Assembly (NCBI GenBank): GCA_030272155.1
Contig: CP126201.1
Coordinates: 1,656,501 to 1,720,500 of the forward strand
Direction of reading: 5' to 3'
DNA: 64,000 nt
Source of the DNA: Tetradesmus obliquus
Lineage: Eukaryota > Chlorophyta > Chlorophyceae > Sphaeropleales > Scenedesmaceae
Shown: one piece after another, positions 1 to 64,000 of the stretch
Layout: each line of letters starts with the position of its first letter
How positions within the stretch are numbered: the stretch's first letter is position 1
Made by a program: the position numbers and the translations under genes
Notes under the pieces: model-generated
What the model was told of the DNA's origin: nothing
Database searches by the model: none
Seen by the model: the letters and a program-made list of their open reading frames with translations, nothing else

Positions 1-1239
1 TTTGCCACACTGCTCTGGCGCATTGCGAGAGCCATGGTTGTGTGTGCGAGCTGAGGGGAGTGTGAGTGCAGTGTGTAGGGTAGTGGCGCAGAAGGCTGGG
101 CAGGAGGACGTATTTGTGAAGCTGAAGTGCAGCGATGATTTCAGCGTTGCAGACTTGCTGTGTCCGTGACTCCCTGGGTTCAGAACCAGGGCCGAGAGTG
201 TCAGGTGTTATGTCAGATTTCTGGCTGGTAGTATCTCGCCACCTGCGAGGGCACTGGGTCACTGGAAGGTGATCTTGCTTGTTGATTACTAGGTTGTGTG
301 AGCTGAGCGGCTTGGCATCCTCCCAGCTGTCCTGTGTAGTGAGCTGTGAGCTGCTGCATGGATGGCCTTCATCACAGAACGTGATTGTGCAGCCTGGTGA
401 CGTCCTCGTTCAACTTTATTTATACTAGCAAAAAATTTGTTCAAATCGCAGCTGCAACACCTCCTGGCCGTGCAGCATGTACAATGCCCACTGACACTGT
501 CAGCTGATATCCGGGCAATCGATTGCCCCTGCTGAGTAAGCAGCACTGCCGCCCCAGTGGACAACACTTGTTGCAATGCCGCAGACGGTAGCGTCAGTAT
601 CTCTACAACACCTACTGGCAGTTGGAGCCACGACAAATGCGCTTTGACTCTTTGCCTCAACGTTGGCCAAGACAGGAAGAGCATGCAGGTGTGGCGGTAG
701 GGACGTCTCATTGAGTGGTGGGGACGTGTGCTGTCTGTCTGTACTGTCTGCTTTGCTGTGATGTGATACGATCTGCCGTCGATGATGCACGGTGATAACT
801 GCAAGGAGTTCGTCTTGCATGCAGCCTGCAGCTGCAGGCTTGACGAAGCATAGACGGAGGCCAAACCACGTGTCGCATGTGCAGCTGTTTGCTGTATGTG
901 CAGCACTTTTTCTTGGACACGACGCCGTAGTGCTGGAGGCTGCCGCACCGCTGTCTCATGTCCTGCATACCAGGCTCCTGACAGACACGTACGCTGCTGC
1001 TTTGACAACCAGGTTTGCAGGGCGTTGCCTGGGTGCTTTGGAAGCTGCAGGTTGCTTTGCAGTTGCGGCCCACCGTGTGGCCGTTCCGATACAGCAGCAT
1101 AACGTGGTTTGACTGATGAATTCAGAAAAACAAATATGAAGAAGACATGTTTCGATCGGTGGAAAAATCGCGGTTTAGGCGCTTAAACCCTTATTTTGCC
1201 GGCGTACATAAACGCCACAATTCATCGCCGGTGCATCAC
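1..1239. other. No gene recognised
   Basis: Open frames here are short, overlap on both strands and resemble no family I know. The sequence lacks the long CAG/CTG tracts seen further right. A short perfect hairpin (CCTGG, GTTCAGAA, CCAGG) lies near 172-190. The stretch may hold the untranslated end of a gene outside the window or plain intergenic DNA. Confidence 0.4.
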
Positions 1240-1313
1240 GGAACCATGGTGTAGTTGGTTATCACATTCGCCTAACACGCGAAAGGTCCTCGGTTCGATC
1301 CCGGGTGGTTCCA
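1240..1313 (+). tRNA. tRNA-Val (anticodon AAC)
   Basis: A complete 74-nt cloverleaf can be drawn. The acceptor stem pairs GGAACCA (1240-1246) with TGGTTCC (1306-1312), with discriminator A1313. The D arm is 1249-1265. The anticodon stem TTCGC/GCGAA (1267-1271 with 1279-1283) closes a 7-nt loop holding AAC at 1274-1276. The T arm is 1289-1305 with loop TTCGATC. There is no intron and no encoded CCA, as expected for a nuclear gene. A T-rich run (TTTTTG, 1315-1320) just downstream fits RNA polymerase III termination. AAC decodes valine GUU and, after A-to-I editing, GUC. Confidence 0.95.
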
Positions 1314-1689
1314 ATTTTTGAATTTACCAAGTAGGCTGCCTTTGCTTCATCATGCCTGGCATCTGATAATGCTTTGCTCCTTGGTGGCCAGGTGAGCCTC
1401 AGGGGCCAGGTCGAGACGCCACCCACGCAGCCTTTACGCAGCGGGGGCTCAGGCTTGTGGAACACTTCTGGAGTGCCAAGCACGGGAGCTACCACCACCC
1501 TTGAGGTACCAGCGTGCACCTGACAGGAGATCCAACACGTGTTACCAGATAGGCCACACCAGCAGCATGGACCACGATGATGCTGGTCACTACACATGCA
1601 CACCGCGATTCCCTGATCTGCATGCACCATCAACATGATTGTGTTCTTGTGACACCGATGCCACGCCAGAGCTGAGCAAGATACAAGAG
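1314..1689. other. Intergenic, nothing recognised
   Basis: This stretch separates the tRNA from the repeated 3' ends of HMA1. I see no conserved coding frame or RNA. Confidence 0.4.
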
Positions 1690-2240
1690 CTGCCTCATTG
1701 CTGGTCACAGCACTCCTTCAACCAGCTTTGTTTAAAGCCGCTGATGCTGTCACTGCTGTGTGGCGCCTCCAGCAGCAGCCGCAGCAAGTTGAGTGCCACC
1801 AGCAGCGTTGACCCTTCCTGCATTCTCACGGCCAGCTGTGTCAGATTGACCCACAGCCTGCTGAGCAAAACACTTGCGACATGACACACAGACCACAATG
1901 AAGCGCTAGTGGCTGTGCGCCTTGTCGCTGCTGTGCTTGTGCCCATGCCCTGCTGCTGCTGCCTTCTTTGCTCCGCTGTTGCTGCTGCTGCTGCTGCTGC
2001 TGCTGTGCGGCACCTTCAGCAGCAGCTGCCACTGCTGTGCGCCTTCAGCAGCAGCTGCAGCGAGTTGAGTGCTACCAGCAGCGTTGAGCCCTCGTGCAGC
2101 GTCACCGCCAGCTGCGTCACATCGACGCACAGCACAACAAATCTGCAACGTGACACACCGACCAGATTGAAGCGCTAGTGGCTGTGCGCCTTGTCGCTGC
2201 TGTGCTTGTGCCCATGCCCTGCTGCTGCTGCCTTCTTTGC

Positions 2241-2281
<41 letters not shown>

Positions 2282-2446
2282 GCGGCGCCTTCAGCAGCAG
2301 CTGCCACTGCTGTGCGCCTTCAGCAGCAGCTGGATTGCGTGCCACTAGCAGCGTTGAGCCCTCGTGCAGCGTCACCGCCAGCTGCGTCACATCGACGCAC
2401 AGCACAACAAAGCTGCAACATGACACACAGACCAGAACATGAAGCG
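1690..2446 (-). repeat. Three tandem copies of the HMA1 terminal exon
   Basis: Downstream of the HMA1 stop codon there are three further partial copies of its last exon, at about 1,700-1,945, 1,906-2,178 and 2,175-2,426. Each encodes a variant of the LHEGSTLLVA motif followed by a CAG/CTG-rich stretch; the two nearer the gene also repeat the histidine-rich tail (GHGHKHSSDKAHSH). The unit length is about 270 bp. The copies lack the first part of the exon (NLALALASVAVATLPT) and differ in triplet number. They may be transcribed as 3' UTR or used as alternative ends, but nothing in the sequence shows use. Confidence 0.8.
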
Positions 2447-3732
2447 CTAGTGGCTGTGCGCCTTGTCGCTGCTGTGCTTGTGCCCATGCCCTGCTGCTGC
2501 TGCCCCCTTTGCTCCGCTGCTGCTGCTGTCACTGCTGTGCGGCGCCTCCAGCAGCAAACGCAGCGAGTTAAGCGCTACCAGCAGCGTTGAGCCCTCGTGT
2601 AGCGTCACCGCTAGCCACAGCGGAAACAGCCCTGCCACAGTGGGCAGCGTGGCCACAGCAACAGAGGCCAGCGCCAGCGCAAGGTTCTGCGGGCAGTATG
2701 GCAAAAAGGGGGCACAGGGGATGAATCAGTGGGCAGCGTGGTTACAGCAACTCAGGCTAGCGCCAGCGCAAGGTTCTGCGAGCAGCACGGCAAAGGCACG
2801 TGCACATGCAGAGTCAGCAGCAGCAGCAGCAGCAGCAGCAGTAGCAGCAGCGCATAGCACAGTGTCACAGGGGCTGTGATAAGTGGAAGGGTGTCAGTTT
2901 CTCGCTCGTGTATCAGACCAATGATGGACGGGTGGGCAGCAGCATGTTTTGAAGCTCGGCCTACTACGAATTGAGATGCAGAAAGACAGTGATCTAATGC
3001 GTGGTTGAAGCCTTGGGGTATCCAGGTACCAATGCAGAATAATTGTGTTTTGGATTGTGCGGCTGTGGTGTATAGGTGTATGGCAGTCTGATGCCACGTC
3101 GCCGCCTACCTGCTGCAGCATGAGGTGGGTCCGGTCCGCCGGCCTGAACAGCCAGGGCAGGCTGCTGATGCCCTGCCTGTTGACGAGCACATATCCGTGT
3201 ACGTACTAAGATTGTTTTGTCATTGTCACTGACAGTGTTTACAAGGTCATCCCTCACCTGCTGCAGGATGACGTGGGTCTGGTCCGCCAGCCTGAACAGC
3301 CAGGGCAGGCTGCTGATGTCCTGCCTGGTGACGAGCACATATCTGTGGACGTACTAAGATTGTTTTGTCATTGTCACTGACAGTGTTTACAGGGTCACCC
3401 CTCACCTGCTGCAGGATGACGTGTGTCTGGTCCGCCAGCCTGAACAGCCACGGCAGGCTGGTGATGCCCTGCCCGTTGATGCACACTCTGTTGCAAGTGA
3501 TAATACTGCAGTTATTGTCAATGACACGATGAAAATGGGAAACCAGTGTCATGCCTCACCTGCTGCAGGATGACGTGTGTCCTGTCGGCCAGCCGGAACA
3601 GCCACGGCAGGCTGGTGATGCCCTGCCCATTGAGCACGATGATGTCGGCAGCAGCAGCCACCATGTCTTTTGGCGTGGACGCGATCGCCACACCGACCTG
3701 AGGAGTGAGGCGACAGCAGCAGCAGCAGAAGA

Positions 3733-3794
<62 letters not shown>

Positions 3795-6573
3795 TGACAT
3801 CAGCATCAGAGCAAGCACGGCAATGTCGGCCGCAGCAGCAACCATGTCCTTTGAGGTGAACGCGATGGCCACGCCAACCTGAGGGTGGGGCGGCAGCAGC
3901 AGCAGCAGCACCAGCAGCATGAGGGGCAGCAGCAGAGCTCGATCGTGCCGTCGGCAGCAGCCACCGTGTCTTTTGGCGTGGATGCCATCGCCACGCCAAC
4001 CTGAGGGGTGGGGCAGCAGCAGCAGCAGCAGCAGCAGCGTGCATAATACACAGGGGGCAGCAGCAGGATACACGGGGGCGGCGTCATTGGCAGCGCAAAG
4101 GAGAACCAAAGAGCATGCAGGCGGAAGCAGACACTGCCTAGCGCATGCACACAAACAGCGCAGGTACTATTTATTGTGCAGCTGTATGGCTGGTTTTGAA
4201 GCACCGCTCTTGACCAAACAGCAGAGAAGCCTGCAGTGCAGCGCCGACAACAAGTGTGGCCGTACAGTACTTTCAGAAGAAACACCACCGCGCCGCAGCA
4301 CCGCACCTGTGCTGCTGGTGGCGCAGGCGCATCATTGATGCCGTCCCCGGCCATCAGCAGCACAAACAATAGTATGATACACAGCAAGTTTTTTGCAATG
4401 CCAAAAAACACCAACAAAATGCAGCGGGTGCACAACCCGCACCTGTGCTGCTGCTAGCGCAGGTGCGTCATCAATGCAACCCCACCATAGAGCAAAGGAC
4501 ACAAGCTTGCAAGGCAGCACGACAGCAACTGTGGGTGCACTAGCCATCAACTTGACGCACCTGTGCTGCTGCTAGTGCCGGTGCGTCATTGATGCCATCA
4601 CCAGCCATCAGCAGGCCCCCAGCACCACTTTGAGAAGACTTGAACACACAAATCAACTTGCTGGCTTGCAACGCAGCACAGCAGACACTATAACAGTATA
4701 GCAATCAACTTGCCGCACCTGTGCTGCCGCCAGTGCCGGTGCGTCATTGATGCCATCACCAGCCATCAGCAGGACCCCACTTTGAAAAGGCTAAAAGCAC
4801 AGAAGCTGTCAACACAGCACATACACCATAAACTTGACGCACCTGTGCTGCTGCTAGTGCCGGTGCGTCATTGATGCCATCACCAGCCATCAGCAGGCCC
4901 CCAGCGCCAGTGCCGCGCTGCCCCGGGCCTGCCGCCGCTGCTGCTGCTGCAGCTGCATTTGTAACGTACGCCAGCTTGTCTTCAGGCTTGAGGCCTGCCC
5001 TGTACTGGCTGATGCCGACAGCACCTGCCACTGCCTGCGCAACGCGCTGGTTGTCACCTGGAAAAACAGACAAACAAGAAAGCACAAGGCAGTTTGGTGT
5101 TCAGGAGTTGGGGTGAAGTCACTGGCTGATGCCCACAGCGCCGGCCACTGCCTGCGCCACGCGCTGGTTGTCACCTGTTTCAGGTTGGTTGAAAAAACAC
5201 AAGGGGTGTTGGTTACTTTCTAGATCAGTAGTCCTGACGCCGACGGCGCCGGCCACTGCTTGCGCCACGCGCAATTGTCATCTTTTGTTGGGCAAAAAAC
5301 GTGCATTGGTAAGAATGTGCGTTAGTGACGTATGCCAGCTTGTCTGCCGGCTTGAGGCCTGCCCTGTACTGGCTGATGCCTACAGCGCCGGCCACTGCCT
5401 GCGCCACGCGCTGGTTGTCACCTGGTTGAAGAAACACAATAAAACAGAAGCACAAGGCGGTTGTTATTCAGGTGGCGTCAATCGCCGATGCCGACGGCGC
5501 AAGCTTCAGCCTGTGCCACGCGCTGGTTGTCACCTGGTCGAAGAAACACAAAAACAGAAGCACAAGGCGGTTGTTGTTCAGGTGGCGTCAATCGCTGACG
5601 CCTACAGCACCGGCCACTGCCTGCGCCACACGCATGTTGTCACCTGTTTGAGTGTTTGTAAACAACCACAAGCGGTACTGTTACTTTGCTGGTGAGGTCG
5701 CTGGCCCTGTGCCGCTGCCTGCACAATGCACTTGTTGTCAACTGGTTGAGGAGGCAAATGCACATACAGAATCAACAGCATGACCGCTTCGACTCAGCAG
5801 CAGCCGGGCTGCTGCCCAGCTGCCACTGCCTCGCCAACTGCTGCTCCAGCTGCCCATAATGTCCGTTCCAAAATGCACAACAGCTGACCTGTCAGAATAA
5901 CAACTTCCTTTTGCGCTTGCAAACAGCGCTGCAGCCACGGGCTGCTGCACAGCGGCCACCTGCTGCTGCCTCGCCAACTGCTGCTGCTCTAGCTGCCCAT
6001 AAGGTCCGCCACCCCCATGCACCACAGGTCACCTGTCAGCACTACATCCTTTTGTGTTGCAGCCGCGCTGCTACGCAGCAGCCGCTACCACCGCACAGCA
6101 GCAGCCGTTGCTGCTCTACACTGGTCAACAGTAAAGTACTCACCTGTCAGCATGACCACGTCCTTTTCTGCTGCAGCAGGGCTGCTACCCAGCAGCCAGC
6201 TGCCACTGCTGCGCCACCTGCTGCTGCTCCAGCTGCCGCTCTGCAGCTGCTGCACAGTCGCAGGCACCCCTGCCTGAATCACATCCTCAAAACACAGCAG
6301 CGCCATGTGGCTGGGCTGCCCAGGAGGTCCATAGCTGCCATCTACATCTACACTGCCGCTCACACTGCTACCTGGACTCTGCTGCTGCTGCTGCTGCTGC
6401 TGCTCAATGCTGCTGGTGTGGCTAGCCGGCGCTGCTGCTGCTGTTGCTGCTGTCACCGCGTGTTTGAACGCCTCCTCTTCTTCAAAGGCAAAGGTGGTGG
6501 TGCCGTCTCTGTTGTCCATGCTGCCAAGGAACCGAGCAGGAGAACTGGGGCGGCTCAGCACTGCGCCAGGCCG

Positions 6574-6609
<36 letters not shown>

Positions 6610-6711
6610 AACAGGCCTGCTGCTGCTGCTGCTGCTACTGGGGTTAGCAGCACCATCCAAGATGACAGCCATGTCTGGCTGCTCCAGCTCTGGCAGCGGC
6701 GGCAAGCTTTC

Positions 6712-6742
<31 letters not shown>

Positions 6743-7149
6743 ACTGCTGCAGGATCAGGCTGCTGCTGCTGAGTTGGCAGCAGCTGGCTGACGCTTAGCA
6801 GCGCTGTTGCTCTGCTAGGCCTGTCCGTGTGCTGCTTCATCAGCACGTCCAGCTGTGACACTGTCCTGTCACTTGTTATATAACTGTTAATCCAGTCGGC
6901 GGCCCCGAACCGCACATGCACAGGCTCAAACTCTCCGATGCGGCAGACTCCCTGAACCCCGCTGCCTGGGACCTGCTCAAATGACAAAACCGCCACATCA
7001 CCGTCCACATGTGGTGCTGAGTCAACCATGGCCCGGGACACCGGGTGATTACTCAGCCGGGACAGTGCCACTGCACACTTCAGTGCCAGCTCATCAAATG
7101 GGACACCTCCTAGGGGTGCACCCAATGCTGCTGCTGCTGCCGGCGGCTG

Positions 7150-7180
<31 letters not shown>

Positions 7181-7336
7181 TGCCGGCGGTGCTCGTAGTC
7201 ATCCTCGTCAAATGACGACTCAAATGACGAGGATGATGAGTAACCCGTAGTAGTGCCAATGGCAGCGCTGCCACCTGTCATCTTTTTGCAGATCTCAGTG
7301 AGCCCCTCCATTGCTCGCACATGAATCCACCCACTG

Positions 7337-7367
<31 letters not shown>

Positions 7368-10300
7368 CGCCGGCTGCTGCTGCTGCTGCTGAACCCTCAG
7401 GTTTCAGGTTGAACACAAAACCCTCGGCGAGGTTCATGGAGCCGGTTGTTATGGTGCCTGTCTTATCCAGCGCTATGGTCTTGCATGCTGCTAGGGCGTC
7501 TAGCGCAGCACCAGACTTGATCAGGATGCCCTTTGATGTGATGGCAGCGATTGCACAGGCATATGCCAGCGGCACAAGCGCCAGCGCACACGGGGAACCT
7601 GTATCACAGCAGTGCGGAAGAAACTGTGTTTTGAATGGTATGGCAGCAATTGCGCAGGCATATGCCAGCGGCACGAGTGCCAGCGCACAGGGCGACCCTG
7701 CGCAACAGCAGTGCAGGTGACATGGCAAATGAATGAATCGGAATGTGATGGCAGCAGATGCACAGGCATATGCCAGCGGCACCAGCGCCAGCGCACAGGG
7801 CGACCCTGCGCCACAGCAGTGCAGGCGAGTGGCAGCAGCGCATGTAAGCAGCATGTGTTGTCCTTGAAATGTGCTGCCACCCCACTTGCAGGCAGCGTGC
7901 CCCTTACCACAGCACAGTACAGCCCGGCACAGGCCAACATAGCACGGAACAGCACAGCACCAGGGCTACAGCACGGCCAGAGGATTGATTGACACTTTCA
8001 TAGGAAAACATAAACCGTCGTTTTGTATTGCACAAAATGCCGCCGCACCTGCAGTCAGCACGCCCATGGCTCGATACAGAGCGCCTCTGTCTCCCAAAAA
8101 GAGCACCCCCAGCAGCGGCAACAGCACAGCACCAGCACCACAGCCCAGCACCACACCATCACACACGTACCTGCAGTCAGCACGCCCATGGCCCCGTACA
8201 GTGCCCCTTTATCTTGTCAAACATGCAACCCCAGCCGCGCAGGGGCAGCAGCACAGCACCAGCACCACAGCCCAGCATCACACCACACCAACAGTTACGT
8301 ACCTGCAGTCAGCACGCCCATGGCCCCGTACAGTCAATTCTTCCACAGCCACAGCCCAGCACACCACAGTCCTAAACACGCCTCTTGTCATCACAGCCGC
8401 ACCTGCAGTGAGCACGCCCATGGCCCTGTACAGTCCCCCTCTGTCTCCCAGGAAAGGCACCCCCAGCAGCGGCAGCACAACAGCAATGCTACAGCCCAGC
8501 ATCACAACACACCACCAAACACGTACCTGCAGTCAGCACGCCCATGGCCCTGTACAGCATTCCCCATCAACAGCCACAGCGCAGCTCATCACACCACAGC
8601 CCTACACAAGTCCCTTGCATCGCAGCCGCATCTGCAGTCAGCACAACAAAGCACAGCAAATTGCCACACACTTACCTGCAGTCAGCACGCCCATGGCTCG
8701 ATATAGCGCTCCTCTGTCTCCCAGAAACGGCACTCCCAGCAGCGGCAGCACAACAGCAATGCTACAGCACAGCACCACACCACACCACCAAACACTTACC
8801 TGCAGTTAGCACGCCCATGGCCCTGTACAGCGCGCCCCTGTCCCCCAGGAAAGGCACTCCCAGCAGCGGCAGCAGCGCTGCTGTTGCCAGCGTAGCGCCG
8901 ATGACTGCCTTGCTCCACACCTCGCCCACACGGTCCAGCCAGCGCGACAGCTGCGGCCGCTGCGCCTGCAGTTTGAATAGTGTTGAAAAGTATGTTAGTA
9001 ACAGCGTAGCGCCGATGACTGCCTTGCTCCACACCTCGCCCACACGGTCCAGCCAGCGCGACAGCTGCGGGCGCTGCCCCTGCAAGCTTGAATTGTGTTA
9101 CATAATTTTGTAAATAAGAAAAGGACAAGGCTGGCGCAAGGTTTGATATGGGTCAAGAGTCGAGCTGAGATGGCTGGCAGCACGTGATGCTGCTGCAGCT
9201 GAACCTCCCCACACAGCAGTGCAGCAGCAACTTGACAAGGTTTAGGTGTATGGCCACAGTGAACTGACAAGCAAAGCATTTTAACTAAAAAAGCTTCAAA
9301 CATGTGTCTGCGTGTGCTACCATCCTCACCTGTGCATCTGCGGCCATCTGAGCAATGCGTGAGGGTGTGCTGTTCTCCGCTGTCGCCTCCACGCGCACCA
9401 CCAGCAGACCATCAGTGCTCAGCGAACCTGGCAGGAAGCAGCAGCAACAGCAGCGGCAGCAGTTGACGCGCTATGAAAACGCTGCAGTGACACCCTCCCG
9501 CTGTGGCCACACACTGTTTGATCTCACAAGATCTTGGCCCCATTCATAGCCCACAATATGCTGCTCACACCGCTGACAACCCGCCTCACGTTAGTGCACT
9601 TTCCAATTTGTTGCGCTCTGCAGTCAAGAACAACACCAGCGTCGCACAGAACCGCGCGTCGGGTCCAGTGTAGGTGGATGCTGGGGCGAGCATCAAGAAC
9701 CATGCTGGTTCAACCGAGCAAGGCAAGCCCTAAAAACCCCTCTGCAGACACCATTTCCGCACCTGCCGGCACTTCTTGGCCAGGCCCCAGCCGCACAGGT
9801 GCGGCTTCCTCACTGATGTGCTGCAGGCTCAGGTTGGCAGTGCCCCAGGTGATGCCTGGCTCACTTGCTCACACAACATAACACAGATTTCAACGAGGAT
9901 GACACAAGAATGGTACAAGCAGCTTGTAAGGAGGATAGTCAGCAGTACACAAAACACAATGTAGCTTAAATATGCCCGCTACGCACCTGCCGGCACCTCC
10001 TGCCCCGGCCCCAGCCGCACGGGCGCTGCTTCGCCGCTGATGTGCTGCAGGCTCAGGTTGGCCGTGCCCCAGGTGATGGTGCCATCTAGCGGCACCTGCT
10101 CTCCGGGGCGCACCAGCACGTGCTGACCCAGCGCCACCGACTCCGCAGGCACCTGCACACCGACACAAACACGACAAGAAATAAATATGAGCGATTTTTT
10201 CAAGGCAAACGGAGGCACGTAGGGTGGAAGGACTTGCCGTGCCCCATGGGTGGTGGCACCTGCTCTCCGGGGCGCACGAGCACATGCTGACCCAGCGCAA

Positions 10301-13300
10301 CCGACTCGGCAGGCACCTGCACAGAAGCACATAGACGACACACAAGTAATGTACATCAAACAGGTGATGTATAACAATTCCTGAAATTGCGGGGCCCCAG
10401 GTGCCGTCCAGGGGCACCTGCTCCCCAGGGCGCACCAGCACATGCCGACCCAGCGCAACTGACTTGGCGGGCACCTGTAAGCAAAAAGGAACACAAGCAG
10501 CCGTACACATAAGCACTGTGCACACAGCGACTCGCACACCACCATCTCTAGCTGAATTGCTTCCCACCCGTCATCATTTGCTATCCCTCCCCAGCGTCCA
10601 CCTGCTGTGTTGTGGCCACGCGTGGCGCGCCGCCCTCGTCAACCTCCACAATGCTTGCCGTGTCAGGCACGCTGTCACAACAGCAGCTGCCAAGCAAGCC
10701 GCGGCAGAGAAGTGCTGCAGCTGCTTCAACCCATTGCTACGCTCAACACACACAGCACTGTGCGCACAGCGGCTCATACCCCACCACCATCTCGCAGGAA
10801 GGTTTCAGACCATTGAATAGCATGAAACAGGTACTACGCATTCGTCCCCACACCTGCTGTGTTGTTGCCACACGTGGCGCGCCACCCTCATCCACCTCCA
10901 CCATGCTTGCCGTGTCGGGCACGCTGTCAAACAGCCGCTGCAGCGAGCCCGCAGCCACCACAGCCCATTGCTACCCACACACCAGGCACAGCACTGTGCG
11001 CACAGCGATTCACGCCCCACCACCGTCTTGCAAGGATATTTCAGACGATTGACTAGCATGAAACAGATACTACACGTCCCACACCTGCTGTGTTGTTGCC
11101 ACGCGCGGCGCGCCGCCTTCATCCACCTCCACCATGCTTGCCGTGTCAGGCACGCTGTCAAACAGCCGCTGTCACACAGACTCTGACAGACAAAAGCTGC
11201 AGCCGCTTTCAAACTTGCCATTTTGCTGCACAAGCAGCTGCGTCACAACCCTCCAGCTTAAACAGCTCCATTCAGCTGCTCCACATCACCTGCTGCGTGG
11301 TGGCCACGCGTGGCGCGCCGCCCTCGTCCACCTCCACCATGCTGGCTGTGTCAGGCACGCTGCCAAACAGCCGCTGCAGCGAGCCAGCCGCCACTGCAAT
11401 CGGCTGCTGCATGCACATAACGCACAGCACTGTGCGCGCAGCGACTCACAACCCACCCCCATCTACACGGAATGTTGCGACCATTGACCAGCATGAAACA
11501 GGTACTACACGTTCGTCCCCACACCTGCTGCGTGGTGGCCACGCGAGGTGCGCCGCCTTCGTCAACCTCCACCATGCTTGCTGTGTCGGGCACGCTGTCA
11601 CAGCAGCCGCTGCCAAGCAAGCCGCGGCAGAGAAGTGCTGCAGCCCCTTCAACCCATTGCTACGCTCAACACGCACAGCACTGTGCGCACAGCGACTCAC
11701 ACCCCACCACCAACTCGCAGGGATGTCTCAGACCATTGGCTAGCAAGAAACAGAAACTACGCTTTGTCCCAAACCTGCTGTGTTGTGGCCACGCGTGGCG
11801 CGCCGCCTTCGTCAACATCCACCATGCTTGCTCTGTCGGGCACGCTGTCAAACAACCGCTGCCAAAACAGGCTATGACAGACAACAGCTGCAGCCGCTTT
11901 CAAACTTGCCGTTTTGCTGCACAAGCAGCTGCGTCACGACCCTCCAGCTAAAATATATGAAACAGCTCCATGCAGCTCCTCCACATGATACTCCTCTCAC
12001 CTGCTGGGTGGTGGCCACGCGTGGTGCTCCCCCGTCATCCACCTCCACCATGCTGGCTGTGTCGGGCACGCTGTCAAACAGCCGCTGCAGCGAGCCCGCA
12101 GCCACCACAGCCCATTGCTAAGCACACACCAGGCACAGCACTGTGCGCACAGCGATTCACGCCCCACCACCGTCTCGCAGGGATACTTCAGACCATTGAA
12201 CAGCATGAAACAGAAACTTCCCATTCATCCACACACCTGCTGTGTTGTTGCCACGCGGGGTGCTCCCCCTTCATCCACTTCCACCATGCTTGCCGTGTCG
12301 GGCACACTGTCAAACAGCCGCTGCAGCGAGCCAGCAGCCCGCTCAGTGAGCCGGTCCTCCAGCAGGTGGCTCACACGGAACAGCAGCAGCAGCAGCGCAC
12401 CCTATGGCGGGATTGAGGGCAGCAGCAGGCAGGGCAGGGGAAGCCAGGGGGTGGATCAGGCGAGTGAAAGTGCTGCCTAACAACATCATGATAATCATGC
12501 TGCAGTGAGCCTGCAGCCCGCTCAGTGAGCCGGTCCTCCAGCAGGTGGCTCACACGAAACAGCAGCAGCAGCAGCGCACCCTGGTGTGTGCAAGAATGCC
12601 ACAAGCAGCAGGCAGGGCAGGGGTGCCAAGGGGTGTCGGTCAGGCGGAAATGATGCTCGAGGAGCAGCGCAAATAGCAGCAGCGCAAGTGTACCAGACAG
12701 TAATGCTGTTGCAGGAAGTCCACGAAAGCAACATTGCTCACCTCCTGCGCCATGCCCATATATAGCGTGCCAATGACCGACAGCGACATCAGCACGTGCG
12801 TGTCCACCTTGCCCGCTGCTGCTGCCCCCACTGTCTCTGCCAGCTGCGGCACGCCTGAAAACAGGTACGTGACACCCAGCGCGGCCTTACTCAGTGCTGC
12901 TGCTGTGGCTGCTTGCAGGAGGCCCTGTGCTGCACAGATCGGCAGCAGCAGCGCTGCGGCGAAGCATGAAATGCTGGCCACAGTGTATGCTGTGTTGTGC
13001 TCAAAGTGCTCTGCCAGGCTGAAGAGGCCTGTCTTGGCGAGAGCTGAGAGCACTGGGTTGCTGGATGAGCCTGCAGTGAATGCAAAGATGAGAAAAGTAA
13101 GTGATTGTTGAGCAGCGGCGGCTTTGATGAGAGGAGGACACACAAGCGCTGTCTGCTGGTGAGAGCTGAGAGCACTGGGTTGCTGGAAGAGCCTGCATCG
13201 AATGAATGAATGCAAGGGTGACGGAAGTAGGTTGTTGTTGAACAGGAAAGCCTTTAGAGAGGAGAGAAGAGGGATATACAATTGCTGTCTGGTGGTGAGT

Positions 13301-14305
13301 GAAAGGTCAGCACTCTCCGATTGCTGCGCGCATGCTGGTGCTCAAATCGAAGGATGCCTGCAGCCTGCTGTTGCCGCTGCTGTGGCCAACCTGCTGAGAT
13401 GCAAGCGCAGACAGTACAACCAGCCGCTGATCCTCCTAAGTCGACACACACAGGGGCAGGCCGGGATATTGGGGCGCTGCTGCAGCGTGCATTGTTGAGT
13501 ATGCTGACACATTCACCGCACCTGCTTCTGTGGAGTAGTGGTGGTGATGGTGACCATGTGCATGGCTGTGACCCCCATGGTGATGATGATGGTGGTGGCT
13601 GTGGCTGTGGCTGTGTCCTGCGTGGCTGTGTCCAGCATGGCTGTGCGAGTGAGCATGACTGGCATGACTATGACCGTGACTGTGGCTGTGCCCATGGCTG
13701 TGTGTATGGGTACCTCCACAGCCGCAGCCCTCCTTGCCGCTACTGCTGCTGCTGCTGCCTCCATGTGCTTCGGTGCTGTCGGGCTCGTGGGAGTGATCCC
13801 AGGTGGCGCTGCTCGCTGCTGCATGAACTGTTGTGTCACGCCGAGTATGCTGCTGCTGCTGCTGCTGTTGCTGCTCATGGTGCTGCTGCTTGCTGCTGGA
13901 GTGGAATGCATTGCCTGCAGGGATTTGAGTACCTGTGACAATGCCGTTCCTTGCTGTGTTGCGCCTGTGCAGGAGTCCAGCGGAACATTTTGCTAGCAGG
14001 GAGGTTTGCAGGCAGGCAGGGTGACCTGGCAGCAGTATTGCCGAGGTCCCCATGCAGCGAACGATTGCAGCTCGTCTAGATACAAGCGGTTTGTTGTTAT
14101 GAGTGTAGTTCTGCGCCGTGCTGCTGCAATGAAATGCCGAGGACTGCATCACAGCTGGTGTCAGCCCCCCAGCGCTGCTGGAGCCGGATCTGATGAAACA
14201 CGCTGAAGCAGTAGAATGGATAGCTCTCACACGACAGCCCAGAACAAGCCTTTGCAGGCAAGACATGAAGACCTGGCCACGTCTGTTCTCATCCCGAGCA
14301 CACAA
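2447..14305 (-). CDS. HMA1: HMA1-like chloroplast P1B-type heavy-metal ATPase
   Basis: Ten exons: 14305-13522, 13070-12742, 12401-12237, 10152-9987, 9427-9330, 8965-8800, 7598-6144, 5057-4843, 3697-3560 and 2686-2447. They join in phase to about 1,251 aa. Visible features in order: a possible transit peptide; a His-rich metal-binding tail (about residues 190-250, many HSHGH repeats); a membrane region; an actuator motif SGE (about 465-467, usually TGE); the SPC membrane motif (571-573) that marks HMA1 instead of CPC; the phosphorylation motif DKTGT (D614); an HP motif (NHPVSRA); GDGIND (about 1113-1118); and a C-terminal LHEGSTLLVALN segment ending His-rich. In plants HMA1 sits in the chloroplast envelope and moves Cu, Zn or other divalent metals. 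The length exceeds Arabidopsis HMA1 (about 820 aa) because of Ser/Gln/Ala-rich inserts in the nucleotide-binding domain. Start codons at 14266 or 14149 are also possible. Confidence 0.92.
2890..3480 (-). repeat. Downstream copies of HMA1 exon 9 tail
   Basis: Three tandem copies lie in the intron after exon 9, at about 3,110-3,190, 3,255-3,335 and 3,405-3,480. Each encodes the tail of that exon (G-x-GI[ST]SLPWLFR-ADxTH-x-LQQV). Each tail runs into a GTGAGG- or GTAGG-like donor and a similar intron segment. The acceptor-side half of the exon is not included. Confidence 0.85.
3800..4010 (-). repeat. Upstream copies of HMA1 exon 9 head
   Basis: Two copies of the acceptor plus first half of exon 9 (VGVA-A-T/S-KDxVAAA) lie at about 3,806-3,883 and 3,940-4,003, upstream of the real exon in the gene's direction. 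A long (CAG)n tract at 3,717-3,791, which reads CTG in the gene's sense, separates them from the real exon. Confidence 0.85.
4295..4790 (-). repeat. Downstream copies of HMA1 exon 8 tail (GDGINDAP)
   Basis: Several copies of the segment encoding AGDGINDAPA-AAAQV plus the following donor lie after exon 8, near 4,308-4,345, 4,440-4,480, 4,557-4,612 and 4,715-4,772. Some keep the motif intact and others carry changes. They repeat the catalytic hinge motif without the rest of the exon. Confidence 0.85.
5105..5725 (-). repeat. Upstream copies of HMA1 exon 8 head
   Basis: About five tandem copies encode the exon-8 head (DNQRVAQAVAGAVGISQY, with RAGLKP-DKLAYVTN in the longer ones). Each is preceded by a CAG acceptor. 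They lie near 5,122-5,178, 5,235-5,283, 5,325-5,423, 5,480-5,535 and 5,590-5,645. The copy at 5,325-5,423 is the most complete. Confidence 0.85.
5870..6065 (-). repeat. Downstream copies of HMA1 exon 7 tail
   Basis: Two degraded copies of the segment around the exon-7 donor (encoding a KDVVMLTG-like end) lie at about 5,885-6,000 and 6,020-6,120. They contain Gln-rich and (CAG)n stretches similar to the real exon end at 6,144. Confidence 0.6.
7615..7985 (-). repeat. Upstream copies of HMA1 exon 7 head (SPC motif)
   Basis: At least two clear extra copies of the exon-7 head (SPCALALVPLAYAC or a one-residue variant) lie at about 7,640-7,703 and 7,750-7,812. Each keeps an acceptor-like CAG. The metal-coordinating SPC motif is therefore present several times in the locus, although only the copy at 7598 continues into DKTGT. 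Confidence 0.85.
8035..8795 (-). repeat. Downstream copies of HMA1 exon 6 tail
   Basis: Six or more tandem copies encode all or part of LLGVPFLGDRGALYRAMGVLTAG with a GTACGT- or GTAAGT-like donor. They lie near 8,045-8,115, 8,170-8,205, 8,302-8,335, 8,400-8,475, 8,525-8,560 and 8,680-8,750. A single head-type copy (RPQLSRWLDRVGEVW...) lies on the other side of the real exon at 9,000-9,085. Confidence 0.85.
9745..9880 (-). repeat. Downstream copy of HMA1 exon 4 tail
   Basis: A copy of the exon-4 tail (GTANLSLQHIS-EAAPVRLGPGQEVPAG with changes) lies at about 9,765-9,862, downstream of the real exon at 9,987-10,152 in gene direction. The actuator segment is therefore represented twice. Confidence 0.8.
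10240..10480 (-). repeat. Upstream copies of HMA1 exon 4 head
   Basis: Two copies of the acceptor plus exon-4 head (VPA-SVALG-HVLVRPGEQVP) lie at about 10,258-10,318 and 10,405-10,475. They are nearly identical to the real exon at the protein level. Confidence 0.85.
10585..12125 (-). repeat. Seven tandem copies of HMA1 exon 3 tail
   Basis: The exon-3 tail (LFDSVPDTASMVEVDEGGAPRVATTQQ or close variants) with its GTGTG- or GTGAG-type donor is repeated seven times after the real exon. Copies lie near 10,600-10,690, 10,855-10,945, 11,090-11,175, 11,285-11,385, 11,523-11,615, 11,775-11,865 and 12,000-12,110. Separating introns share blocks that include a conserved run around CAGCACTGTGCGCACAGCG. 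A separate copy of the exon head (VSHLLEDRLTERAAGSLQ) lies upstream at 12,500-12,580. This is the longest exon-copy array in the gene. Confidence 0.9.
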
Positions 14306-15424
14306 CTACTGATCACGCGCTCGAGGTATCATACACAAAGCTTGTCAACAGATAAAACGAGAGGTGGGCGATCTGTGTGTCACACTAGCTACACAGCCGG
14401 GTCCCGCCAAGCACAATCCACAATGCCATGCCAGATGGCTTTGCAGAGCATCGAAGGTGCTTAAAATGGTATGTATCATAGTACCAAGGATGTAACAGAG
14501 TGCATCTGCACCAATTGGTTCCTCATACACACCAGGTGAGGTACGCAGCGGTACAAACACTGGACGGGAGGAAGAGCACTCCCTGCATCCCGCAATCCTG
14601 ACCTTCAAGGCGAACAAATGACACGCATCACAGCAAGATGCTCAATAAATTACCACACGTGAAAATGTATGCTCATCACGAGGCATGCTGTCGCTGTTTA
14701 CCAGCCCGGCTGGCACTGTTCTTCAAATGGTTGCTGCAGATTGCCACCTGCTCTTTCGATATCCGCAAGTAAAACTGATAACAAGGGAGGTTGAAATCTT
14801 GGCTATGATCAATGAGCAGGTAACAGTGGCTGTTGACCAGCATGTCCACCGCTGGCAATATGCTCAGGCTGGCCCCAGTAAGCCCATGCAACTTGCTGCT
14901 TGAAGGGGCAGGTGAGAAAAACTAGTACACTGTACGTTAGGGACACGCCAAAAGCACAGACACAAAGGCCTTTATGAAGACGGTGCCATGTGCCATGCAT
15001 GGCCAGTGTCGTTGAAGTCTTGGGCCTTGGTGTGCGGCCTGGTCGCGGCGGAGAGCTGCAGTCAAACATGTGCACATGATCAACCTTTGATTACTGCGTG
15101 AAATGATACTATTGTTGATCGAATCTGCATCAGAGGATCAGAGCCTAAGAATCCCCTGGCAAATCGCGGCTATGTCAGGTCGAACACCGTGAATGGCAGG
15201 CCAACCCAGCTGTCATGTCAGTTTGTAAGCCCTACTTGATGTAGGAGCGAGAACAGCGATGCCGGCAGCTTCATCGGCTTGGAGTTTGCGTCTTTTGTTT
15301 TCTATCGCTTTGTGCACGTTCACTCCTGCAGCTGTTGCGCAGTATCTTCGCACAGCGGGCTCGCAACCACACACGCTTCGGTGTTTCTCTTGCACGCTAG
15401 CAGCTGATCTCTTGATCGGGCACC
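14306..15424. promoter_or_regulatory. Shared 5' region of the HMA1 / oxidoreductase head-to-head pair
   Basis: This 1.1-kb stretch separates the HMA1 start (minus strand) from the oxidoreductase start (plus strand). It has few triplet repeats and no convincing coding frame. It must hold both promoters, and perhaps untranslated first exons, but I recognise no specific element. Confidence 0.45.
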
Positions 15425-17793
15425 ATGAAGGACCAAGATCCTGTAGACGTGCTGATGGTGGGAGCTGGCGAGTACACAGCAGGGTAAGGTTGCTGTCAGC
15501 AGCAGCAGATACTGTTGCTGCAACCACCTGTATGCAGTACAACAGTTGTGCTGCACAGCTCTTCCATCATCAGCTGTCCATTGCGCTCGATGGTGGCAAC
15601 TGTAATCAAAACAAAGTCATGTGTGTGGCTGTGCAGGTTTGTACAAACCTCCTTTGGTGCAGCAGCTGACAAGCCAGCGGGCGTGGTAGCACTCACTTGC
15701 TTTGACCTGAGGAGGCTAGGCAAGGTGATTCAACTTCAGCAGCACAACAGGGAGCAGTAGTTCAACAACATTACATCAGCAAGCGCATCTGGGCGCCGTG
15801 CAGTACTGTTCGTGCCACGCCCCTGCAAGCAAGAATGTGTCACCAGCAGCTGCAGTTGCAGCTGCCGCCAGCAGCTGTAGCTGGGCAGGCACAGTAGTTG
15901 GGGTTGACACAGCAGCAGGTGTATGCAGCAGGTGTATGCGAAAGCCTGTTTATGTGTGCTGCTACATCAATGCATACGTGGAGCGTAGTGCTGTGCGACC
16001 GCTGCGCTATGCGCATGCCTGCAGTGCCCGACCCAGCTCCTCACATTTTACTGCGCGCATGCCTGCAGTGCACCTCATGCATCTCGAGCACACTCACACC
16101 TCTGCACTGCACCACACCCCGCACTTGATTGTTTGTGTGTGCAGGTGAAGCGCATGGTGCTGTGTGACCGCTGCGGTACGCGCATGCCTGCGGTGCGCGC
16201 AACCATGGAGGCGAAGATAGGCAAGGCGTACTGTGGCCTTGACCTGACCATTGATTGCTTCCCAGAAGATGACGTACCAGACGACCCCAGCGCTGCCATC
16301 AGGGTGCGTGGTTCTTGCACACGTAGGGTGATGAGGCATCGCAAGATGCGTCTGTTGCGCTTGAGCTTGTGCTGCATACATAGGTTTGCAGTTGGTGTGG
16401 CAATGGCTATGTGCTTATGAGTGTGTGTGGCCCACCGGGTGCGCACCACCATGCAAGCAAAAATTTGGGCAAGGCGTACTGGGGGCTGGACCCGACCATC
16501 AATTGCCCTTTTCAGAAGACGATGTACCAGACGACCCCAGCGCTGCCATCAGGGTGCGCGTGACAACACCACACATAGGTTGCCAATAGGCCAAATATTG
16601 AGTTGGCAGGCATGGTGTTTTGCTGTCTTTCTGTGCTTTTGCGACTCTCGCCAGACGTTGTGCAAGCGCCATGTGAAAGCTCCGCTGCTGCTGATGCTGT
16701 GCACTAGGCACCTGTTGTGTGCGCACCCTACCTACCGTGTTACACCACCACCTGTTGTGTTATAAGCTGCATGAAGTAACAACCTGCACTGTCATCTTCC
16801 TGCAGGCCATCGGCAGCATGAAGCCCTGCAACGTGGCCATAATCTTCGCTCCCGTATCCTCCTGCGCCACTTGCTATGTCACTAGTCACAACAAGTTTAT
16901 GCACTGCCATTTTCTGCAGGCCATCGGCAGCATGAAGCCCGGCGACGTGGCCTTAATCTTCACACCCGTTTTCTCTTGTGTTACATGTCATGTCACTGTT
17001 GTTACTGCGATGTCATCCCCTGCAGGCCATCGGCAGCATGAAGCCCGGCGACGTGGCCGTAATCTTCACACCCGTATTCTCTTGTGTTACATGTTATGTC
17101 ACTGTTGTTGCTGCAATGTCATCCTTTGCAGGCCATCGGCAGCATGAAGCCCGGTGACGTGGCCATAATATTCACGCCGGATGACACCCACTTCTCGATT
17201 GCGTCAGCGGCCATCGCTGCGGGGCTGCATGTGCTGGTGGCCAAGCCGATTGTGAAGAACCTGCAGGAGCATGCAGAGCTGGTGGCACTGGCCAAGAAGC
17301 ACAACGTGCTGGTGAGCGCCTGCAGCAGACTCCGTTTATGTGGCTGTTTGCTCTTGTACGACGCGTGCTGCAAAGCAATCATGCCCAGCCATTTATTGCT
17401 GTCCCATTGTTGCCGTTGTGTGTGCGGAGTGGGGTGAGTGTGGCGCATAATGGCTGCGGGACTGCATGTGCTGCGGCCAAGCCGAATGTGAAGAAGTTGC
17501 GAGAGCACACGCAGCTGGTGGCACTGGCCAAGAAGCACAACGTGCTGTTGAGTTTTGCATGTCAGGTGCATGTACCCATGATGCAGGAGAGTGTGTGTTG
17601 GTTGGTAGCTGTTCTTGAAGCGAAACATGCTGCTAGCGGGAGGCTGACAGCAGTTTATGTTGTTTTGACGATGACCCGACATGGCGTTATACTCGTTCGG
17701 TGCCCTCCTGCTGCTCGGTGCTGCAGCGACTGCCTGCAGCTGGTGATGGAGTACCACAAGCGCTTCGACCTGTCTACTCTGATGCATGACATT

Positions 17794-17826
<33 letters not shown>

Positions 17827-20654
17827 ACCGTTATCGACCCACTCCAGCTTGCGGTGGAGTACCACAAGCGCTTCGACCCCATCTGCTCTCATGCCGCATA
17901 CATAGCATGTCACAAGTCTCACACATATTGTATGTGACATAATGCTGCTGCCTTATCAACTTGTTGTAGCTTGCGGTGGAGTACCACAAGCACTTTGACC
18001 CCATCTATCCAAAACACACTGACTGCAACTGCCGAACTGCCTGCACTTGCCTCATCACCTGCCTGCAGCTTGCGATGGAGTACCACAAGCTCTTTGACCC
18101 CATACACTTGCTCAACCCTGTGCTGCTGCTGCTGCTGCTGCTGCTCAATGTTTCGCATTCACTGCAGCTTGCGGTGGAGTACCACAAGCGCTTTGACCCC
18201 ATCTACAGTGACGCGCGCAACCGGGCGCGCCAGCTGGGGCCCTTTTCTTACTACTACAGCTACATGGCGCAGCCCAAGCAGCAGCTGGATACATTCAGGT
18301 GCGACTGCTGTTAGCAATCTGAGAAGACCAAGGTCATGTTAATGGTGTAATCTGGCATTGAGTTTGCCCTGGGCTCATACTACTACAGCTACATGGCGCA
18401 GCCCAAGCAGCAGCTGGACACATTCAGGTGCGGTTTTGTTTGCTCGTCGTTTGCACCACTGTATGATAGTTCGCCTGTTGACTGTCTGTTTGACTGTCAA
18501 TTTAGCCAGGGCGTGGGTGGGCAAGAGCAGCAACATGAACATGTACCCGAACAGCCACCACGTCGACATCAATAATGGTTTGACCATGTGTGTTGGCCTT
18601 CTGTTTGACCATGGGTTTGACCGTCTGTTTGACTTTGTGTTTGACCATGGGTTTGACCTCATGTTTTGACTGCGCAGGGCATGGGCGGGCAAGAGCAGCG
18701 ACGTCAACTACTACCTGAACAGCTACCACATCAACAACCGACAACTGATTGACCATTTGTTTGACCATTTGTTTGACTTTCTGTTTGACCATGTGGTTGA
18801 CCGCCTGTTCGACTGCGCAGGGCGTGGGCGGGCAAGAGCAGCGACATCAACTACTACTTGAACAGCCACCACATCGACATCCACAACTGGTTCGTCAGCC
18901 ACATGGCGCACCCCACGCGCGTCACTGCATTGGCAGCAACAGGCAGGTACCAGGCAATGCGGTGCAGCTAGTGTCAGCAGCAGCGGCAGGCAGTTACAAG
19001 GCAGGCTAAGAAAGCAAGAGTCGGCCCTAGCAGCAGCAGCTTAAGCACTTAGGGCAGGCATGCAAGAATTAGGACTGCATTGGCAGCTAGTCGGCGTCAG
19101 CAGCTCTTGCAACAGCAGGCTTGTACATATGTGCGTTGTGCAACCTATGAGCTCGAAGCTAGAGCGGCCGTGTGAGGACACCATCACGCTCAGCTTCTGA
19201 CACCTCTGCTGCTGCTGCTGCTGCTGCTGCAGGTGTGGCTGAGGCGAAGCTAGAGCGACCCTGTGAGGACACCATCACGCTCAGCTGCCAGTGGGCCAAC
19301 AGGGACGGCAGCAGCACAGGCACGGCAGTTTACACGGCTTCCTGGATCGCACCCAAGGTGGGCGGGAAACACATGGCAAGGATGAACACAAGCAGGGTTT
19401 GCATGCATTGCACATGCCAGTTGTGTCAGTTTGAAGCTTCATGGATGGTCTTCACTTGATAGCAGTTCCTAATGCGGAGCTTTGTCCATAGAACAACAAG
19501 CGATGTCCACTGCTGCGCAGGGTGAGTGCCACACGCGCCAGCACTTCCACTACATGGGCCAGAAGGGCCCTGTGCTGTGCTTGAAGATTCAAACTCAGCG
19601 TCACACATTTGAATGTCAAATTTCAAATCACTGCTTTGCAGGGCGATTGCCACAGGCGGCAGCACTTCCATTACATAGGCCAGAAGGCCAATGTTTGAAC
19701 TCAGCACAACATATTTGAAAATCAACTTTGATTCGCTGCTGTGCAGGGTGAGTGCCACACGCGGCAGCACTTCCACTATATGGGCCAGAAGGGCGAGGTG
19801 CACGCTGATCAGGCACACCGCGGCTACAACACGGCAACGGATGAGGCGGGATACGCGGCACTCAACCCGCTGTACATGCGGTAAGGGCCTTTTGGGTGTG
19901 AAAACAGATTGTGTTGTTGGGTGGAGTGGGATTTGGGGGCTTTGCGATGAGGGGCGCACCGCGGCTACAACACGGCCACTGACGAGGCGGGCTACGCGGC
20001 ACTCAACCCGCTGTACATGAGGTGCGGGTTGGTAAAGTGGTTTGTTGTTTTGGATGGTGGGATGGGTTGAGAGGGGGGGACGGAGTGTGCTACGCCTGCC
20101 ACTGACGAGGCGGGCTATGCGGCGCTCTCCCCGCTGTACATGAGGCAAGGCATCAACGCCCCAGCACAGCCTGTATAGCGCGTGAATTGGTGGGCGTGTG
20201 CGCTCGCATGTAGTGCTTCCAACTGCGCGAGTCTGCACCCTACTTACATCCATTCCCCCGCCTCTTGCACGCAAAAGTTGCAGGTACACACCCGATACAA
20301 CTGCCACGTCCCTCACATGGGTACTGTACATGCTGCTTTTGGCACTGTAGGTACACCCCGGATGCCAACGGCTACTTTGCAGGCCAAACCGGCTATGGCT
20401 ACATCAGCATCGCCGCATTCATAGAGGCAGCTGCAGCACTCAACAGCAGATCACGCAGCGTGGCATACTATGAGCAGGAAGGGGTGCTTGCACTGGCCTC
20501 CAAGACGCTGGCAGTCACAGCCATCCTGCAAGCGGGGCGACTTAGCTTGGACAACAGCGGCGCTGCCGTTGACATCTTGTATGATGATGACGGGCAGCCG
20601 AGGGAAGTGCGGCTGGCTGGCAGCAGCAGCAGCAGCGGTGGGGGGATAAATTAG
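15425..20654 (+). CDS. Gfo/Idh/MocA-family NAD(P)-dependent oxidoreductase
   Basis: Nine exons: 15425-15483, 15637-15724, 16145-16303, 17132-17311, 18168-18298, 18821-18942, 19233-19357, 19747-19880 and 20351-20654. They join to 433 aa. The N-terminus holds a Rossmann loop (VGAGEYTAG). Then come [12 protein letters not shown], a VLVAKP segment, [39 protein letters not shown] and [14 protein letters not shown]. The combined pattern matches the Gfo/Idh/MocA fold and recalls fungal D-galacturonate reductase-like members; the substrate is inferred only weakly. There is no obvious targeting signal, so it is probably cytosolic. The exon-6 donor is GC rather than GT (18943-18948, GCAGGT): only this choice keeps the frame. 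Its introns carry many partial exon copies. Confidence 0.88.
15985..16560 (+). repeat. Copies flanking oxidoreductase exon 3
   Basis: A copy of the exon-3 head ([13 protein letters not shown]) lies upstream at about 15,988-16,070. A copy of the exon-3 tail (degenerate [13 protein letters not shown]...[13 protein letters not shown] plus donor) lies downstream at about 16,448-16,558, with a frameshift relative to the real exon. The real exon is 16145-16303. Confidence 0.85.
16800..17090 (+). repeat. Three upstream copies of oxidoreductase exon 4 head
   Basis: Near-identical units at about 16,806-16,855, 16,920-16,970 and 17,026-17,080 each hold a CAG acceptor and the exon head [11 protein letters not shown]. 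After roughly 48 exon-like bases each diverges into intron. One downstream tail copy ([16 protein letters not shown]) sits at 17,450-17,550. Confidence 0.88.
17735..18115 (+). repeat. Four upstream copies of oxidoreductase exon 5 head
   Basis: Units at about 17,737-17,775, 17,846-17,882, 17,969-18,008 and 18,066-18,105 each hold an acceptor and L-[AV]-[VM]-EYHK-[RHL]-FD. (CTG)n tracts lie between some of them (for example 17,797-17,825 and 18,120-18,144). A downstream tail copy ([17 protein letters not shown] plus donor) lies at 18,376-18,428. Confidence 0.88.
18500..18815 (+). repeat. Exon 6 head copies and TTTGAC minisatellite
   Basis: Two copies of the exon-6 head (RAW-GKSS-N-Y-NS-H-) lie at 18,506-18,575 and 18,677-18,745. 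Between and after them the intron is a loose repeat of TTTGAC followed by CATNTG-like bases, with roughly fifteen units between 18,440 and 18,810. The minisatellite has been copied together with the exon fragments. Confidence 0.8.
19515..20145 (+). repeat. Copies flanking oxidoreductase exon 8
   Basis: Upstream head copies ([16 protein letters not shown] or variants) lie at about 19,519-19,572 and 19,640-19,690. The real exon is 19747-19880. Downstream tail copies ([22 protein letters not shown] or a shorter part) lie at 19,956-20,022 and 20,098-20,142. Confidence 0.88.
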
Positions 20655-20689
20655 TTGCTCAGCTTATGGCGCACCAGCTAGCTGGTTTG

Positions 20690-21765
20690 GGGTGTGCAGC
20701 AGCAGCACAATGGAGCTTGCACTGGCCTCCAAGTCGTTGGCAGTTGCACAGCAATCCTGCAGGCGGGGCGGCTGAGCCTTGACAACAGTGGCGCTGCTGA
20801 TGATATATTCTGTATGGTGATGATGGCCAGCCGAGGGAGGTGCGGCTGGCTGGCAGCAGCAGCAGCAGCACATTAGTGCTTGCACTGGCCTCAAAGACGC
20901 TGGCAGTGACGGCCATCCTGCAAGCGGGCGGCTGAGCCTTGACAACAGCGGCGCTGCTGTTGATATTTTGTACGACGATGATGGCCAGCCGAGGGAGGTG
21001 CGGCTGGCTGGCAGCAGCAGCAGCAGCAGCAGCGGCGGCGCAGGGATGGATTAGTTGCTCAGCTCAGGGCCTACCAGCTAGCTGGTTTGGGGTGTCCAGC
21101 AGCAGCATAATGGTGCTCGCGCTGGCTTCCAAGACGCTGGCAGTTAGATCAACCTGCAAGCGGGGCGGCTGAGCCTTGACAACAGCGGCACTGCTGTTGA
21201 TATTTTGTATGACGATGATGGCCAGCCGAGGGAGGTGCGACTGGCTGGCAGCAGCAGCAGCAACGGGGGCGCAGGGATGGATTAGTTGGATCGTGTGACG
21301 AACCAGCTCTTGGGTGGGATTTGTGCAGCAGCAGCAGCAGCAGCAGCACAGGGGTGCTCGCGCTGGCCTCCAAGACGCTGGCAGTCACAGCAATCCTGCG
21401 AGCGGGCGGCTGAGCCTTGACAACAGCGGCGCTGCTGTTGACATCTTGTATGACGATGATGGCCAGCCGCGGGAGGTGCGGCTGGCTGGCAGCAGCAGCA
21501 GCGGCGGCGGCCCGGCGATGGATTAAGCAGCTGATGGCGCAACAGCTAGCCAGCTGCGGTAAGCCTGGCACTGCTGGCAGCAGCAGCAGCGGCGGCCTGG
21601 CGATGGATTAAGCAGCTGATGGCGCAGCAGCTAGCCAGCTCCGGGGCCTTGGCACTGCTGGCAACAGCAGCAGCGCTGCTAGCAGCGTCAGCAGCGTGGC
21701 GATGGACTAAGCAGAGGATGGCGCAGCATCTAGCTAGGTGCGGCTGCTGGCGACAGCAGCAGCAG
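20690..21765 (+). repeat. Tandem copies of the oxidoreductase terminal exon
   Basis: After the stop codon there are four long and two or more short copies of the exon-9 tail. Each encodes part of [22 protein letters not shown], then [13 protein letters not shown] and a Ser/Gly tail. They start near 20,708, 20,880, 21,118 and 21,355. Shorter repeats of the final 70 bp follow at 21,560-21,760. Several are frameshifted inside the first half. They probably lie in the 3' UTR or just past it. Confidence 0.88.
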
Positions 21766-22843
21766 CAGCAATCTGGTGTTGTGTCGTTCCGTACCACTCC
21801 AACAGGTGTAACAGTCTCAGTGTGGAACTGTGTTGTACTGGTGCCGCTTGCCGGGCAGGAAGCTAGGTAGCAGGCATCAGCAGAAGAGGCGGCAGCAGCA
21901 GGGTAGGCAGGCTGGTGCTGGCGGCGACAACCTTATGGGCCTGCCATTGGCTCGAATCGGGCTGCAAGCATGTCTTGAACCAATAAAACATTGTGATGGC
22001 ATTGGCAGTCTGCCAATGGCAGATGCAGGACTGGTGCGGCCGTGATCAGTCGCCTGGTACCACAGGAATTGCAGCAGCTGGTGGTGATACGTGTCAGCAG
22101 CTGGTGATACCTGTCAGCAGCAACAGCAGCTTGCTCAGGGTCGTCAAGCGGGGAGTTTTTTACACGTGGCAACAGAACTGGTAAGTTCCCAAACCGCAGA
22201 GTGCAGGCAAAGTTGCTCGGCAGGCGCCCAGGCGTTTGATGTGCCACTGAGTCAGTGTGAGGTGCCAGGTCGACTGCAGGTGTTACAGCTATATTTGAGT
22301 CAAACACATATGCACAAAAGAAACAGTGCTTAAACCTTCAGGCAACTTTCTTGCAACGAAGAGCGTGCTCTGGCCGATCCGAGTTCATGGTGGTTGCGCT
22401 CGCACGTCAGCCGGGTCACCCACGTGCCGCAACCAGACTCGCACACATACAAGAAAGTGAGCAGTCACAACCTTATACACGCATCACTTCAGTGTTGAAG
22501 CAACGTGATTCTGCTAATACTACAGCAGCTGCACACAGGCAAAGCAGCAGTCCCAGCCTTCACTGGGAGCCGAGACGAACGCAAGTTCTTTCACACACCA
22601 ATTTTTTTACCCTGCTTACAAGCAAACCAATCAGGCGTGAATCAAGAGGTGAGCAGGGCCTTCCAGCTCAACAGCCGTTCCGCGATTTTTGGCGCGCAGA
22701 AGACGCAGCAGCGCGCAGGCTGCCTGCAAGCACAACAAAGTTTCTGTGGTTGCACAGATATCTATGTAAAACGCAAACTACTCTGCAATGCAGGGTCACG
22801 ACAGAACCAACTGCCACGACCCAACCACCAGCTGCTGAGCAGC
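21766..22843. other. Intergenic region before the desaturase
   Basis: No coding frame here is convincing. A tight inverted repeat (CATTGGCAG-T-CTGCCAATG) lies at about 21,999-22,017, and a related CTGCCATTGG occurs upstream near 21,942. The last few hundred bases should hold the desaturase promoter and 5' UTR. Confidence 0.4.
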
Positions 22844-23196
22844 ATGGCGGGCAATTGGGAGCGAAAGGTCAAGGCAGGGGCCCCCTCTTACAGTGAGCAG
22901 TTCCGCATCCTCAAGGGATGCAAGGACTACGACATCCTGTCCACACCATATGCCAAGCCCTCACCAGAGGCCCAGGTGCGCCAGCAGCGGCAGAAGCAGC
23001 AGCAGCAGCAGCAGCAGCAGCTACGGCTACAATCAAAAGTGTGTCTTGTTATAGCAGCAGAAACATTACATTAGCCGCGAATACAGCAAAAGCAGCAGAA
23101 GCAGCAGCAGCAGCAGACGCAGCAGAAACAGCAGCAGTAGCAGCAGCACCAGCACCAGCAGCAGAAGCAGCTGCTGCAACAGTGTGTGTCCCCCAT

Positions 23197-23236
<40 letters not shown>

Positions 23237-26200
23237 CTGATGTTCTAGATGCAGACGCAGCTGCTGCTTGTCCTCACTCACCGCTCGCCATCCGTGTGAC
23301 GGCTCTGCTTTACCTGCAACCAACGCCAACTACCAAACCCACCCACAACCTCAATCCTTCTAACTGCAGGCCAAGGAGCCTGGGGCTCATGCCATCCCTT
23401 TCACCGCAGAGACCCGAGACTGCCCACACCTCTCTGACCTCATCTTGTCGCTGCCGTCCCTGCACATCATTGCAACAAACACAAATTCTCCCACTGCAGG
23501 CCAAGGAGCCTGGGGCTCGTGCCATCCCTTTCAGTGATGTATATGCCAAGTCAGAGGACAGGCCTCTGCTCAACCTGGAGACAACCACGATGAGCAAAGA
23601 CACAGCACGCATCGTGAACTACGTGTACTGCTTCATGCGCTTTTCCATCATCGCTGGGATGCACGTGGCGACCTTCTTTGTTGCACCAAAGTGAGCTGCT
23701 GCAGTTTTGTAGCGCCTATGTGTCACTTGAGCGTCATATTGAGTCAGCAAGGTGAACTACGCTTAAACTATGTCAGCCGTCAGGTTAGGAGCAGCTTGCG
23801 GCTGTTGAACGTGCAAGAAGAATGTCATTGTGTTTGGCAGGTCGCGCCTGCTGTTTTCGGCACGGCAGTGTTGCTGCACAGTGTGCTGCAGCACTTCCTG
23901 ACCTTATTTTGGACCCCCGCTCGGGTGTGGGCCCTATGCAAGGTTGCTGCAAGCACTTCACTGCAGCATCTACAGCCCATTTGAAGTATATTATGGTGTG
24001 CAATGTTGCCTACGCACCTGACTGAACCGCATATGATTGTGTTTGCTGCACCGCAGGTACTTCTCCTGGGGCAACCTGGGCATGGCCATGGGCGTGTACT
24101 GCGCCACAGGCATGCTGGGCATCACCTTCTGCTACCACAGGATGCTCACGCACAGGTGGGCGCAGGTTACTGAGCAACACAGCAACTATGCGCTGGTGAC
24201 AGCAGCAGCACCAGCATCACTGGCAGTGTTGTGGCCAAGCGGCTGTGTCACTTGGTGCCAACAAAGGCTGCTGCCGGCTCACATGTCACAGCAGCAGCAC
24301 CACCAGCGCCACCGGATTCCTTCCTGCCAGCCTGTCTGCCGGCCTCGGCCGTCTTTCCAGTGGCCTCAAATGGCTGGAGCACAGCAGGCTCTAACACCAG
24401 CAGCACTTGCCACAAATGACTGACTGACTGGCTTCCTGACTGCCTGCTTTTCCGTGCAGGTCCTTCAAGTGCCCCAAGTGGCTGGAGTACACGTGTGCCT
24501 TCCTGGGAGCCAACTCAGGCCAGGGAGAGCCCATCGAGTGGTGAGGGGCCTGCATTGCAGTGCACTCTGGGCTGCGTGCAAGCTTGTGAAGCAATGCGGA
24601 GCTGCAAGGGGTCTGAGCAATACACCTGCTGTACATGTTATGCAGAGTAGTGGCAGGAGCCTTCAGCGCAGCTCCACTGCTAAGCAGCGCCACTGAAGCT
24701 GCTGTCTGTGGTTGCGAGGGAGACAGCTCAAGGTGACAGCTGGTGTCCTGTGCTTCGTTCGTTCCGCAGCCTAATGAGATGCTGCCCCGCTGTGCGTGCT
24801 GCTGCTGCTGCTGCTGCTGCTGCTGTCGCAGGGTGTCCACGCACCGCTACCACCACCTGCACTGCGACACCCCCCTGGACCCGCACTCGCCCTATGAGGG
24901 CTTCTGGTGGAGCCACATGGGCTGGCTGTTCAAGACTGAAGCTTCCTTGATCGACTACGCCAACGTGCAGGACCTGAAGGACCAGTTCTTCTACAAGTGC
25001 GTGTTACTTTTGGTCATTTTGTGTGTTATAACAGCCCCTATGAGGGCTTCTGGTGGAGCCACATGGGCTGGCTGTTCAAGACAGAGGCCTCCCTGATTGA
25101 CTACGCCAACGTGCAGGACCTGAAGGACCAGTTCTTCTACAAGTGCGTGTTACTTTTGGTCATTTTTTGTGTTATGACAAGTGTGCTAGGGCTTCTGGTG
25201 GAGCCACATGGGCTGGCTGTTCAAAAGCAAGTGCGTTGCGTTTATATGTGTGTCATGAAAGTCCCATGAAAGTCCCCATCAGGGCTTCTGGTGGAGCCAC
25301 ATGGGCTGGCTGTTCAAGACAGAGGCCTCCCATTGACTACGCTGAAGTGCAGGACCTGAAGGACCAGTTGTTCTACAAGTAGGTGTTACTTTTTGTCAGC
25401 TTGTGTGTTATAACGTGTGTTTGAGGGCTTCTGGTGAAGCCACATGGGCTGGCTGTTCAAGACGGAGGCTTCACTGATTGACTATGCCAACGTGCAGGAC
25501 CTGAAGGACCAGTTCTTCTACAAGTAGGTGTTACATCTATTTAAGATTTTCTGTTGTAAGTTGTATGTGTTTGCGACAGCTGATTGATCAAGCCAACGTG
25601 CAGGACCTCAAGGGGCAGTTCTTCTACTGGCGTGTGTTACTGTTAGTCAATTTGTATGTTACAACAGCTTGTGTAGCTTGTTGAACATCTACATAACAAT
25701 GTTACTCTGTCATGGTTGCAGGTTCCTGGAGATCGCCTTCCTGCCATGGCTGCTGGCCCTACCTCACCTAAACCCACTGTGGCGTTTGTAACACCTAAAT
25801 AACAATGTTACTCTGTCATTTTTGCAGGTTCCTGGAGATCGCCTTCCTGCCATGGCTGCTCGCCCTGAGGCCCTACCTGACCTACACGTACTGCGGCGGC
25901 TGGGCTGGGCTGGTGTGGAGCTATGCGGTGCCCATGGTGATCACCTGGCACTCAACTTTCCTGGTCAACAGCGCAGCACACGTATACGGCCGCCGGCCCT
26001 ATGAGACAGGTGCGGATGCTAGTCCAACATGTTACTATAACACGTTTAATGACAGTTCGAGATGCCCATGGTCATCACCTGGCACTCTCGCCTCTTGGGC
26101 ACTCCACCTTCCTTGTGAACAGCGCAGCACACGTGTACAGCCGCCGCCCCTATGAGACAGGTGCGGGGTTTGCTATTGTTGACGTGTATATGCATCAGTG

Positions 26201-27032
26201 ATGATAGCAGCATGCCGTGCCCATGGTCATCACATGGCACTCAACTTTCCTGGTGAGCAGCGCAGCACACGTGTACGGCCGCCGCCCGTACGAGACAGGT
26301 GAGTTGGCTGGAAGGAGGCACTTTTGCTGGGGCTAGTGCAGCGTGAGGCGTGTGCAAGGTGCATGGTAAACCTTCATGATGCTTTGCCGACACTTTCCGC
26401 CTGTTATCCTGCAGGCACACAGTAGCAATACGTCTATCACTGTTGCTTACAGGCCTGTAAGCCTAGGCCAGCATACTATGCCCATCATCTGCTGGACATG
26501 ATCAAGATGCCGCCAAGTATTTGCGCACAACCCAACCATGTGCTGTGCCTTGTTGCTGCTGCTGCTGCAGGTGACCTGTCCACCAACTGCTGGTGGGTGG
26601 CTGCCGTCAGCTGGGGAGAGGGATGGTGAGTGGTGGTGTCACGCTACGAGTATGTGTCACTGCAGTCCGTGACACTCAGACAGAAAGACGTGTTGCTTGC
26701 CTACATTGCATCTAATGTTGTAACAGGGCACGCCTCTGCATGTTTACACAAAGCTGCACCACCGTTGTACCATGCCCATGCATGTTTCAACTGGTCTGCG
26801 TAAACTTTGCTGCTGCTGCTGGTGCTGGTGCTGCAGGCACAACTCCCACCACGCCTTCCCCCAATCTGCTCGCCACGGCCTCGAGTGGTGGGAGATTGAC
26901 CTCACCTGGTACCTCATCTGCGGCTTGAAGGCAACGGGCTTGGCATGGGACGTGCACGTGCCCAGTGAGAAAGCAAAAGCGCTGAAGGCCAGGCAGGCAC
27001 AGCCAGTGAAGCTGACAGCCAAGTTTGAGTGA
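22844..27032 (+). CDS. Membrane fatty acid desaturase, FAD5/ADS (delta-9 acyl desaturase) type
   Basis: Eight exons: 22844-22975, 23500-23690, 24057-24155, 24460-24540, 24832-24996, 25828-26009, 26571-26625 and 26837-27032. They join to 366 aa. The three iron-binding histidine boxes are intact: HRMLTH (135-140), HRYHH (172-176) and HNSHH (303-307). Spacing and flanking text (ITFCYHRMLTH, STHRYHH, DPHSPYEGFWWSHMGWLF, WHNSHHAFP) match plant and algal FAD5/ADS enzymes. These place the first double bond in saturated C16 or C18 acyl chains, on plastid MGDG or on acyl-CoA. Hydrophobic spans lie around boxes 1 and 2 and at about 210-260. I see no clear transit peptide in the first 44 residues, so either the enzyme is not plastidial or an upstream exon is missed. 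Confidence 0.93.
23365..23405 (+). repeat. Upstream copy of desaturase exon 2 head
   Basis: A copy of the acceptor plus AKEPGAHAIPFT-like exon head lies at about 23,362-23,405, followed by intron sequence similar to that before the real exon at 23500. Confidence 0.85.
25030..25640 (+). repeat. Downstream copies of desaturase exon 5 tail
   Basis: Five tandem copies of the exon-5 tail plus donor and first part of the intron follow the real exon. The first (25,035-25,142) is nearly perfect: PYEGFWWSHMGW to DLKDQFFYK. The others, at about 25,188-25,230, 25,280-25,380, 25,425-25,526 and 25,577-25,630, are shorter or carry frameshifts. A single head copy of exon 6 (FLEIAFLPWLLAL) follows at 25,722-25,765. 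Confidence 0.92.
26055..26305 (+). repeat. Downstream copies of desaturase exon 6 tail
   Basis: Two copies at about 26,060-26,162 and 26,217-26,300 encode PMVITWHSTFLV-S-AAHVYGRRPYETG or variants, ending in a GTGCGG or GTGAGT donor. The first carries a short insertion that breaks the frame. Confidence 0.9.
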
Positions 27033-27064
27033 GCTGTCAGCAGCTGAAGTTGCTGGTGCTGCTG

Positions 27065-27265
27065 CTGGTGCAGGGCGGCGCATGCCCAGCGAGAAAGCCA
27101 AGGCACTGAAGGCCAGGCAGCCGGCGCTAGTAAAGCTGACAGCCAAGTTTGAGTAAGGCTGCTGCCAGCTGCGGACCGCAGCACTGCTGTTGTTGGTGCT
27201 GCGCGCAGTGAGCAGGCTAAGGCGGTGGAGGCCAGGCAGCTGCTGCTAGTGAAGCTCACGGGTGA
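27065..27265 (+). repeat. Copies of the desaturase terminal exon tail
   Basis: Beyond the stop codon the last 70-80 coding bases (PSEKAKALKARQ-----KLTAKFE) recur at about 27,078-27,156 and, shortened, at 27,208-27,262. Confidence 0.9.
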
Positions 27266-28370
27266 GCTTAAGCAAACGTGAAATGGTTAATGGGCTGTGG
27301 TGTGTGTAGATTGTGGTGTTTGGTGGGGCTTTGACCTATCATATTGTTCTTATTTGTTGCTTGTATTCATGGTTTGATGCATCCTCACCTGTTTGTGATG
27401 CACCTGTCATGGTGTGATGCTGATTTCAAGGCAGCCGCTGCGTTGGTGCACATAGATTCATGTATGCATGCATCATATGGTGCCCTCATATGGTTGCCGC
27501 TCAAGCACGTATGGCGGGCAAGTGCATTCTGCCCTTCAAGCTGCATTTGGTTTAAAGCAACAGTGTTGCCGTATTCTGTTGTTCATCTCCTTGCATTGCA
27601 CCTGCATGCGCATGCTTTCCATGACAAGCAGACATACGTCAGACAAGGTGTTGTACATTGTTGCGGTGTTCAACCTCACTGGGCAGCATGTGCCCTAAAC
27701 TCATGCACCATGTTCACAAGGGAAGTTGCCAGAAGTTCTACTGGTGTTCTGTAGAAACACATAGCTATGTGTTCATGTATGCATGTGACATGCAAGGCCA
27801 CGCAGGGCCATACACCTGGTTGCACATGAGATAATCTCATTGAGTCAATGCACATGCATGTTTGTCAGCATAGCGCATGCGCTGCACAGCATGGTTGTGT
27901 GCAGTCTGTTCATGTGTGTTTAGTTCAGTGTGAAACCGCAGATACAATTAAAACGACACAGGACCCCTGTTTGGTGTTGTGTTGCATCCGGCACAGTTCA
28001 TGTAACATTCAAGTTGTATCACCCAGTGCGTATCAGGTTGCTCATATCTTGGTCAGTGTGCAGACTTGTGGTGTGGCACACTCAACAGTGTCCTTTGGCA
28101 TTCGGTAGTGGCACTGCTGATGGCATACTAGCAGTCAAACTGTATAGTCAGACCTTTACAGCATTCTGGTGTCGCTGTTCAGTGCCGCTGGTGGTGCTTT
28201 TATCGTACGCTTGTTTACAGATCTGCTGATCACCGGTGATTGGTACCAAACACGAAAGTCGGGCCATTCTGTGATTTACTGGCGGTAGACAGCCCATGAT
28301 AACAGCCATAGGCCCACCCACAAGTAGCCAAACAAGGCTCAAGAGGCCGAGAGCATAGATAGATGGACCT
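27266..28370. other. Intergenic, nothing recognised
   Basis: The stretch lies between the 3' ends of two convergent genes. It is poor in CAG/CTG runs and shows no conserved frame or RNA. It should contain both transcript ends. Confidence 0.45.
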
Positions 28371-29137
28371 GGCAGGTGCTGCGCGCACGCGCCCTGCGCC
28401 ACACGCAACCCAGCAATCACTTGCCGGAGCCAGCTGCTTGTGCTGTCGGCTTCACGCACAGCTTGGGCCGCGTGACCATCAGGCCACACAGTCACAATGT
28501 GGACACGCGCCCTGCGCCACACCCACACCCAGCGCTTCTTGTGTCACTTGCCGGAGCCAGCTGCAGGTGCTGTCGGCTTCACGCACAGCTTGGGCCGTGT
28601 GACCATGAGGCTGCCTGGCAGCGCAGACACAGCACAAGCCCTGCACCACCCCCACCCCCAGCATCAACGAAAAGCGATCACTTGCCGGGGCCGGCCGCAT
28701 GTGCTGTTGGCTTCACACGCAGCTTCGGCTGTGTGACCATCAGGCTGCCTGGCAGCGCTGACACACGCCCTGCACCACGCTGCCCCCTGCAATCACTTTC
28801 CAGGACCAGCTTCAGCTGCGTGTGCTGTAACATGTTGGCTTCAAGCACAGCTTGGGCTGCGTCACCATCAGGCCACACAGCTGCAGTGTGCACACGCGCC
28901 CTGCACCACCCGCTTGCACAGCGGTCACTTGCCGGAGCCAGGTGCAGCTGCATGTGCTGTCGGCTTCACGCACAGCTTGGGCAGAGTCATGTCCAACAAG
29001 AATGATGCTGACACCCTCCTCCAGGCGTCACTTGCCGGACCCAGCTGCGTGTGCTGTTGGCTTCACGCACAGCTTCGGCTGTGTGACAATCAGGCTGCCT
29101 GGCATCGCTGACACACGCCCTGCACCAACCCTAGCAT
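28371..29137 (-). repeat. About six copies of the THUMPD1-like terminal exon tail
   Basis: Past the stop codon (in gene direction) the last coding segment (LPGSLMVT-PKLCVKPTAHAAGSGK with variants) is repeated near 29,034-29,125, 28,925-28,985, 28,800-28,890, 28,680-28,765, 28,552-28,640 and 28,420-28,500. Copies differ at a few positions and most keep the frame. One (28,985-29,035) carries a short unrelated insertion. Confidence 0.88.
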
Positions 29138-29433
29138 TCATTTGCCGGAGCCAGCTGCAGCCGCGTGTGCTGTCGGCTTCACGCACAGCTTGGGCCGTGT
29201 GACCATCAGGCTGCCTGGCAGCGCTGACACAGCACACGCCTGGTGGCCCACTAGGGGGAGCACCTCCAACATCACCACCACCTGCAGCAGCAGCAGCAGC
29301 AGCAGAACAAAGTTGTTAGAGCTCAGGTGAGTTGTTTAACGTTCTGGTTGGTTGGCAGGGTGCTGAGACTCATGCCTGATGGCTGAACAGGGGGCAGCAC
29401 CTCCAGCAACACCACCACCTGCAGCCGGCGGCA

Positions 29434-29473
<40 letters not shown>

Positions 29474-30356
29474 CAGGAGCAGCAGTAGCAGCAGCAGCAG
29501 AACGAAGTTGTTTGAGCTCAGGTATGTTGTTCAACATTCTGGTTGGTTAGCAGGGTGCTGACACAGCACATGCCTGGTGGCCCACCAGGGGCAGCACCTC
29601 CAACATCACCACCACCTGCAGCAGCAGCAGCAGGAGCAGCAGCAGCAGCAGCAGGAGCAGCAGCAGCAGCAGGAGCAGCAGCAGCAGCAGGAGCAGCAGC
29701 AGCAGCGACAGAAGAAAGGGGTTTGAGCTCAGGAGACCCAACATTCTGGTTGGTTAGCAGGGTGCTGACACAGCACACGCCTGGTGGCCCACCTCATTCA
29801 TTTGTTGTGCTTGCTTTGGCCAAACATCGACGACAAGCACAGCGTCAGCTGCTCAGCATCACCCCAGGCGGACATAGCAGCACTATGACCACCACCAGCT
29901 GCTGCTGCTGCCGCTGTCGCTGCTGTTGCCGCTGCTGTTGCTGCTGCTGTCACGTCTTCCTGCAAGCTTGCAGGACAGCAGTCAACCGCACCTGAAGCTG
30001 GCTGAGGTTCACTTTTGCGCCCCCGCATCACAGCAAACCCCAGCTGTTTCTGTCGCCGCCATCGCTGCTGCTGCTGATGCTGCTGCTGTTTATGTTTCTA
30101 TGGGCCAAGCTGCAGCGCACCTGTGGCTGGCTGAGGTTTACTTTTGCGCCCCCGCAGCCCTTGCAGCACTCCTGCACCGCTGCAACTGCAATGTTGATGG
30201 CTCGGCTCTTGTCAAGCGGCTCAGCTGCATCAACCTGCTGCTCCTGCTGCTGCTGTGCTGCAGCCTGGGTGGTGGAGCCCTGCTGCTGCTGTTTTGCTTT
30301 GCCTGCTGGCATCGTGCTGTCTCGGTTCTTGAACAAGACTGCAAAGTGCACAGGCC

Positions 30357-30391
<35 letters not shown>

Positions 30392-30947
30392 TGTTGTTGG
30401 GCATCACAGCTGCTGTTGCCAATGCTGCTGCAGTGTGCTGCGAGGTAGCTGCTGACAACTTTCTGTACTGCTGCCTCCAAAGCACTTGCAGCCATTGCGC
30501 ATGTTGTCTCAACGGGTGCAATGCGCTGGCAGAACCTGCAGCAGCAGCAGCAGCAGCAGCAGGCAAACACGCAGCACACCATCAGCAGAAGCTCTGACTT
30601 ACCAAGTTGTGGCACAGCTTCATGCTCTCTTGTAGCGTGGAAGCTGTGACATACATCGCACTACTGGCATCAAGTAAAAGAGCTGCACACGCTGCTCCCA
30701 GATTAGCGTCCCAAGAGGAAAGTCTGTAACAGCAAAATTGCTTAACATATCCTGCAGGCAAATACAGCAAGCCAGTCACGCCTCTATGCAGACAGTGCAG
30801 CTCTCAAACAGCTCAGCAGCAGCAGCTGCACTGACAGCAGCAGCAGCAGCAGCAGCAACTGTCGCCTCACCTCGGCCGCTGCATGCTTCCAGCCTCCAGC
30901 CGCGCCAGGACCTCTGCCACCACAGCAGCAGGCTGCACAGCCACCTC

Positions 30948-30981
<34 letters not shown>

Positions 30982-32029
30982 AGCGCGATGACCACCAGGC
31001 CCCTGCAGCCGACCTTCACCAGCTGCAGCTTGACGCCGCCTGCAGCACCAGCATGCACAGCTGATGTGTAGATTCGTTCTTATACAGCAACAGCAGCACT
31101 TGTTGAGCAGCATGTGAGGGGGTAAGCAGTTGTTGCAGCACCAGCCTTCAACCTGTCAACAGCACACTGGGGCTGGCACTGGGGACATGATGCCCCCAGT
31201 GGCGCAGTTGCTGGCGTGTGATGCTGCATGTGCCTGCAAACAGCACCGAAACCAGACTGTGGTCCTAGTTGTGGCAACAACTGCCTTGACCAGAAACGGT
31301 GCTGCTCACCTGGCAGCACTGCCCCGAGCATGTTCAGCAGCTCCTTGGTGGCGCTGCTCTACTGATGCCAAGGGCAATTAAGCTAAGACGCGGGGCAGCT
31401 GCACTGGCTTGGCATCAGTGGCTCTGGTAGACAAATGGATTGCGTCTAGCATGCTCCTAATGGCACACTTGAAGCTGGACACAACTGAACATGTCACCAA
31501 AACCCCACCCAGCCCCACCCAAAGTGGCTGCGGAAAGAAGCCGCTGCTCACCTGACAGCACGGCTTTGAGCATGTCCAGCAGCTGCTTTGTGGTGCCGCC
31601 CAAACCCAACCCTCAAGACAAATTTACCGGCTTGTTCTCACAGCTGTGCCAATCAGTGCACTGCTGCTCACCTGGCAGCACTGCCTTGAGCATGTCCAGC
31701 AGCTCCTTAGTGGCGCTGTTGCTGCGCTTGAAGTCACACATGCCAATAAACCCCGAGCAGCCTGCCAGCACTGCATCGGCTGCAGCATAGCTGTAGCGCC
31801 CCACTCGCTCCGCTGCTGCTGCTGCTCCTTCTCCTCCTCCTTCCTCGCCACCCGATGCATCGCCGCTGTCTGCTCCTGCTGTTGAGCTGCTGTGGAGTTT
31901 GCTTTGCTTGTGCTTTTTGGGTGCTGGCAGCGGCGGCGCTGGCCGCCGCATCTGAGCTTCTGCTGCTTGTTTGAGCTGCTCCAGGTAAGTGCTGCCCTTC
32001 TCGGCAGTTCTTGCAGCTGCTGCTGACAT
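29138..32029 (-). CDS. THUMPD1/Tan1-like THUMP-domain protein
   Basis: Five exons: 32029-31672, 31039-30871, 30723-30603, 30525-30121 and 29281-29138. They join to 398 aa. Landmarks: GCSGFIGMCDFKR (about 90-102), like the G-x-x-G-[FI]-x-x-[TM]-C start of the family; RIAPVETTC (217-225), matching the family's [LI]-x-P-[VI]-x-x-TC motif; FAVLFKNRDST; and KVNLSQPQVVVMLEVLPLVG, matching the family's VDL-NP-YTVVVE strand. In yeast and humans Tan1/THUMPD1 is the RNA-binding adaptor for the Kre33/NAT10 acetyltransferase that makes N4-acetylcytidine in tRNA-Ser and tRNA-Leu. Long Gln tracts interrupt the THUMP region at two places. It is divergent, so the assignment rests on the motif order. It is convergent with the desaturase and head-to-head with PEX2. 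Confidence 0.8.
29285..30120 (-). repeat. Exon copies in the last intron of the THUMPD1-like gene
   Basis: Copies of the exon-5 head (VVVMLEVLPLVGHQACAVS or fragments) lie at about 29,365-29,420, 29,560-29,620 and 29,755-29,795. A tail copy of exon 4 (AKVNLSQ-Q plus donor) lies at 29,988-30,025. The head copies are separated by (CAG)n tracts that read CTG in gene sense. Confidence 0.82.
31305..31610 (-). repeat. Downstream copies of THUMPD1-like exon 1 tail
   Basis: Two copies of the exon-1 tail (ATKELL-ML-AVLPG plus GTGAGC donor) lie at about 31,308-31,355 and 31,550-31,600, in the first intron. Confidence 0.88.
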
Positions 32030-32556
32030 TGTGGAGCGATAAGAATAGCCTAGCCGTAATGCTGCACTAATTGGTTGGTTTGCTTGGTCACAGAGTGAAA
32101 TATCTTGTGCTGGCTGGCAGTGGCTGCAGCAGCAGCTGCTGCTGGAACAGAAGAGCGGCTGCAAGCACCTTAGAGTAGCAGCAGGGCACACTGGTACATT
32201 CACTATCTCAGAAGTTGTACCTAGAGTGCCCTGTCACACATACAACAAGGGCATGAAAGCAGTGCACTGCCACCTTTGAAAGCAGGCTGTCATTGTCAGT
32301 CAGTCCCGCTCCGCAAGAACCCCAACCACAGCTAACAGACACGAAAACGGTTGCGAAACAGCAAAAATGTCAAACAATTACGTTTTCATGTTATTACTGG
32401 CTATGCTATGTTTGTTCATCACCTGTTGCCAACTCAGCACAGCTGTCGAGCGATGTAAACAAGGTTCGCCTCGATCATTGTTAGTTCCAGCGGCCTCGAA
32501 CACAAAGGTCAAACCATAAGTATTTGAAGGAGTTGCAGCAAACGCTGGAGCTCAGC
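32030..32556. promoter_or_regulatory. Shared 5' region of the THUMPD1-like / PEX2 head-to-head pair
   Basis: About 0.5 kb separates the two putative start codons. It is noticeably more A/T-rich from 32,200 to 32,520 than its surroundings. I see no specific promoter element. A 49-codon hydrophobic frame (32,367-32,515) lies here but has no support. Confidence 0.45.
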
Positions 32557-33469
32557 ATGGAGCTGGGTGCCACATTGCCTGCAGCACTGCACAGCCCTGC
32601 TGCAGAGGCATGGCAAGTCGAGTTTGCCAAGATGCTGTCGGAGCTAGAGAGGTTGTCTAAGTGAGTAAGGCAACTCACAACTGTAGTCATACGTGTTTCG
32701 TGCAGTTCCACAGCTGTTGGGTGCCAGGCAGCAGCTGCAGCTGCAATGGTGCAGCCTGGCGGAAGAGTGTGAAACTGCTAGCATAGCAGCTGTTGGCCGC
32801 TTGATCAAGCTGGTCACCCTCATGTGCAAGGTTATGACCTTGCCACAGCATGGCCTGGCAGCAGCAGGAGCTGCTGCAGCCAACGCCACGTGCTTGCAGG
32901 AACTTGATGCAGTCTGCTTTGCTAGCACTGCGTCTATCAGCAAGTGAGGCATCCATGCAGTGCACCTTGAAGCGCGTAGGCTGCATCACCAACACCAGCG
33001 CAACACCAGCGCACCACTATCCAGCACCCATAGCAACCACATGCAATGCAGGCAGTTGCTCACATGCACTCTCCATGCCCCTGCTGCTGCTGCTGCTACC
33101 GCAGTACGCAGCTGCCACCGTGGCCGCTGCGTGTGCTGCGCAGCAGCCAGCTGGACACACCCAATCACACGTGCACGCACACCTGCGTCTCACGTACTTG
33201 TCATGTTTGTCACTGCTGCTGCTGATGATGCTGATGCTGCTGCTGATGCTACCACAGTACGCAGCTGGCGCCCTGGCCGCTGCGTGTGTTGCGCAGCAGC
33301 CAGCTGGACGCGCAGCGGCTGGACGCTGAGCTGACCACCATGCTGCAGGAGCAGTTCATGGCAGCCTTCACGCTGTTCCAGTCAGTGAGTATTTTGCCTT
33401 TGTGGGGTGTCTGAGTGGTTATCAATGGCCGATGGGTGACCAGCACTTGGTGTTCCAGCAGCAGCAACA

Positions 33470-33502
<33 letters not shown>

Positions 33503-34013
33503 TGCTGCACCTCATGGCAGCGTTTGCGCTGTCGGGCTCAGCAAGGCGTGTGGCCTGCAAGGTATGGCACGCAGATGCTGAGCTGACCACCATGCTGCAG
33601 GAGCAGTTCATGGCAGCCTTCACGCTGTTCCAGCCAGTAAGTTGTGTCGCTATGTTGTGCTGTTTCTAGTCTTCCTTAGCAGATGCTGGGTGGCCTGCAT
33701 GTGGCGCTCCAGCAGCAGCAGTAGCAGAAGCCAGCTGGATGCTGCAGTTCTTGGCAGTGTGTGTTGGCAGAATTGCAATGTCTTGCTCAGCAAGGCCTGT
33801 GGCCTGCATGGCGCGGTGGTCATGGGCTTGATGCGCAGCTGACCACCATGCTGCAGCAGCAGTTCATGGCAGCGTTCACACTCTTCCAGCCGGTGAGTTG
33901 CTAATTTGGGCGCCATTCATGGTGTGGTGCTACAGCAGCCACGGCTGCAGCAGCTTCTGCAGCATGGCACGGTTGTCGACTGGTGATAGCCCTGCATGAT
34001 GCTCACAGCGGTC

Positions 34014-34044
<31 letters not shown>

Positions 34045-34587
34045 TGCTGCAGGGCCGCATCTCCAACCTGGCACCAGAGCTGAACCTGCTGCTGGCGGGC
34101 CTGGTGAGGCAGCACTGCTCAGCTGTGTGCAGCAGAAGGCAGCAGCAGCGCAGTCTGCAGAACTTTGTTTCGCAGCAACCTTTTGGTGCTTTTGCAGTGA
34201 CATGCCGCCACCCCAGCTTGCAACCAGGTGTGCAGTGTCACAGCTGCGGATACGAGAATACAAGTAGACACAGGGCTGCATTGCGCACGCATTTCGGCAT
34301 CGTTCGCAACACCCAGCCGTTGTTGCTGCTGTGTTTTGTTTTGCCCTTGTTGCTGCTCAGGTCTACTGGCTTTCTATCTGGCAGGGCAAGGCCACACCCG
34401 GCAGCGAGCTGATGGTTGTCTGGTAGCTTTCATTGCCAGAGCATATGACAGGGCTGCTGCTGCTGCTTCTGTTGTTGCACGGCTGTATTGCTGCTCAGGT
34501 CTACTGGCTGTCCATTTGGCAGGGCAGGGCGACGCCAGGCAGCGAGCTGATGAACCTGCGCTACAGGAATGAGCACGCCATGGAGGC

Positions 34588-34622
<35 letters not shown>

Positions 34623-37335
34623 TAGGGGGCTGCAGTGGCAGTGGCGGCAGCTCGGCAGTGCAGCCACCTTCATGGGTGAGTGGCGGCACGGTATTTGTGT
34701 TTCAGGCAGTGCAGTCAGCATCTTTTCATGTATGCTGTGCCTGCATTCTGACCTGTTGAAGTTGTTTGTTGCGTAGTGACGCCGGCAGGCTGTGCATTGT
34801 GGTTTTGCTGAGGCGAGGGTCTGGGCTTTCCCACATCATCATCTGTGCAAACGCACACATCATGTTTGTGGGAACAGTAGGCATGGTGACCTTGTATACA
34901 AGGGAATGCTGCAGCTGCACCTGCCTGATGAGAGCTTACAGCAAAAACAGCAGCAGCAGGGACTCAGTGATGCACTTGCAAATCAAGCCATGCACTCCAT
35001 ATCTCTGCCTGACTCCATTGTAAATGACCCAACGTAAGCCAGCACTCCTCTGCTTCACCTCATGAATATGTTCTGCTGCATATCTGCTGCATCAATATGC
35101 AGCTGCATGGCGGCCGCACAGGCCTGGAAGGCCCTGGGCTGTCTCAGCAGCAGAAGCTCGGCTATGCTGCTGCCTTTGTGGGCCTGCCATACCTCTGGCT
35201 GTGGTGGATGCACCCGCAATGATTGTACCGCGGCACTTTGATATTCACCACTGACTGCTCACTTATTGCCAGGTCAGCGCTCCTGCGCCTCACCACGTTT
35301 GACTGCCTCTGCTGCATTGATTTTCCTTTCTTGCAGCTGCACGGCGGCCGCACAGGCCTTGAGGGTCCCGGCTTCTCTCAGCAGCAGAAGCTGGGCTACG
35401 CTGCTGCATTTGTGGGGCTGCCGTACCTTTGGCGGCGGCTCATGCACACATAATTATGTGGACGTGTACTCTTCTTCTTCACCTCTGACTGCTCACTTAT
35501 TGCCAGTTCAACACTGCGCCTCACCACATCTGACTGCCTCCGCTGCACTTACCTACTTCCAATGCAGCTGCACGGCGGCCGCACAGGCCTGGAAGGCCCT
35601 GGGCTTTCACAGCAGCAGAAGCTCGGCTATGCTGCTGCTTTTGTGGGCCTGCCGTACCTCTGGCTGCGGCTGCAGCGGCTGGCAGCGCAGCAGCAGTGGG
35701 GCCAGCGGCAGGATGATAGGATGGGGCTGGCTGGCTGGCGGCTGCTGCGCGGTGCTGATGCAGCACACAAAGTGGTGCAGCTGCTGAACCTGTGGGTGTT
35801 CCTGTACCAGGGCAAATACAGGTAGGTTTGTCAGTTTGAAACAATGCTACTGATCTTTGCTTTGGAATCTTTGTCAATCCAGGGAACCTGTTATGTTCTC
35901 AATGAGCAGTGCATTTAGTGAACATGGTGTAAAAGGGCCTGGATAGGGCCAGTGGCAGGATGATAGGCTAGGGCTGGCTGGCTGGCGGCTGTTGCGGGGT
36001 GCTGATGCGGCACACAACGTGGGGCAGCTGCTGAACCTCTAGGTGTTCCTGTACCAGGGCAAATACAGGTGGGTTTGTCATCTGCAACTTGGTTCATCAG
36101 CTGGTGACCGTGGATCTTTGTCAAACCCCTGCGTATGATGTATACAGCATTGTGGCAATGCGCTGACTTTGCCCGGTTTTAAAGGGCCGGGGTGGGGCCA
36201 GCGGCAGGATGATAAGGCCGGGCTGCTTGCGTGACGGCTGCTGCGGGGTGCTGATGCGGCACACAAAGTGGGGCAGCTGCTCAACCTGCGGGTGTTCCTG
36301 TACCAGGGCAAATACAGGTGGGCGTTGTTTGTAAGCTGCTTCTGGCTCCACTGTGTCCGTTGAAGTACATAGTTGCCTGCTTTGCAAAGTCTGGTTGTTC
36401 AGTGTTACGTGGATTTGCCTCGCAGTTCACTGTGCACTGCAGGGATCTTTTCTGCTCTATTGTGCTTGTTTGTTTCCTTGCTTGCTGCAGTGGTGACAGT
36501 GGTGTCTGGTGGGGCCTGTATGGCTGCTTGATGTTGAATTTGTGTGCCGCTGCTGTGTTGCTTGCAGGACACTTACAGAGCGGTTGCTGCCCATCCTGAC
36601 ACTGATTGGTTTGACCTGCTGTACTAACATGTGTGTTTTCGTGCTGTCTGCTGCTGCTCTGTTGCTTGCAGGACACTCACAGAGCGGCTGCTGGGTGCTC
36701 GGCTGGTGTACAAGCAGCCCAACATGTCACGCCTGATCAGTTTTGAATATTTGAATCGACAGCTGGTGTGGCAGGAGCTGTCAGAGTTCCTGCTGTTCCT
36801 GCTACCTCTTTTAAATGTAGCAAAGGTGAAGCGATTCATCCTAAAGCTACTGCCACGTGTGCCATTAGTAGCAGCTGGAGGTGGTGGTGATGGTAGTGGA
36901 GGTCTAGCTGGTGCTGCTGGACAGTACCCGCTTGCAGGAAAGGAGTGGAGCAGCAGCGGCGGCTGGCAGCAGCAGCAACAGCAGCAACAGCAGCAGCAGC
37001 AGGGCTTGCAGGAAGATGGGTTGTGTCAGCAGCCAGCTGAGGAGCAGCAGCAGTCTAGCAGCAGCCAGCAGCAGCAACAGCAGCAGCAGCAAGATGCCAG
37101 CAGCAGCAGCAGCAGCAACATGCCCAAAGCTGCAGATCTGCTGCGGCCAGTTGGGCCGTGTCCGATTTGTGGTGTAGCTGAGGTGCTGGTACCATATGTA
37201 GCATACCCTTGCAGGCACTTGTTTTGTTACTACTGCCTGCGCAGCCACACAGAGGCAGACCAGGGCTTCTGCTGCCCTGTGGATGGTGTGAGGGTGGATG
37301 CAATGCAGCGCTACACTGTGCGCGTGCCAAGCTGA
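32557..37335 (+). CDS. PEX2: Peroxin PEX2, RING-type E3 ligase of the peroxisome import machinery
   Basis: Seven exons: 32557-32660, 32728-32943, 33258-33384, 34053-34103, 34499-34675, 35568-35821 and 36672-37335. They join to about 530 aa. Diagnostic text: SSQLDAQRLDAELTTMLQEQF, TPGSELMNLRYRNE, RTGLEGPGLSQQQKLGY, LTERLLGARLVYKQPNMSR, SFEYLNRQLVWQELSEF, and a C-terminal RING (CPIC 473-476, C490-x-H492, C495-C498, C511). PEX2 acts with PEX10 and PEX12 in the peroxisomal membrane to ubiquitinate the receptor PEX5. Two oddities: the last RING ligand position reads CPVD rather than CPxC, and about 107 residues precede the usual start of the family. That N-terminal extension is phase-compatible but is the least certain part. 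A Gln/Ser-rich insert lies before the RING (about 405-460). Family members are usually about 305-335 aa. Confidence 0.92.
33100..33900 (+). repeat. Copies flanking PEX2 exon 3
   Basis: A head copy (TQL-PWPLRVLRSSQLD) lies upstream at 33,103-33,165. Two tail copies (DAELTTMLQEQFMAAFTLFQP or a close variant) lie downstream at about 33,574-33,637 and 33,826-33,893. The downstream copies end FQP before the donor, closer to the family consensus than the FQS of the exon used in the model. Confidence 0.85.
34355..34430 (+). repeat. Upstream copy of PEX2 exon 5 head
   Basis: A copy of the acceptor plus VYWLSIWQGKATPGSELM lies at 34,361-34,415, just before the real exon at 34499. Confidence 0.88.
35095..35460 (+). 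repeat. Two upstream copies of PEX2 exon 6 head
   Basis: Copies at about 35,101-35,210 and 35,337-35,453 encode LHGGRTGLEGPG-SQQQKLGYAAAFVGLPYLW and then stop or diverge. The real exon at 35568 continues into the rest of the domain. Confidence 0.92.
35930..36320 (+). repeat. Two downstream copies of PEX2 exon 6 tail
   Basis: Copies at about 35,942-36,070 and 36,187-36,318 encode the exon tail (GLAGWRLLRGADAAH-V-QLLN...VFLYQGKYR plus donor), with a stop or frameshift in each. A short head copy of the last exon (TLTERLLP) sits at 36,567-36,598. Confidence 0.9.
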
Positions 37336-37439
37336 GGTGTTGAGGGATAATTTATCCCTCAGATGCAATATGGGAACACGATGCAGGATATGGCGTGGTG
37401 AGGCATGGCCTTATTGCATAACATGGGTGTTTCTGGGCA

Positions 37440-37985
37440 GTGCATGGCGTGCCTCCCATGCAATGCAGCGCCACAGTGTGCGCAGCCACACAGAGGCAGG
37501 CCAGGGCTTCTGCTGCCCTGTGGATGGCACGCGGGTGGATGCAATGCAGCGCTACACTGTGCGCATGCCAAGCTGAGGTGTTGAGGGATCATCTGTCAGA
37601 TGTTGAACATCTGCGGTTTGGGAACAAAGTGCAGGATACGGCGTGGTGAGGCATGGCCCAACTTCATAACATGGGTGTTTCTGGGCAGTGCATGGCTTGC
37701 CTGCAATGGGTTGCAGCGCTACAGTGTGCGCAGCCAGAGCTTCTGCTGCCCAGTGGATGGACTGCGGGTGGACACCATGCAGCGCTACACTGTGCGCGTG
37801 CCAAGCTGAGGTGTTGAGGGACAAATTAGTCCTCAGCGGTTGACCATCTCTGGTGTGGTAACAAAGTACAGGATACGGCGTGGTGAGCATGGCCTTATTG
37901 CATAACATGGGTGTTGCTGGGCAGTGCATGGCGTGCCTGCAATGCGATGCAGCGCTGCAATGTGCGTGTGCCAAGCTAAGGAGTT
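37440..37985 (+). repeat. Copies of the PEX2 terminal (RING) exon end
   Basis: After the stop codon the final RING segment recurs at about 37,480-37,576 (RSHTEAGQGFCCPVDGTRVDAMQRYTVRMPS), at 37,728-37,809 (FCCPVDGLRVDTMQRYTVRVPS) and as a short remnant at 37,945-37,980. All keep CCPVD, so the missing last cysteine predates these copies. Confidence 0.9.
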
Positions 37986-39184
37986 CTTGTGGCATGCAGG
38001 CTGTCTGAACGTCCGAGAGCTGCATGGCACTGGATAGTCGTGCATGACTGCAATTGGTACTTTGATAGTATATTTTATCAGGTACTACGCTGGCGTTGTT
38101 GTATTGCGAAGCGCTGCTTGCCTGCGGCACTCGCCGCCAGATGCTGTGTTGTATCAACCGCCTGCAATTCCACTGACACTGCTGCCTTACTGCTCTGGTT
38201 TCACTGTCGGTCGTCGGCGGTTGTGAGTGTGGGTTTTAAAGTGGCAGCAAGCACGTCAAGTATGGCTCTGGAATGGGGTGCTGCAAGTCAAAATAGGTGA
38301 TCAGTTGCCTCAGCATGCCATGCGCAGCATGCCATGCGCAGCATGCACAGCAGATCCATGCGAGCAGTACACACTTGCTTGCCTGACTGATGCAAGCCTG
38401 CAGCGCCCAGATACGCTGTATAATAGCTATAATCCGATTATAAATTTATATACCATCCTTCTGGTGACCTCAACCATTGTGGCTGTTGTGCGGTCGCAGT
38501 CCGTACTGCCACCCGGTTTGAATGTTTCACGAGCGTCAAGTCATGCATTGGTGTGTTACGATCGAGTGAATGCTAATGCATGTTTAATGTCACGAGCACT
38601 TCAGAAACTGCCTGCTTGTGGCTGGCTGACGTCAGCGCCCCTCAGACTCTGAGAGGCGCCGGGCACATTCTGGGATCTGATGACGTAAATTTCTGGCATT
38701 TCTCGCCGGCACACGCCGACCACGCAACCACGCCGTTTAACAGGCACTCTGCTACATCGTGAGCTGCATGGGTGTGCTTTGATTATCCTAGCCCAGCCTG
38801 AAGCACAGATCGCAGCAGCTGTGGTCCTGACGACGTCGTCAGTCGACTAAACTCGACCTTTGAGCGCGATCTCCGGGTGAGCTCGTCTCCTTTATGCTAT
38901 GCCTGTGCGTCAAGCTATTAGTATTATCATTATGCCTGCTGCCGTCGCGTGCTGTTCGGAGTGCTGGCCAAGGGCAGCAGACTGGGGTCGTGTTCTGCTT
39001 GCTTCGTCTTCAAGCAGCTGTGTGCTGCCAATTCCGTAACTTCTTCCAACTGCTCAGTCCTGATCTATTTAATACTCTCCTCACTGTCACGTCACTGATC
39101 AGCCTGGATCTGTAGCAGCGCTGTGCATAGCAGCCGCAGGCTGACCAGGCCCTACCACCCTCACCGATGCATTGGCTGCCACCA

Positions 39185-39215
<31 letters not shown>

Positions 39216-39332
39216 TGCTGTGGCTTCCATCTGCAGATTCATCAACCTACAACAGAATCCGCATCCTACCTTCGTCAGTTTCCGACCTACATCTCCAAGC
39301 TGTCTCCGGACCCTGCTGTGGTACCAACAACC
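37986..39332. other. Intergenic region, part of the left inverted arm
   Basis: No gene is recognised. It matches the right arm over several blocks and includes a tandem of CATGCCATGCGCAG at 38,315-38,340. The last few hundred bases should hold the promoter of CHRD gene A. Confidence 0.45.
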
Positions 39333-41511
39333 ATGGGGGTCGGTTATGAGAAGTGCTGCAGCAGCAATCCTGCAAGCAGCCGCCGCCGCCCTCCGCTGCT
39401 GCATGGCACAGCCACCCTGGCCCTGCAGGGGCTGCTGCTGCTCACAGCAGCCCCCCCTGAGGCTGCTGCTGCTCGGCAGCTGCTGCAGGCCCCATGCAGC
39501 AATGCGGCCAGTCCTGTGCTCGAGTCAGCGACAGTGAAGGCCGGCAGCACATGGAAGGCTGATCTGAGCGGCAAGAACAACATCAAGCCCGGCACCACTG
39601 GTAAGCATGCAGTCCAGTTCTGTAAACTGCCAGTTGGCAAGCGACGGCTAAGATCTGCATTGTGCAGTAGCTGCTACAGTTCAGCAGCAAGAATGACATG
39701 AAGCCAAGCACCACCGGTGAGCAATTGATTTCTGCAAGGTGATAGTTGGCAAGCGCCGGCTATGATCTGCATTGTGCAGAAGCTGCTGCACTGATCTGGC
39801 AGGATTGGCATCAAGCCAGGCACCACTGGTGAGCGAATTTCATTACGAACAGCATGCTCTTTATGGAATGCGGGCCGGCAACATGTGGCTGATCATGCGT
39901 GTTGTGAGGTGCGCAGCAAGTGCACGGCGAAGCCCGCTGGATGCAACATCACTTGCAAAATCAGGTACGTGCACGATCTCTGCAGGTCTAACTATCAGTT
40001 CCCTGCAACTTCTGCTGCTGCTGCAAACAGGCCTGTCCATTTTGCAGTGGTGTCCAACGTTTTGTAACTGCTGCTGCTGCTGCTGCATGTAGGCGTGCCT
40101 GCCCCCCTTGACGGCAAGGCCAGCGGCACTTTTGAGCTGCTGGTTGATGAGGAGGGCAGGAAGGCTGCATGGACCCTCAAGCTGTGTGATGTGCCGCAGT
40201 ACATCGCCTCCCACCTGCACTCGGTGGGTTGTTACACGCCTACCATGTGCTGTGTGTTGGTGCAAGGCATGAGTGACAGCAGGATGCACGCTGGTTTAAA
40301 TTGAGAGGTTGGTTCGCTTGCATCTGGGCATGAGGCTGTTCAATCTGATGCTGCAATGGCATTTCGTGACTGATCATGCTGTACAATACTTGGATGGAGG
40401 ATGCATGCTGGTTCAACTTGAAGGGTCAAGGAGCCTAGGTTTGCTGCAGCTGTGTTGGCACTTGCTTTAGGCCTACATGTGGTACGTGTCTGCATGAGTA
40501 ACAATAGAAGAGAATGCCATGCCATGGCAGTGCCTGCATGTTTCTAAGCACTGCAGGCGATGTGCGACAAGCTTTCAAGTGCTCATTGTGCAGCAATGCA
40601 ACACAGCAGGTCTCTCCTTTAGCAAGGCTCTGCTGCCTCAGGATGAACTTCCCGAAACAGAGGACTTCTGAGCGGTGCTGCTGCTGCTGCTGTTGCTTAC
40701 TGCAGGGATCTCCCAAGGCTGACTACCCTCCTCCCCTCATCCCCCTAGAGCCTTACACCAAGCCTGCCAACCCCTTTGGGCCTCCTGAGCAGCTGCTGCA
40801 GCTGTGCCCCAATCTGAACATCATCGGCTGTGCCTACAGCAGGCAGGGCTCTTTCATTGCGAGTGACATCATTGCCCTGCAGGGGCGTGATGCAGAAGTT
40901 CCTGCCGTGAAGAGCTGGGAAGATTTCCTGAATGTGGGTGCGTGTCTAGAAGTGGACGTTTCCGCTCAAGGGGGTGGGTGGGTTCGTAGCTGATCAATTG
41001 CAAGCCAGATCGTAGAGACGGAGCATATATACATATACATTCGCTTGCTGTTCCAACTGGGAAGGAGCTGCTGCCGGTGGGTGCATTAGCTGGCTCTTGC
41101 TCATGGGAGTACTTGTGCACCGCACACATCATGCTGTCACTTGCTGCTGCAGCTGCTGTGGCTGCTGCTGGTGCTGACGCCATTGAAGGCCCTGAAGGAC
41201 GACAACGTCCACATTCACATGGATGTACTGCCGCGCCACACACACCACACTGCTGCTGCTACTGTTGCTGCTGCTGCCGCCGCTGCTGGTGCCGCTGCTG
41301 CTGCTGCAGGCGCTGAAGGACGGCAAGATCTACATACACGTGCACAGCCTGACCGTGCCCGCCGGCCTCATCAGAGGCAACCTGCACCCCGCTGCTGTTG
41401 AGCTGTTGCTGCTGCTGCTGCTGCCGCTGCTGCAGGCCCTTGAAGGCGGTAAGATCTACATCAATGCGCGGTGTAGTGCTACTTCACATCTATACAACAT
41501 AGCACTGCTGC

Positions 41512-41549
<38 letters not shown>

Positions 41550-42842
41550 GCGCTGGAAGACGGCAAGATCTACATAAACGTGCACAGCCTGACCATGCCT
41601 GCCGGCATCATCAGGGGCAACCTGCACCCCGCTGAAAAGAAGGAAGAGAAGAAAGAGGAGAAGAAGGATGAGAAGAAAGCAGAGCCCAAAAAAGAAGAAA
41701 AGAAGGACGAGAAAAAAGCAGAGCCGAAGAAGGAAGAGAAGAAGGAAGAGAAGAAAGAGGAGCCCAAGGTAACTACTACAATGATGATGTTGATGCGGCG
41801 CATGGAGACGATCAAGTTGTGCTCATGCCTAGTTTGGCATGTGTTTGCAGCTGCATTGAGGCACATGCATGCCAAGATTGCTGGCAGCTGCGCGGCATGC
41901 TGCAAGCAACATGCAGGGTCTGGATGGGTGCTGGCAAAGCACCGCAATGACAGCGGTGGTTAGCAGACAACAGCAACTTTCCGCCTCACAGCATGCTGCA
42001 TTGAGTGAGGGAGCATACATGCATGCGGCGGCTGCGCAGTAGTATGCTGGTCTTGTGTCCGTTTTCTTGTGCCGATGCAGACGGAATGAACAAGGAAAGA
42101 AGTGGCCTGTTATAAAGCCCATCGTCACCGTCGACGGGAAGCTCAAGTCAATAATCTCACATTAACTGTGCCTTGCTGCATTTTGTTCCTGGTGCCACTG
42201 CAGAAGGATGAGAAGAAGGATGAGAAGAAGGTGGAGGCAAAGCCCATCGTCACTGTCGACGTGAACAAGTGCGGTCCAGCCGTCGCAGTCGGCGTGCTTG
42301 GCGTGAACGTCGGCGTCGGAGATCAGGCCGCAAAGTGCCCAACCTCGCCATCGCCAAAAGCATCACCCTCAGCATCACCATCACCTGCGCCTAGCTCTTC
42401 GCCAGTGGCCTCCACATCTCCACCACCACCATCGCCGGTGATTACACCAGCGCCAGTGCCAACTCCTGCACCAGCAGTGCCAAATCCTGCACCAGTGCCC
42501 GCTCCTGCGCCTGATCGTGCTCCAGCGCCTGCTCCAGTTGCTGCTGCAGCTGTGCCTGGCTCCTCCACTGCTGTGAGGCCTGCTAGTGGTAGTGATGACA
42601 GGCAAGGTAGCAGCGGCAGCAGTGAGGTAGTCAGGCCAGCAGCAGCAGTGCGGAGTGAGCCTCAAGTGACAAGGGGTAGGAGTGCTCCTGATGAGGAGGT
42701 ACCAAGGGCTACTGCTGTCAGGCCAAGCGGTGGCAGCAGCAGCAGCAGCAGCGGCAGTGGTGGGTCCAGTGGCGGGTCTTCGGCCTGTCAGGGGCTGGCA
42801 CCTGGCAGCGCTGCGTATGTGCGGGCGGGGTGTGGCGCGTAA
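39333..42842 (+). CDS. Secreted CHRD-domain protein, paralogue A
   Basis: Five exons: 39333-39600, 40093-40223, 40706-40933, 41550-41768 and 42204-42842. They join to 494 aa. A signal-peptide-like hydrophobic stretch (LALQGLLLLTAA, about 29-40) is followed by a CHRD-type domain: LSGKNNIKPGTTG, GTFELLVDEEGRKAAWTLKL, IASHLHS, and the hallmark DGKIYINVHSLTMPAGIIRGNLHP. The domain then runs into a Lys/Glu-rich stretch (KKEEKKDEKK), a conserved block (PIVTVDVNKCGPAVAVGVLG) and a long Pro/Ser/Ala tail ending near a CQGLAPGSAAYVRAGCGA motif. CHRD domains occur in chordin and in many bacterial and algal extracellular proteins, with no known enzymatic role. Location in the cell wall or matrix is an inference. 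Paralogue B lies tail-to-tail at 46175-50268. Confidence 0.87.
39680..39840 (+). repeat. Downstream copies of CHRD-A exon 1 tail
   Basis: Two copies of the exon-1 tail (encoding MKPSTTG and IKPGTTG with the donor) lie at about 39,676-39,722 and 39,783-39,834. The right arm has one such copy (49,905-49,945), so at least one predates the arm duplication. Confidence 0.85.
41185..41480 (+). repeat. Upstream copies of CHRD-A exon 4 head
   Basis: Three copies precede the real exon: a poor one at 41,188-41,230, a full one at 41,310-41,391 (ALKDGKIYIHVHSLTVPAGLIRGNLHP) and a short one at 41,434-41,470. Each follows a (CTG)n tract ending in CAG. The full copy could be spliced in frame. Confidence 0.88.
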
Positions 42843-42884
42843 GATGTGAGACAACACGTCTTGACCTTTAATAAAGATGTACTG

Positions 42885-42965
42885 CCTCTGGCAGTACTGC
42901 CATTTCCTACCGTGTACTGCCATTTCCTACCGTGTACTGCCATTTCCTACCGTGTTCCACCACGA
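42885..42965 (+). repeat. 20-bp minisatellite after CHRD-A
   Basis: Three direct repeats of about 20 bp (TGCCATTTCCTACCGTGTAC) lie 45 bp past the CHRD-A stop codon. The matching place in the other arm (46,045-46,125) holds a different array built from the related reverse-complement unit. Confidence 0.9.
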
Positions 42966-42999
42966 TGTAGTGCTGTACTGCCGCCACGGCAGTGTGCTG

Positions 43000-44113
43000 C
43001 TGTGTTCATTGCCGTGTGCACTGCATTGTTTGCCGTGTTCCCGCACCAGGTGGTGCACATCTGCAGGATTTGGCTGTGATTGCGTCTGGCACATGCGAGC
43101 GTGTTTATGTTGCAATGGCACAACTTGACGAGACTTGGGTTGGTGCAGCCCGTTGCAGGCAGCAATACTTGTTTGGTGCTTGCGCAATGCACTCAGTGCA
43201 GGGTGGGAGGGTGCTTGCTCGAATTGGGTAGAACGTACTCATTTAGCTATGACTCCATACTGATTGGGTTTGTTGGCGTTGATCAGCATGCCTGTTTGAG
43301 TAGGTGTTTTTGGTATTGCTGGGTGCGTACATTGTACCTAAATTTGTTGGAGACTGCTGCACACCTAGCTAGGTCTATAGAGTGGCTGCCACTGGGTGGG
43401 CCACCCAGGATGTGTGATACCCAGCTGCCTTGTGGCAGTTCTTATGGCGTTTTGGATCAAATTAGGTGCTGTGTTGTAGCTAGTATGTTGTCTTGTTAGG
43501 ACTGCAGTTGCTGCCGCTGATAAGGATGACTGTTGGCATCAGATGTTGCTTTTAGTAGTTGTGCAGATTGTACTTGAGTTCGTTCATCGTGCTGACGTGA
43601 CTGACCCAGTCGGCAGACCATGCTGTGTGATAACCCACTGAAAGTAGAATGGTATTAATGGGTGTGTTGTTTTATCGGCAGACTTTGGACATCATGGCAT
43701 TCAAACTTATATGATGGTTGTCCAGCCGCTGAATTGAATGCTTGAACATTGTGCTGCATCTTAGTATGCACATGACAACCCCATGTTATTGTTATTCTGA
43801 AGCCCCATCATACTCCAACGTAACAAGCCGTCATATTGAAACATGACATTGGCAACTGTGTCGGTATCGTTGTTTGCAGCTTGTCTTTGTGCATTGATGT
43901 GTCTGTAATGAACGTACAACGCAGGATGGTAGTGCAGCTACAGACAAGTGGCAACAGAGTCATGCGCAGGTGTCAGTGTACGAGCTATTTGCAGAGTTAA
44001 CAGGCACAAACAGAGCTGCCACGTACCTGCTGCACACTCTCTGCATCCTGAAACTGCGTGCTGCAGGCACACTAGTAGTGCTGAGCTGTACCAGGCTAGG
44101 CTGGATGGGGCAT
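43000..44113. other. Non-coding part of the left arm
   Basis: No coding frame or RNA is recognised. The stretch lies between the CHRD-A 3' end and the central spacer of the inverted duplication. It is poor in triplet repeats. Confidence 0.45.
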
Positions 44114-44194
44114 TTGAGCGACATAGCGGCTCACTGGGCTAGTGCCTGGGGTCGGGTTCAGTCCCGAAAGTGTATTGTATTGTATTGTATTGAG
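44114..44194 (+). mobile_element. Short SINE-like insertion with target-site duplication
   Basis: About 71 bp (44119-44189) are present in the left arm and absent from the matching site in the right arm (empty site 45210-45214 in reverse complement). The insertion is flanked by the 5-bp direct repeat TTGAG (44114-44118 and 44190-44194). It carries a tRNA B-box-like GGGTTCAGTCCC (44154-44165) and ends in a TGTAT/TGTATT-type repeat (44171-44189). That structure resembles a small tRNA-derived SINE. Confidence 0.65.
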
Positions 44195-44395
44195 AAATGC
44201 AAGATTTAACGTTTGGATCCTGTGAATGTTAAAGATTGCATTACCCCGTGTCTTTGCAATTGCCTGCATCAAGCAGGACCACAACGGTCGCAGCAACCTA
44301 GTGTGCAATTGCCAGCTTTTCAACATGCCTATGCTGCTGAGCAAACGGCGCCACCAAAGAAAGACGTCAGCACTGCAAACAAAACTCCAGGTGCT

Positions 44396-44454
44396 TCATG
44401 ACCTAGTCCTAGAGCCAGCCCCAGCCCTGCTACTGCCGCCACCTTTGCTGCTGT

Positions 44455-44497
<43 letters not shown>

Positions 44498-44924
44498 GCG
44501 CTGCTGCTGCTGCTGCTGCTGCTGCGCTGCTGCCTCCTTGAGCCGACCACAAGCCTGCTTATGCCCCCCCTTCCAGAACTCCTTGTTGCACTCAGCGCTG
44601 CACAGCCGCACTGCGCGGCAGCTGCTGCACACCGTGCCCTTGCCAGCCACTAGCTCCCGCTCCGACAGCTTGCTGCAGTTTACACAGCCAGGGTTGGCGC
44701 AGCACAGCTGTCCCGGTGCCGTCGCCTGCGTGCAGGCCTGTTTGTGGCGTAGCTGCAGCAGCTGGCTTGCAAAAGCAGCAGGGAACAGCTCTTTCAGCAA
44801 AGCTGTCAAGTCCCGGATCCCATGCACTGTACGCCTGCCACTGCTGAGGCCAAAAAAGGCAGGCAGCAGACCAACGTCCAGCTGCCGCTGCACGCACTGC
44901 TGCAGCTGCTGCAGGTCCACAATG

Positions 44925-44966
<42 letters not shown>

Positions 44967-45136
44967 GTGCCGCTGCTTCCTGTACTGCTGCGGCCTCCTG
45001 CAGCAGCAGCAGGCAGCAGGCAGCCGATCGCTGCAACAGATGCAACTATGCCCCGAAGCATAACAGGGGTGCTGTTGATCAAGGCTGGGTCCTGCTGCTG
45101 CTGCTGCTGCTGCTGGAGGCACAGCATGAGCCACAT
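44396..45136 (-). CDS. MYND-type zinc finger protein, intronless
   Basis: A single open frame of 246 aa. The MYND finger lies at about residues 145-197: CVNC, CSSC, CSAEC, then H and C (HKQAC), giving the C-x2-C / C-x2-C / C-x3-C / H-x3-C ligand pattern. MYND domains bind proline-rich peptides and are very numerous in green algae. The rest is Gln-rich (about 58-70) and ends in a Ser/Arg/Gly tail. Unlike every other gene here it has no visible intron. It lies exactly in the spacer between the two inverted arms. Upstream exons cannot be excluded, because the frame begins close to the arm boundary. Confidence 0.72.
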
Positions 45137-45214
45137 GCGACTGTAAAGATGCTCGGTAATGCATCCGCCCTTTTACATTCACAGGATCCAAACGTTACGT
45201 CTTGCATTTCTCAA

Positions 45215-46044
45215 GTTTGCCATCCAGCCTAGCCTGTTACAGTGCAGCACTACACTAGTGTGCCTGCAACACGCAGTATCACGATGCAGAGAGTGTGCAG
45301 CAGGTTTGAGACAGCTCTGTTTGTGCCGTTACACTCTGTAGTTGGCTCATATACTGACACCTGCGTGTGAGTCTGTTACCACATGTATGTAGCTGCGTTG
45401 TCATCCTGCATTGTGCGTTGATTACAGATACTTCAAGTCAAAAGGACAGGCGAGCCTGCAAACAACAGCAAGACCAACGCTTTTGCCGTTGTCATATGCA
45501 TGTTAGGATTCAGCTCAATGTTCAAGCAGTGTTCAAGCATTCAACTCAGCGACTGGACAATGAGCAAATATGTTCGAATGCCACAACATCCAACCAAAAC
45601 AACACGCTTACCATGTGATACATTCTGCTGGAAGCGCATTGTCACACAGCATGGTCTGCCGCAGTGTCTGCGGCGCAGACTGGGCCAGTCACGTGAGCAC
45701 AGATGTACAAACTCAAGTACAACCTGCACAATCACCAACAGCAAAATCTGATGCAAACAGTCATCCTAAATCAATGGCAGCAACAGATCACCTAAAACAC
45801 CATGGCCTGCACGCTCAAAGCCTGTTGTCTCCACATTGCACATTCACTCACCGACTAGAACGGTGTTGATGTTGGTGAACCCCAACCTCGCCACCTGATC
45901 ATCATCATGATATCCATCAAAACGTAGCATCAGACCCACTACCTCGTGCAAATGCAACGTGACCATGTTCAGCTTATGTGCCACAAACAATCATAGCCAG
46001 CAGCTTACTGCTGTGATGATCTACAGCAGCACACAGCAGTACAC
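45215..46044. other. Non-coding part of the right arm
   Basis: This is the counterpart of the non-coding stretch downstream of CHRD-A. No gene is recognised. Confidence 0.45.
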
Positions 46045-46130
46045 CATGGTGAAACACGGCAGTACACGGCAATGCACGGCAGTACACGGCAATGCACGGC
46101 AGTACACGGCAATGCACGGCAGTGGGCCTT
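46045..46130 (+). repeat. 22-bp minisatellite after CHRD-B
   Basis: About four direct repeats of ACACGGCAGTACACGGCAATGC lie just past the CHRD-B stop codon, in the position that matches the 20-bp array after CHRD-A. The shared core (GTACACGGNA in one orientation) shows common ancestry. Unit length and copy number have diverged. Confidence 0.88.
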
Positions 46131-46174
46131 TGCAGCACACGGCCCTACACCTTGATGCCTGCTTACCCAACATC

Positions 46175-48029
46175 TTACGCGCCACACCCCGCCCGCACAT
46201 ATGCAGGGCTGCCAGGTGCCAGCCCCTGACAGGCCGAAGAGCCACCACTGGACCTACCACTGCCGCTGCTGCTACTGCTGCTGCTGCTGCTGCCGCCGCT
46301 GCTGCTGCTGCTGCTGCCGCCGCTTGGCCTCACAGCAGTGGCCCGAGGTGCCTCTTGCACACTGTCATCAGTCCTGCTTCTCCCCCTGGTCACCTGCGGC
46401 TCATCCCGCACAGCTGCTGCTGGCCTGACTACATCGCTGCTGCTGCTGGCTCCATTGCGGTTGTCCGTCGCCCTAGCAGTGCTGGAGCTGCCAGGCTGCA
46501 CGGCCGGCACAGCTGCAGCAGCAACTGGAGCGGGCGCTGCAGCAGCAGCAGCGGGCACTGGAGCAGTGCTGGAGCTGCCAGGCTGACCAGAACCAGTCCC
46601 GCTTGTGCTTGCAGGCGGCACCACGGGCGAGGTTGCAGCAGCAGCAGCTGGCAGGGTCGCAACTGGAGCAGGGGCCGGCACTGGCTCTGGTGTAATCACC
46701 GGCGATGGTGGTGGTGGAGATGTGGAGGCCACTGGCGAAGAGCTCGGCGAAGGTGATGGTGATGCTGATGGTGATGCTTCTGATGAATTTACTGGTGCTG
46801 GGGAGGTTGGGCACTTGGCATCCTGATTGCCAACGCTAACGTCCACGCCCAACACGCCCACTGCAACGGCCGGCCCGCACTTGTTCACATCAACAATGAC
46901 GATGGGCTTCTTCTGTTCCTTCTCTTTGTCGTCCTGGGTTTGCAGGAGAGACAGAAGTGACAGCGGCGCAAATCGCGGGAAAGACGCAACAGACAGCAAG
47001 GCAGCAGCGTTATGATTTGGTGGTTCACAAAGAGCCTGCTGCTTGGCAGTGGCGTGCGGGAAGGCAGAACTACCCGAGTCAACTGCTGCTGCTGCTTACC
47101 GTGTGCTGCAGCGCAGCAGCGGCACGCATGCATGCAGCTGCTAGCATTGCGGCACGCTGTGAGGCAAAGTGCTGATAGCTGCTGATCAAATTTAAGTTGC
47201 TGATCAACTGAAGTGCCGATAACTGCTGACGCAAAGTGCTGGTCAACTACTGCAAGTGGGATGCTGTCCTAGCTTACAGCCAGCTGCTCAGCAGTGCCTG
47301 TTTCCCGTAGCATACTCTGCAGCTCCACCAATCTGGGCGAGCGTGCACCTCAATGCAGCTGCATACACACGCCACAGTTGGTGTATGAGCAAGCCTCATC
47401 GTACCGACTGCGTGTGACTAACCACTACCTGGGGCTCTTCTTTCTCTTCCTCCGTTTCTTCCCCCTCCTTTTCCTTCTCCTCTCCCTTCTCTTCGTCCTT
47501 ATCTTCTTCCTTTTCCTCTTCCTTTTCTTCTTCCTTCTCCTCTTCCTTCTCCTCAGGCTTTGCCTCGTCCTCTTTCTCCTCTTCCTCCTTTTCAGCAGCA
47601 GGGTGCAGGTTGCCCCGGATGATGCCGACCGGCATGGTCAGGCTGTGCACGTTGATGTAGATCTTGCCGTCCTTCAGCGCCTGCAGCAGCAGCAGCAGCA
47701 ACCAAGCAACAACTCAACAGCAGCCGGGTGCAGGTTGCCCCTGATGATGCCGGCAGGCATGGACAGGCTGTGCACGTTGATGTAGATCTTGCCGTCCTTC
47801 AGCGCCTGCAGCAGCAGCAGCAGCAGCAACCAAGCAACAACTCAACAGCAGCCGGGTGCAGGTTGCCCCTGATGATGCCAGCGGGCACGGTCAGGCTGTG
47901 CACGTTGATGTAGATCTTGCCGTCCTTCAGCGCCTGCAGTGATAGCAGCAGCGGCAGCGGCAGTGTTGTGTTTGTGGCGCAGCAGTGCATCAACACTGAT
48001 GTACATCTTGCCATCTTTCAGCGCCTGCT

Positions 48030-48105
<76 letters not shown>

Positions 48106-48651
48106 CAACAGCAGCAGTGTGGCGTTTGTGGGGCAGCGGCATGTTGCCGCTGATTATCAAATGCTGTCCTTCAGTGCCTGCAATACAGCAGCAACAACAG
48201 CAGCGGCATGGTGATTGTGGCTCAGGAGCACCCCGCAACCGCGCAGCAGCCATCCTTGTACAGCCACTTGCTTGGCTTCCTCTGCTACAGGACCGACCCC
48301 AACACAGTAAAGTGCATGATCCGGCCCTACAAACGCAGCATAACATGCAGACCTGCCACCACTTCTCACGTGCAACCACTCCTACCACCTCTGCAGAACT
48401 TTCTGATGGACTTACCTTCAGGAAATTTTCCCAGCTCTTCACGGCAGGAACTTCTGCACCACGGCCTGGCAGGGCAATGATGTCACTCGCGATGAAAGAG
48501 CCCTGCTTGCTGTAAGCACAGCCGATGATGTTCAGGTTGGGGCACAGCTGAGGCAGCTGCTCAGGAGGCCCAAAGGGGTTGGCAGGCTTGGTGTAAGGCT
48601 CTAGGGGGATGAGGGGAGGAGGGTAGTCAGCCTTGGGAGATCCCTGAAAGG

Positions 48652-48684
<33 letters not shown>

Positions 48685-50268
48685 GGCAATTGTTGTGAGG
48701 GGTTGCCCTAGGCCTGGCAGGAAGCAATGCAAGTGGCCCAGCAGCAGATCCACTGTTAAGGCTTGCTGCTGCAGGAATGCACAGCTAGCTTCAGCACACC
48801 ATCAGTGCTTAGGACAAGTTTCAGGCCTGACACCACCTGCAATGCACATGCCCGTGCCGAGACTGCAGGATGTCAGCAGATGCAGCGCAGCTGCAGAAAC
48901 TCCCGCCCTGCATGTGTCAAATAGCATGTGCCTTCACAGCTGTTGCGGCCCAACCTCACCTTGCAAGCCAACACTGTAAGCTGCAAGTCCTATACCTGCT
49001 TTGGTTGCTACGTATGCCTGCGCCAACACACTGCAGCACATGTGCAGTTATGCATTTGCCTTGGTGAGTTGAAGTCCAAGAGCCATATGAACCCGTCCTT
49101 TGAAACATGCTGTGTGCAGTGGGTCACCAACTCACCGAGTGCAGGTGGGAGGCGATGTACTGCGGCACATCACACAGCTTGAGGGTCCATGTAGCCTTCC
49201 TGCCCTCCTCATCAACCAGCAGCTCAAAAGTGCCGCTGGCCTTGCCGTCAAGGGGGGCAGGCACGCCTGAAGGCAGCAGCAGCAGCAGCAGCAGCAGCGG
49301 CGGCGGCGGCAGCAGCAGCGAGAACAGAGATCAGTCGGTTTGAGCTAGCAAAGTTCCCTGCGAAACTGAATTTGCAGCGGCAGCTGCATTCAGCGGCTTC
49401 AAGCAGACTGCCTTACCAATAGCAATGTGCAGCCTGCAATGCTGCGTGCACACGCCTGATGCCATGCCACTGCTGCAAATGATGCAACATTGCAACGACT
49501 GTCTATGCTTTGTGTTCAAGCCGTTCAAGTTGCCGTGCGCGTGCCGCGCACCACACAATGCGTGTGTCCAGCTGCATGTTGCTGTGCCACTGCATGCCGC
49601 AAACAACTACTGCTGTTCTTTGATTAGTAAAGCCAAATGCAGCAGCTACTCTTATTGTTACTCAACAACAAGCAGCCACTTGCCAACTGGCAGCCTGTGG
49701 CGATTGACTTCTGCTCTCCGGTGGTGCCTTGCTCAGCCGCATACTGCACCACACACACCTGTCAATCCATGCTGTTTTATTCCACACCGACCAGGCGACA
49801 GCTAGTGCACATTGCAGCAATGAGCTGCAGCTGGCAGTTTGTTTATACAACGATCAATCAGCAAGCTGTTCCTAATTATTAGGATTTTTATTATAAAAAT
49901 CGCTCACCAGTGGTGCCTGGCTTGATGACAATCCTGCCGATCAGTGCAGCAGCTGCTGCACAACGCAGATCTTAGCCGTCCCTTGCCGAATGGCACTTTG
50001 CAAAAGCCGACTGCTCACCAGTAGTGCCTGGCTTGATGTTGTTCTTGCCGTTCAGTTCAGCCGTCCATGCACTGCCAGTGTCCAACTTGAGCACTGGGCT
50101 GGCCGCATTGCTGCATGGGGCCTGCAGCAGCTGCCGGGCAGCGGCAGCCTCAGGGGGTGCTGCTGTGAGCAGCAGCAGCAGCTGCAGGGCCAGGGTGGCT
50201 GTGCCATACAGCAGCGGAGTCCGGCGGTGGCTGCCGGCCCGCTGAGTGCTGCGCTTGCCAGGTCCCAT
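46175..50268 (-). CDS. Secreted CHRD-domain protein, paralogue B
   Basis: Five exons: 50268-50019, 49266-49136, 48643-48416, 47680-47429 and 46933-46175. They join to 539 aa. The exon structure and phases equal those of paralogue A, and exons 2 and 3 have exactly equal lengths. The N-terminal hydrophobic signal stretch (LALQLLLLLTAA), CHRD core (DGKIYINVHSLTMPVGIIRGNLHP), PIVIVDVNKCGPAVAVGVLG block and Pro/Ser tail are all present. The charged linker differs: paralogue A alternates Lys and Glu, whereas B is dominated by Glu (EEEKEEEKEEDKDEEK). The tail is longer, with more Ser and Ala tracts. Both copies look intact, so both may function. Confidence 0.87.
47700..48185 (-). repeat. Upstream copies of CHRD-B exon 4 head
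   Basis: Two full copies (47,716-47,804 and 47,850-47,935) encode ALKDGKIYINVHSLT-PAGIIRGNLHPAA. Short copies lie at 47,985-48,027 and 48,160-48,180. A (CAG)n tract of about 90 bp (48,028-48,118), reading CTG in gene sense, separates them. The two full copies are nearly identical to each other, which suggests recent amplification in this arm. Confidence 0.88.
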
Positions 50269-50357
50269 GGCTGGTTGAAGCCAAGCTGTACAAAAGTGTG
50301 TAGCTTGAGTTGGAAAATGATCACAGCCAAAGGCAGAGGAAAGTTTGCAGGAGAAGT

Positions 50358-50388
<31 letters not shown>

Positions 50389-51654
50389 CATGCATGGGTG
50401 AGACGGTTGGGTCGTGGTGAGGCTGCTGATCACAGCGCTGCTGCAGATGCAGGCTGAACAGTGACATCACAGTCTCTCCAATGCACAATGAAGTCAACAT
50501 CAACGAGCATTGGGAATTCTACGGAAAAAGTACACGACGGTCCTGGTAGCAAGCAGCTGCTGCTGGCAGACCAAGCCACGCCGTGGCCCGTGACGAGCCT
50601 TCTGAGACGACCAACACCCCAGTCTGCTACCCTTGGCAAGCATTTCAGACAACAGGCGGCAATACATAAATATTGAAGTGCTGCATCAAAACGACGAGCT
50701 CACCTGAAACGCGCTCACAGCTGTCAAACGTCGAGTAGCTACTATAGGTTGTAGGTCGTCAGGATCACTGCTGCTGCCTCCTGTGCCGGGCTAGAACGAT
50801 CAAAACGCTCATCAACTTATGAAGTGGCATGAAAGTCTGTAAACTGGCGTAATCGCGTGCTTGGCGTGCGCCGGCGAGAAATGCCAGAAATGACGCCATG
50901 CGATCGCCGAATTGTCTCACATCAACCAACCACAGGCAGGCACGATTCAGCCGAAATCTTGGCTTAAACAAAATTTTAGAGCAATACGTTTTATGAGTAC
51001 CCAATCAGGGCCCAGTTTAGGTACAATTTGTGAACCGGGTGGCATCACGCGTGCAGTGCCGTACAGTCTGTTGGTCGCTGAGGCCGCACAACAACCAAAG
51101 AAATGAAACTCGTCAGAATGATCCTTTTGTAACGAAAACACCACATGCAACTGGGTGCTGCAGGCTTGCCGCCGGTCAGGTGAGCAGTTGTGCGTAGACA
51201 GGCTGCGTCACATGCATCTGCTGTGCATGATGCGCATGGCATGCTGATGCATTCCATGATGCTCAAAGTGGAACGTCCTATGCCGATGCCACACCTCAAT
51301 TGTCACCTCTGTGCCAACATCCACAACGACATTGAAAAGCACAATACGCAAGGCATGCGCATCACTCTGCATGAATGTGCAGGCAGTTGACTGTCAACTG
51401 CGGCGCTGTCGGTGCGGCAAGCAGGCCTGATACTATCGTAATACGAGTTCAGCCATGCAGTGTTACGCACCGCCATGCATATCTCGGACAATCAGACAGC
51501 CTACATGCCACGATAACACCTCATGGTCAGCTTGGCATGTGTACAGTAGCCATCATCATATTACCATTTGAGCCATAACATACTCACAATTTTCATATTT
51601 TGGAAGTAACAACGTCGCCATCGCGCACAGTGCAGCGCTGCATGACATTCCCCC
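50269..51654. other. Intergenic region, part of the right arm
   Basis: It holds the likely promoter of CHRD-B and sequence matching the PEX2-to-CHRD-A interval of the left arm. A (CAG)n tract lies at 50,360-50,388. No gene is recognised. Confidence 0.45.
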
Positions 51655-51795
51655 TCACGCAGTCTGCCTCTGAATGGCTGCGCAGGCATGCCTACTGCGC
51701 AGTAGTTGCGGAACGGAAGGCACCAGCGCCTCAGCTACACCACAGTAGGACACGGCCCAATTGGCCGCACCAATTCTGCATTTTGTGCACTTGTG
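51655..51795 (-). pseudogene. Decayed fragment of the PEX2 RING exon
   Basis: In reverse complement this stretch matches 37,130-37,265 of the PEX2 last exon. GVAEALVP is still readable next to AANWAVSYC, where PEX2 has RPVGPCPIC. Later bases match the segment encoding YYCLRSHTEAD, but out of frame. Two RING cysteines are lost and the frame breaks. No other PEX2 exon is present nearby, so this is a dead end piece carried along by the inverted duplication. Confidence 0.85.
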
Positions 51796-51874
51796 CAGCA
51801 GCGCTCGCAAAACAGTCTGTGCATATATATGCACATATACAGCGCAACCCCTGCAGATGCAATGCCCGCTGCTG

Positions 51875-53473
51875 TCAGCACTCATCCTGGTCAGCTGCCT
51901 GATGGCCAGCCGCAGCTGTGTCACTCAGAAACGGCAGCAGCTTGAACCGTCGCCGCTTTGCAGGAACCGCACATGAATCCAACACCCGCTGCAGCAGCTC
52001 AACTACATCAAGCTGCGGCAGCAGGCATGCAGCTAGCCCTTGTAGGTCAACCCCCTGGCTTGCTGCTGCTGCTGCTGCTGATTGACCAACGGAGGCTGCC
52101 ACAGCACCTGCCGCTAGCGGCGACATGCCACCCGCTGCTGCTGCTGCGCTGCTGCTGAGTGGTGTGGCGGCTGCCAGGCCTTGCTGCTGCTGCTGCTGCT
52201 GGGACTGCAGCTCCTGGGAGTTGGCTGCAAAGTGTATGACAGCATCTAGTGCGTCCAGCGCATACTGACACAGCGGGCCCTGCAGCAGCGCAGCAGCAGC
52301 AGCACAGCAGGCGTTGCAAATTGTATACACAATGCATCATCACTGATGCGGTTTGACTTGTTGTGAAATCAGCATGTAAGAACTTGCAGCAGTGACAACC
52401 CAGCATATAACTCACAGTGGCAGACTGCATGCCTTTGCCTCGTCCCTCTTGTTAATTTACACGCTTAAACCACATGTTAACACCACCGATTGCGTCCCAC
52501 TCTCCCTTGGCATCACACACAGCAACTTGCTAGACAGCATCATTTCTGGCATTGTTTGTTCTGTTGCAGCTAGCATACGTGGCTGAGGTTAACAATAGGG
52601 CTTACGGCAGCATCCAGCAGCAGCACTGGCATAACATGTAGATGACATCTGTGTTACATTTGAATTTTGAGTTTAAATAGCATTCAAATAACAACAGTCA
52701 GCTCACCTGGCTCAGATTGACAAGGGGCCTGATGAAGGCAGCATCCAGCAGCAGCGCTGGTGCAAAAATCTTCCAGGCACGTGTCAACAGCATTCACATC
52801 ACAGCTGAACGAGATACTCGCCCTCACCTGGCTCAGGTTCACAATTGGGCTGATGAAAGCAGCATCCAGCAGCAGCGCTGACCCTGCCGGCCCCAGCTGC
52901 AGCCCCGGCGTATTAAACAGGCAGCGCAGCAGCAGCAGCACGTGCGGGTGCAGCGCGGCCGCGCCCGGCAGCAGCAGCACACCCATCCAGAAGCGCAGCA
53001 GCCACTCTGCATATGTCGGCAGCAGCGCACGGCTCAGCTGCAAGCATAGCCCCTGCATCAAGTGCAGCAGCGCTGCATTGCTAGGGCTAGAAGGGCTGCC
53101 TGCAGCAAAGCCAGCAGCGCTGTTGCTGCTGCCGGCTAGGTTGCGGCCTGCGGTGCCAATGGCGTGCCGCAGCGCTGGAATGCTGCTGCTGCTACTGCTG
53201 CTGGTGCTGACGCCTGGCTGCCCATGCTGCTGCTGCTGCTGCTGCTGCTGCTGGCCTTGCTGTGAAGCTTTGCCTTGCTGTTGCTGCTGCTGTTGTCCGA
53301 GGTTGCCTATCCTGCTGCTGCTGTTACTATGGCTGGCAAGTGCCGCATTCATGTTGAGGTTTGATGTGAACTGTTGCAGCTTGCTGCCGAGCTCATGAAG
53401 GCCCTGGCTGCTGCATGCAGCCGACAGTGTTGCCATGCACTCCTGCAGCAATGGATGTTGCACGGGTACATAC

Positions 53474-53507
<34 letters not shown>

Positions 53508-53619
53508 GCAGCAGAGGGTCAGCACAGGTTTTCCAGCTCATGAAGGCCCTGGCTGCTGCATGCGGCCGACAGCGTCACCATGCACTCCTGCAGCGTTGAA
53601 TGTCGCACACGCACATAAT

Positions 53620-53658
<39 letters not shown>

Positions 53659-54466
53659 AGTTTGCACCGTGCTGGCATTTTCTCCCAGAAACGTGATCCT
53701 GCACCCCCTGCACAGAATCAGAGCAGCTGCGTCCCATGATGCGATGTGGCTGCCGCCACCACACCTGTCACGCGACAAGCATCACCACCACCCACATGTA
53801 CGTCAGCTGTCACACACAACACCTACAGCTCACCTGCAGTGCCTCAAGCAGCTCTGATCCTGGGTCCAGGCAACCCAGCTGGCTGCAGAAATTCGGCACC
53901 AGAGCAGCGATCCTCACTGCCACATCCAACCCCAAATCATCCAAGTTAACAAGCAACAGAATTACTCACCTGCAGCGCCTCCAGCAGCTCTGATCCCGGC
54001 TCCAGCTGCCCCAGCTGGCTGCAGAAAAACGGCACCAGCGCAGCAATGCTCACAAGCATGTACATAGTCCTTCCCAGCACTAGGACTCACCTGGAGCGCC
54101 TCCAGCAGCTCTGATCTCGGCTCCAGGCAACCCAACTGGCTGCAAAAGAATGGAACCAGCGCAGTAATGCTGACAAGCAGCTGGCCATGCCTATGCCAAC
54201 TAATCCGAGTAATCCAGCAACAGGATTACTCACCTGCAGCGCTTGCAGCAGCTCACATCCCGGCTCCAGGCAACCCAGCTGGCTGCAGAAAAACGGCACC
54301 AGAGCAGCAATGCTGACAAGCAGCTGTCCATGCCTGTGGCCCAACAGACTCTGCGAGACAGCCCTGCTGCCAGGCAGCTTTCTAGCAGCAGCAGCAGCAG
54401 CAGCAGCACCGCCACCAGGCATCAAAGAAGACCATGCTGCCCAGCTGCTGCTGAGGCCAGGAGAGT

Positions 54467-54497
<31 letters not shown>

Positions 54498-54603
54498 AGA
54501 GCGAGACTGCCGGTGCGCTGGTGTGCTGCTGCCGGGGTGGTGCCGGCTCGCTGCTGATGTGCCGTAGCTGCTGCTGCTGAGCGTGTGGCTGTGGCCGTGG
54601 CTT

Positions 54604-54648
<45 letters not shown>

Positions 54649-57600
54649 CTGGTGCCGAAACCACGGAGCTCTGGTGCACTACGAGACACAGCAGACGCAT
54701 CCGCATCGTCACCTGGCTGCTGCTGCTGCTGCTGTGCAGGATGCGGCGATTGCTGCTGCTGCTGCTGCCGCCGCTGCCCAGCAGCCACCTGCGCCTGCAA
54801 GTGCTCCTGCTGCAATGATGCTGCTCCAAAGCGTGCATTGCGCCCCGGCCTTGCTGCTGCTGCAGACGCCATGCCAGCTAGCACTGCTACGCTGTCCCTA
54901 CTGCTGCTGCGTGACGGTGTGAATGTCGTTGCTCTGCTGCCCGTCCTACTGCTGCTCAAACTGCTCCCAGGCGACCCTGGCCGCAGCTGCTGCTGCTGCC
55001 TGCTGCTTCTGACTATACCACCCTGCTGCTGCTGCTGCTGCGCTGCTGCAGCTTGATCCCTACTTCCCATTTCAGTGTCATATGCTCCAGGGGCCTGCAT
55101 TGGCAAACCTCCCCCTGCTACTGCTGCTGTTGCTGCAGGCAGCTGGCACAATCCTCGAGCCAGCAGCGTTAGCAGCTGCACAGTGGGAAGCTGCGTATCA
55201 GCAGCTAATAAACCCTTAAGCAGCACCTGCTGCACAGCAATCATGTGGTGCGCAGGGCCATCTGGCCCCCGCTCAGGCCACGGCAGAAGTGCAGCAACTG
55301 CCCAAGGCATTGGGGTCCCACCAGAGGGCTCCGCACCACCCACAAAACTCTGAACACTGGACGACACAGACTGCGCTGCTGCTGCTGCTGCTCGTGCATT
55401 GCCAGATGCACGGCCCTGGCCGTAGCTCCCCCTGTTTGCTGCGTCACCCCAGCTGCTACTAGCTGCTGCTGCTGCTTTGTCAGCGGCATTGCCTGCATCG
55501 CTCATGTCAGCCTGCTGTCCTGATCGTACTTTGCTGGCAGCCTTGCTGCTGCTGCTGTCCAGCCAGCTGCTGCCAAACTGTGTGGCTGCAAGCAGCTGCT
55601 GAAGCTGCGCAGGGTCTGCTGCTGGTGCTGCTGCGAGCAGCACATTCTGTGTGGTGCTGTCATGCATCGGCAGCTGCTGCAGGCAGGTTGACAGTAGGAT
55701 GAGCGCCTGCTGGTAGATGTGCACGTAGCTGGTGAAGCACAGCAGCAGCGAAGACCAGAACACCTGCAGCAGCAGCAGCGGCAGCAGCAGCGGCAGCAGC
55801 AGCAGCAGGATGAGCGCCTGCTGGTAGATGTGCACGTAGCTGGTGAAGCACAGCAGCAGCGAACGACCAGAAGACCTGCAGCAGCAGCAGCAGCAGCAGC
55901 ATGAGAGCACAGCAGAATGAGGTTCAGGATAAGCAATGCGTGACGCACCCCTGCGTGCGGCAGAATCGCGAGTAAACAACAACACATGTAGCACAACAGC
56001 GTGACAAGCTGTGCACACAGGCTCAAGCCATCACCCGTGGGTACAGCAGCAGTTTGCGTGCCGGCGGCGCTATCACCACGCTGCGCAGCGTGAGCAGCAG
56101 CTCCAGCGCTACCTCAATGTACGAGTAGCGCCACTGGCAATGCACATACACCCTGTGACCATGCTGCGCAGCCCTGCTTTAAAAACCAAGGGACCAAGTT
56201 TTATAGGGCAAATACCCCAGGCACATGCACCAACAAACAGAAACACAGCTGAGCTTGATGTGCAGCAACCTTTGTTTCTTCGTTCACCCTACCTGTGGGT
56301 ACAGCAGCAGCTTGCGTGCCGGCAGCGCCTCCTCCCTCGCGACACATTTGGCAATGCACATAACCCACATCACGCCAATTAGGCTGCGCAGCGTGAGCAG
56401 CAGCTCCAGCGCCACCTCCCTCGCAACACATTTGGCAATGCACATAACCCACATCACGCCTGTAACTGCAACACACAAAGCAGGAAACACACATAGCGAT
56501 ACACACAATCACAGCCAGCACAAGCACACCCTGCGCTGATTCACCTGAGGGTACAGCAGCAGCTTGGGAGCCGGCAGCGCTTCCACCAAACTGCGCAGCG
56601 TGAGCAGCAGCTCCAGCGCTACCTCCCTGGCAACGCAGCTGGCAATGCACACAAACCCACACAGATGCTGCGCACAAACAATCTGCGCTGCCGGCCGACC
56701 AGCACAAGGCTCGTTAGAGCAGCCAGCCAACCGCCACATACACAAGCACATTGATTGCATCAGCACAGGCTTGTCTACTCGCCTGAGGGTACAGCAGCAG
56801 CTTGCGTGCTGGCAGCGCCTCAACCAAGCTGCGCAGTGTGAGCAGCAGCTCCAGCGCCACCTCCCTTGCAACGTGTGAGGCATCAGCAGCCGCCAGGCAC
56901 TGCTGCAGGCAGGCCAGCAGCGTGCTGCACATGTCTGCAGTAAGGGGCGGCGCCAGCGCACGCAGCACCTGCAGCAGCAGCATTTACATGTCGTGTTATG
57001 ATCTGATTGTTACGACGGGTGCTGCAGGCAGGCCAGCTGCGTGCCGGCCATGTCGGCGGTCAATGGTGGTGCCAAAGCGCGCAGCACCTGCAGCAGCGAC
57101 AAGCGCAGTGCACGCAAAGTTGTTGTGCTTTGAAAACCTGTTCGATTAGGCAAGTGATGTGACAGGCAGGCCAGCAGCGTGCCGGCCATGTCAGCAGAAA
57201 GGGGCGGCGCCAGCGCACGCAGAACCTGCGGCAGCAACATTGACATGTGTTGTGATACATCAGTGAAGATAAGCAAGTGATGTGGCAGGCAGGCCAGCAG
57301 CGTGGCGGCCATGTCCTGCAGTGAGGGGCGGCGCAAGCGCACACAGCACCTGCAGCAGCGACAGGAGCAGTGCACGCAAAGTTGTTGTGCTTTACAAACA
57401 TGTTATGACAAGCAAGTGATGTGGCAGGCAGGCCAGCAGCGTGCTGTACATGTCTGCAGTAAGGGGCGGCGCCAGCGCACGCAGCAGCAACAGCAGCAGT
57501 GCGCGTGACTGCTGTGTTATGACAGTTTTGTTATAAGCAGCAGGATATATGGCAGGGAAGCCAGCAGCGTGCCGGCTATGTCTGCTGTGAGGGGCGGCGC

Positions 57601-59032
57601 CAGCGCACGCAGCACCTGCAGCAGCAGCATTCACACGCCGCGTTGTGATCTGATTGTTAAGATAGGCAAGTGAAGTTGCAGGCAGGCCAGCAGCGAGGCG
57701 GAGGGACGGCGCCAGCGCGCGCAGCGGTGCGCCATGCAGTAGCGAGTTTGGTTAAGGTTGTCACGGGTGCCTTGTAACGACCTATACAAGGCTTTATGAT
57801 GTGGTCATGACTACTGTTTCTCCTGTTGCCGAGTTCTTTGCCTTGTGCTTGCAGCAAACACCCAGCTCTCTTCCATCTGATCTCCTCCAGCACTGTGCAG
57901 GGCTCCACTGCTGCTGCATATGCCCGATCGGCCTTCATCCTTCTGTCTCAGCCCCAGCCGCACCTGCTGCGGCCTGCAGGCCAGGTGCCTGGTGTGTGTG
58001 TGCAGCGCCCACTCCAGCGCCACACTAACCTCCCCACCTGCCCTAGCCCTAGCTGCACACTTCTGCTGCCTCGACTCAGGCACACAGCATGCGCCCAAAC
58101 TCAACCTAAACCCTGCTAGCTAGCGGACCCTCCTGACGCCCTTTCCAATGCATGTGAGCGATTGTGTGTAGTGTCTGTTTCGTCAAAAGAGGCAAGAGCC
58201 GCCGCACCTGCTGGGACCTGCAGGCCAGGTGTCTGTTGTGGGCGTGCAGCGCCCACTCCAGTGACACACCCACCCAGGCCTCTCCTAGCCCTGGCTCAAA
58301 GGACAGCGCATCCAGGCAGTGCTGCACCATGCCTGCAGAGAGCAACAGAGACAAAACAACAGCATCTGTTCAGTCGACCGACGCCCGGTCTTTGCATGTG
58401 CCACAGTCGTATGATTCACCCAGGCCCGGCCCAAAAAACAGTGCATCCAAGCAGTGCTGCTTTGGTCCAGGGCCAGGCCCTCACATGACCACACGCCTGC
58501 TGCTGCTGCTGCTGCTGCTGCCAGATATGACAACAGGCTGGCGCTCACCTGCGAGTGCTGTTGCGCTGGGCAGCTGCTGCTGCTGGCCCAGGGCCAGACC
58601 CTAGTACGCCCACAATTAAGCTGTTGCTGCTGCCTGCTTCTGCTGCTGCCCCCAACAATACAGTGAGGCGGCTGCTCACCTGGCAGTGCCGTCGCGCTGG
58701 GCAGCTGCTGCTGCTGGCCCAGGGCCAGGTCCTCACATAACCACATGCCAGCTGCTGCTTCTGCTGCTGCTGCTGTCCCAGGGCTAGGTCCTCATAGGCC
58801 CACAAGCCAGCTGCTGCTGCTGCTGCTGCTGCCCGGACATACAATGAGGACTGCGTGCTCCGGCTTCTACACAAGAGCCTGCTACCTTATGCACTAGTGC
58901 AGGCTGCTGCTCGAAGCTCACCTGCAAGAGCTGTTGCGCTGGGCAGCTGCTGCTGCTGGCCCAGGGCCAGGTCCTCGTAGGCCCACAGCCGCCGGCCCTT
59001 CATGGACTGCAGGTACTTGATCAGGTGCGTGG

Positions 59033-59064
<32 letters not shown>

Positions 59065-62000
59065 TGGCAACAGCCCAGCGGTGACTACAAGTGGATGATT
59101 GCAGCAGCAGTGATAGCTCAGTGTGCCTGCAGGCTGCTGTATGAGTTGCGTTTGCTCTGCGATAGCTTCATATGGCTTGTGCTGGGGCTGTGATGACGGT
59201 GATGATGACGGTGATGATGACGATGACGATGATGGTGATGCTGCTGCTGCTGCTGCTGCTGATGACGGTATAACCATCATCATCAACTTCATCATCATCA
59301 CCAGTATCGTCCGTAGTATTATCATTCAAATCGATACTTATGATATCAGCGGTGTCCGTATCGTCATCATTGGTCACCTGCAGGCACTCCACGTGGCCCC
59401 CTTCCTCCTGCCGCAGCTCCAGTTGCCGCGCGCTCAGGCTGTACAGCACGTGCACCAGCAGCTGCGCCGCTGCCCCCGCCACCAGCGCCTCCTCATGGTC
59501 CACCAGCAGCAGGCAGCTGTGGCACAGCAGGGCCAGGTGGCTGCTGAAGTCCTCATCGTGCTCGTACGCAACCTGCGCAGGCAGACAAAAGGACAAACAC
59601 CGGACATTTGAGCGCACACAACAGCTAGAGTCAGGATGTGCATGGCAAGCCGTTTGGCATAAAACGACCTGCATTGTTGGGAGCATAGAGAAGGGAAAAA
59701 ATGTCGAGCAGCAGGGGCCTCCTCATGGCCCACCACCAGCAGCATGAGAAGCAGCAGCAGCGCCAGGTGACTGCTGAAGTCCTCATCATGCTCATACGCG
59801 ACCTAGGCAAGCGAAGGCAGGGACACATTCAGCCGTTGCAAAACCTCGACCAAATCATCCAAGCACTGACCACAGGATAAACCAGACACGCTGCGGTCCT
59901 TCTTCCATCCCTGCTGCGTACTCCCCTAAAATCTTTACTCAACAAACCACCCACCTGAGTCAGCAGGCACAGAGCCAGCTCGGGGCGTGTCACCAGCCCC
60001 CGCAGCACAGGCGCAAGGGGGCTGCCACCTGACCCGCACTGCAATGCTCACCCCTGTCACCTCACACTTTTTGACATCAACAACCCTGACGGAGAAGCAG
60101 ATGCACTGCAGCCCTGTCCCTTTTTAAGAACGTTCATCACATACACATCTATGTCATCACCCACCTCAGTCAGCAGGCATAGCGCCAGCTCCGGCCGCGT
60201 TACCAGGCCACGCAGCACAGGCGAGGGAGGCTCCTGGCCCATGAGCCTCGCTGTGCATTCCCATGCTCTCATGTTTAAACTTGCACTCGTGCATTGAACA
60301 AGAGATAACAACACACAGAGCAAAGGACCCAACCCTGAAGCCAACGTGCAAACCCTTTCCAATCAAACATCACCCACCTCAGTCAGCAAGCACAATGCCA
60401 GCTCCGGCCGCGTTACCAGTCCCCGCAGCACAGGCGAAGGGGGCTCACGGCCAACCTGCCGCGACCCCCTGCGCCCGCGTCTGCCGTCACCCAGCCCACC
60501 ACCCAGACCACCGGCAGCCGCCGCCTGGCCGCCGCCAGCCCCCCAGCCACCGTCATCGCTCGGCTGCTGCTGCTGCTGCTGCTGCCTGCTGCTGTTGTTA
60601 GTGCCACCTGGGTGGAGGCTGTAGTAGCCCCTTAGGCTGAAGCTGCTGCTGCTGCTGCTGCTGCCGGCGGCAGCTGTATTGCTGCTGCTGCCGCGTATGT
60701 TCACTGGCCGTGGCAGGGTTGCTGAGATGCTGCCAGCAGCCGCACTTGGACCACCACCACCTGCTGCTGCTGCTGTTAAGCTGCTGCTGCCAGCAGCTGC
60801 AGCAGGTGTTGCTGCAGCTGGCTGCCCTGCTGCATCACCAGCAGCCGCAATCACATTGCTGCTGGTTTGCCCGTTAATTAACAAGCTGCTGCGGGCGCTG
60901 TCGCTCTGCTGCTGCTCTGCTGCTCCTGATCGCTGCACAGCACCCCCCAGCTGTCCACTCGTACTAGAACTCATCCCCACCCCACCCAAAGCAGCAAGCG
61001 GCGCATCCCGTACATCACTGAATGATCCAGTGGGCGCGCCAGTGCCTGCACCGGGCACGGGCGTCCCTGCCGAGCCTGCTGCCGCGCTGCTGCTGCTGCC
61101 CATGCCAAACACAGAGGTGAATGTGCTGCTGAGTCGCATGCCACGGGTCGCCACGGATGCCTCTGACACACTCCCAATACCTAGCGGAGAACTCTGGCCA
61201 ATGCCTGTTACGCTAGAGTAGTGGTATGGTGTGGTCGTGTATGCGCTGCTGCTGCTGCTGCCAATGCCTCCTCCTGCTGGGGTCGATGGCGGAAAGGAAG
61301 ACCCTAAACCCCCTAGGCCTATGCTAGACAGGATGCCACCAGGTCCTGAGAGGGCCGGCAACCCTGCTGTTAGCGAAGCAAAGCCGCTGCTGCTGCTGCC
61401 AGCAGCAGTAAGGCCCAGTCCCTGGCCTACTGCTGCTACTGTTGAGGCAAGGGAGCCGGTGCTGCTGTAAGCCCACCAGGAGCTAGTTGAGGACCGCAGC
61501 ATGCCGGGGGTGTCCCCTGCTGCTGCTGCTGCTGCCGCTGCTGCATGTGCTGAGGGGTCCTGGCAAATCTGATAGCATGACACTGCAGTAACAGCAGCAG
61601 CAGCAGGAGCGGCGGCCACAGCAGCAAGATGAGTTGCCGCAGGGACGTAAGCAGCACAATGCGCATGCAGAAACGTGTCAGCTGTGGTTGGTTGATGTGA
61701 GACTTGACAGACAACAAACCCTACATTTACAACCCCACCATAACCATGTTAGAATCAAGCAGCATCATTGCATTCCTACATCTTCCATACCTGCAGCGTC
61801 GCATGCCAGTACATCAGCAAACTGCAGCGGCGCTCCGACAGACAGGTCACCGCCAGCAGCAGCAGCAGCAGCAGCAGCACTGCTGCCGCTATTGCCGCCC
61901 GCTGGCTTCTCCTCGTGCAGCTGCAGGCTGATCTCATACACCAGGTGGTCGATGGTCTGCTGCTGGATACAGCCTACAGTCCCTACGCTGCTTCAAGAAA

Positions 62001-63800
62001 TACCCTCAAAACAAACGCAGACAAGACAACCCAAAAGCAGCACCATCCTTGAAACTTTCCATACCTGCAGCGTCGCACGCCAGTACATCAGCAAACTGCA
62101 GCGGCGCTCCGCCAGCCAGGCCGCCGCCAGCAGCAGCAGCAGCAGCAGCAGCACTGCTGCCGCTATTGCCGCCTGCTGGCTCCTCCTCATGCAGCTGCAG
62201 GCTGATCTCATACACCAGATGGTCAATGGTCTGCTGCGGGCTGATGCGCGCAAGATAAAGGCAGATGCGCTTGCTGACCCCTAAGTATTCCAGCATGGAT
62301 GTGAGCTCCTGCAAAGAGGAACAAACCAGCAGCAGCAGCAGCATGTGTAAAGCACTGGGCATGTGTGCGAGGTAAATGCAGGTGCGCCTGCTGACCCCAA
62401 AGTATTCCAGCATGGATGTGAGCTCCTGCAAAGAGGAACAAACCAGCAGCAGTAGCAGCAGCATGTGTGAAGCACTGAGCATGTGTGCGAGGTAGATGCA
62501 GATGCGCTTGCTGACGCCAAGGTACTCCAGCGTGGTTGTGAGCTCCTGCAAATAGACAGACACCCGCAGAAGAAGCAGCACTAGCAGGTGTTGAGCACTG
62601 GGCATACTTATGCTAGGTGGAGGCAGATACGCTTGCTGACGCCCAGATACTCCAGCATTGACGTCAGCTCCTGTAATTGTGAATAAAGTAAGCCAGCAAA
62701 AGTACCGGCAGCAGCAGTAGGTAAAGGGTGGGGTTAGGGTTTACTACTAAACCCAAAACCTAACCTAAAACCCTAGGTAAAGGGTATGTGTGCGTGACAG
62801 GTGGAGGCAGATGCGCTTGCTGAAACCAAGGTACTCCAGCATTGAGGTGAGCTCCTGAAGGATGTAGGAGAGAGATAAGCAGCAACAGCAGCAGCAGCAA
62901 CAGCAGCAGCAGGTGTTGAGTACTGGGTGTGTGTGCTAGGTACAGGCAGATGCGCTTGCTGACGCCAAGGTTCTCCAGCATCTGTGTGTCACCTCGCACC
63001 TGGCAGGCCATGGGTGTGCCCAGGCTGGCAAGGAAGTCCAGCATAGGGATGATGTTGCCATGCACACATCACGGACTGTTAAAGCACTTCACGAGCATGC
63101 AGTACTGCAACAAACATACATATCACCACGCATCTGGCAAGCCATATGTGTGCAAAGGCTGGCCGAGACGTGCGGCATGGGTTGATGTTATCATCCCAAC
63201 TACATTTCCGCAGTACTGCAACGATTAGACGTCTCGACACGCACCTGGCAGGCCATGTGTGTGCCCAGGCTGGCAAGGAAGCCCAGCATAGGGATGATGT
63301 TGCCATGCATGCGCCACAGTTGTGCTGTTATATCACAATCCATCCCAGGAAGCATGCAGGTACCACAGACAGTTTAACTCACACCTGGTGAGCCATTGTG
63401 TGTCACAAAGTGTCAGTCTGAAAAGCACAACTTCAACATAGTACTTGTTGTTTATTACGCACCTGGTAGGCCATGTGTGTGCCCAGGCTGGCCAGGAAGC
63501 CCAGCATAGGAATGATGTTGCCATGCATGCGCCGCAGTTGTGCTGTTACATCACAACCCATCCCAGGAAGCATGCAGGTACCACAGGCATATTGACTCAC
63601 ACCTGATGAGCCATTGTGTGTCACAAAGTGTCAGTCTGAACAGCACAACTTCAACATAATACTTGTTGTTTATCACCCACCTGGTAGGCCATGTGAGTGC
63701 CCAGGCTTGCCAGGAAGTCTAGCATGGGGATGATGTTGCGCCTGTTGGCGGCCAGCGTGGCCCACAGCCGCTCAATCTCCAGCGGCAGCTCGTCACCATG

Positions 63801-63854
<54 letters not shown>

Positions 63855-63932
63855 GCATTAGTGATTGACGCTTGCCGGCCAGCGTGGCCCACAGCCGCTC
63901 AATCTCCAGCGGCAGCTCGTCACCGTGCCTGG

Positions 63933-63970
<38 letters not shown>

Positions 63971-64000
63971 CATCAGTGAATGACGATTGGCAGCCAGCTT
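51875..64000 (-). CDS. Furry/Mor2/Tao3-like cell morphogenesis protein, C-terminal part (5' end outside window)
   Basis: Ten exons are seen: 63801-63681, 62308-62065, 61582-60378, 59572-59378, 59033-58922, 58332-58208, 56968-56783, 55763-54234, 53442-52828 and 52279-51875. They cover about 1,580 codons, all in phase. Order and text follow plant FRY-like proteins: ELPLEIERLWATLAANRRNIIPMLDFL, KRICLYLARISPQQTIDHLVYE, PELALCLLTEVAYEHDEDFSSHL, LLVHVLYSLSARQLEL, RLWAYEDLALGQ, SLEWALHAHNRHLACRS, LLLTLRSLVEAL, VFWSSLLLCFTSYVHIYQQAL, LVSIAALVPFFCSQLG. Furry proteins are giant HEAT/ARM-type scaffolds that work with NDR/LATS kinases in polarity and cell shape. The 61582-60378 exon and much of the 55763-54234 exon are low-complexity Ser/Ala/Gly/Gln. 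The donor after 56783 is GC (GCGAGT). The gene continues beyond position 64,000. Confidence 0.88.
52595..52770 (-). repeat. Downstream copies of the exon ending at 52828
   Basis: A copy of the exon tail (LLLDAAFI-P-VNLSQ plus donor) lies at about 52,705-52,765, and a shorter one near 52,595-52,628. An upstream head copy (ECMVTLSAACSSQGLHEL) lies at 53,526-53,590. Confidence 0.88.
53825..54190 (-). repeat. Downstream copies of the exon ending at 54234
   Basis: Three copies encode ITALVPFFCSQLGCLEP-SELLEALQ-like tails plus donor. They lie at about 54,088-54,180, 53,965-54,058 and 53,830-53,915. One head copy of the same exon (SSLLLCFTSYVHIYQQALI) sits on the other side at 55,803-55,865. Confidence 0.9.
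56025..56645 (-). repeat. Downstream copies of the 56968-56783 exon tail
   Basis: Three main copies encode all or part of EVALELLLTLRSLVEALPARKLLLYPQ. They lie at about 56,543-56,640, 56,290-56,425 and 56,030-56,120. Two end in a GT donor, whereas the real exon ends in GC. Confidence 0.9.
57005..57730 (-). repeat. Upstream copies of the 56968-56783 exon head
   Basis: Six copies of the acceptor plus exon head (VLRALAPPLTADM--TLLACL or variants) lie near 57,025-57,090, 57,165-57,230, 57,285-57,355, 57,430-57,487, 57,555-57,617 and 57,675-57,725. With the downstream array, this one exon has about nine partial copies. Confidence 0.9.
57955..58815 (-). repeat. Copies around the exons at 58332-58208 and 59033-58922
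   Basis: A tail copy of the 58332-58208 exon (VALEWALHTHTRHLACRPQQV) lies at 57,963-58,030. Tail copies of the 59033-58922 exon (ALGQQQQLPSATALPGE-like plus donor) lie at about 58,550-58,605 and 58,668-58,735, with a shorter remnant near 58,775-58,805. Confidence 0.85.
59175..59350. repeat. GATGAC / CATCAT inverted intronic repeat
   Basis: Inside a Furry-like intron, (GATGAC/GATGGT)n at 59,192-59,240 is followed by (CTG)n and then (CATCAT)n at 59,274-59,300. The two sides are complementary and could fold into a hairpin. Confidence 0.8.
59700..60235 (-). repeat. Copies around the 61582-60378 / 59572-59378 junction
   Basis: Two tail copies of the large exon (SPVLRGLVTRPELALCLLTEV or its first-residue variant) lie at 60,165-60,230 and 59,955-60,010. 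One head copy of the next exon (VAYEHDEDFSSHLALL..., degenerate) lies at 59,720-59,805. Confidence 0.88.
61785..61970 (-). repeat. Downstream copy of the 62308-62065 exon tail
   Basis: A copy encodes Q--TIDHLVYEISLQLHEE-PAG...GAPLQFADVLACDAA plus donor, with an internal polyalanine-type (CAG)n tract. A change at QQQTIDH marks its edge. Confidence 0.88.
62365..63000 (-). repeat. Upstream copies of the 62308-62065 exon head
   Basis: Five copies of the acceptor plus ELTSMLEYLGVSKRICLYLA or variants lie near 62,368-62,430, 62,490-62,550, 62,612-62,672, 62,803-62,858 and 62,938-62,985. Confidence 0.9.
62733..62782. repeat. Interstitial telomere-like sequence
   Basis: GGGTTAGGGTTTA is followed within a few bases by CTAAACCC, AAAACC, TAACC and AAAACCCTA, giving a short imperfect inverted pair of TTTAGGG-type repeats. 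It lies in an intron between exon-head copies. TTTAGGG and TTTTAGGG are telomere repeats of plants and green algae. Confidence 0.65.
62985..63540 (-). repeat. Downstream copies of the 63801-63681 exon tail
   Basis: Copies encoding all or part of NIIPMLDFLASLGT-MA-QV plus donor lie near 62,995-63,065, 63,240-63,305 and 63,463-63,530, with a weak remnant near 63,125-63,160. The intron units between them share a block starting CAGTTGTGCTGTTA. A head copy of the same exon (HGDELPLEIERLWATLA) lies upstream at 63,880-63,931. Confidence 0.88.

Follow-up and report, generated by a model that had tools for sequence, protein, structure and literature searches.

Half-exon copies in introns of Tetradesmus obliquus genes retain codons and outer splice sites and appear to be kept by natural selection

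Several described systems resemble parts of the architecture reported here. Mutually exclusive tandem exons (e.g., those of Dscam) are intronic tandem exon copies under protein-level constraint. Tandem-duplication intron gain likewise involves short tandem duplication of exon sequence together with splice sites; when the exon segment contains AGGT, a copy of the head of the next exon comes to lie after the donor and one of the tail of the previous exon before the acceptor. Recursive splicing (ratchet) sites and decoy sites supply extra intronic acceptors and donors, some of them AG-GT. Conversion cassettes, such as those of lamprey VLR and the silent copies of pilin, are incomplete coding copies that lie beside a working gene and can exchange with it, and ordinary minisatellites and local tandem duplications also form local direct repeats of 100-260 bp. 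Intronic partial exon copies are usually regarded as neutral debris or harmful decoys.

The copies that we describe in introns of T. obliquus differ from each of these. Unlike mutually exclusive exons, they are part-exons with a single splice site, they lie on both sides of the exon, and they code for almost identical residues instead of alternative ones. In contrast to tandem-duplication intron gain, all 47 junction copies of HMA1 and the desaturase have heads after acceptors and tails before donors. A ratchet site can do without the 30-100 nt of codon-constrained exon sequence found here. Compared with conversion cassettes, the copies store little amino-acid diversity and reside within the introns of the very genes they copy, and these appear to be housekeeping genes; unlike minisatellites, the copies are tied to exon junctions and have kept coding constraint. 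Known gene architectures do not explain these conserved half-exon copies. The preliminary description of this DNA knew of no earlier account of such an architecture, and we found none in open-licence PMC papers.

The window analyzed is a stretch of 64,000 nt, positions 1656501-1720500 of contig C11 of the T. obliquus genome (104.66 Mb, 17 contigs). Two genes, HMA1 (minus strand) and a MGDG-palmitate desaturase (plus strand), were named from database matches, whereas the names Gfo/Idh oxidoreductase, PEX2-like, and FURRY-like are putative and come from translations read by eye. Exon edges of HMA1 and the desaturase were mapped from the homologous T. obliquus gene models P0001 and P0121, so that edges are homology-based in two of the seven multi-exon genes; those of the other five came from a home-made gene finder. 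This gene finder linked many copies in frame as extra exons. With a weak intron penalty it returned a 108-exon model, and a later run still chained copies. We read this chaining as a trap for annotation and a caution for gene finders in general. A protein search with a 1600-aa copy-carrying model gave 24 matches, of which only P0001 was named T. obliquus, so that no annotated protein with copies was seen. Working exons and copies are listed in Table 1.

Table 1. Positions of working exons and their copies in the window.
Feature	Position	Strand	Basis or remark
HMA1 working exon (GALLLLLFRVSH...VATTQQ), 165 nt	12237..12401	-	98% to P0001 residues 179-234
Tail+donor copies (7) of exon 12237-12401, span	10602..12103	-	
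Copies 1-4 of those tails	12001-12103, 11775-11862, 11525-11623, 11290-11392	-	
Copies 5-7 of those tails	11085-11171, 10854-10956, 10602-10700	-	
Acceptor+head copy of exon 12237-12401	12499..12580	-	
HMA1 working exon (VPAESVALGQ...), 166 nt	9987..10152	-	homologous gene model
Head copies (2) of exon 9987-10152, exon bases 1-62 and 1-75	10255..10474	-	
Tail copy of exon 9987-10152	9763..9854	-	
HMA1 working exon (AQRPQLSRWL...)	8800..8965	-	
Tail copies (6) of exon 8800-8965	8049..8750	-	
Head copy of exon 8800-8965	9002..9077	-	
HMA1 working exon with GDGINDAP motif	4843..5057	-	homologous gene model
Head copies (4) and internal piece (1) of exon 4843-5057	5121..5643	-	
Tail copies (4) of exon 4843-5057	4307..4779	-	
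HMA1 working exon (VGVAIASTPKDM...)	3560..3697	-	homologous gene model
Head copies (2) of exon 3560-3697	3814..4000	-	
Tail copies (3) of exon 3560-3697	3110..3484	-	
Head copies (2) of long HMA1 exon 6144-7598	7631..7803	-	
Desaturase working exon (VSTHRYHHLH...QFFYK)	24832..24996	+	100% to P0121
Tail copies of exon 24832-24996	25036..25627	+	
Desaturase working exon (FLEIAFLPWL...)	25828..26009	+	homologous gene model
Tail copies (2) of exon 25828-26009	26098..26298	+	
Putative oxidoreductase gene (Gfo/Idh-like)	16145..21525	+	exon edges: own gene finder
Oxidoreductase exons with copies	16145-16303, 17132-17311, 19747-19880 (heads and tails), 20351-20619 (tails)	+	
Gene-pair member A: head copy and working exon ALEDGKIYINVHS...	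41308..41633	+	
Gene-pair member B: working exon and two head copies	47594..47935	-	breakpoint common with member A copy
Putative FURRY-like gene with exon copies	51875..64000	-	exon edges: own gene finder

Comparison of the window with itself (blastn, E <= 1e-6, low-complexity filter on) gave 178 direct-repeat HSPs, each less than 2 kb apart and with 67-100% identity, which cover 35% of the window. A further 22 HSPs were inverted, consistent with an inverted gene pair at 37-44 and 45-52 kb. HMA1 and the desaturase contained 77 local HSPs, of which 48 touched a working exon, 28 were copy-to-copy, and a single one was intron-only. Exon-derived sequence was thus present in 76 of 77, a count given without a p-value because HSPs are not independent. 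With random placement, 28% of units in HMA1 and 47% in the desaturase would reach an exon and 53-72% would lie clear of exons, and random short duplication alone is therefore insufficient. Intron-only repeats of equal age should be visible, since the intron parts of the copies still align at ~87-91% identity. Exon-derived copies make up 37% of the intron bases of HMA1 and 23% of those of the desaturase.

The set kept for these two genes comprised 54 local copies of 17 exons, after removal of four matches that overlapped the exon they copied and of low-complexity matches, which were left uncounted. Sixteen were upstream heads with an acceptor, 31 were downstream tails with a donor, and seven were internal pieces (one upstream and six downstream); among the 54 in HMA1 and the desaturase, no copy was a complete exon and none was on the wrong side. 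Heads and tails both flanked seven of the nine HMA1 exons in the set. These counts, from the self-comparison by position relative to the exon that the preliminary description had proposed, bear out its rule of acceptor plus head upstream and tail plus donor downstream. The layout itself follows from the geometry of tandem duplication, as a junction-spanning unit must give it if the exon stays intact. What geometry does not explain is the missing complete copies and the near-missing intron-only repeats; with assumed unit lengths, random placement predicts ~15% complete and ~16% internal copies. The likely reason why HMA1 and the desaturase have no complete copies is that such copies would be spliced in. 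Exon copies were also present in the remaining five multi-exon genes (oxidoreductase, PEX2-like, the inverted gene pair, and FURRY-like), where 27 exons with gene-finder edges were tried, two lacking a usable frame and one lacking a copy. Partial exon copies therefore occur in all seven multi-exon genes of the window, five of them with gene-finder edges. In the FURRY-like and PEX2-like genes, whose exon edges are less certain, a few copies looked complete.

The earlier statement that every multi-exon gene carries such copies holds only in the window; beyond it, occurrence is patchy. Eight of 18 readable 10-kb samples of contigs C1/C2 had no local repeat (two further samples read N), and local HSPs numbered 0.455 per kb in the C1/C2 samples versus 2.78 in the window, with satellites and two N stretches counted in. 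Among 3-kb stretches placed arbitrarily, eight of 16 contained at least one repeat, as did three of four further stretches of C11. On other contigs, P-type ATPase and DEAD-helicase exons were located by HMM, which gave frames independent of the gene finder, exon edges not being set. Copies over the matched segment were found for seven of 20 segments (five of 11 loci) and were absent over the other 13. Seventeen of these 25 copies lay upstream and extended to 7 bases or less from the segment's 5' end, and the remaining eight lay downstream and extended to 7 bases or less from its 3' end. With S 108, N 46, one stop, and 31/18/121 mismatches by codon position, they repeat the layout and codon pattern of the window.

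The coding parts of the copies were conserved. In 57 junction copies (18 exons were given and 16 had any; families within one gene are not independent), pN/pS was 0.133 between working exon and copy (bootstrap 95%, 0.086-0.21) and 0.197 between copies (0.13-0.435). The ratio between working exon and copy was below 0.5 in 14 of the 16 families with copies; two families departed from this, exon 18821 and exon 23500, the latter with a single change. Counted by codon position, copies of exon 12237-12401 showed 2/5/77 mismatches to their working exon, and those of exon 9987-10152 showed 1/2/24. A wider copy set in other genes showed weaker constraint (0.18-0.41), some families were near neutral (oxidoreductase exon 18821, S 3.5 and N 14.5; exon 3560, copy-copy ratio 0.71), and a few copies contained stops. 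Base-composition bias was rejected as the cause of the low ratios, since the intron substitution spectrum gives a neutral expectation of 0.89. We also simulated single lineages with selection on the working exon only and with serial birth, unequal exchange, or gene conversion. Neutral copies then had pN/pS of at least 0.49 against the working exon and at least 0.66 among themselves, with the minima at lower pS than observed; when copies accepted just 10-20% of functional changes, ratios came near the data at somewhat higher pS. The copies appear to be kept by natural selection and not dead.

Outer splice sites were conserved as well. AG was intact in 21 of 22 heads and GT in 31 of 33 tails, and the +5 base was identical to that of the real exon in 31 of 33 tails, whereas intron positions differed in 36-64% (-20 to -5) and 42-61% (+6 to +20, one position 21%) of the 22 head and 33 tail matches, compared in register and ungapped. 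This conservation of coding parts and splice dinucleotides contradicts the proposal that the copies act as inert decoy splice sites. Inner ends showed no such signals: donors above threshold near head ends numbered 18% versus 30% in the control (22 heads) and acceptors near tail starts 34% versus 49% (29 tails), with no enrichment of either. Mini-exons with cryptic inner splice sites were rejected, as inner sites score below random positions. Because their inner ends have no second splice site, the copies cannot be ordinary alternative exons.

Several features may be traces of exchange between copies. In the array of exon 12237-12401, inner breakpoints fall into three classes that recur along the array. 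Copies D236 and D1383 are alike in 85 of 90 inner-flank bases and over the initial 45 bases of their exon parts, beyond which they have ten third-position differences in 58 bases, nine of them synonymous, and their introns after the donor are unrelated. The pair reads as a mosaic, with a crossover-like switch within the exon part. Synonymous divergence (0.30) exceeded divergence of the aligned flanking introns of the same pairs (0.09-0.13), although local alignment is biased toward similar stretches. The T. obliquus model P0001 equals copy D236 at 35 of 35 residues and differs from the working exon at one; copy-to-working-exon exchange is only suggested by this residue common to P0001 and D236. 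In the inverted gene pair, five of 20 synonymous sites differ between the genes in the copy-covered exon (small numbers) and seven of 88 in two uncovered exons, one of them read in a non-model frame. Head copies of both members use one breakpoint, which means that at least this copy either predates the duplication of the gene or passed from one gene to the other by exchange. Site-compatibility tests, for which four of nine alignments had enough informative sites, detected no distance-dependent recombination (p 0.99, 0.20, 0.54, and 1.0). Dispersed paralogues were rejected as donors, since one exon searched genome-wide by DNA matched only its own array.

DNA-level exchange between copies and working exon is the leading mechanism, which we hold tentatively and as unproven. 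In this view, stretches straddling a junction, ~105-135 or 225-255 bp long, were tandem-duplicated beside the exon. Each copy consists of part of a coding exon and the outer splice site, with no good inner site, and is hard to splice in as an exon. Copies and working exon would swap sequence by unequal crossing-over or gene conversion within the shared exon part, and any copy could turn into one end of the working exon, whether on its own chromosome or on a different one in the population. Through this exchange, selection on the working exon would also clean the copies, which stay coding-competent. Retention of codons and the outer splice site where the needs of an independent exon are absent points to such occasional recombination into the working exon. 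We infer both the sufficiently frequent participation of the working exon in the exchange and the cause of the missing intron-only duplications. Single-lineage recycling misses the observed pN/pS (simulated minima 0.49 and 0.66), and either a sexual population with much exchange or an unseen use of the copies is therefore needed. The negative compatibility tests and the near-neutral families also count against exchange, as does the near-absence of intron-only repeats (1 of 77), which it does not predict.

Use of the copies at the RNA level is unlikely, yet it is the strongest of the alternatives to exchange. Splicing would then use the acceptors or donors of the copies, to form alternative exon ends, to remove introns stepwise, or to make regulated unproductive transcripts, and translation of some of the products would place their codons under selection. 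The conserved splice dinucleotides, +5 base, and codons favor such use, and the 76 of 77 exon-derived repeats suggest retention for a junction function. AG is followed by GT at no fewer than 18 of 42 tallied acceptors, as in stepwise splicing. However, inner ends have no second splice site, and seamless internal AG/GT joins are no commoner than GA/TG controls (heads, 3 versus 3 of 22; tails, 6 versus 12 of 33). The 44 copy spacings show no multiple-of-three bias (5 of 15 heads and 10 of 29 tails), all three remainders occurring, and the gene models P0001 and P0121, which may be predictions only, use every exon once. A role as splice signal alone would also leave the conservation of codon phase unexplained.

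Junction-specific birth, for example from splice-site fragments of transcription or splicing that are copied back and later refreshed from working exons, seems improbable. It would account for the near-absence of intron-only repeats and for the two-peaked nearest-copy distance, ~105-135 and 225-255 bp both in the window (n = 97) and outside it (n = 70), but simulated copies refreshed solely from the working exon have pN/pS of at least 0.49.

We give little credence to the simple explanation offered in the preliminary description, namely frequent random short tandem duplication with selection against events within exons, the copies being inert decoys. The repeats are indeed tandem, direct, and strictly local, the head/tail rule follows from geometry, and some families are nearly neutral; the lack of complete copies (0 of 54) also fits selection against them. 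Random placement does not fit, as one intron-only repeat in 77 was found where 53-72% of random units would lie clear of exons. Ratios of 0.13-0.20 were likewise observed against neutral values of 0.89 (spectrum) or at least 0.49 (simulated), and the splice sites of copies are conserved.

An assembly artefact, with haplotypes collapsed or mis-joined, is very improbable given the divergence between copies, which are ~1-27% off the working exon with eight distinct versions in one array, and given the recurrence of the pattern on several contigs. Two further candidates were rejected by argument only: contraction load, in which decoys are exposed by a fusing deletion, yields no selection among persisting decoys, and conversion load with very high species diversity looked too weak at a rough strain divergence of ~2%, a value taken from one exon (8 of 116 residues differ) in which P0001 seemingly reads the wrong frame.

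Mean intron length in T. obliquus is 462 bp versus 230-302 bp for four other algae in a table of PMC5966456, and exon copies may help explain these long introns. The copies keep codons and splice sites yet miss the requirements of an exon. Either selection reaches non-expressed DNA via frequent exchange, in which case recombination between copies and genes would be a measurable selective force, or transcripts employ the copies in a manner so far undescribed. It is possible, though short of probable, that half-exon modules, each with a coding half and one splice site, are kept by selection around exons in many genes, giving an architecture of redundant and exchangeable exon ends. They would then be a permanent stock from which the working exon is rebuilt again and again, or part of an undescribed form of mRNA assembly.

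Exon copies, the partial exon duplicates in neighboring introns, accompanied all 12 of the longer exons of HMA1 and the desaturase gene, and none were found for the other five of the 17 exons, which were 55-132 nt long. Exons of 125-134 nt in the oxidoreductase gene did have copies, unlike these 55-132 nt exons. CAG/CTG (GCA) trinucleotide runs were plentiful across the whole window; they occurred within introns and also in coding sequence, where they gave poly-Ser/Gln/Ala tracts. The public T. obliquus protein model P0001, homologous to HMA1, appears to use a different reading frame in exon 1 from the His-rich one. The satellite in L015, a separate sequence, had a unit length similar to the one that predominates in the arrays of exon copies.

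Features in the window and in L015
Feature	Location	Strand	Remarks
HMA1 exon 1	window 13439-14305	-	His-rich in one frame
12-bp unit array, TTTGACCATGTG type	window 18578-18813		adjoins oxidoreductase exon copies
Paralogous gene, inverted pair	window 37121-44266	+	window self-comparison
Paralogous gene, inverted pair	window 45134-51789	-	window self-comparison
Perfect 20-bp tandem repeats, inverted pair	window 46055-46123; 42894-42955		
Satellite, 119-bp unit	L015 1-2980		copies about 96% identical

Identity between the inverted paralogues was uneven, reaching 90-99% in some aligned segments and 70-84% in others. The pair provides a natural control for intron evolution.
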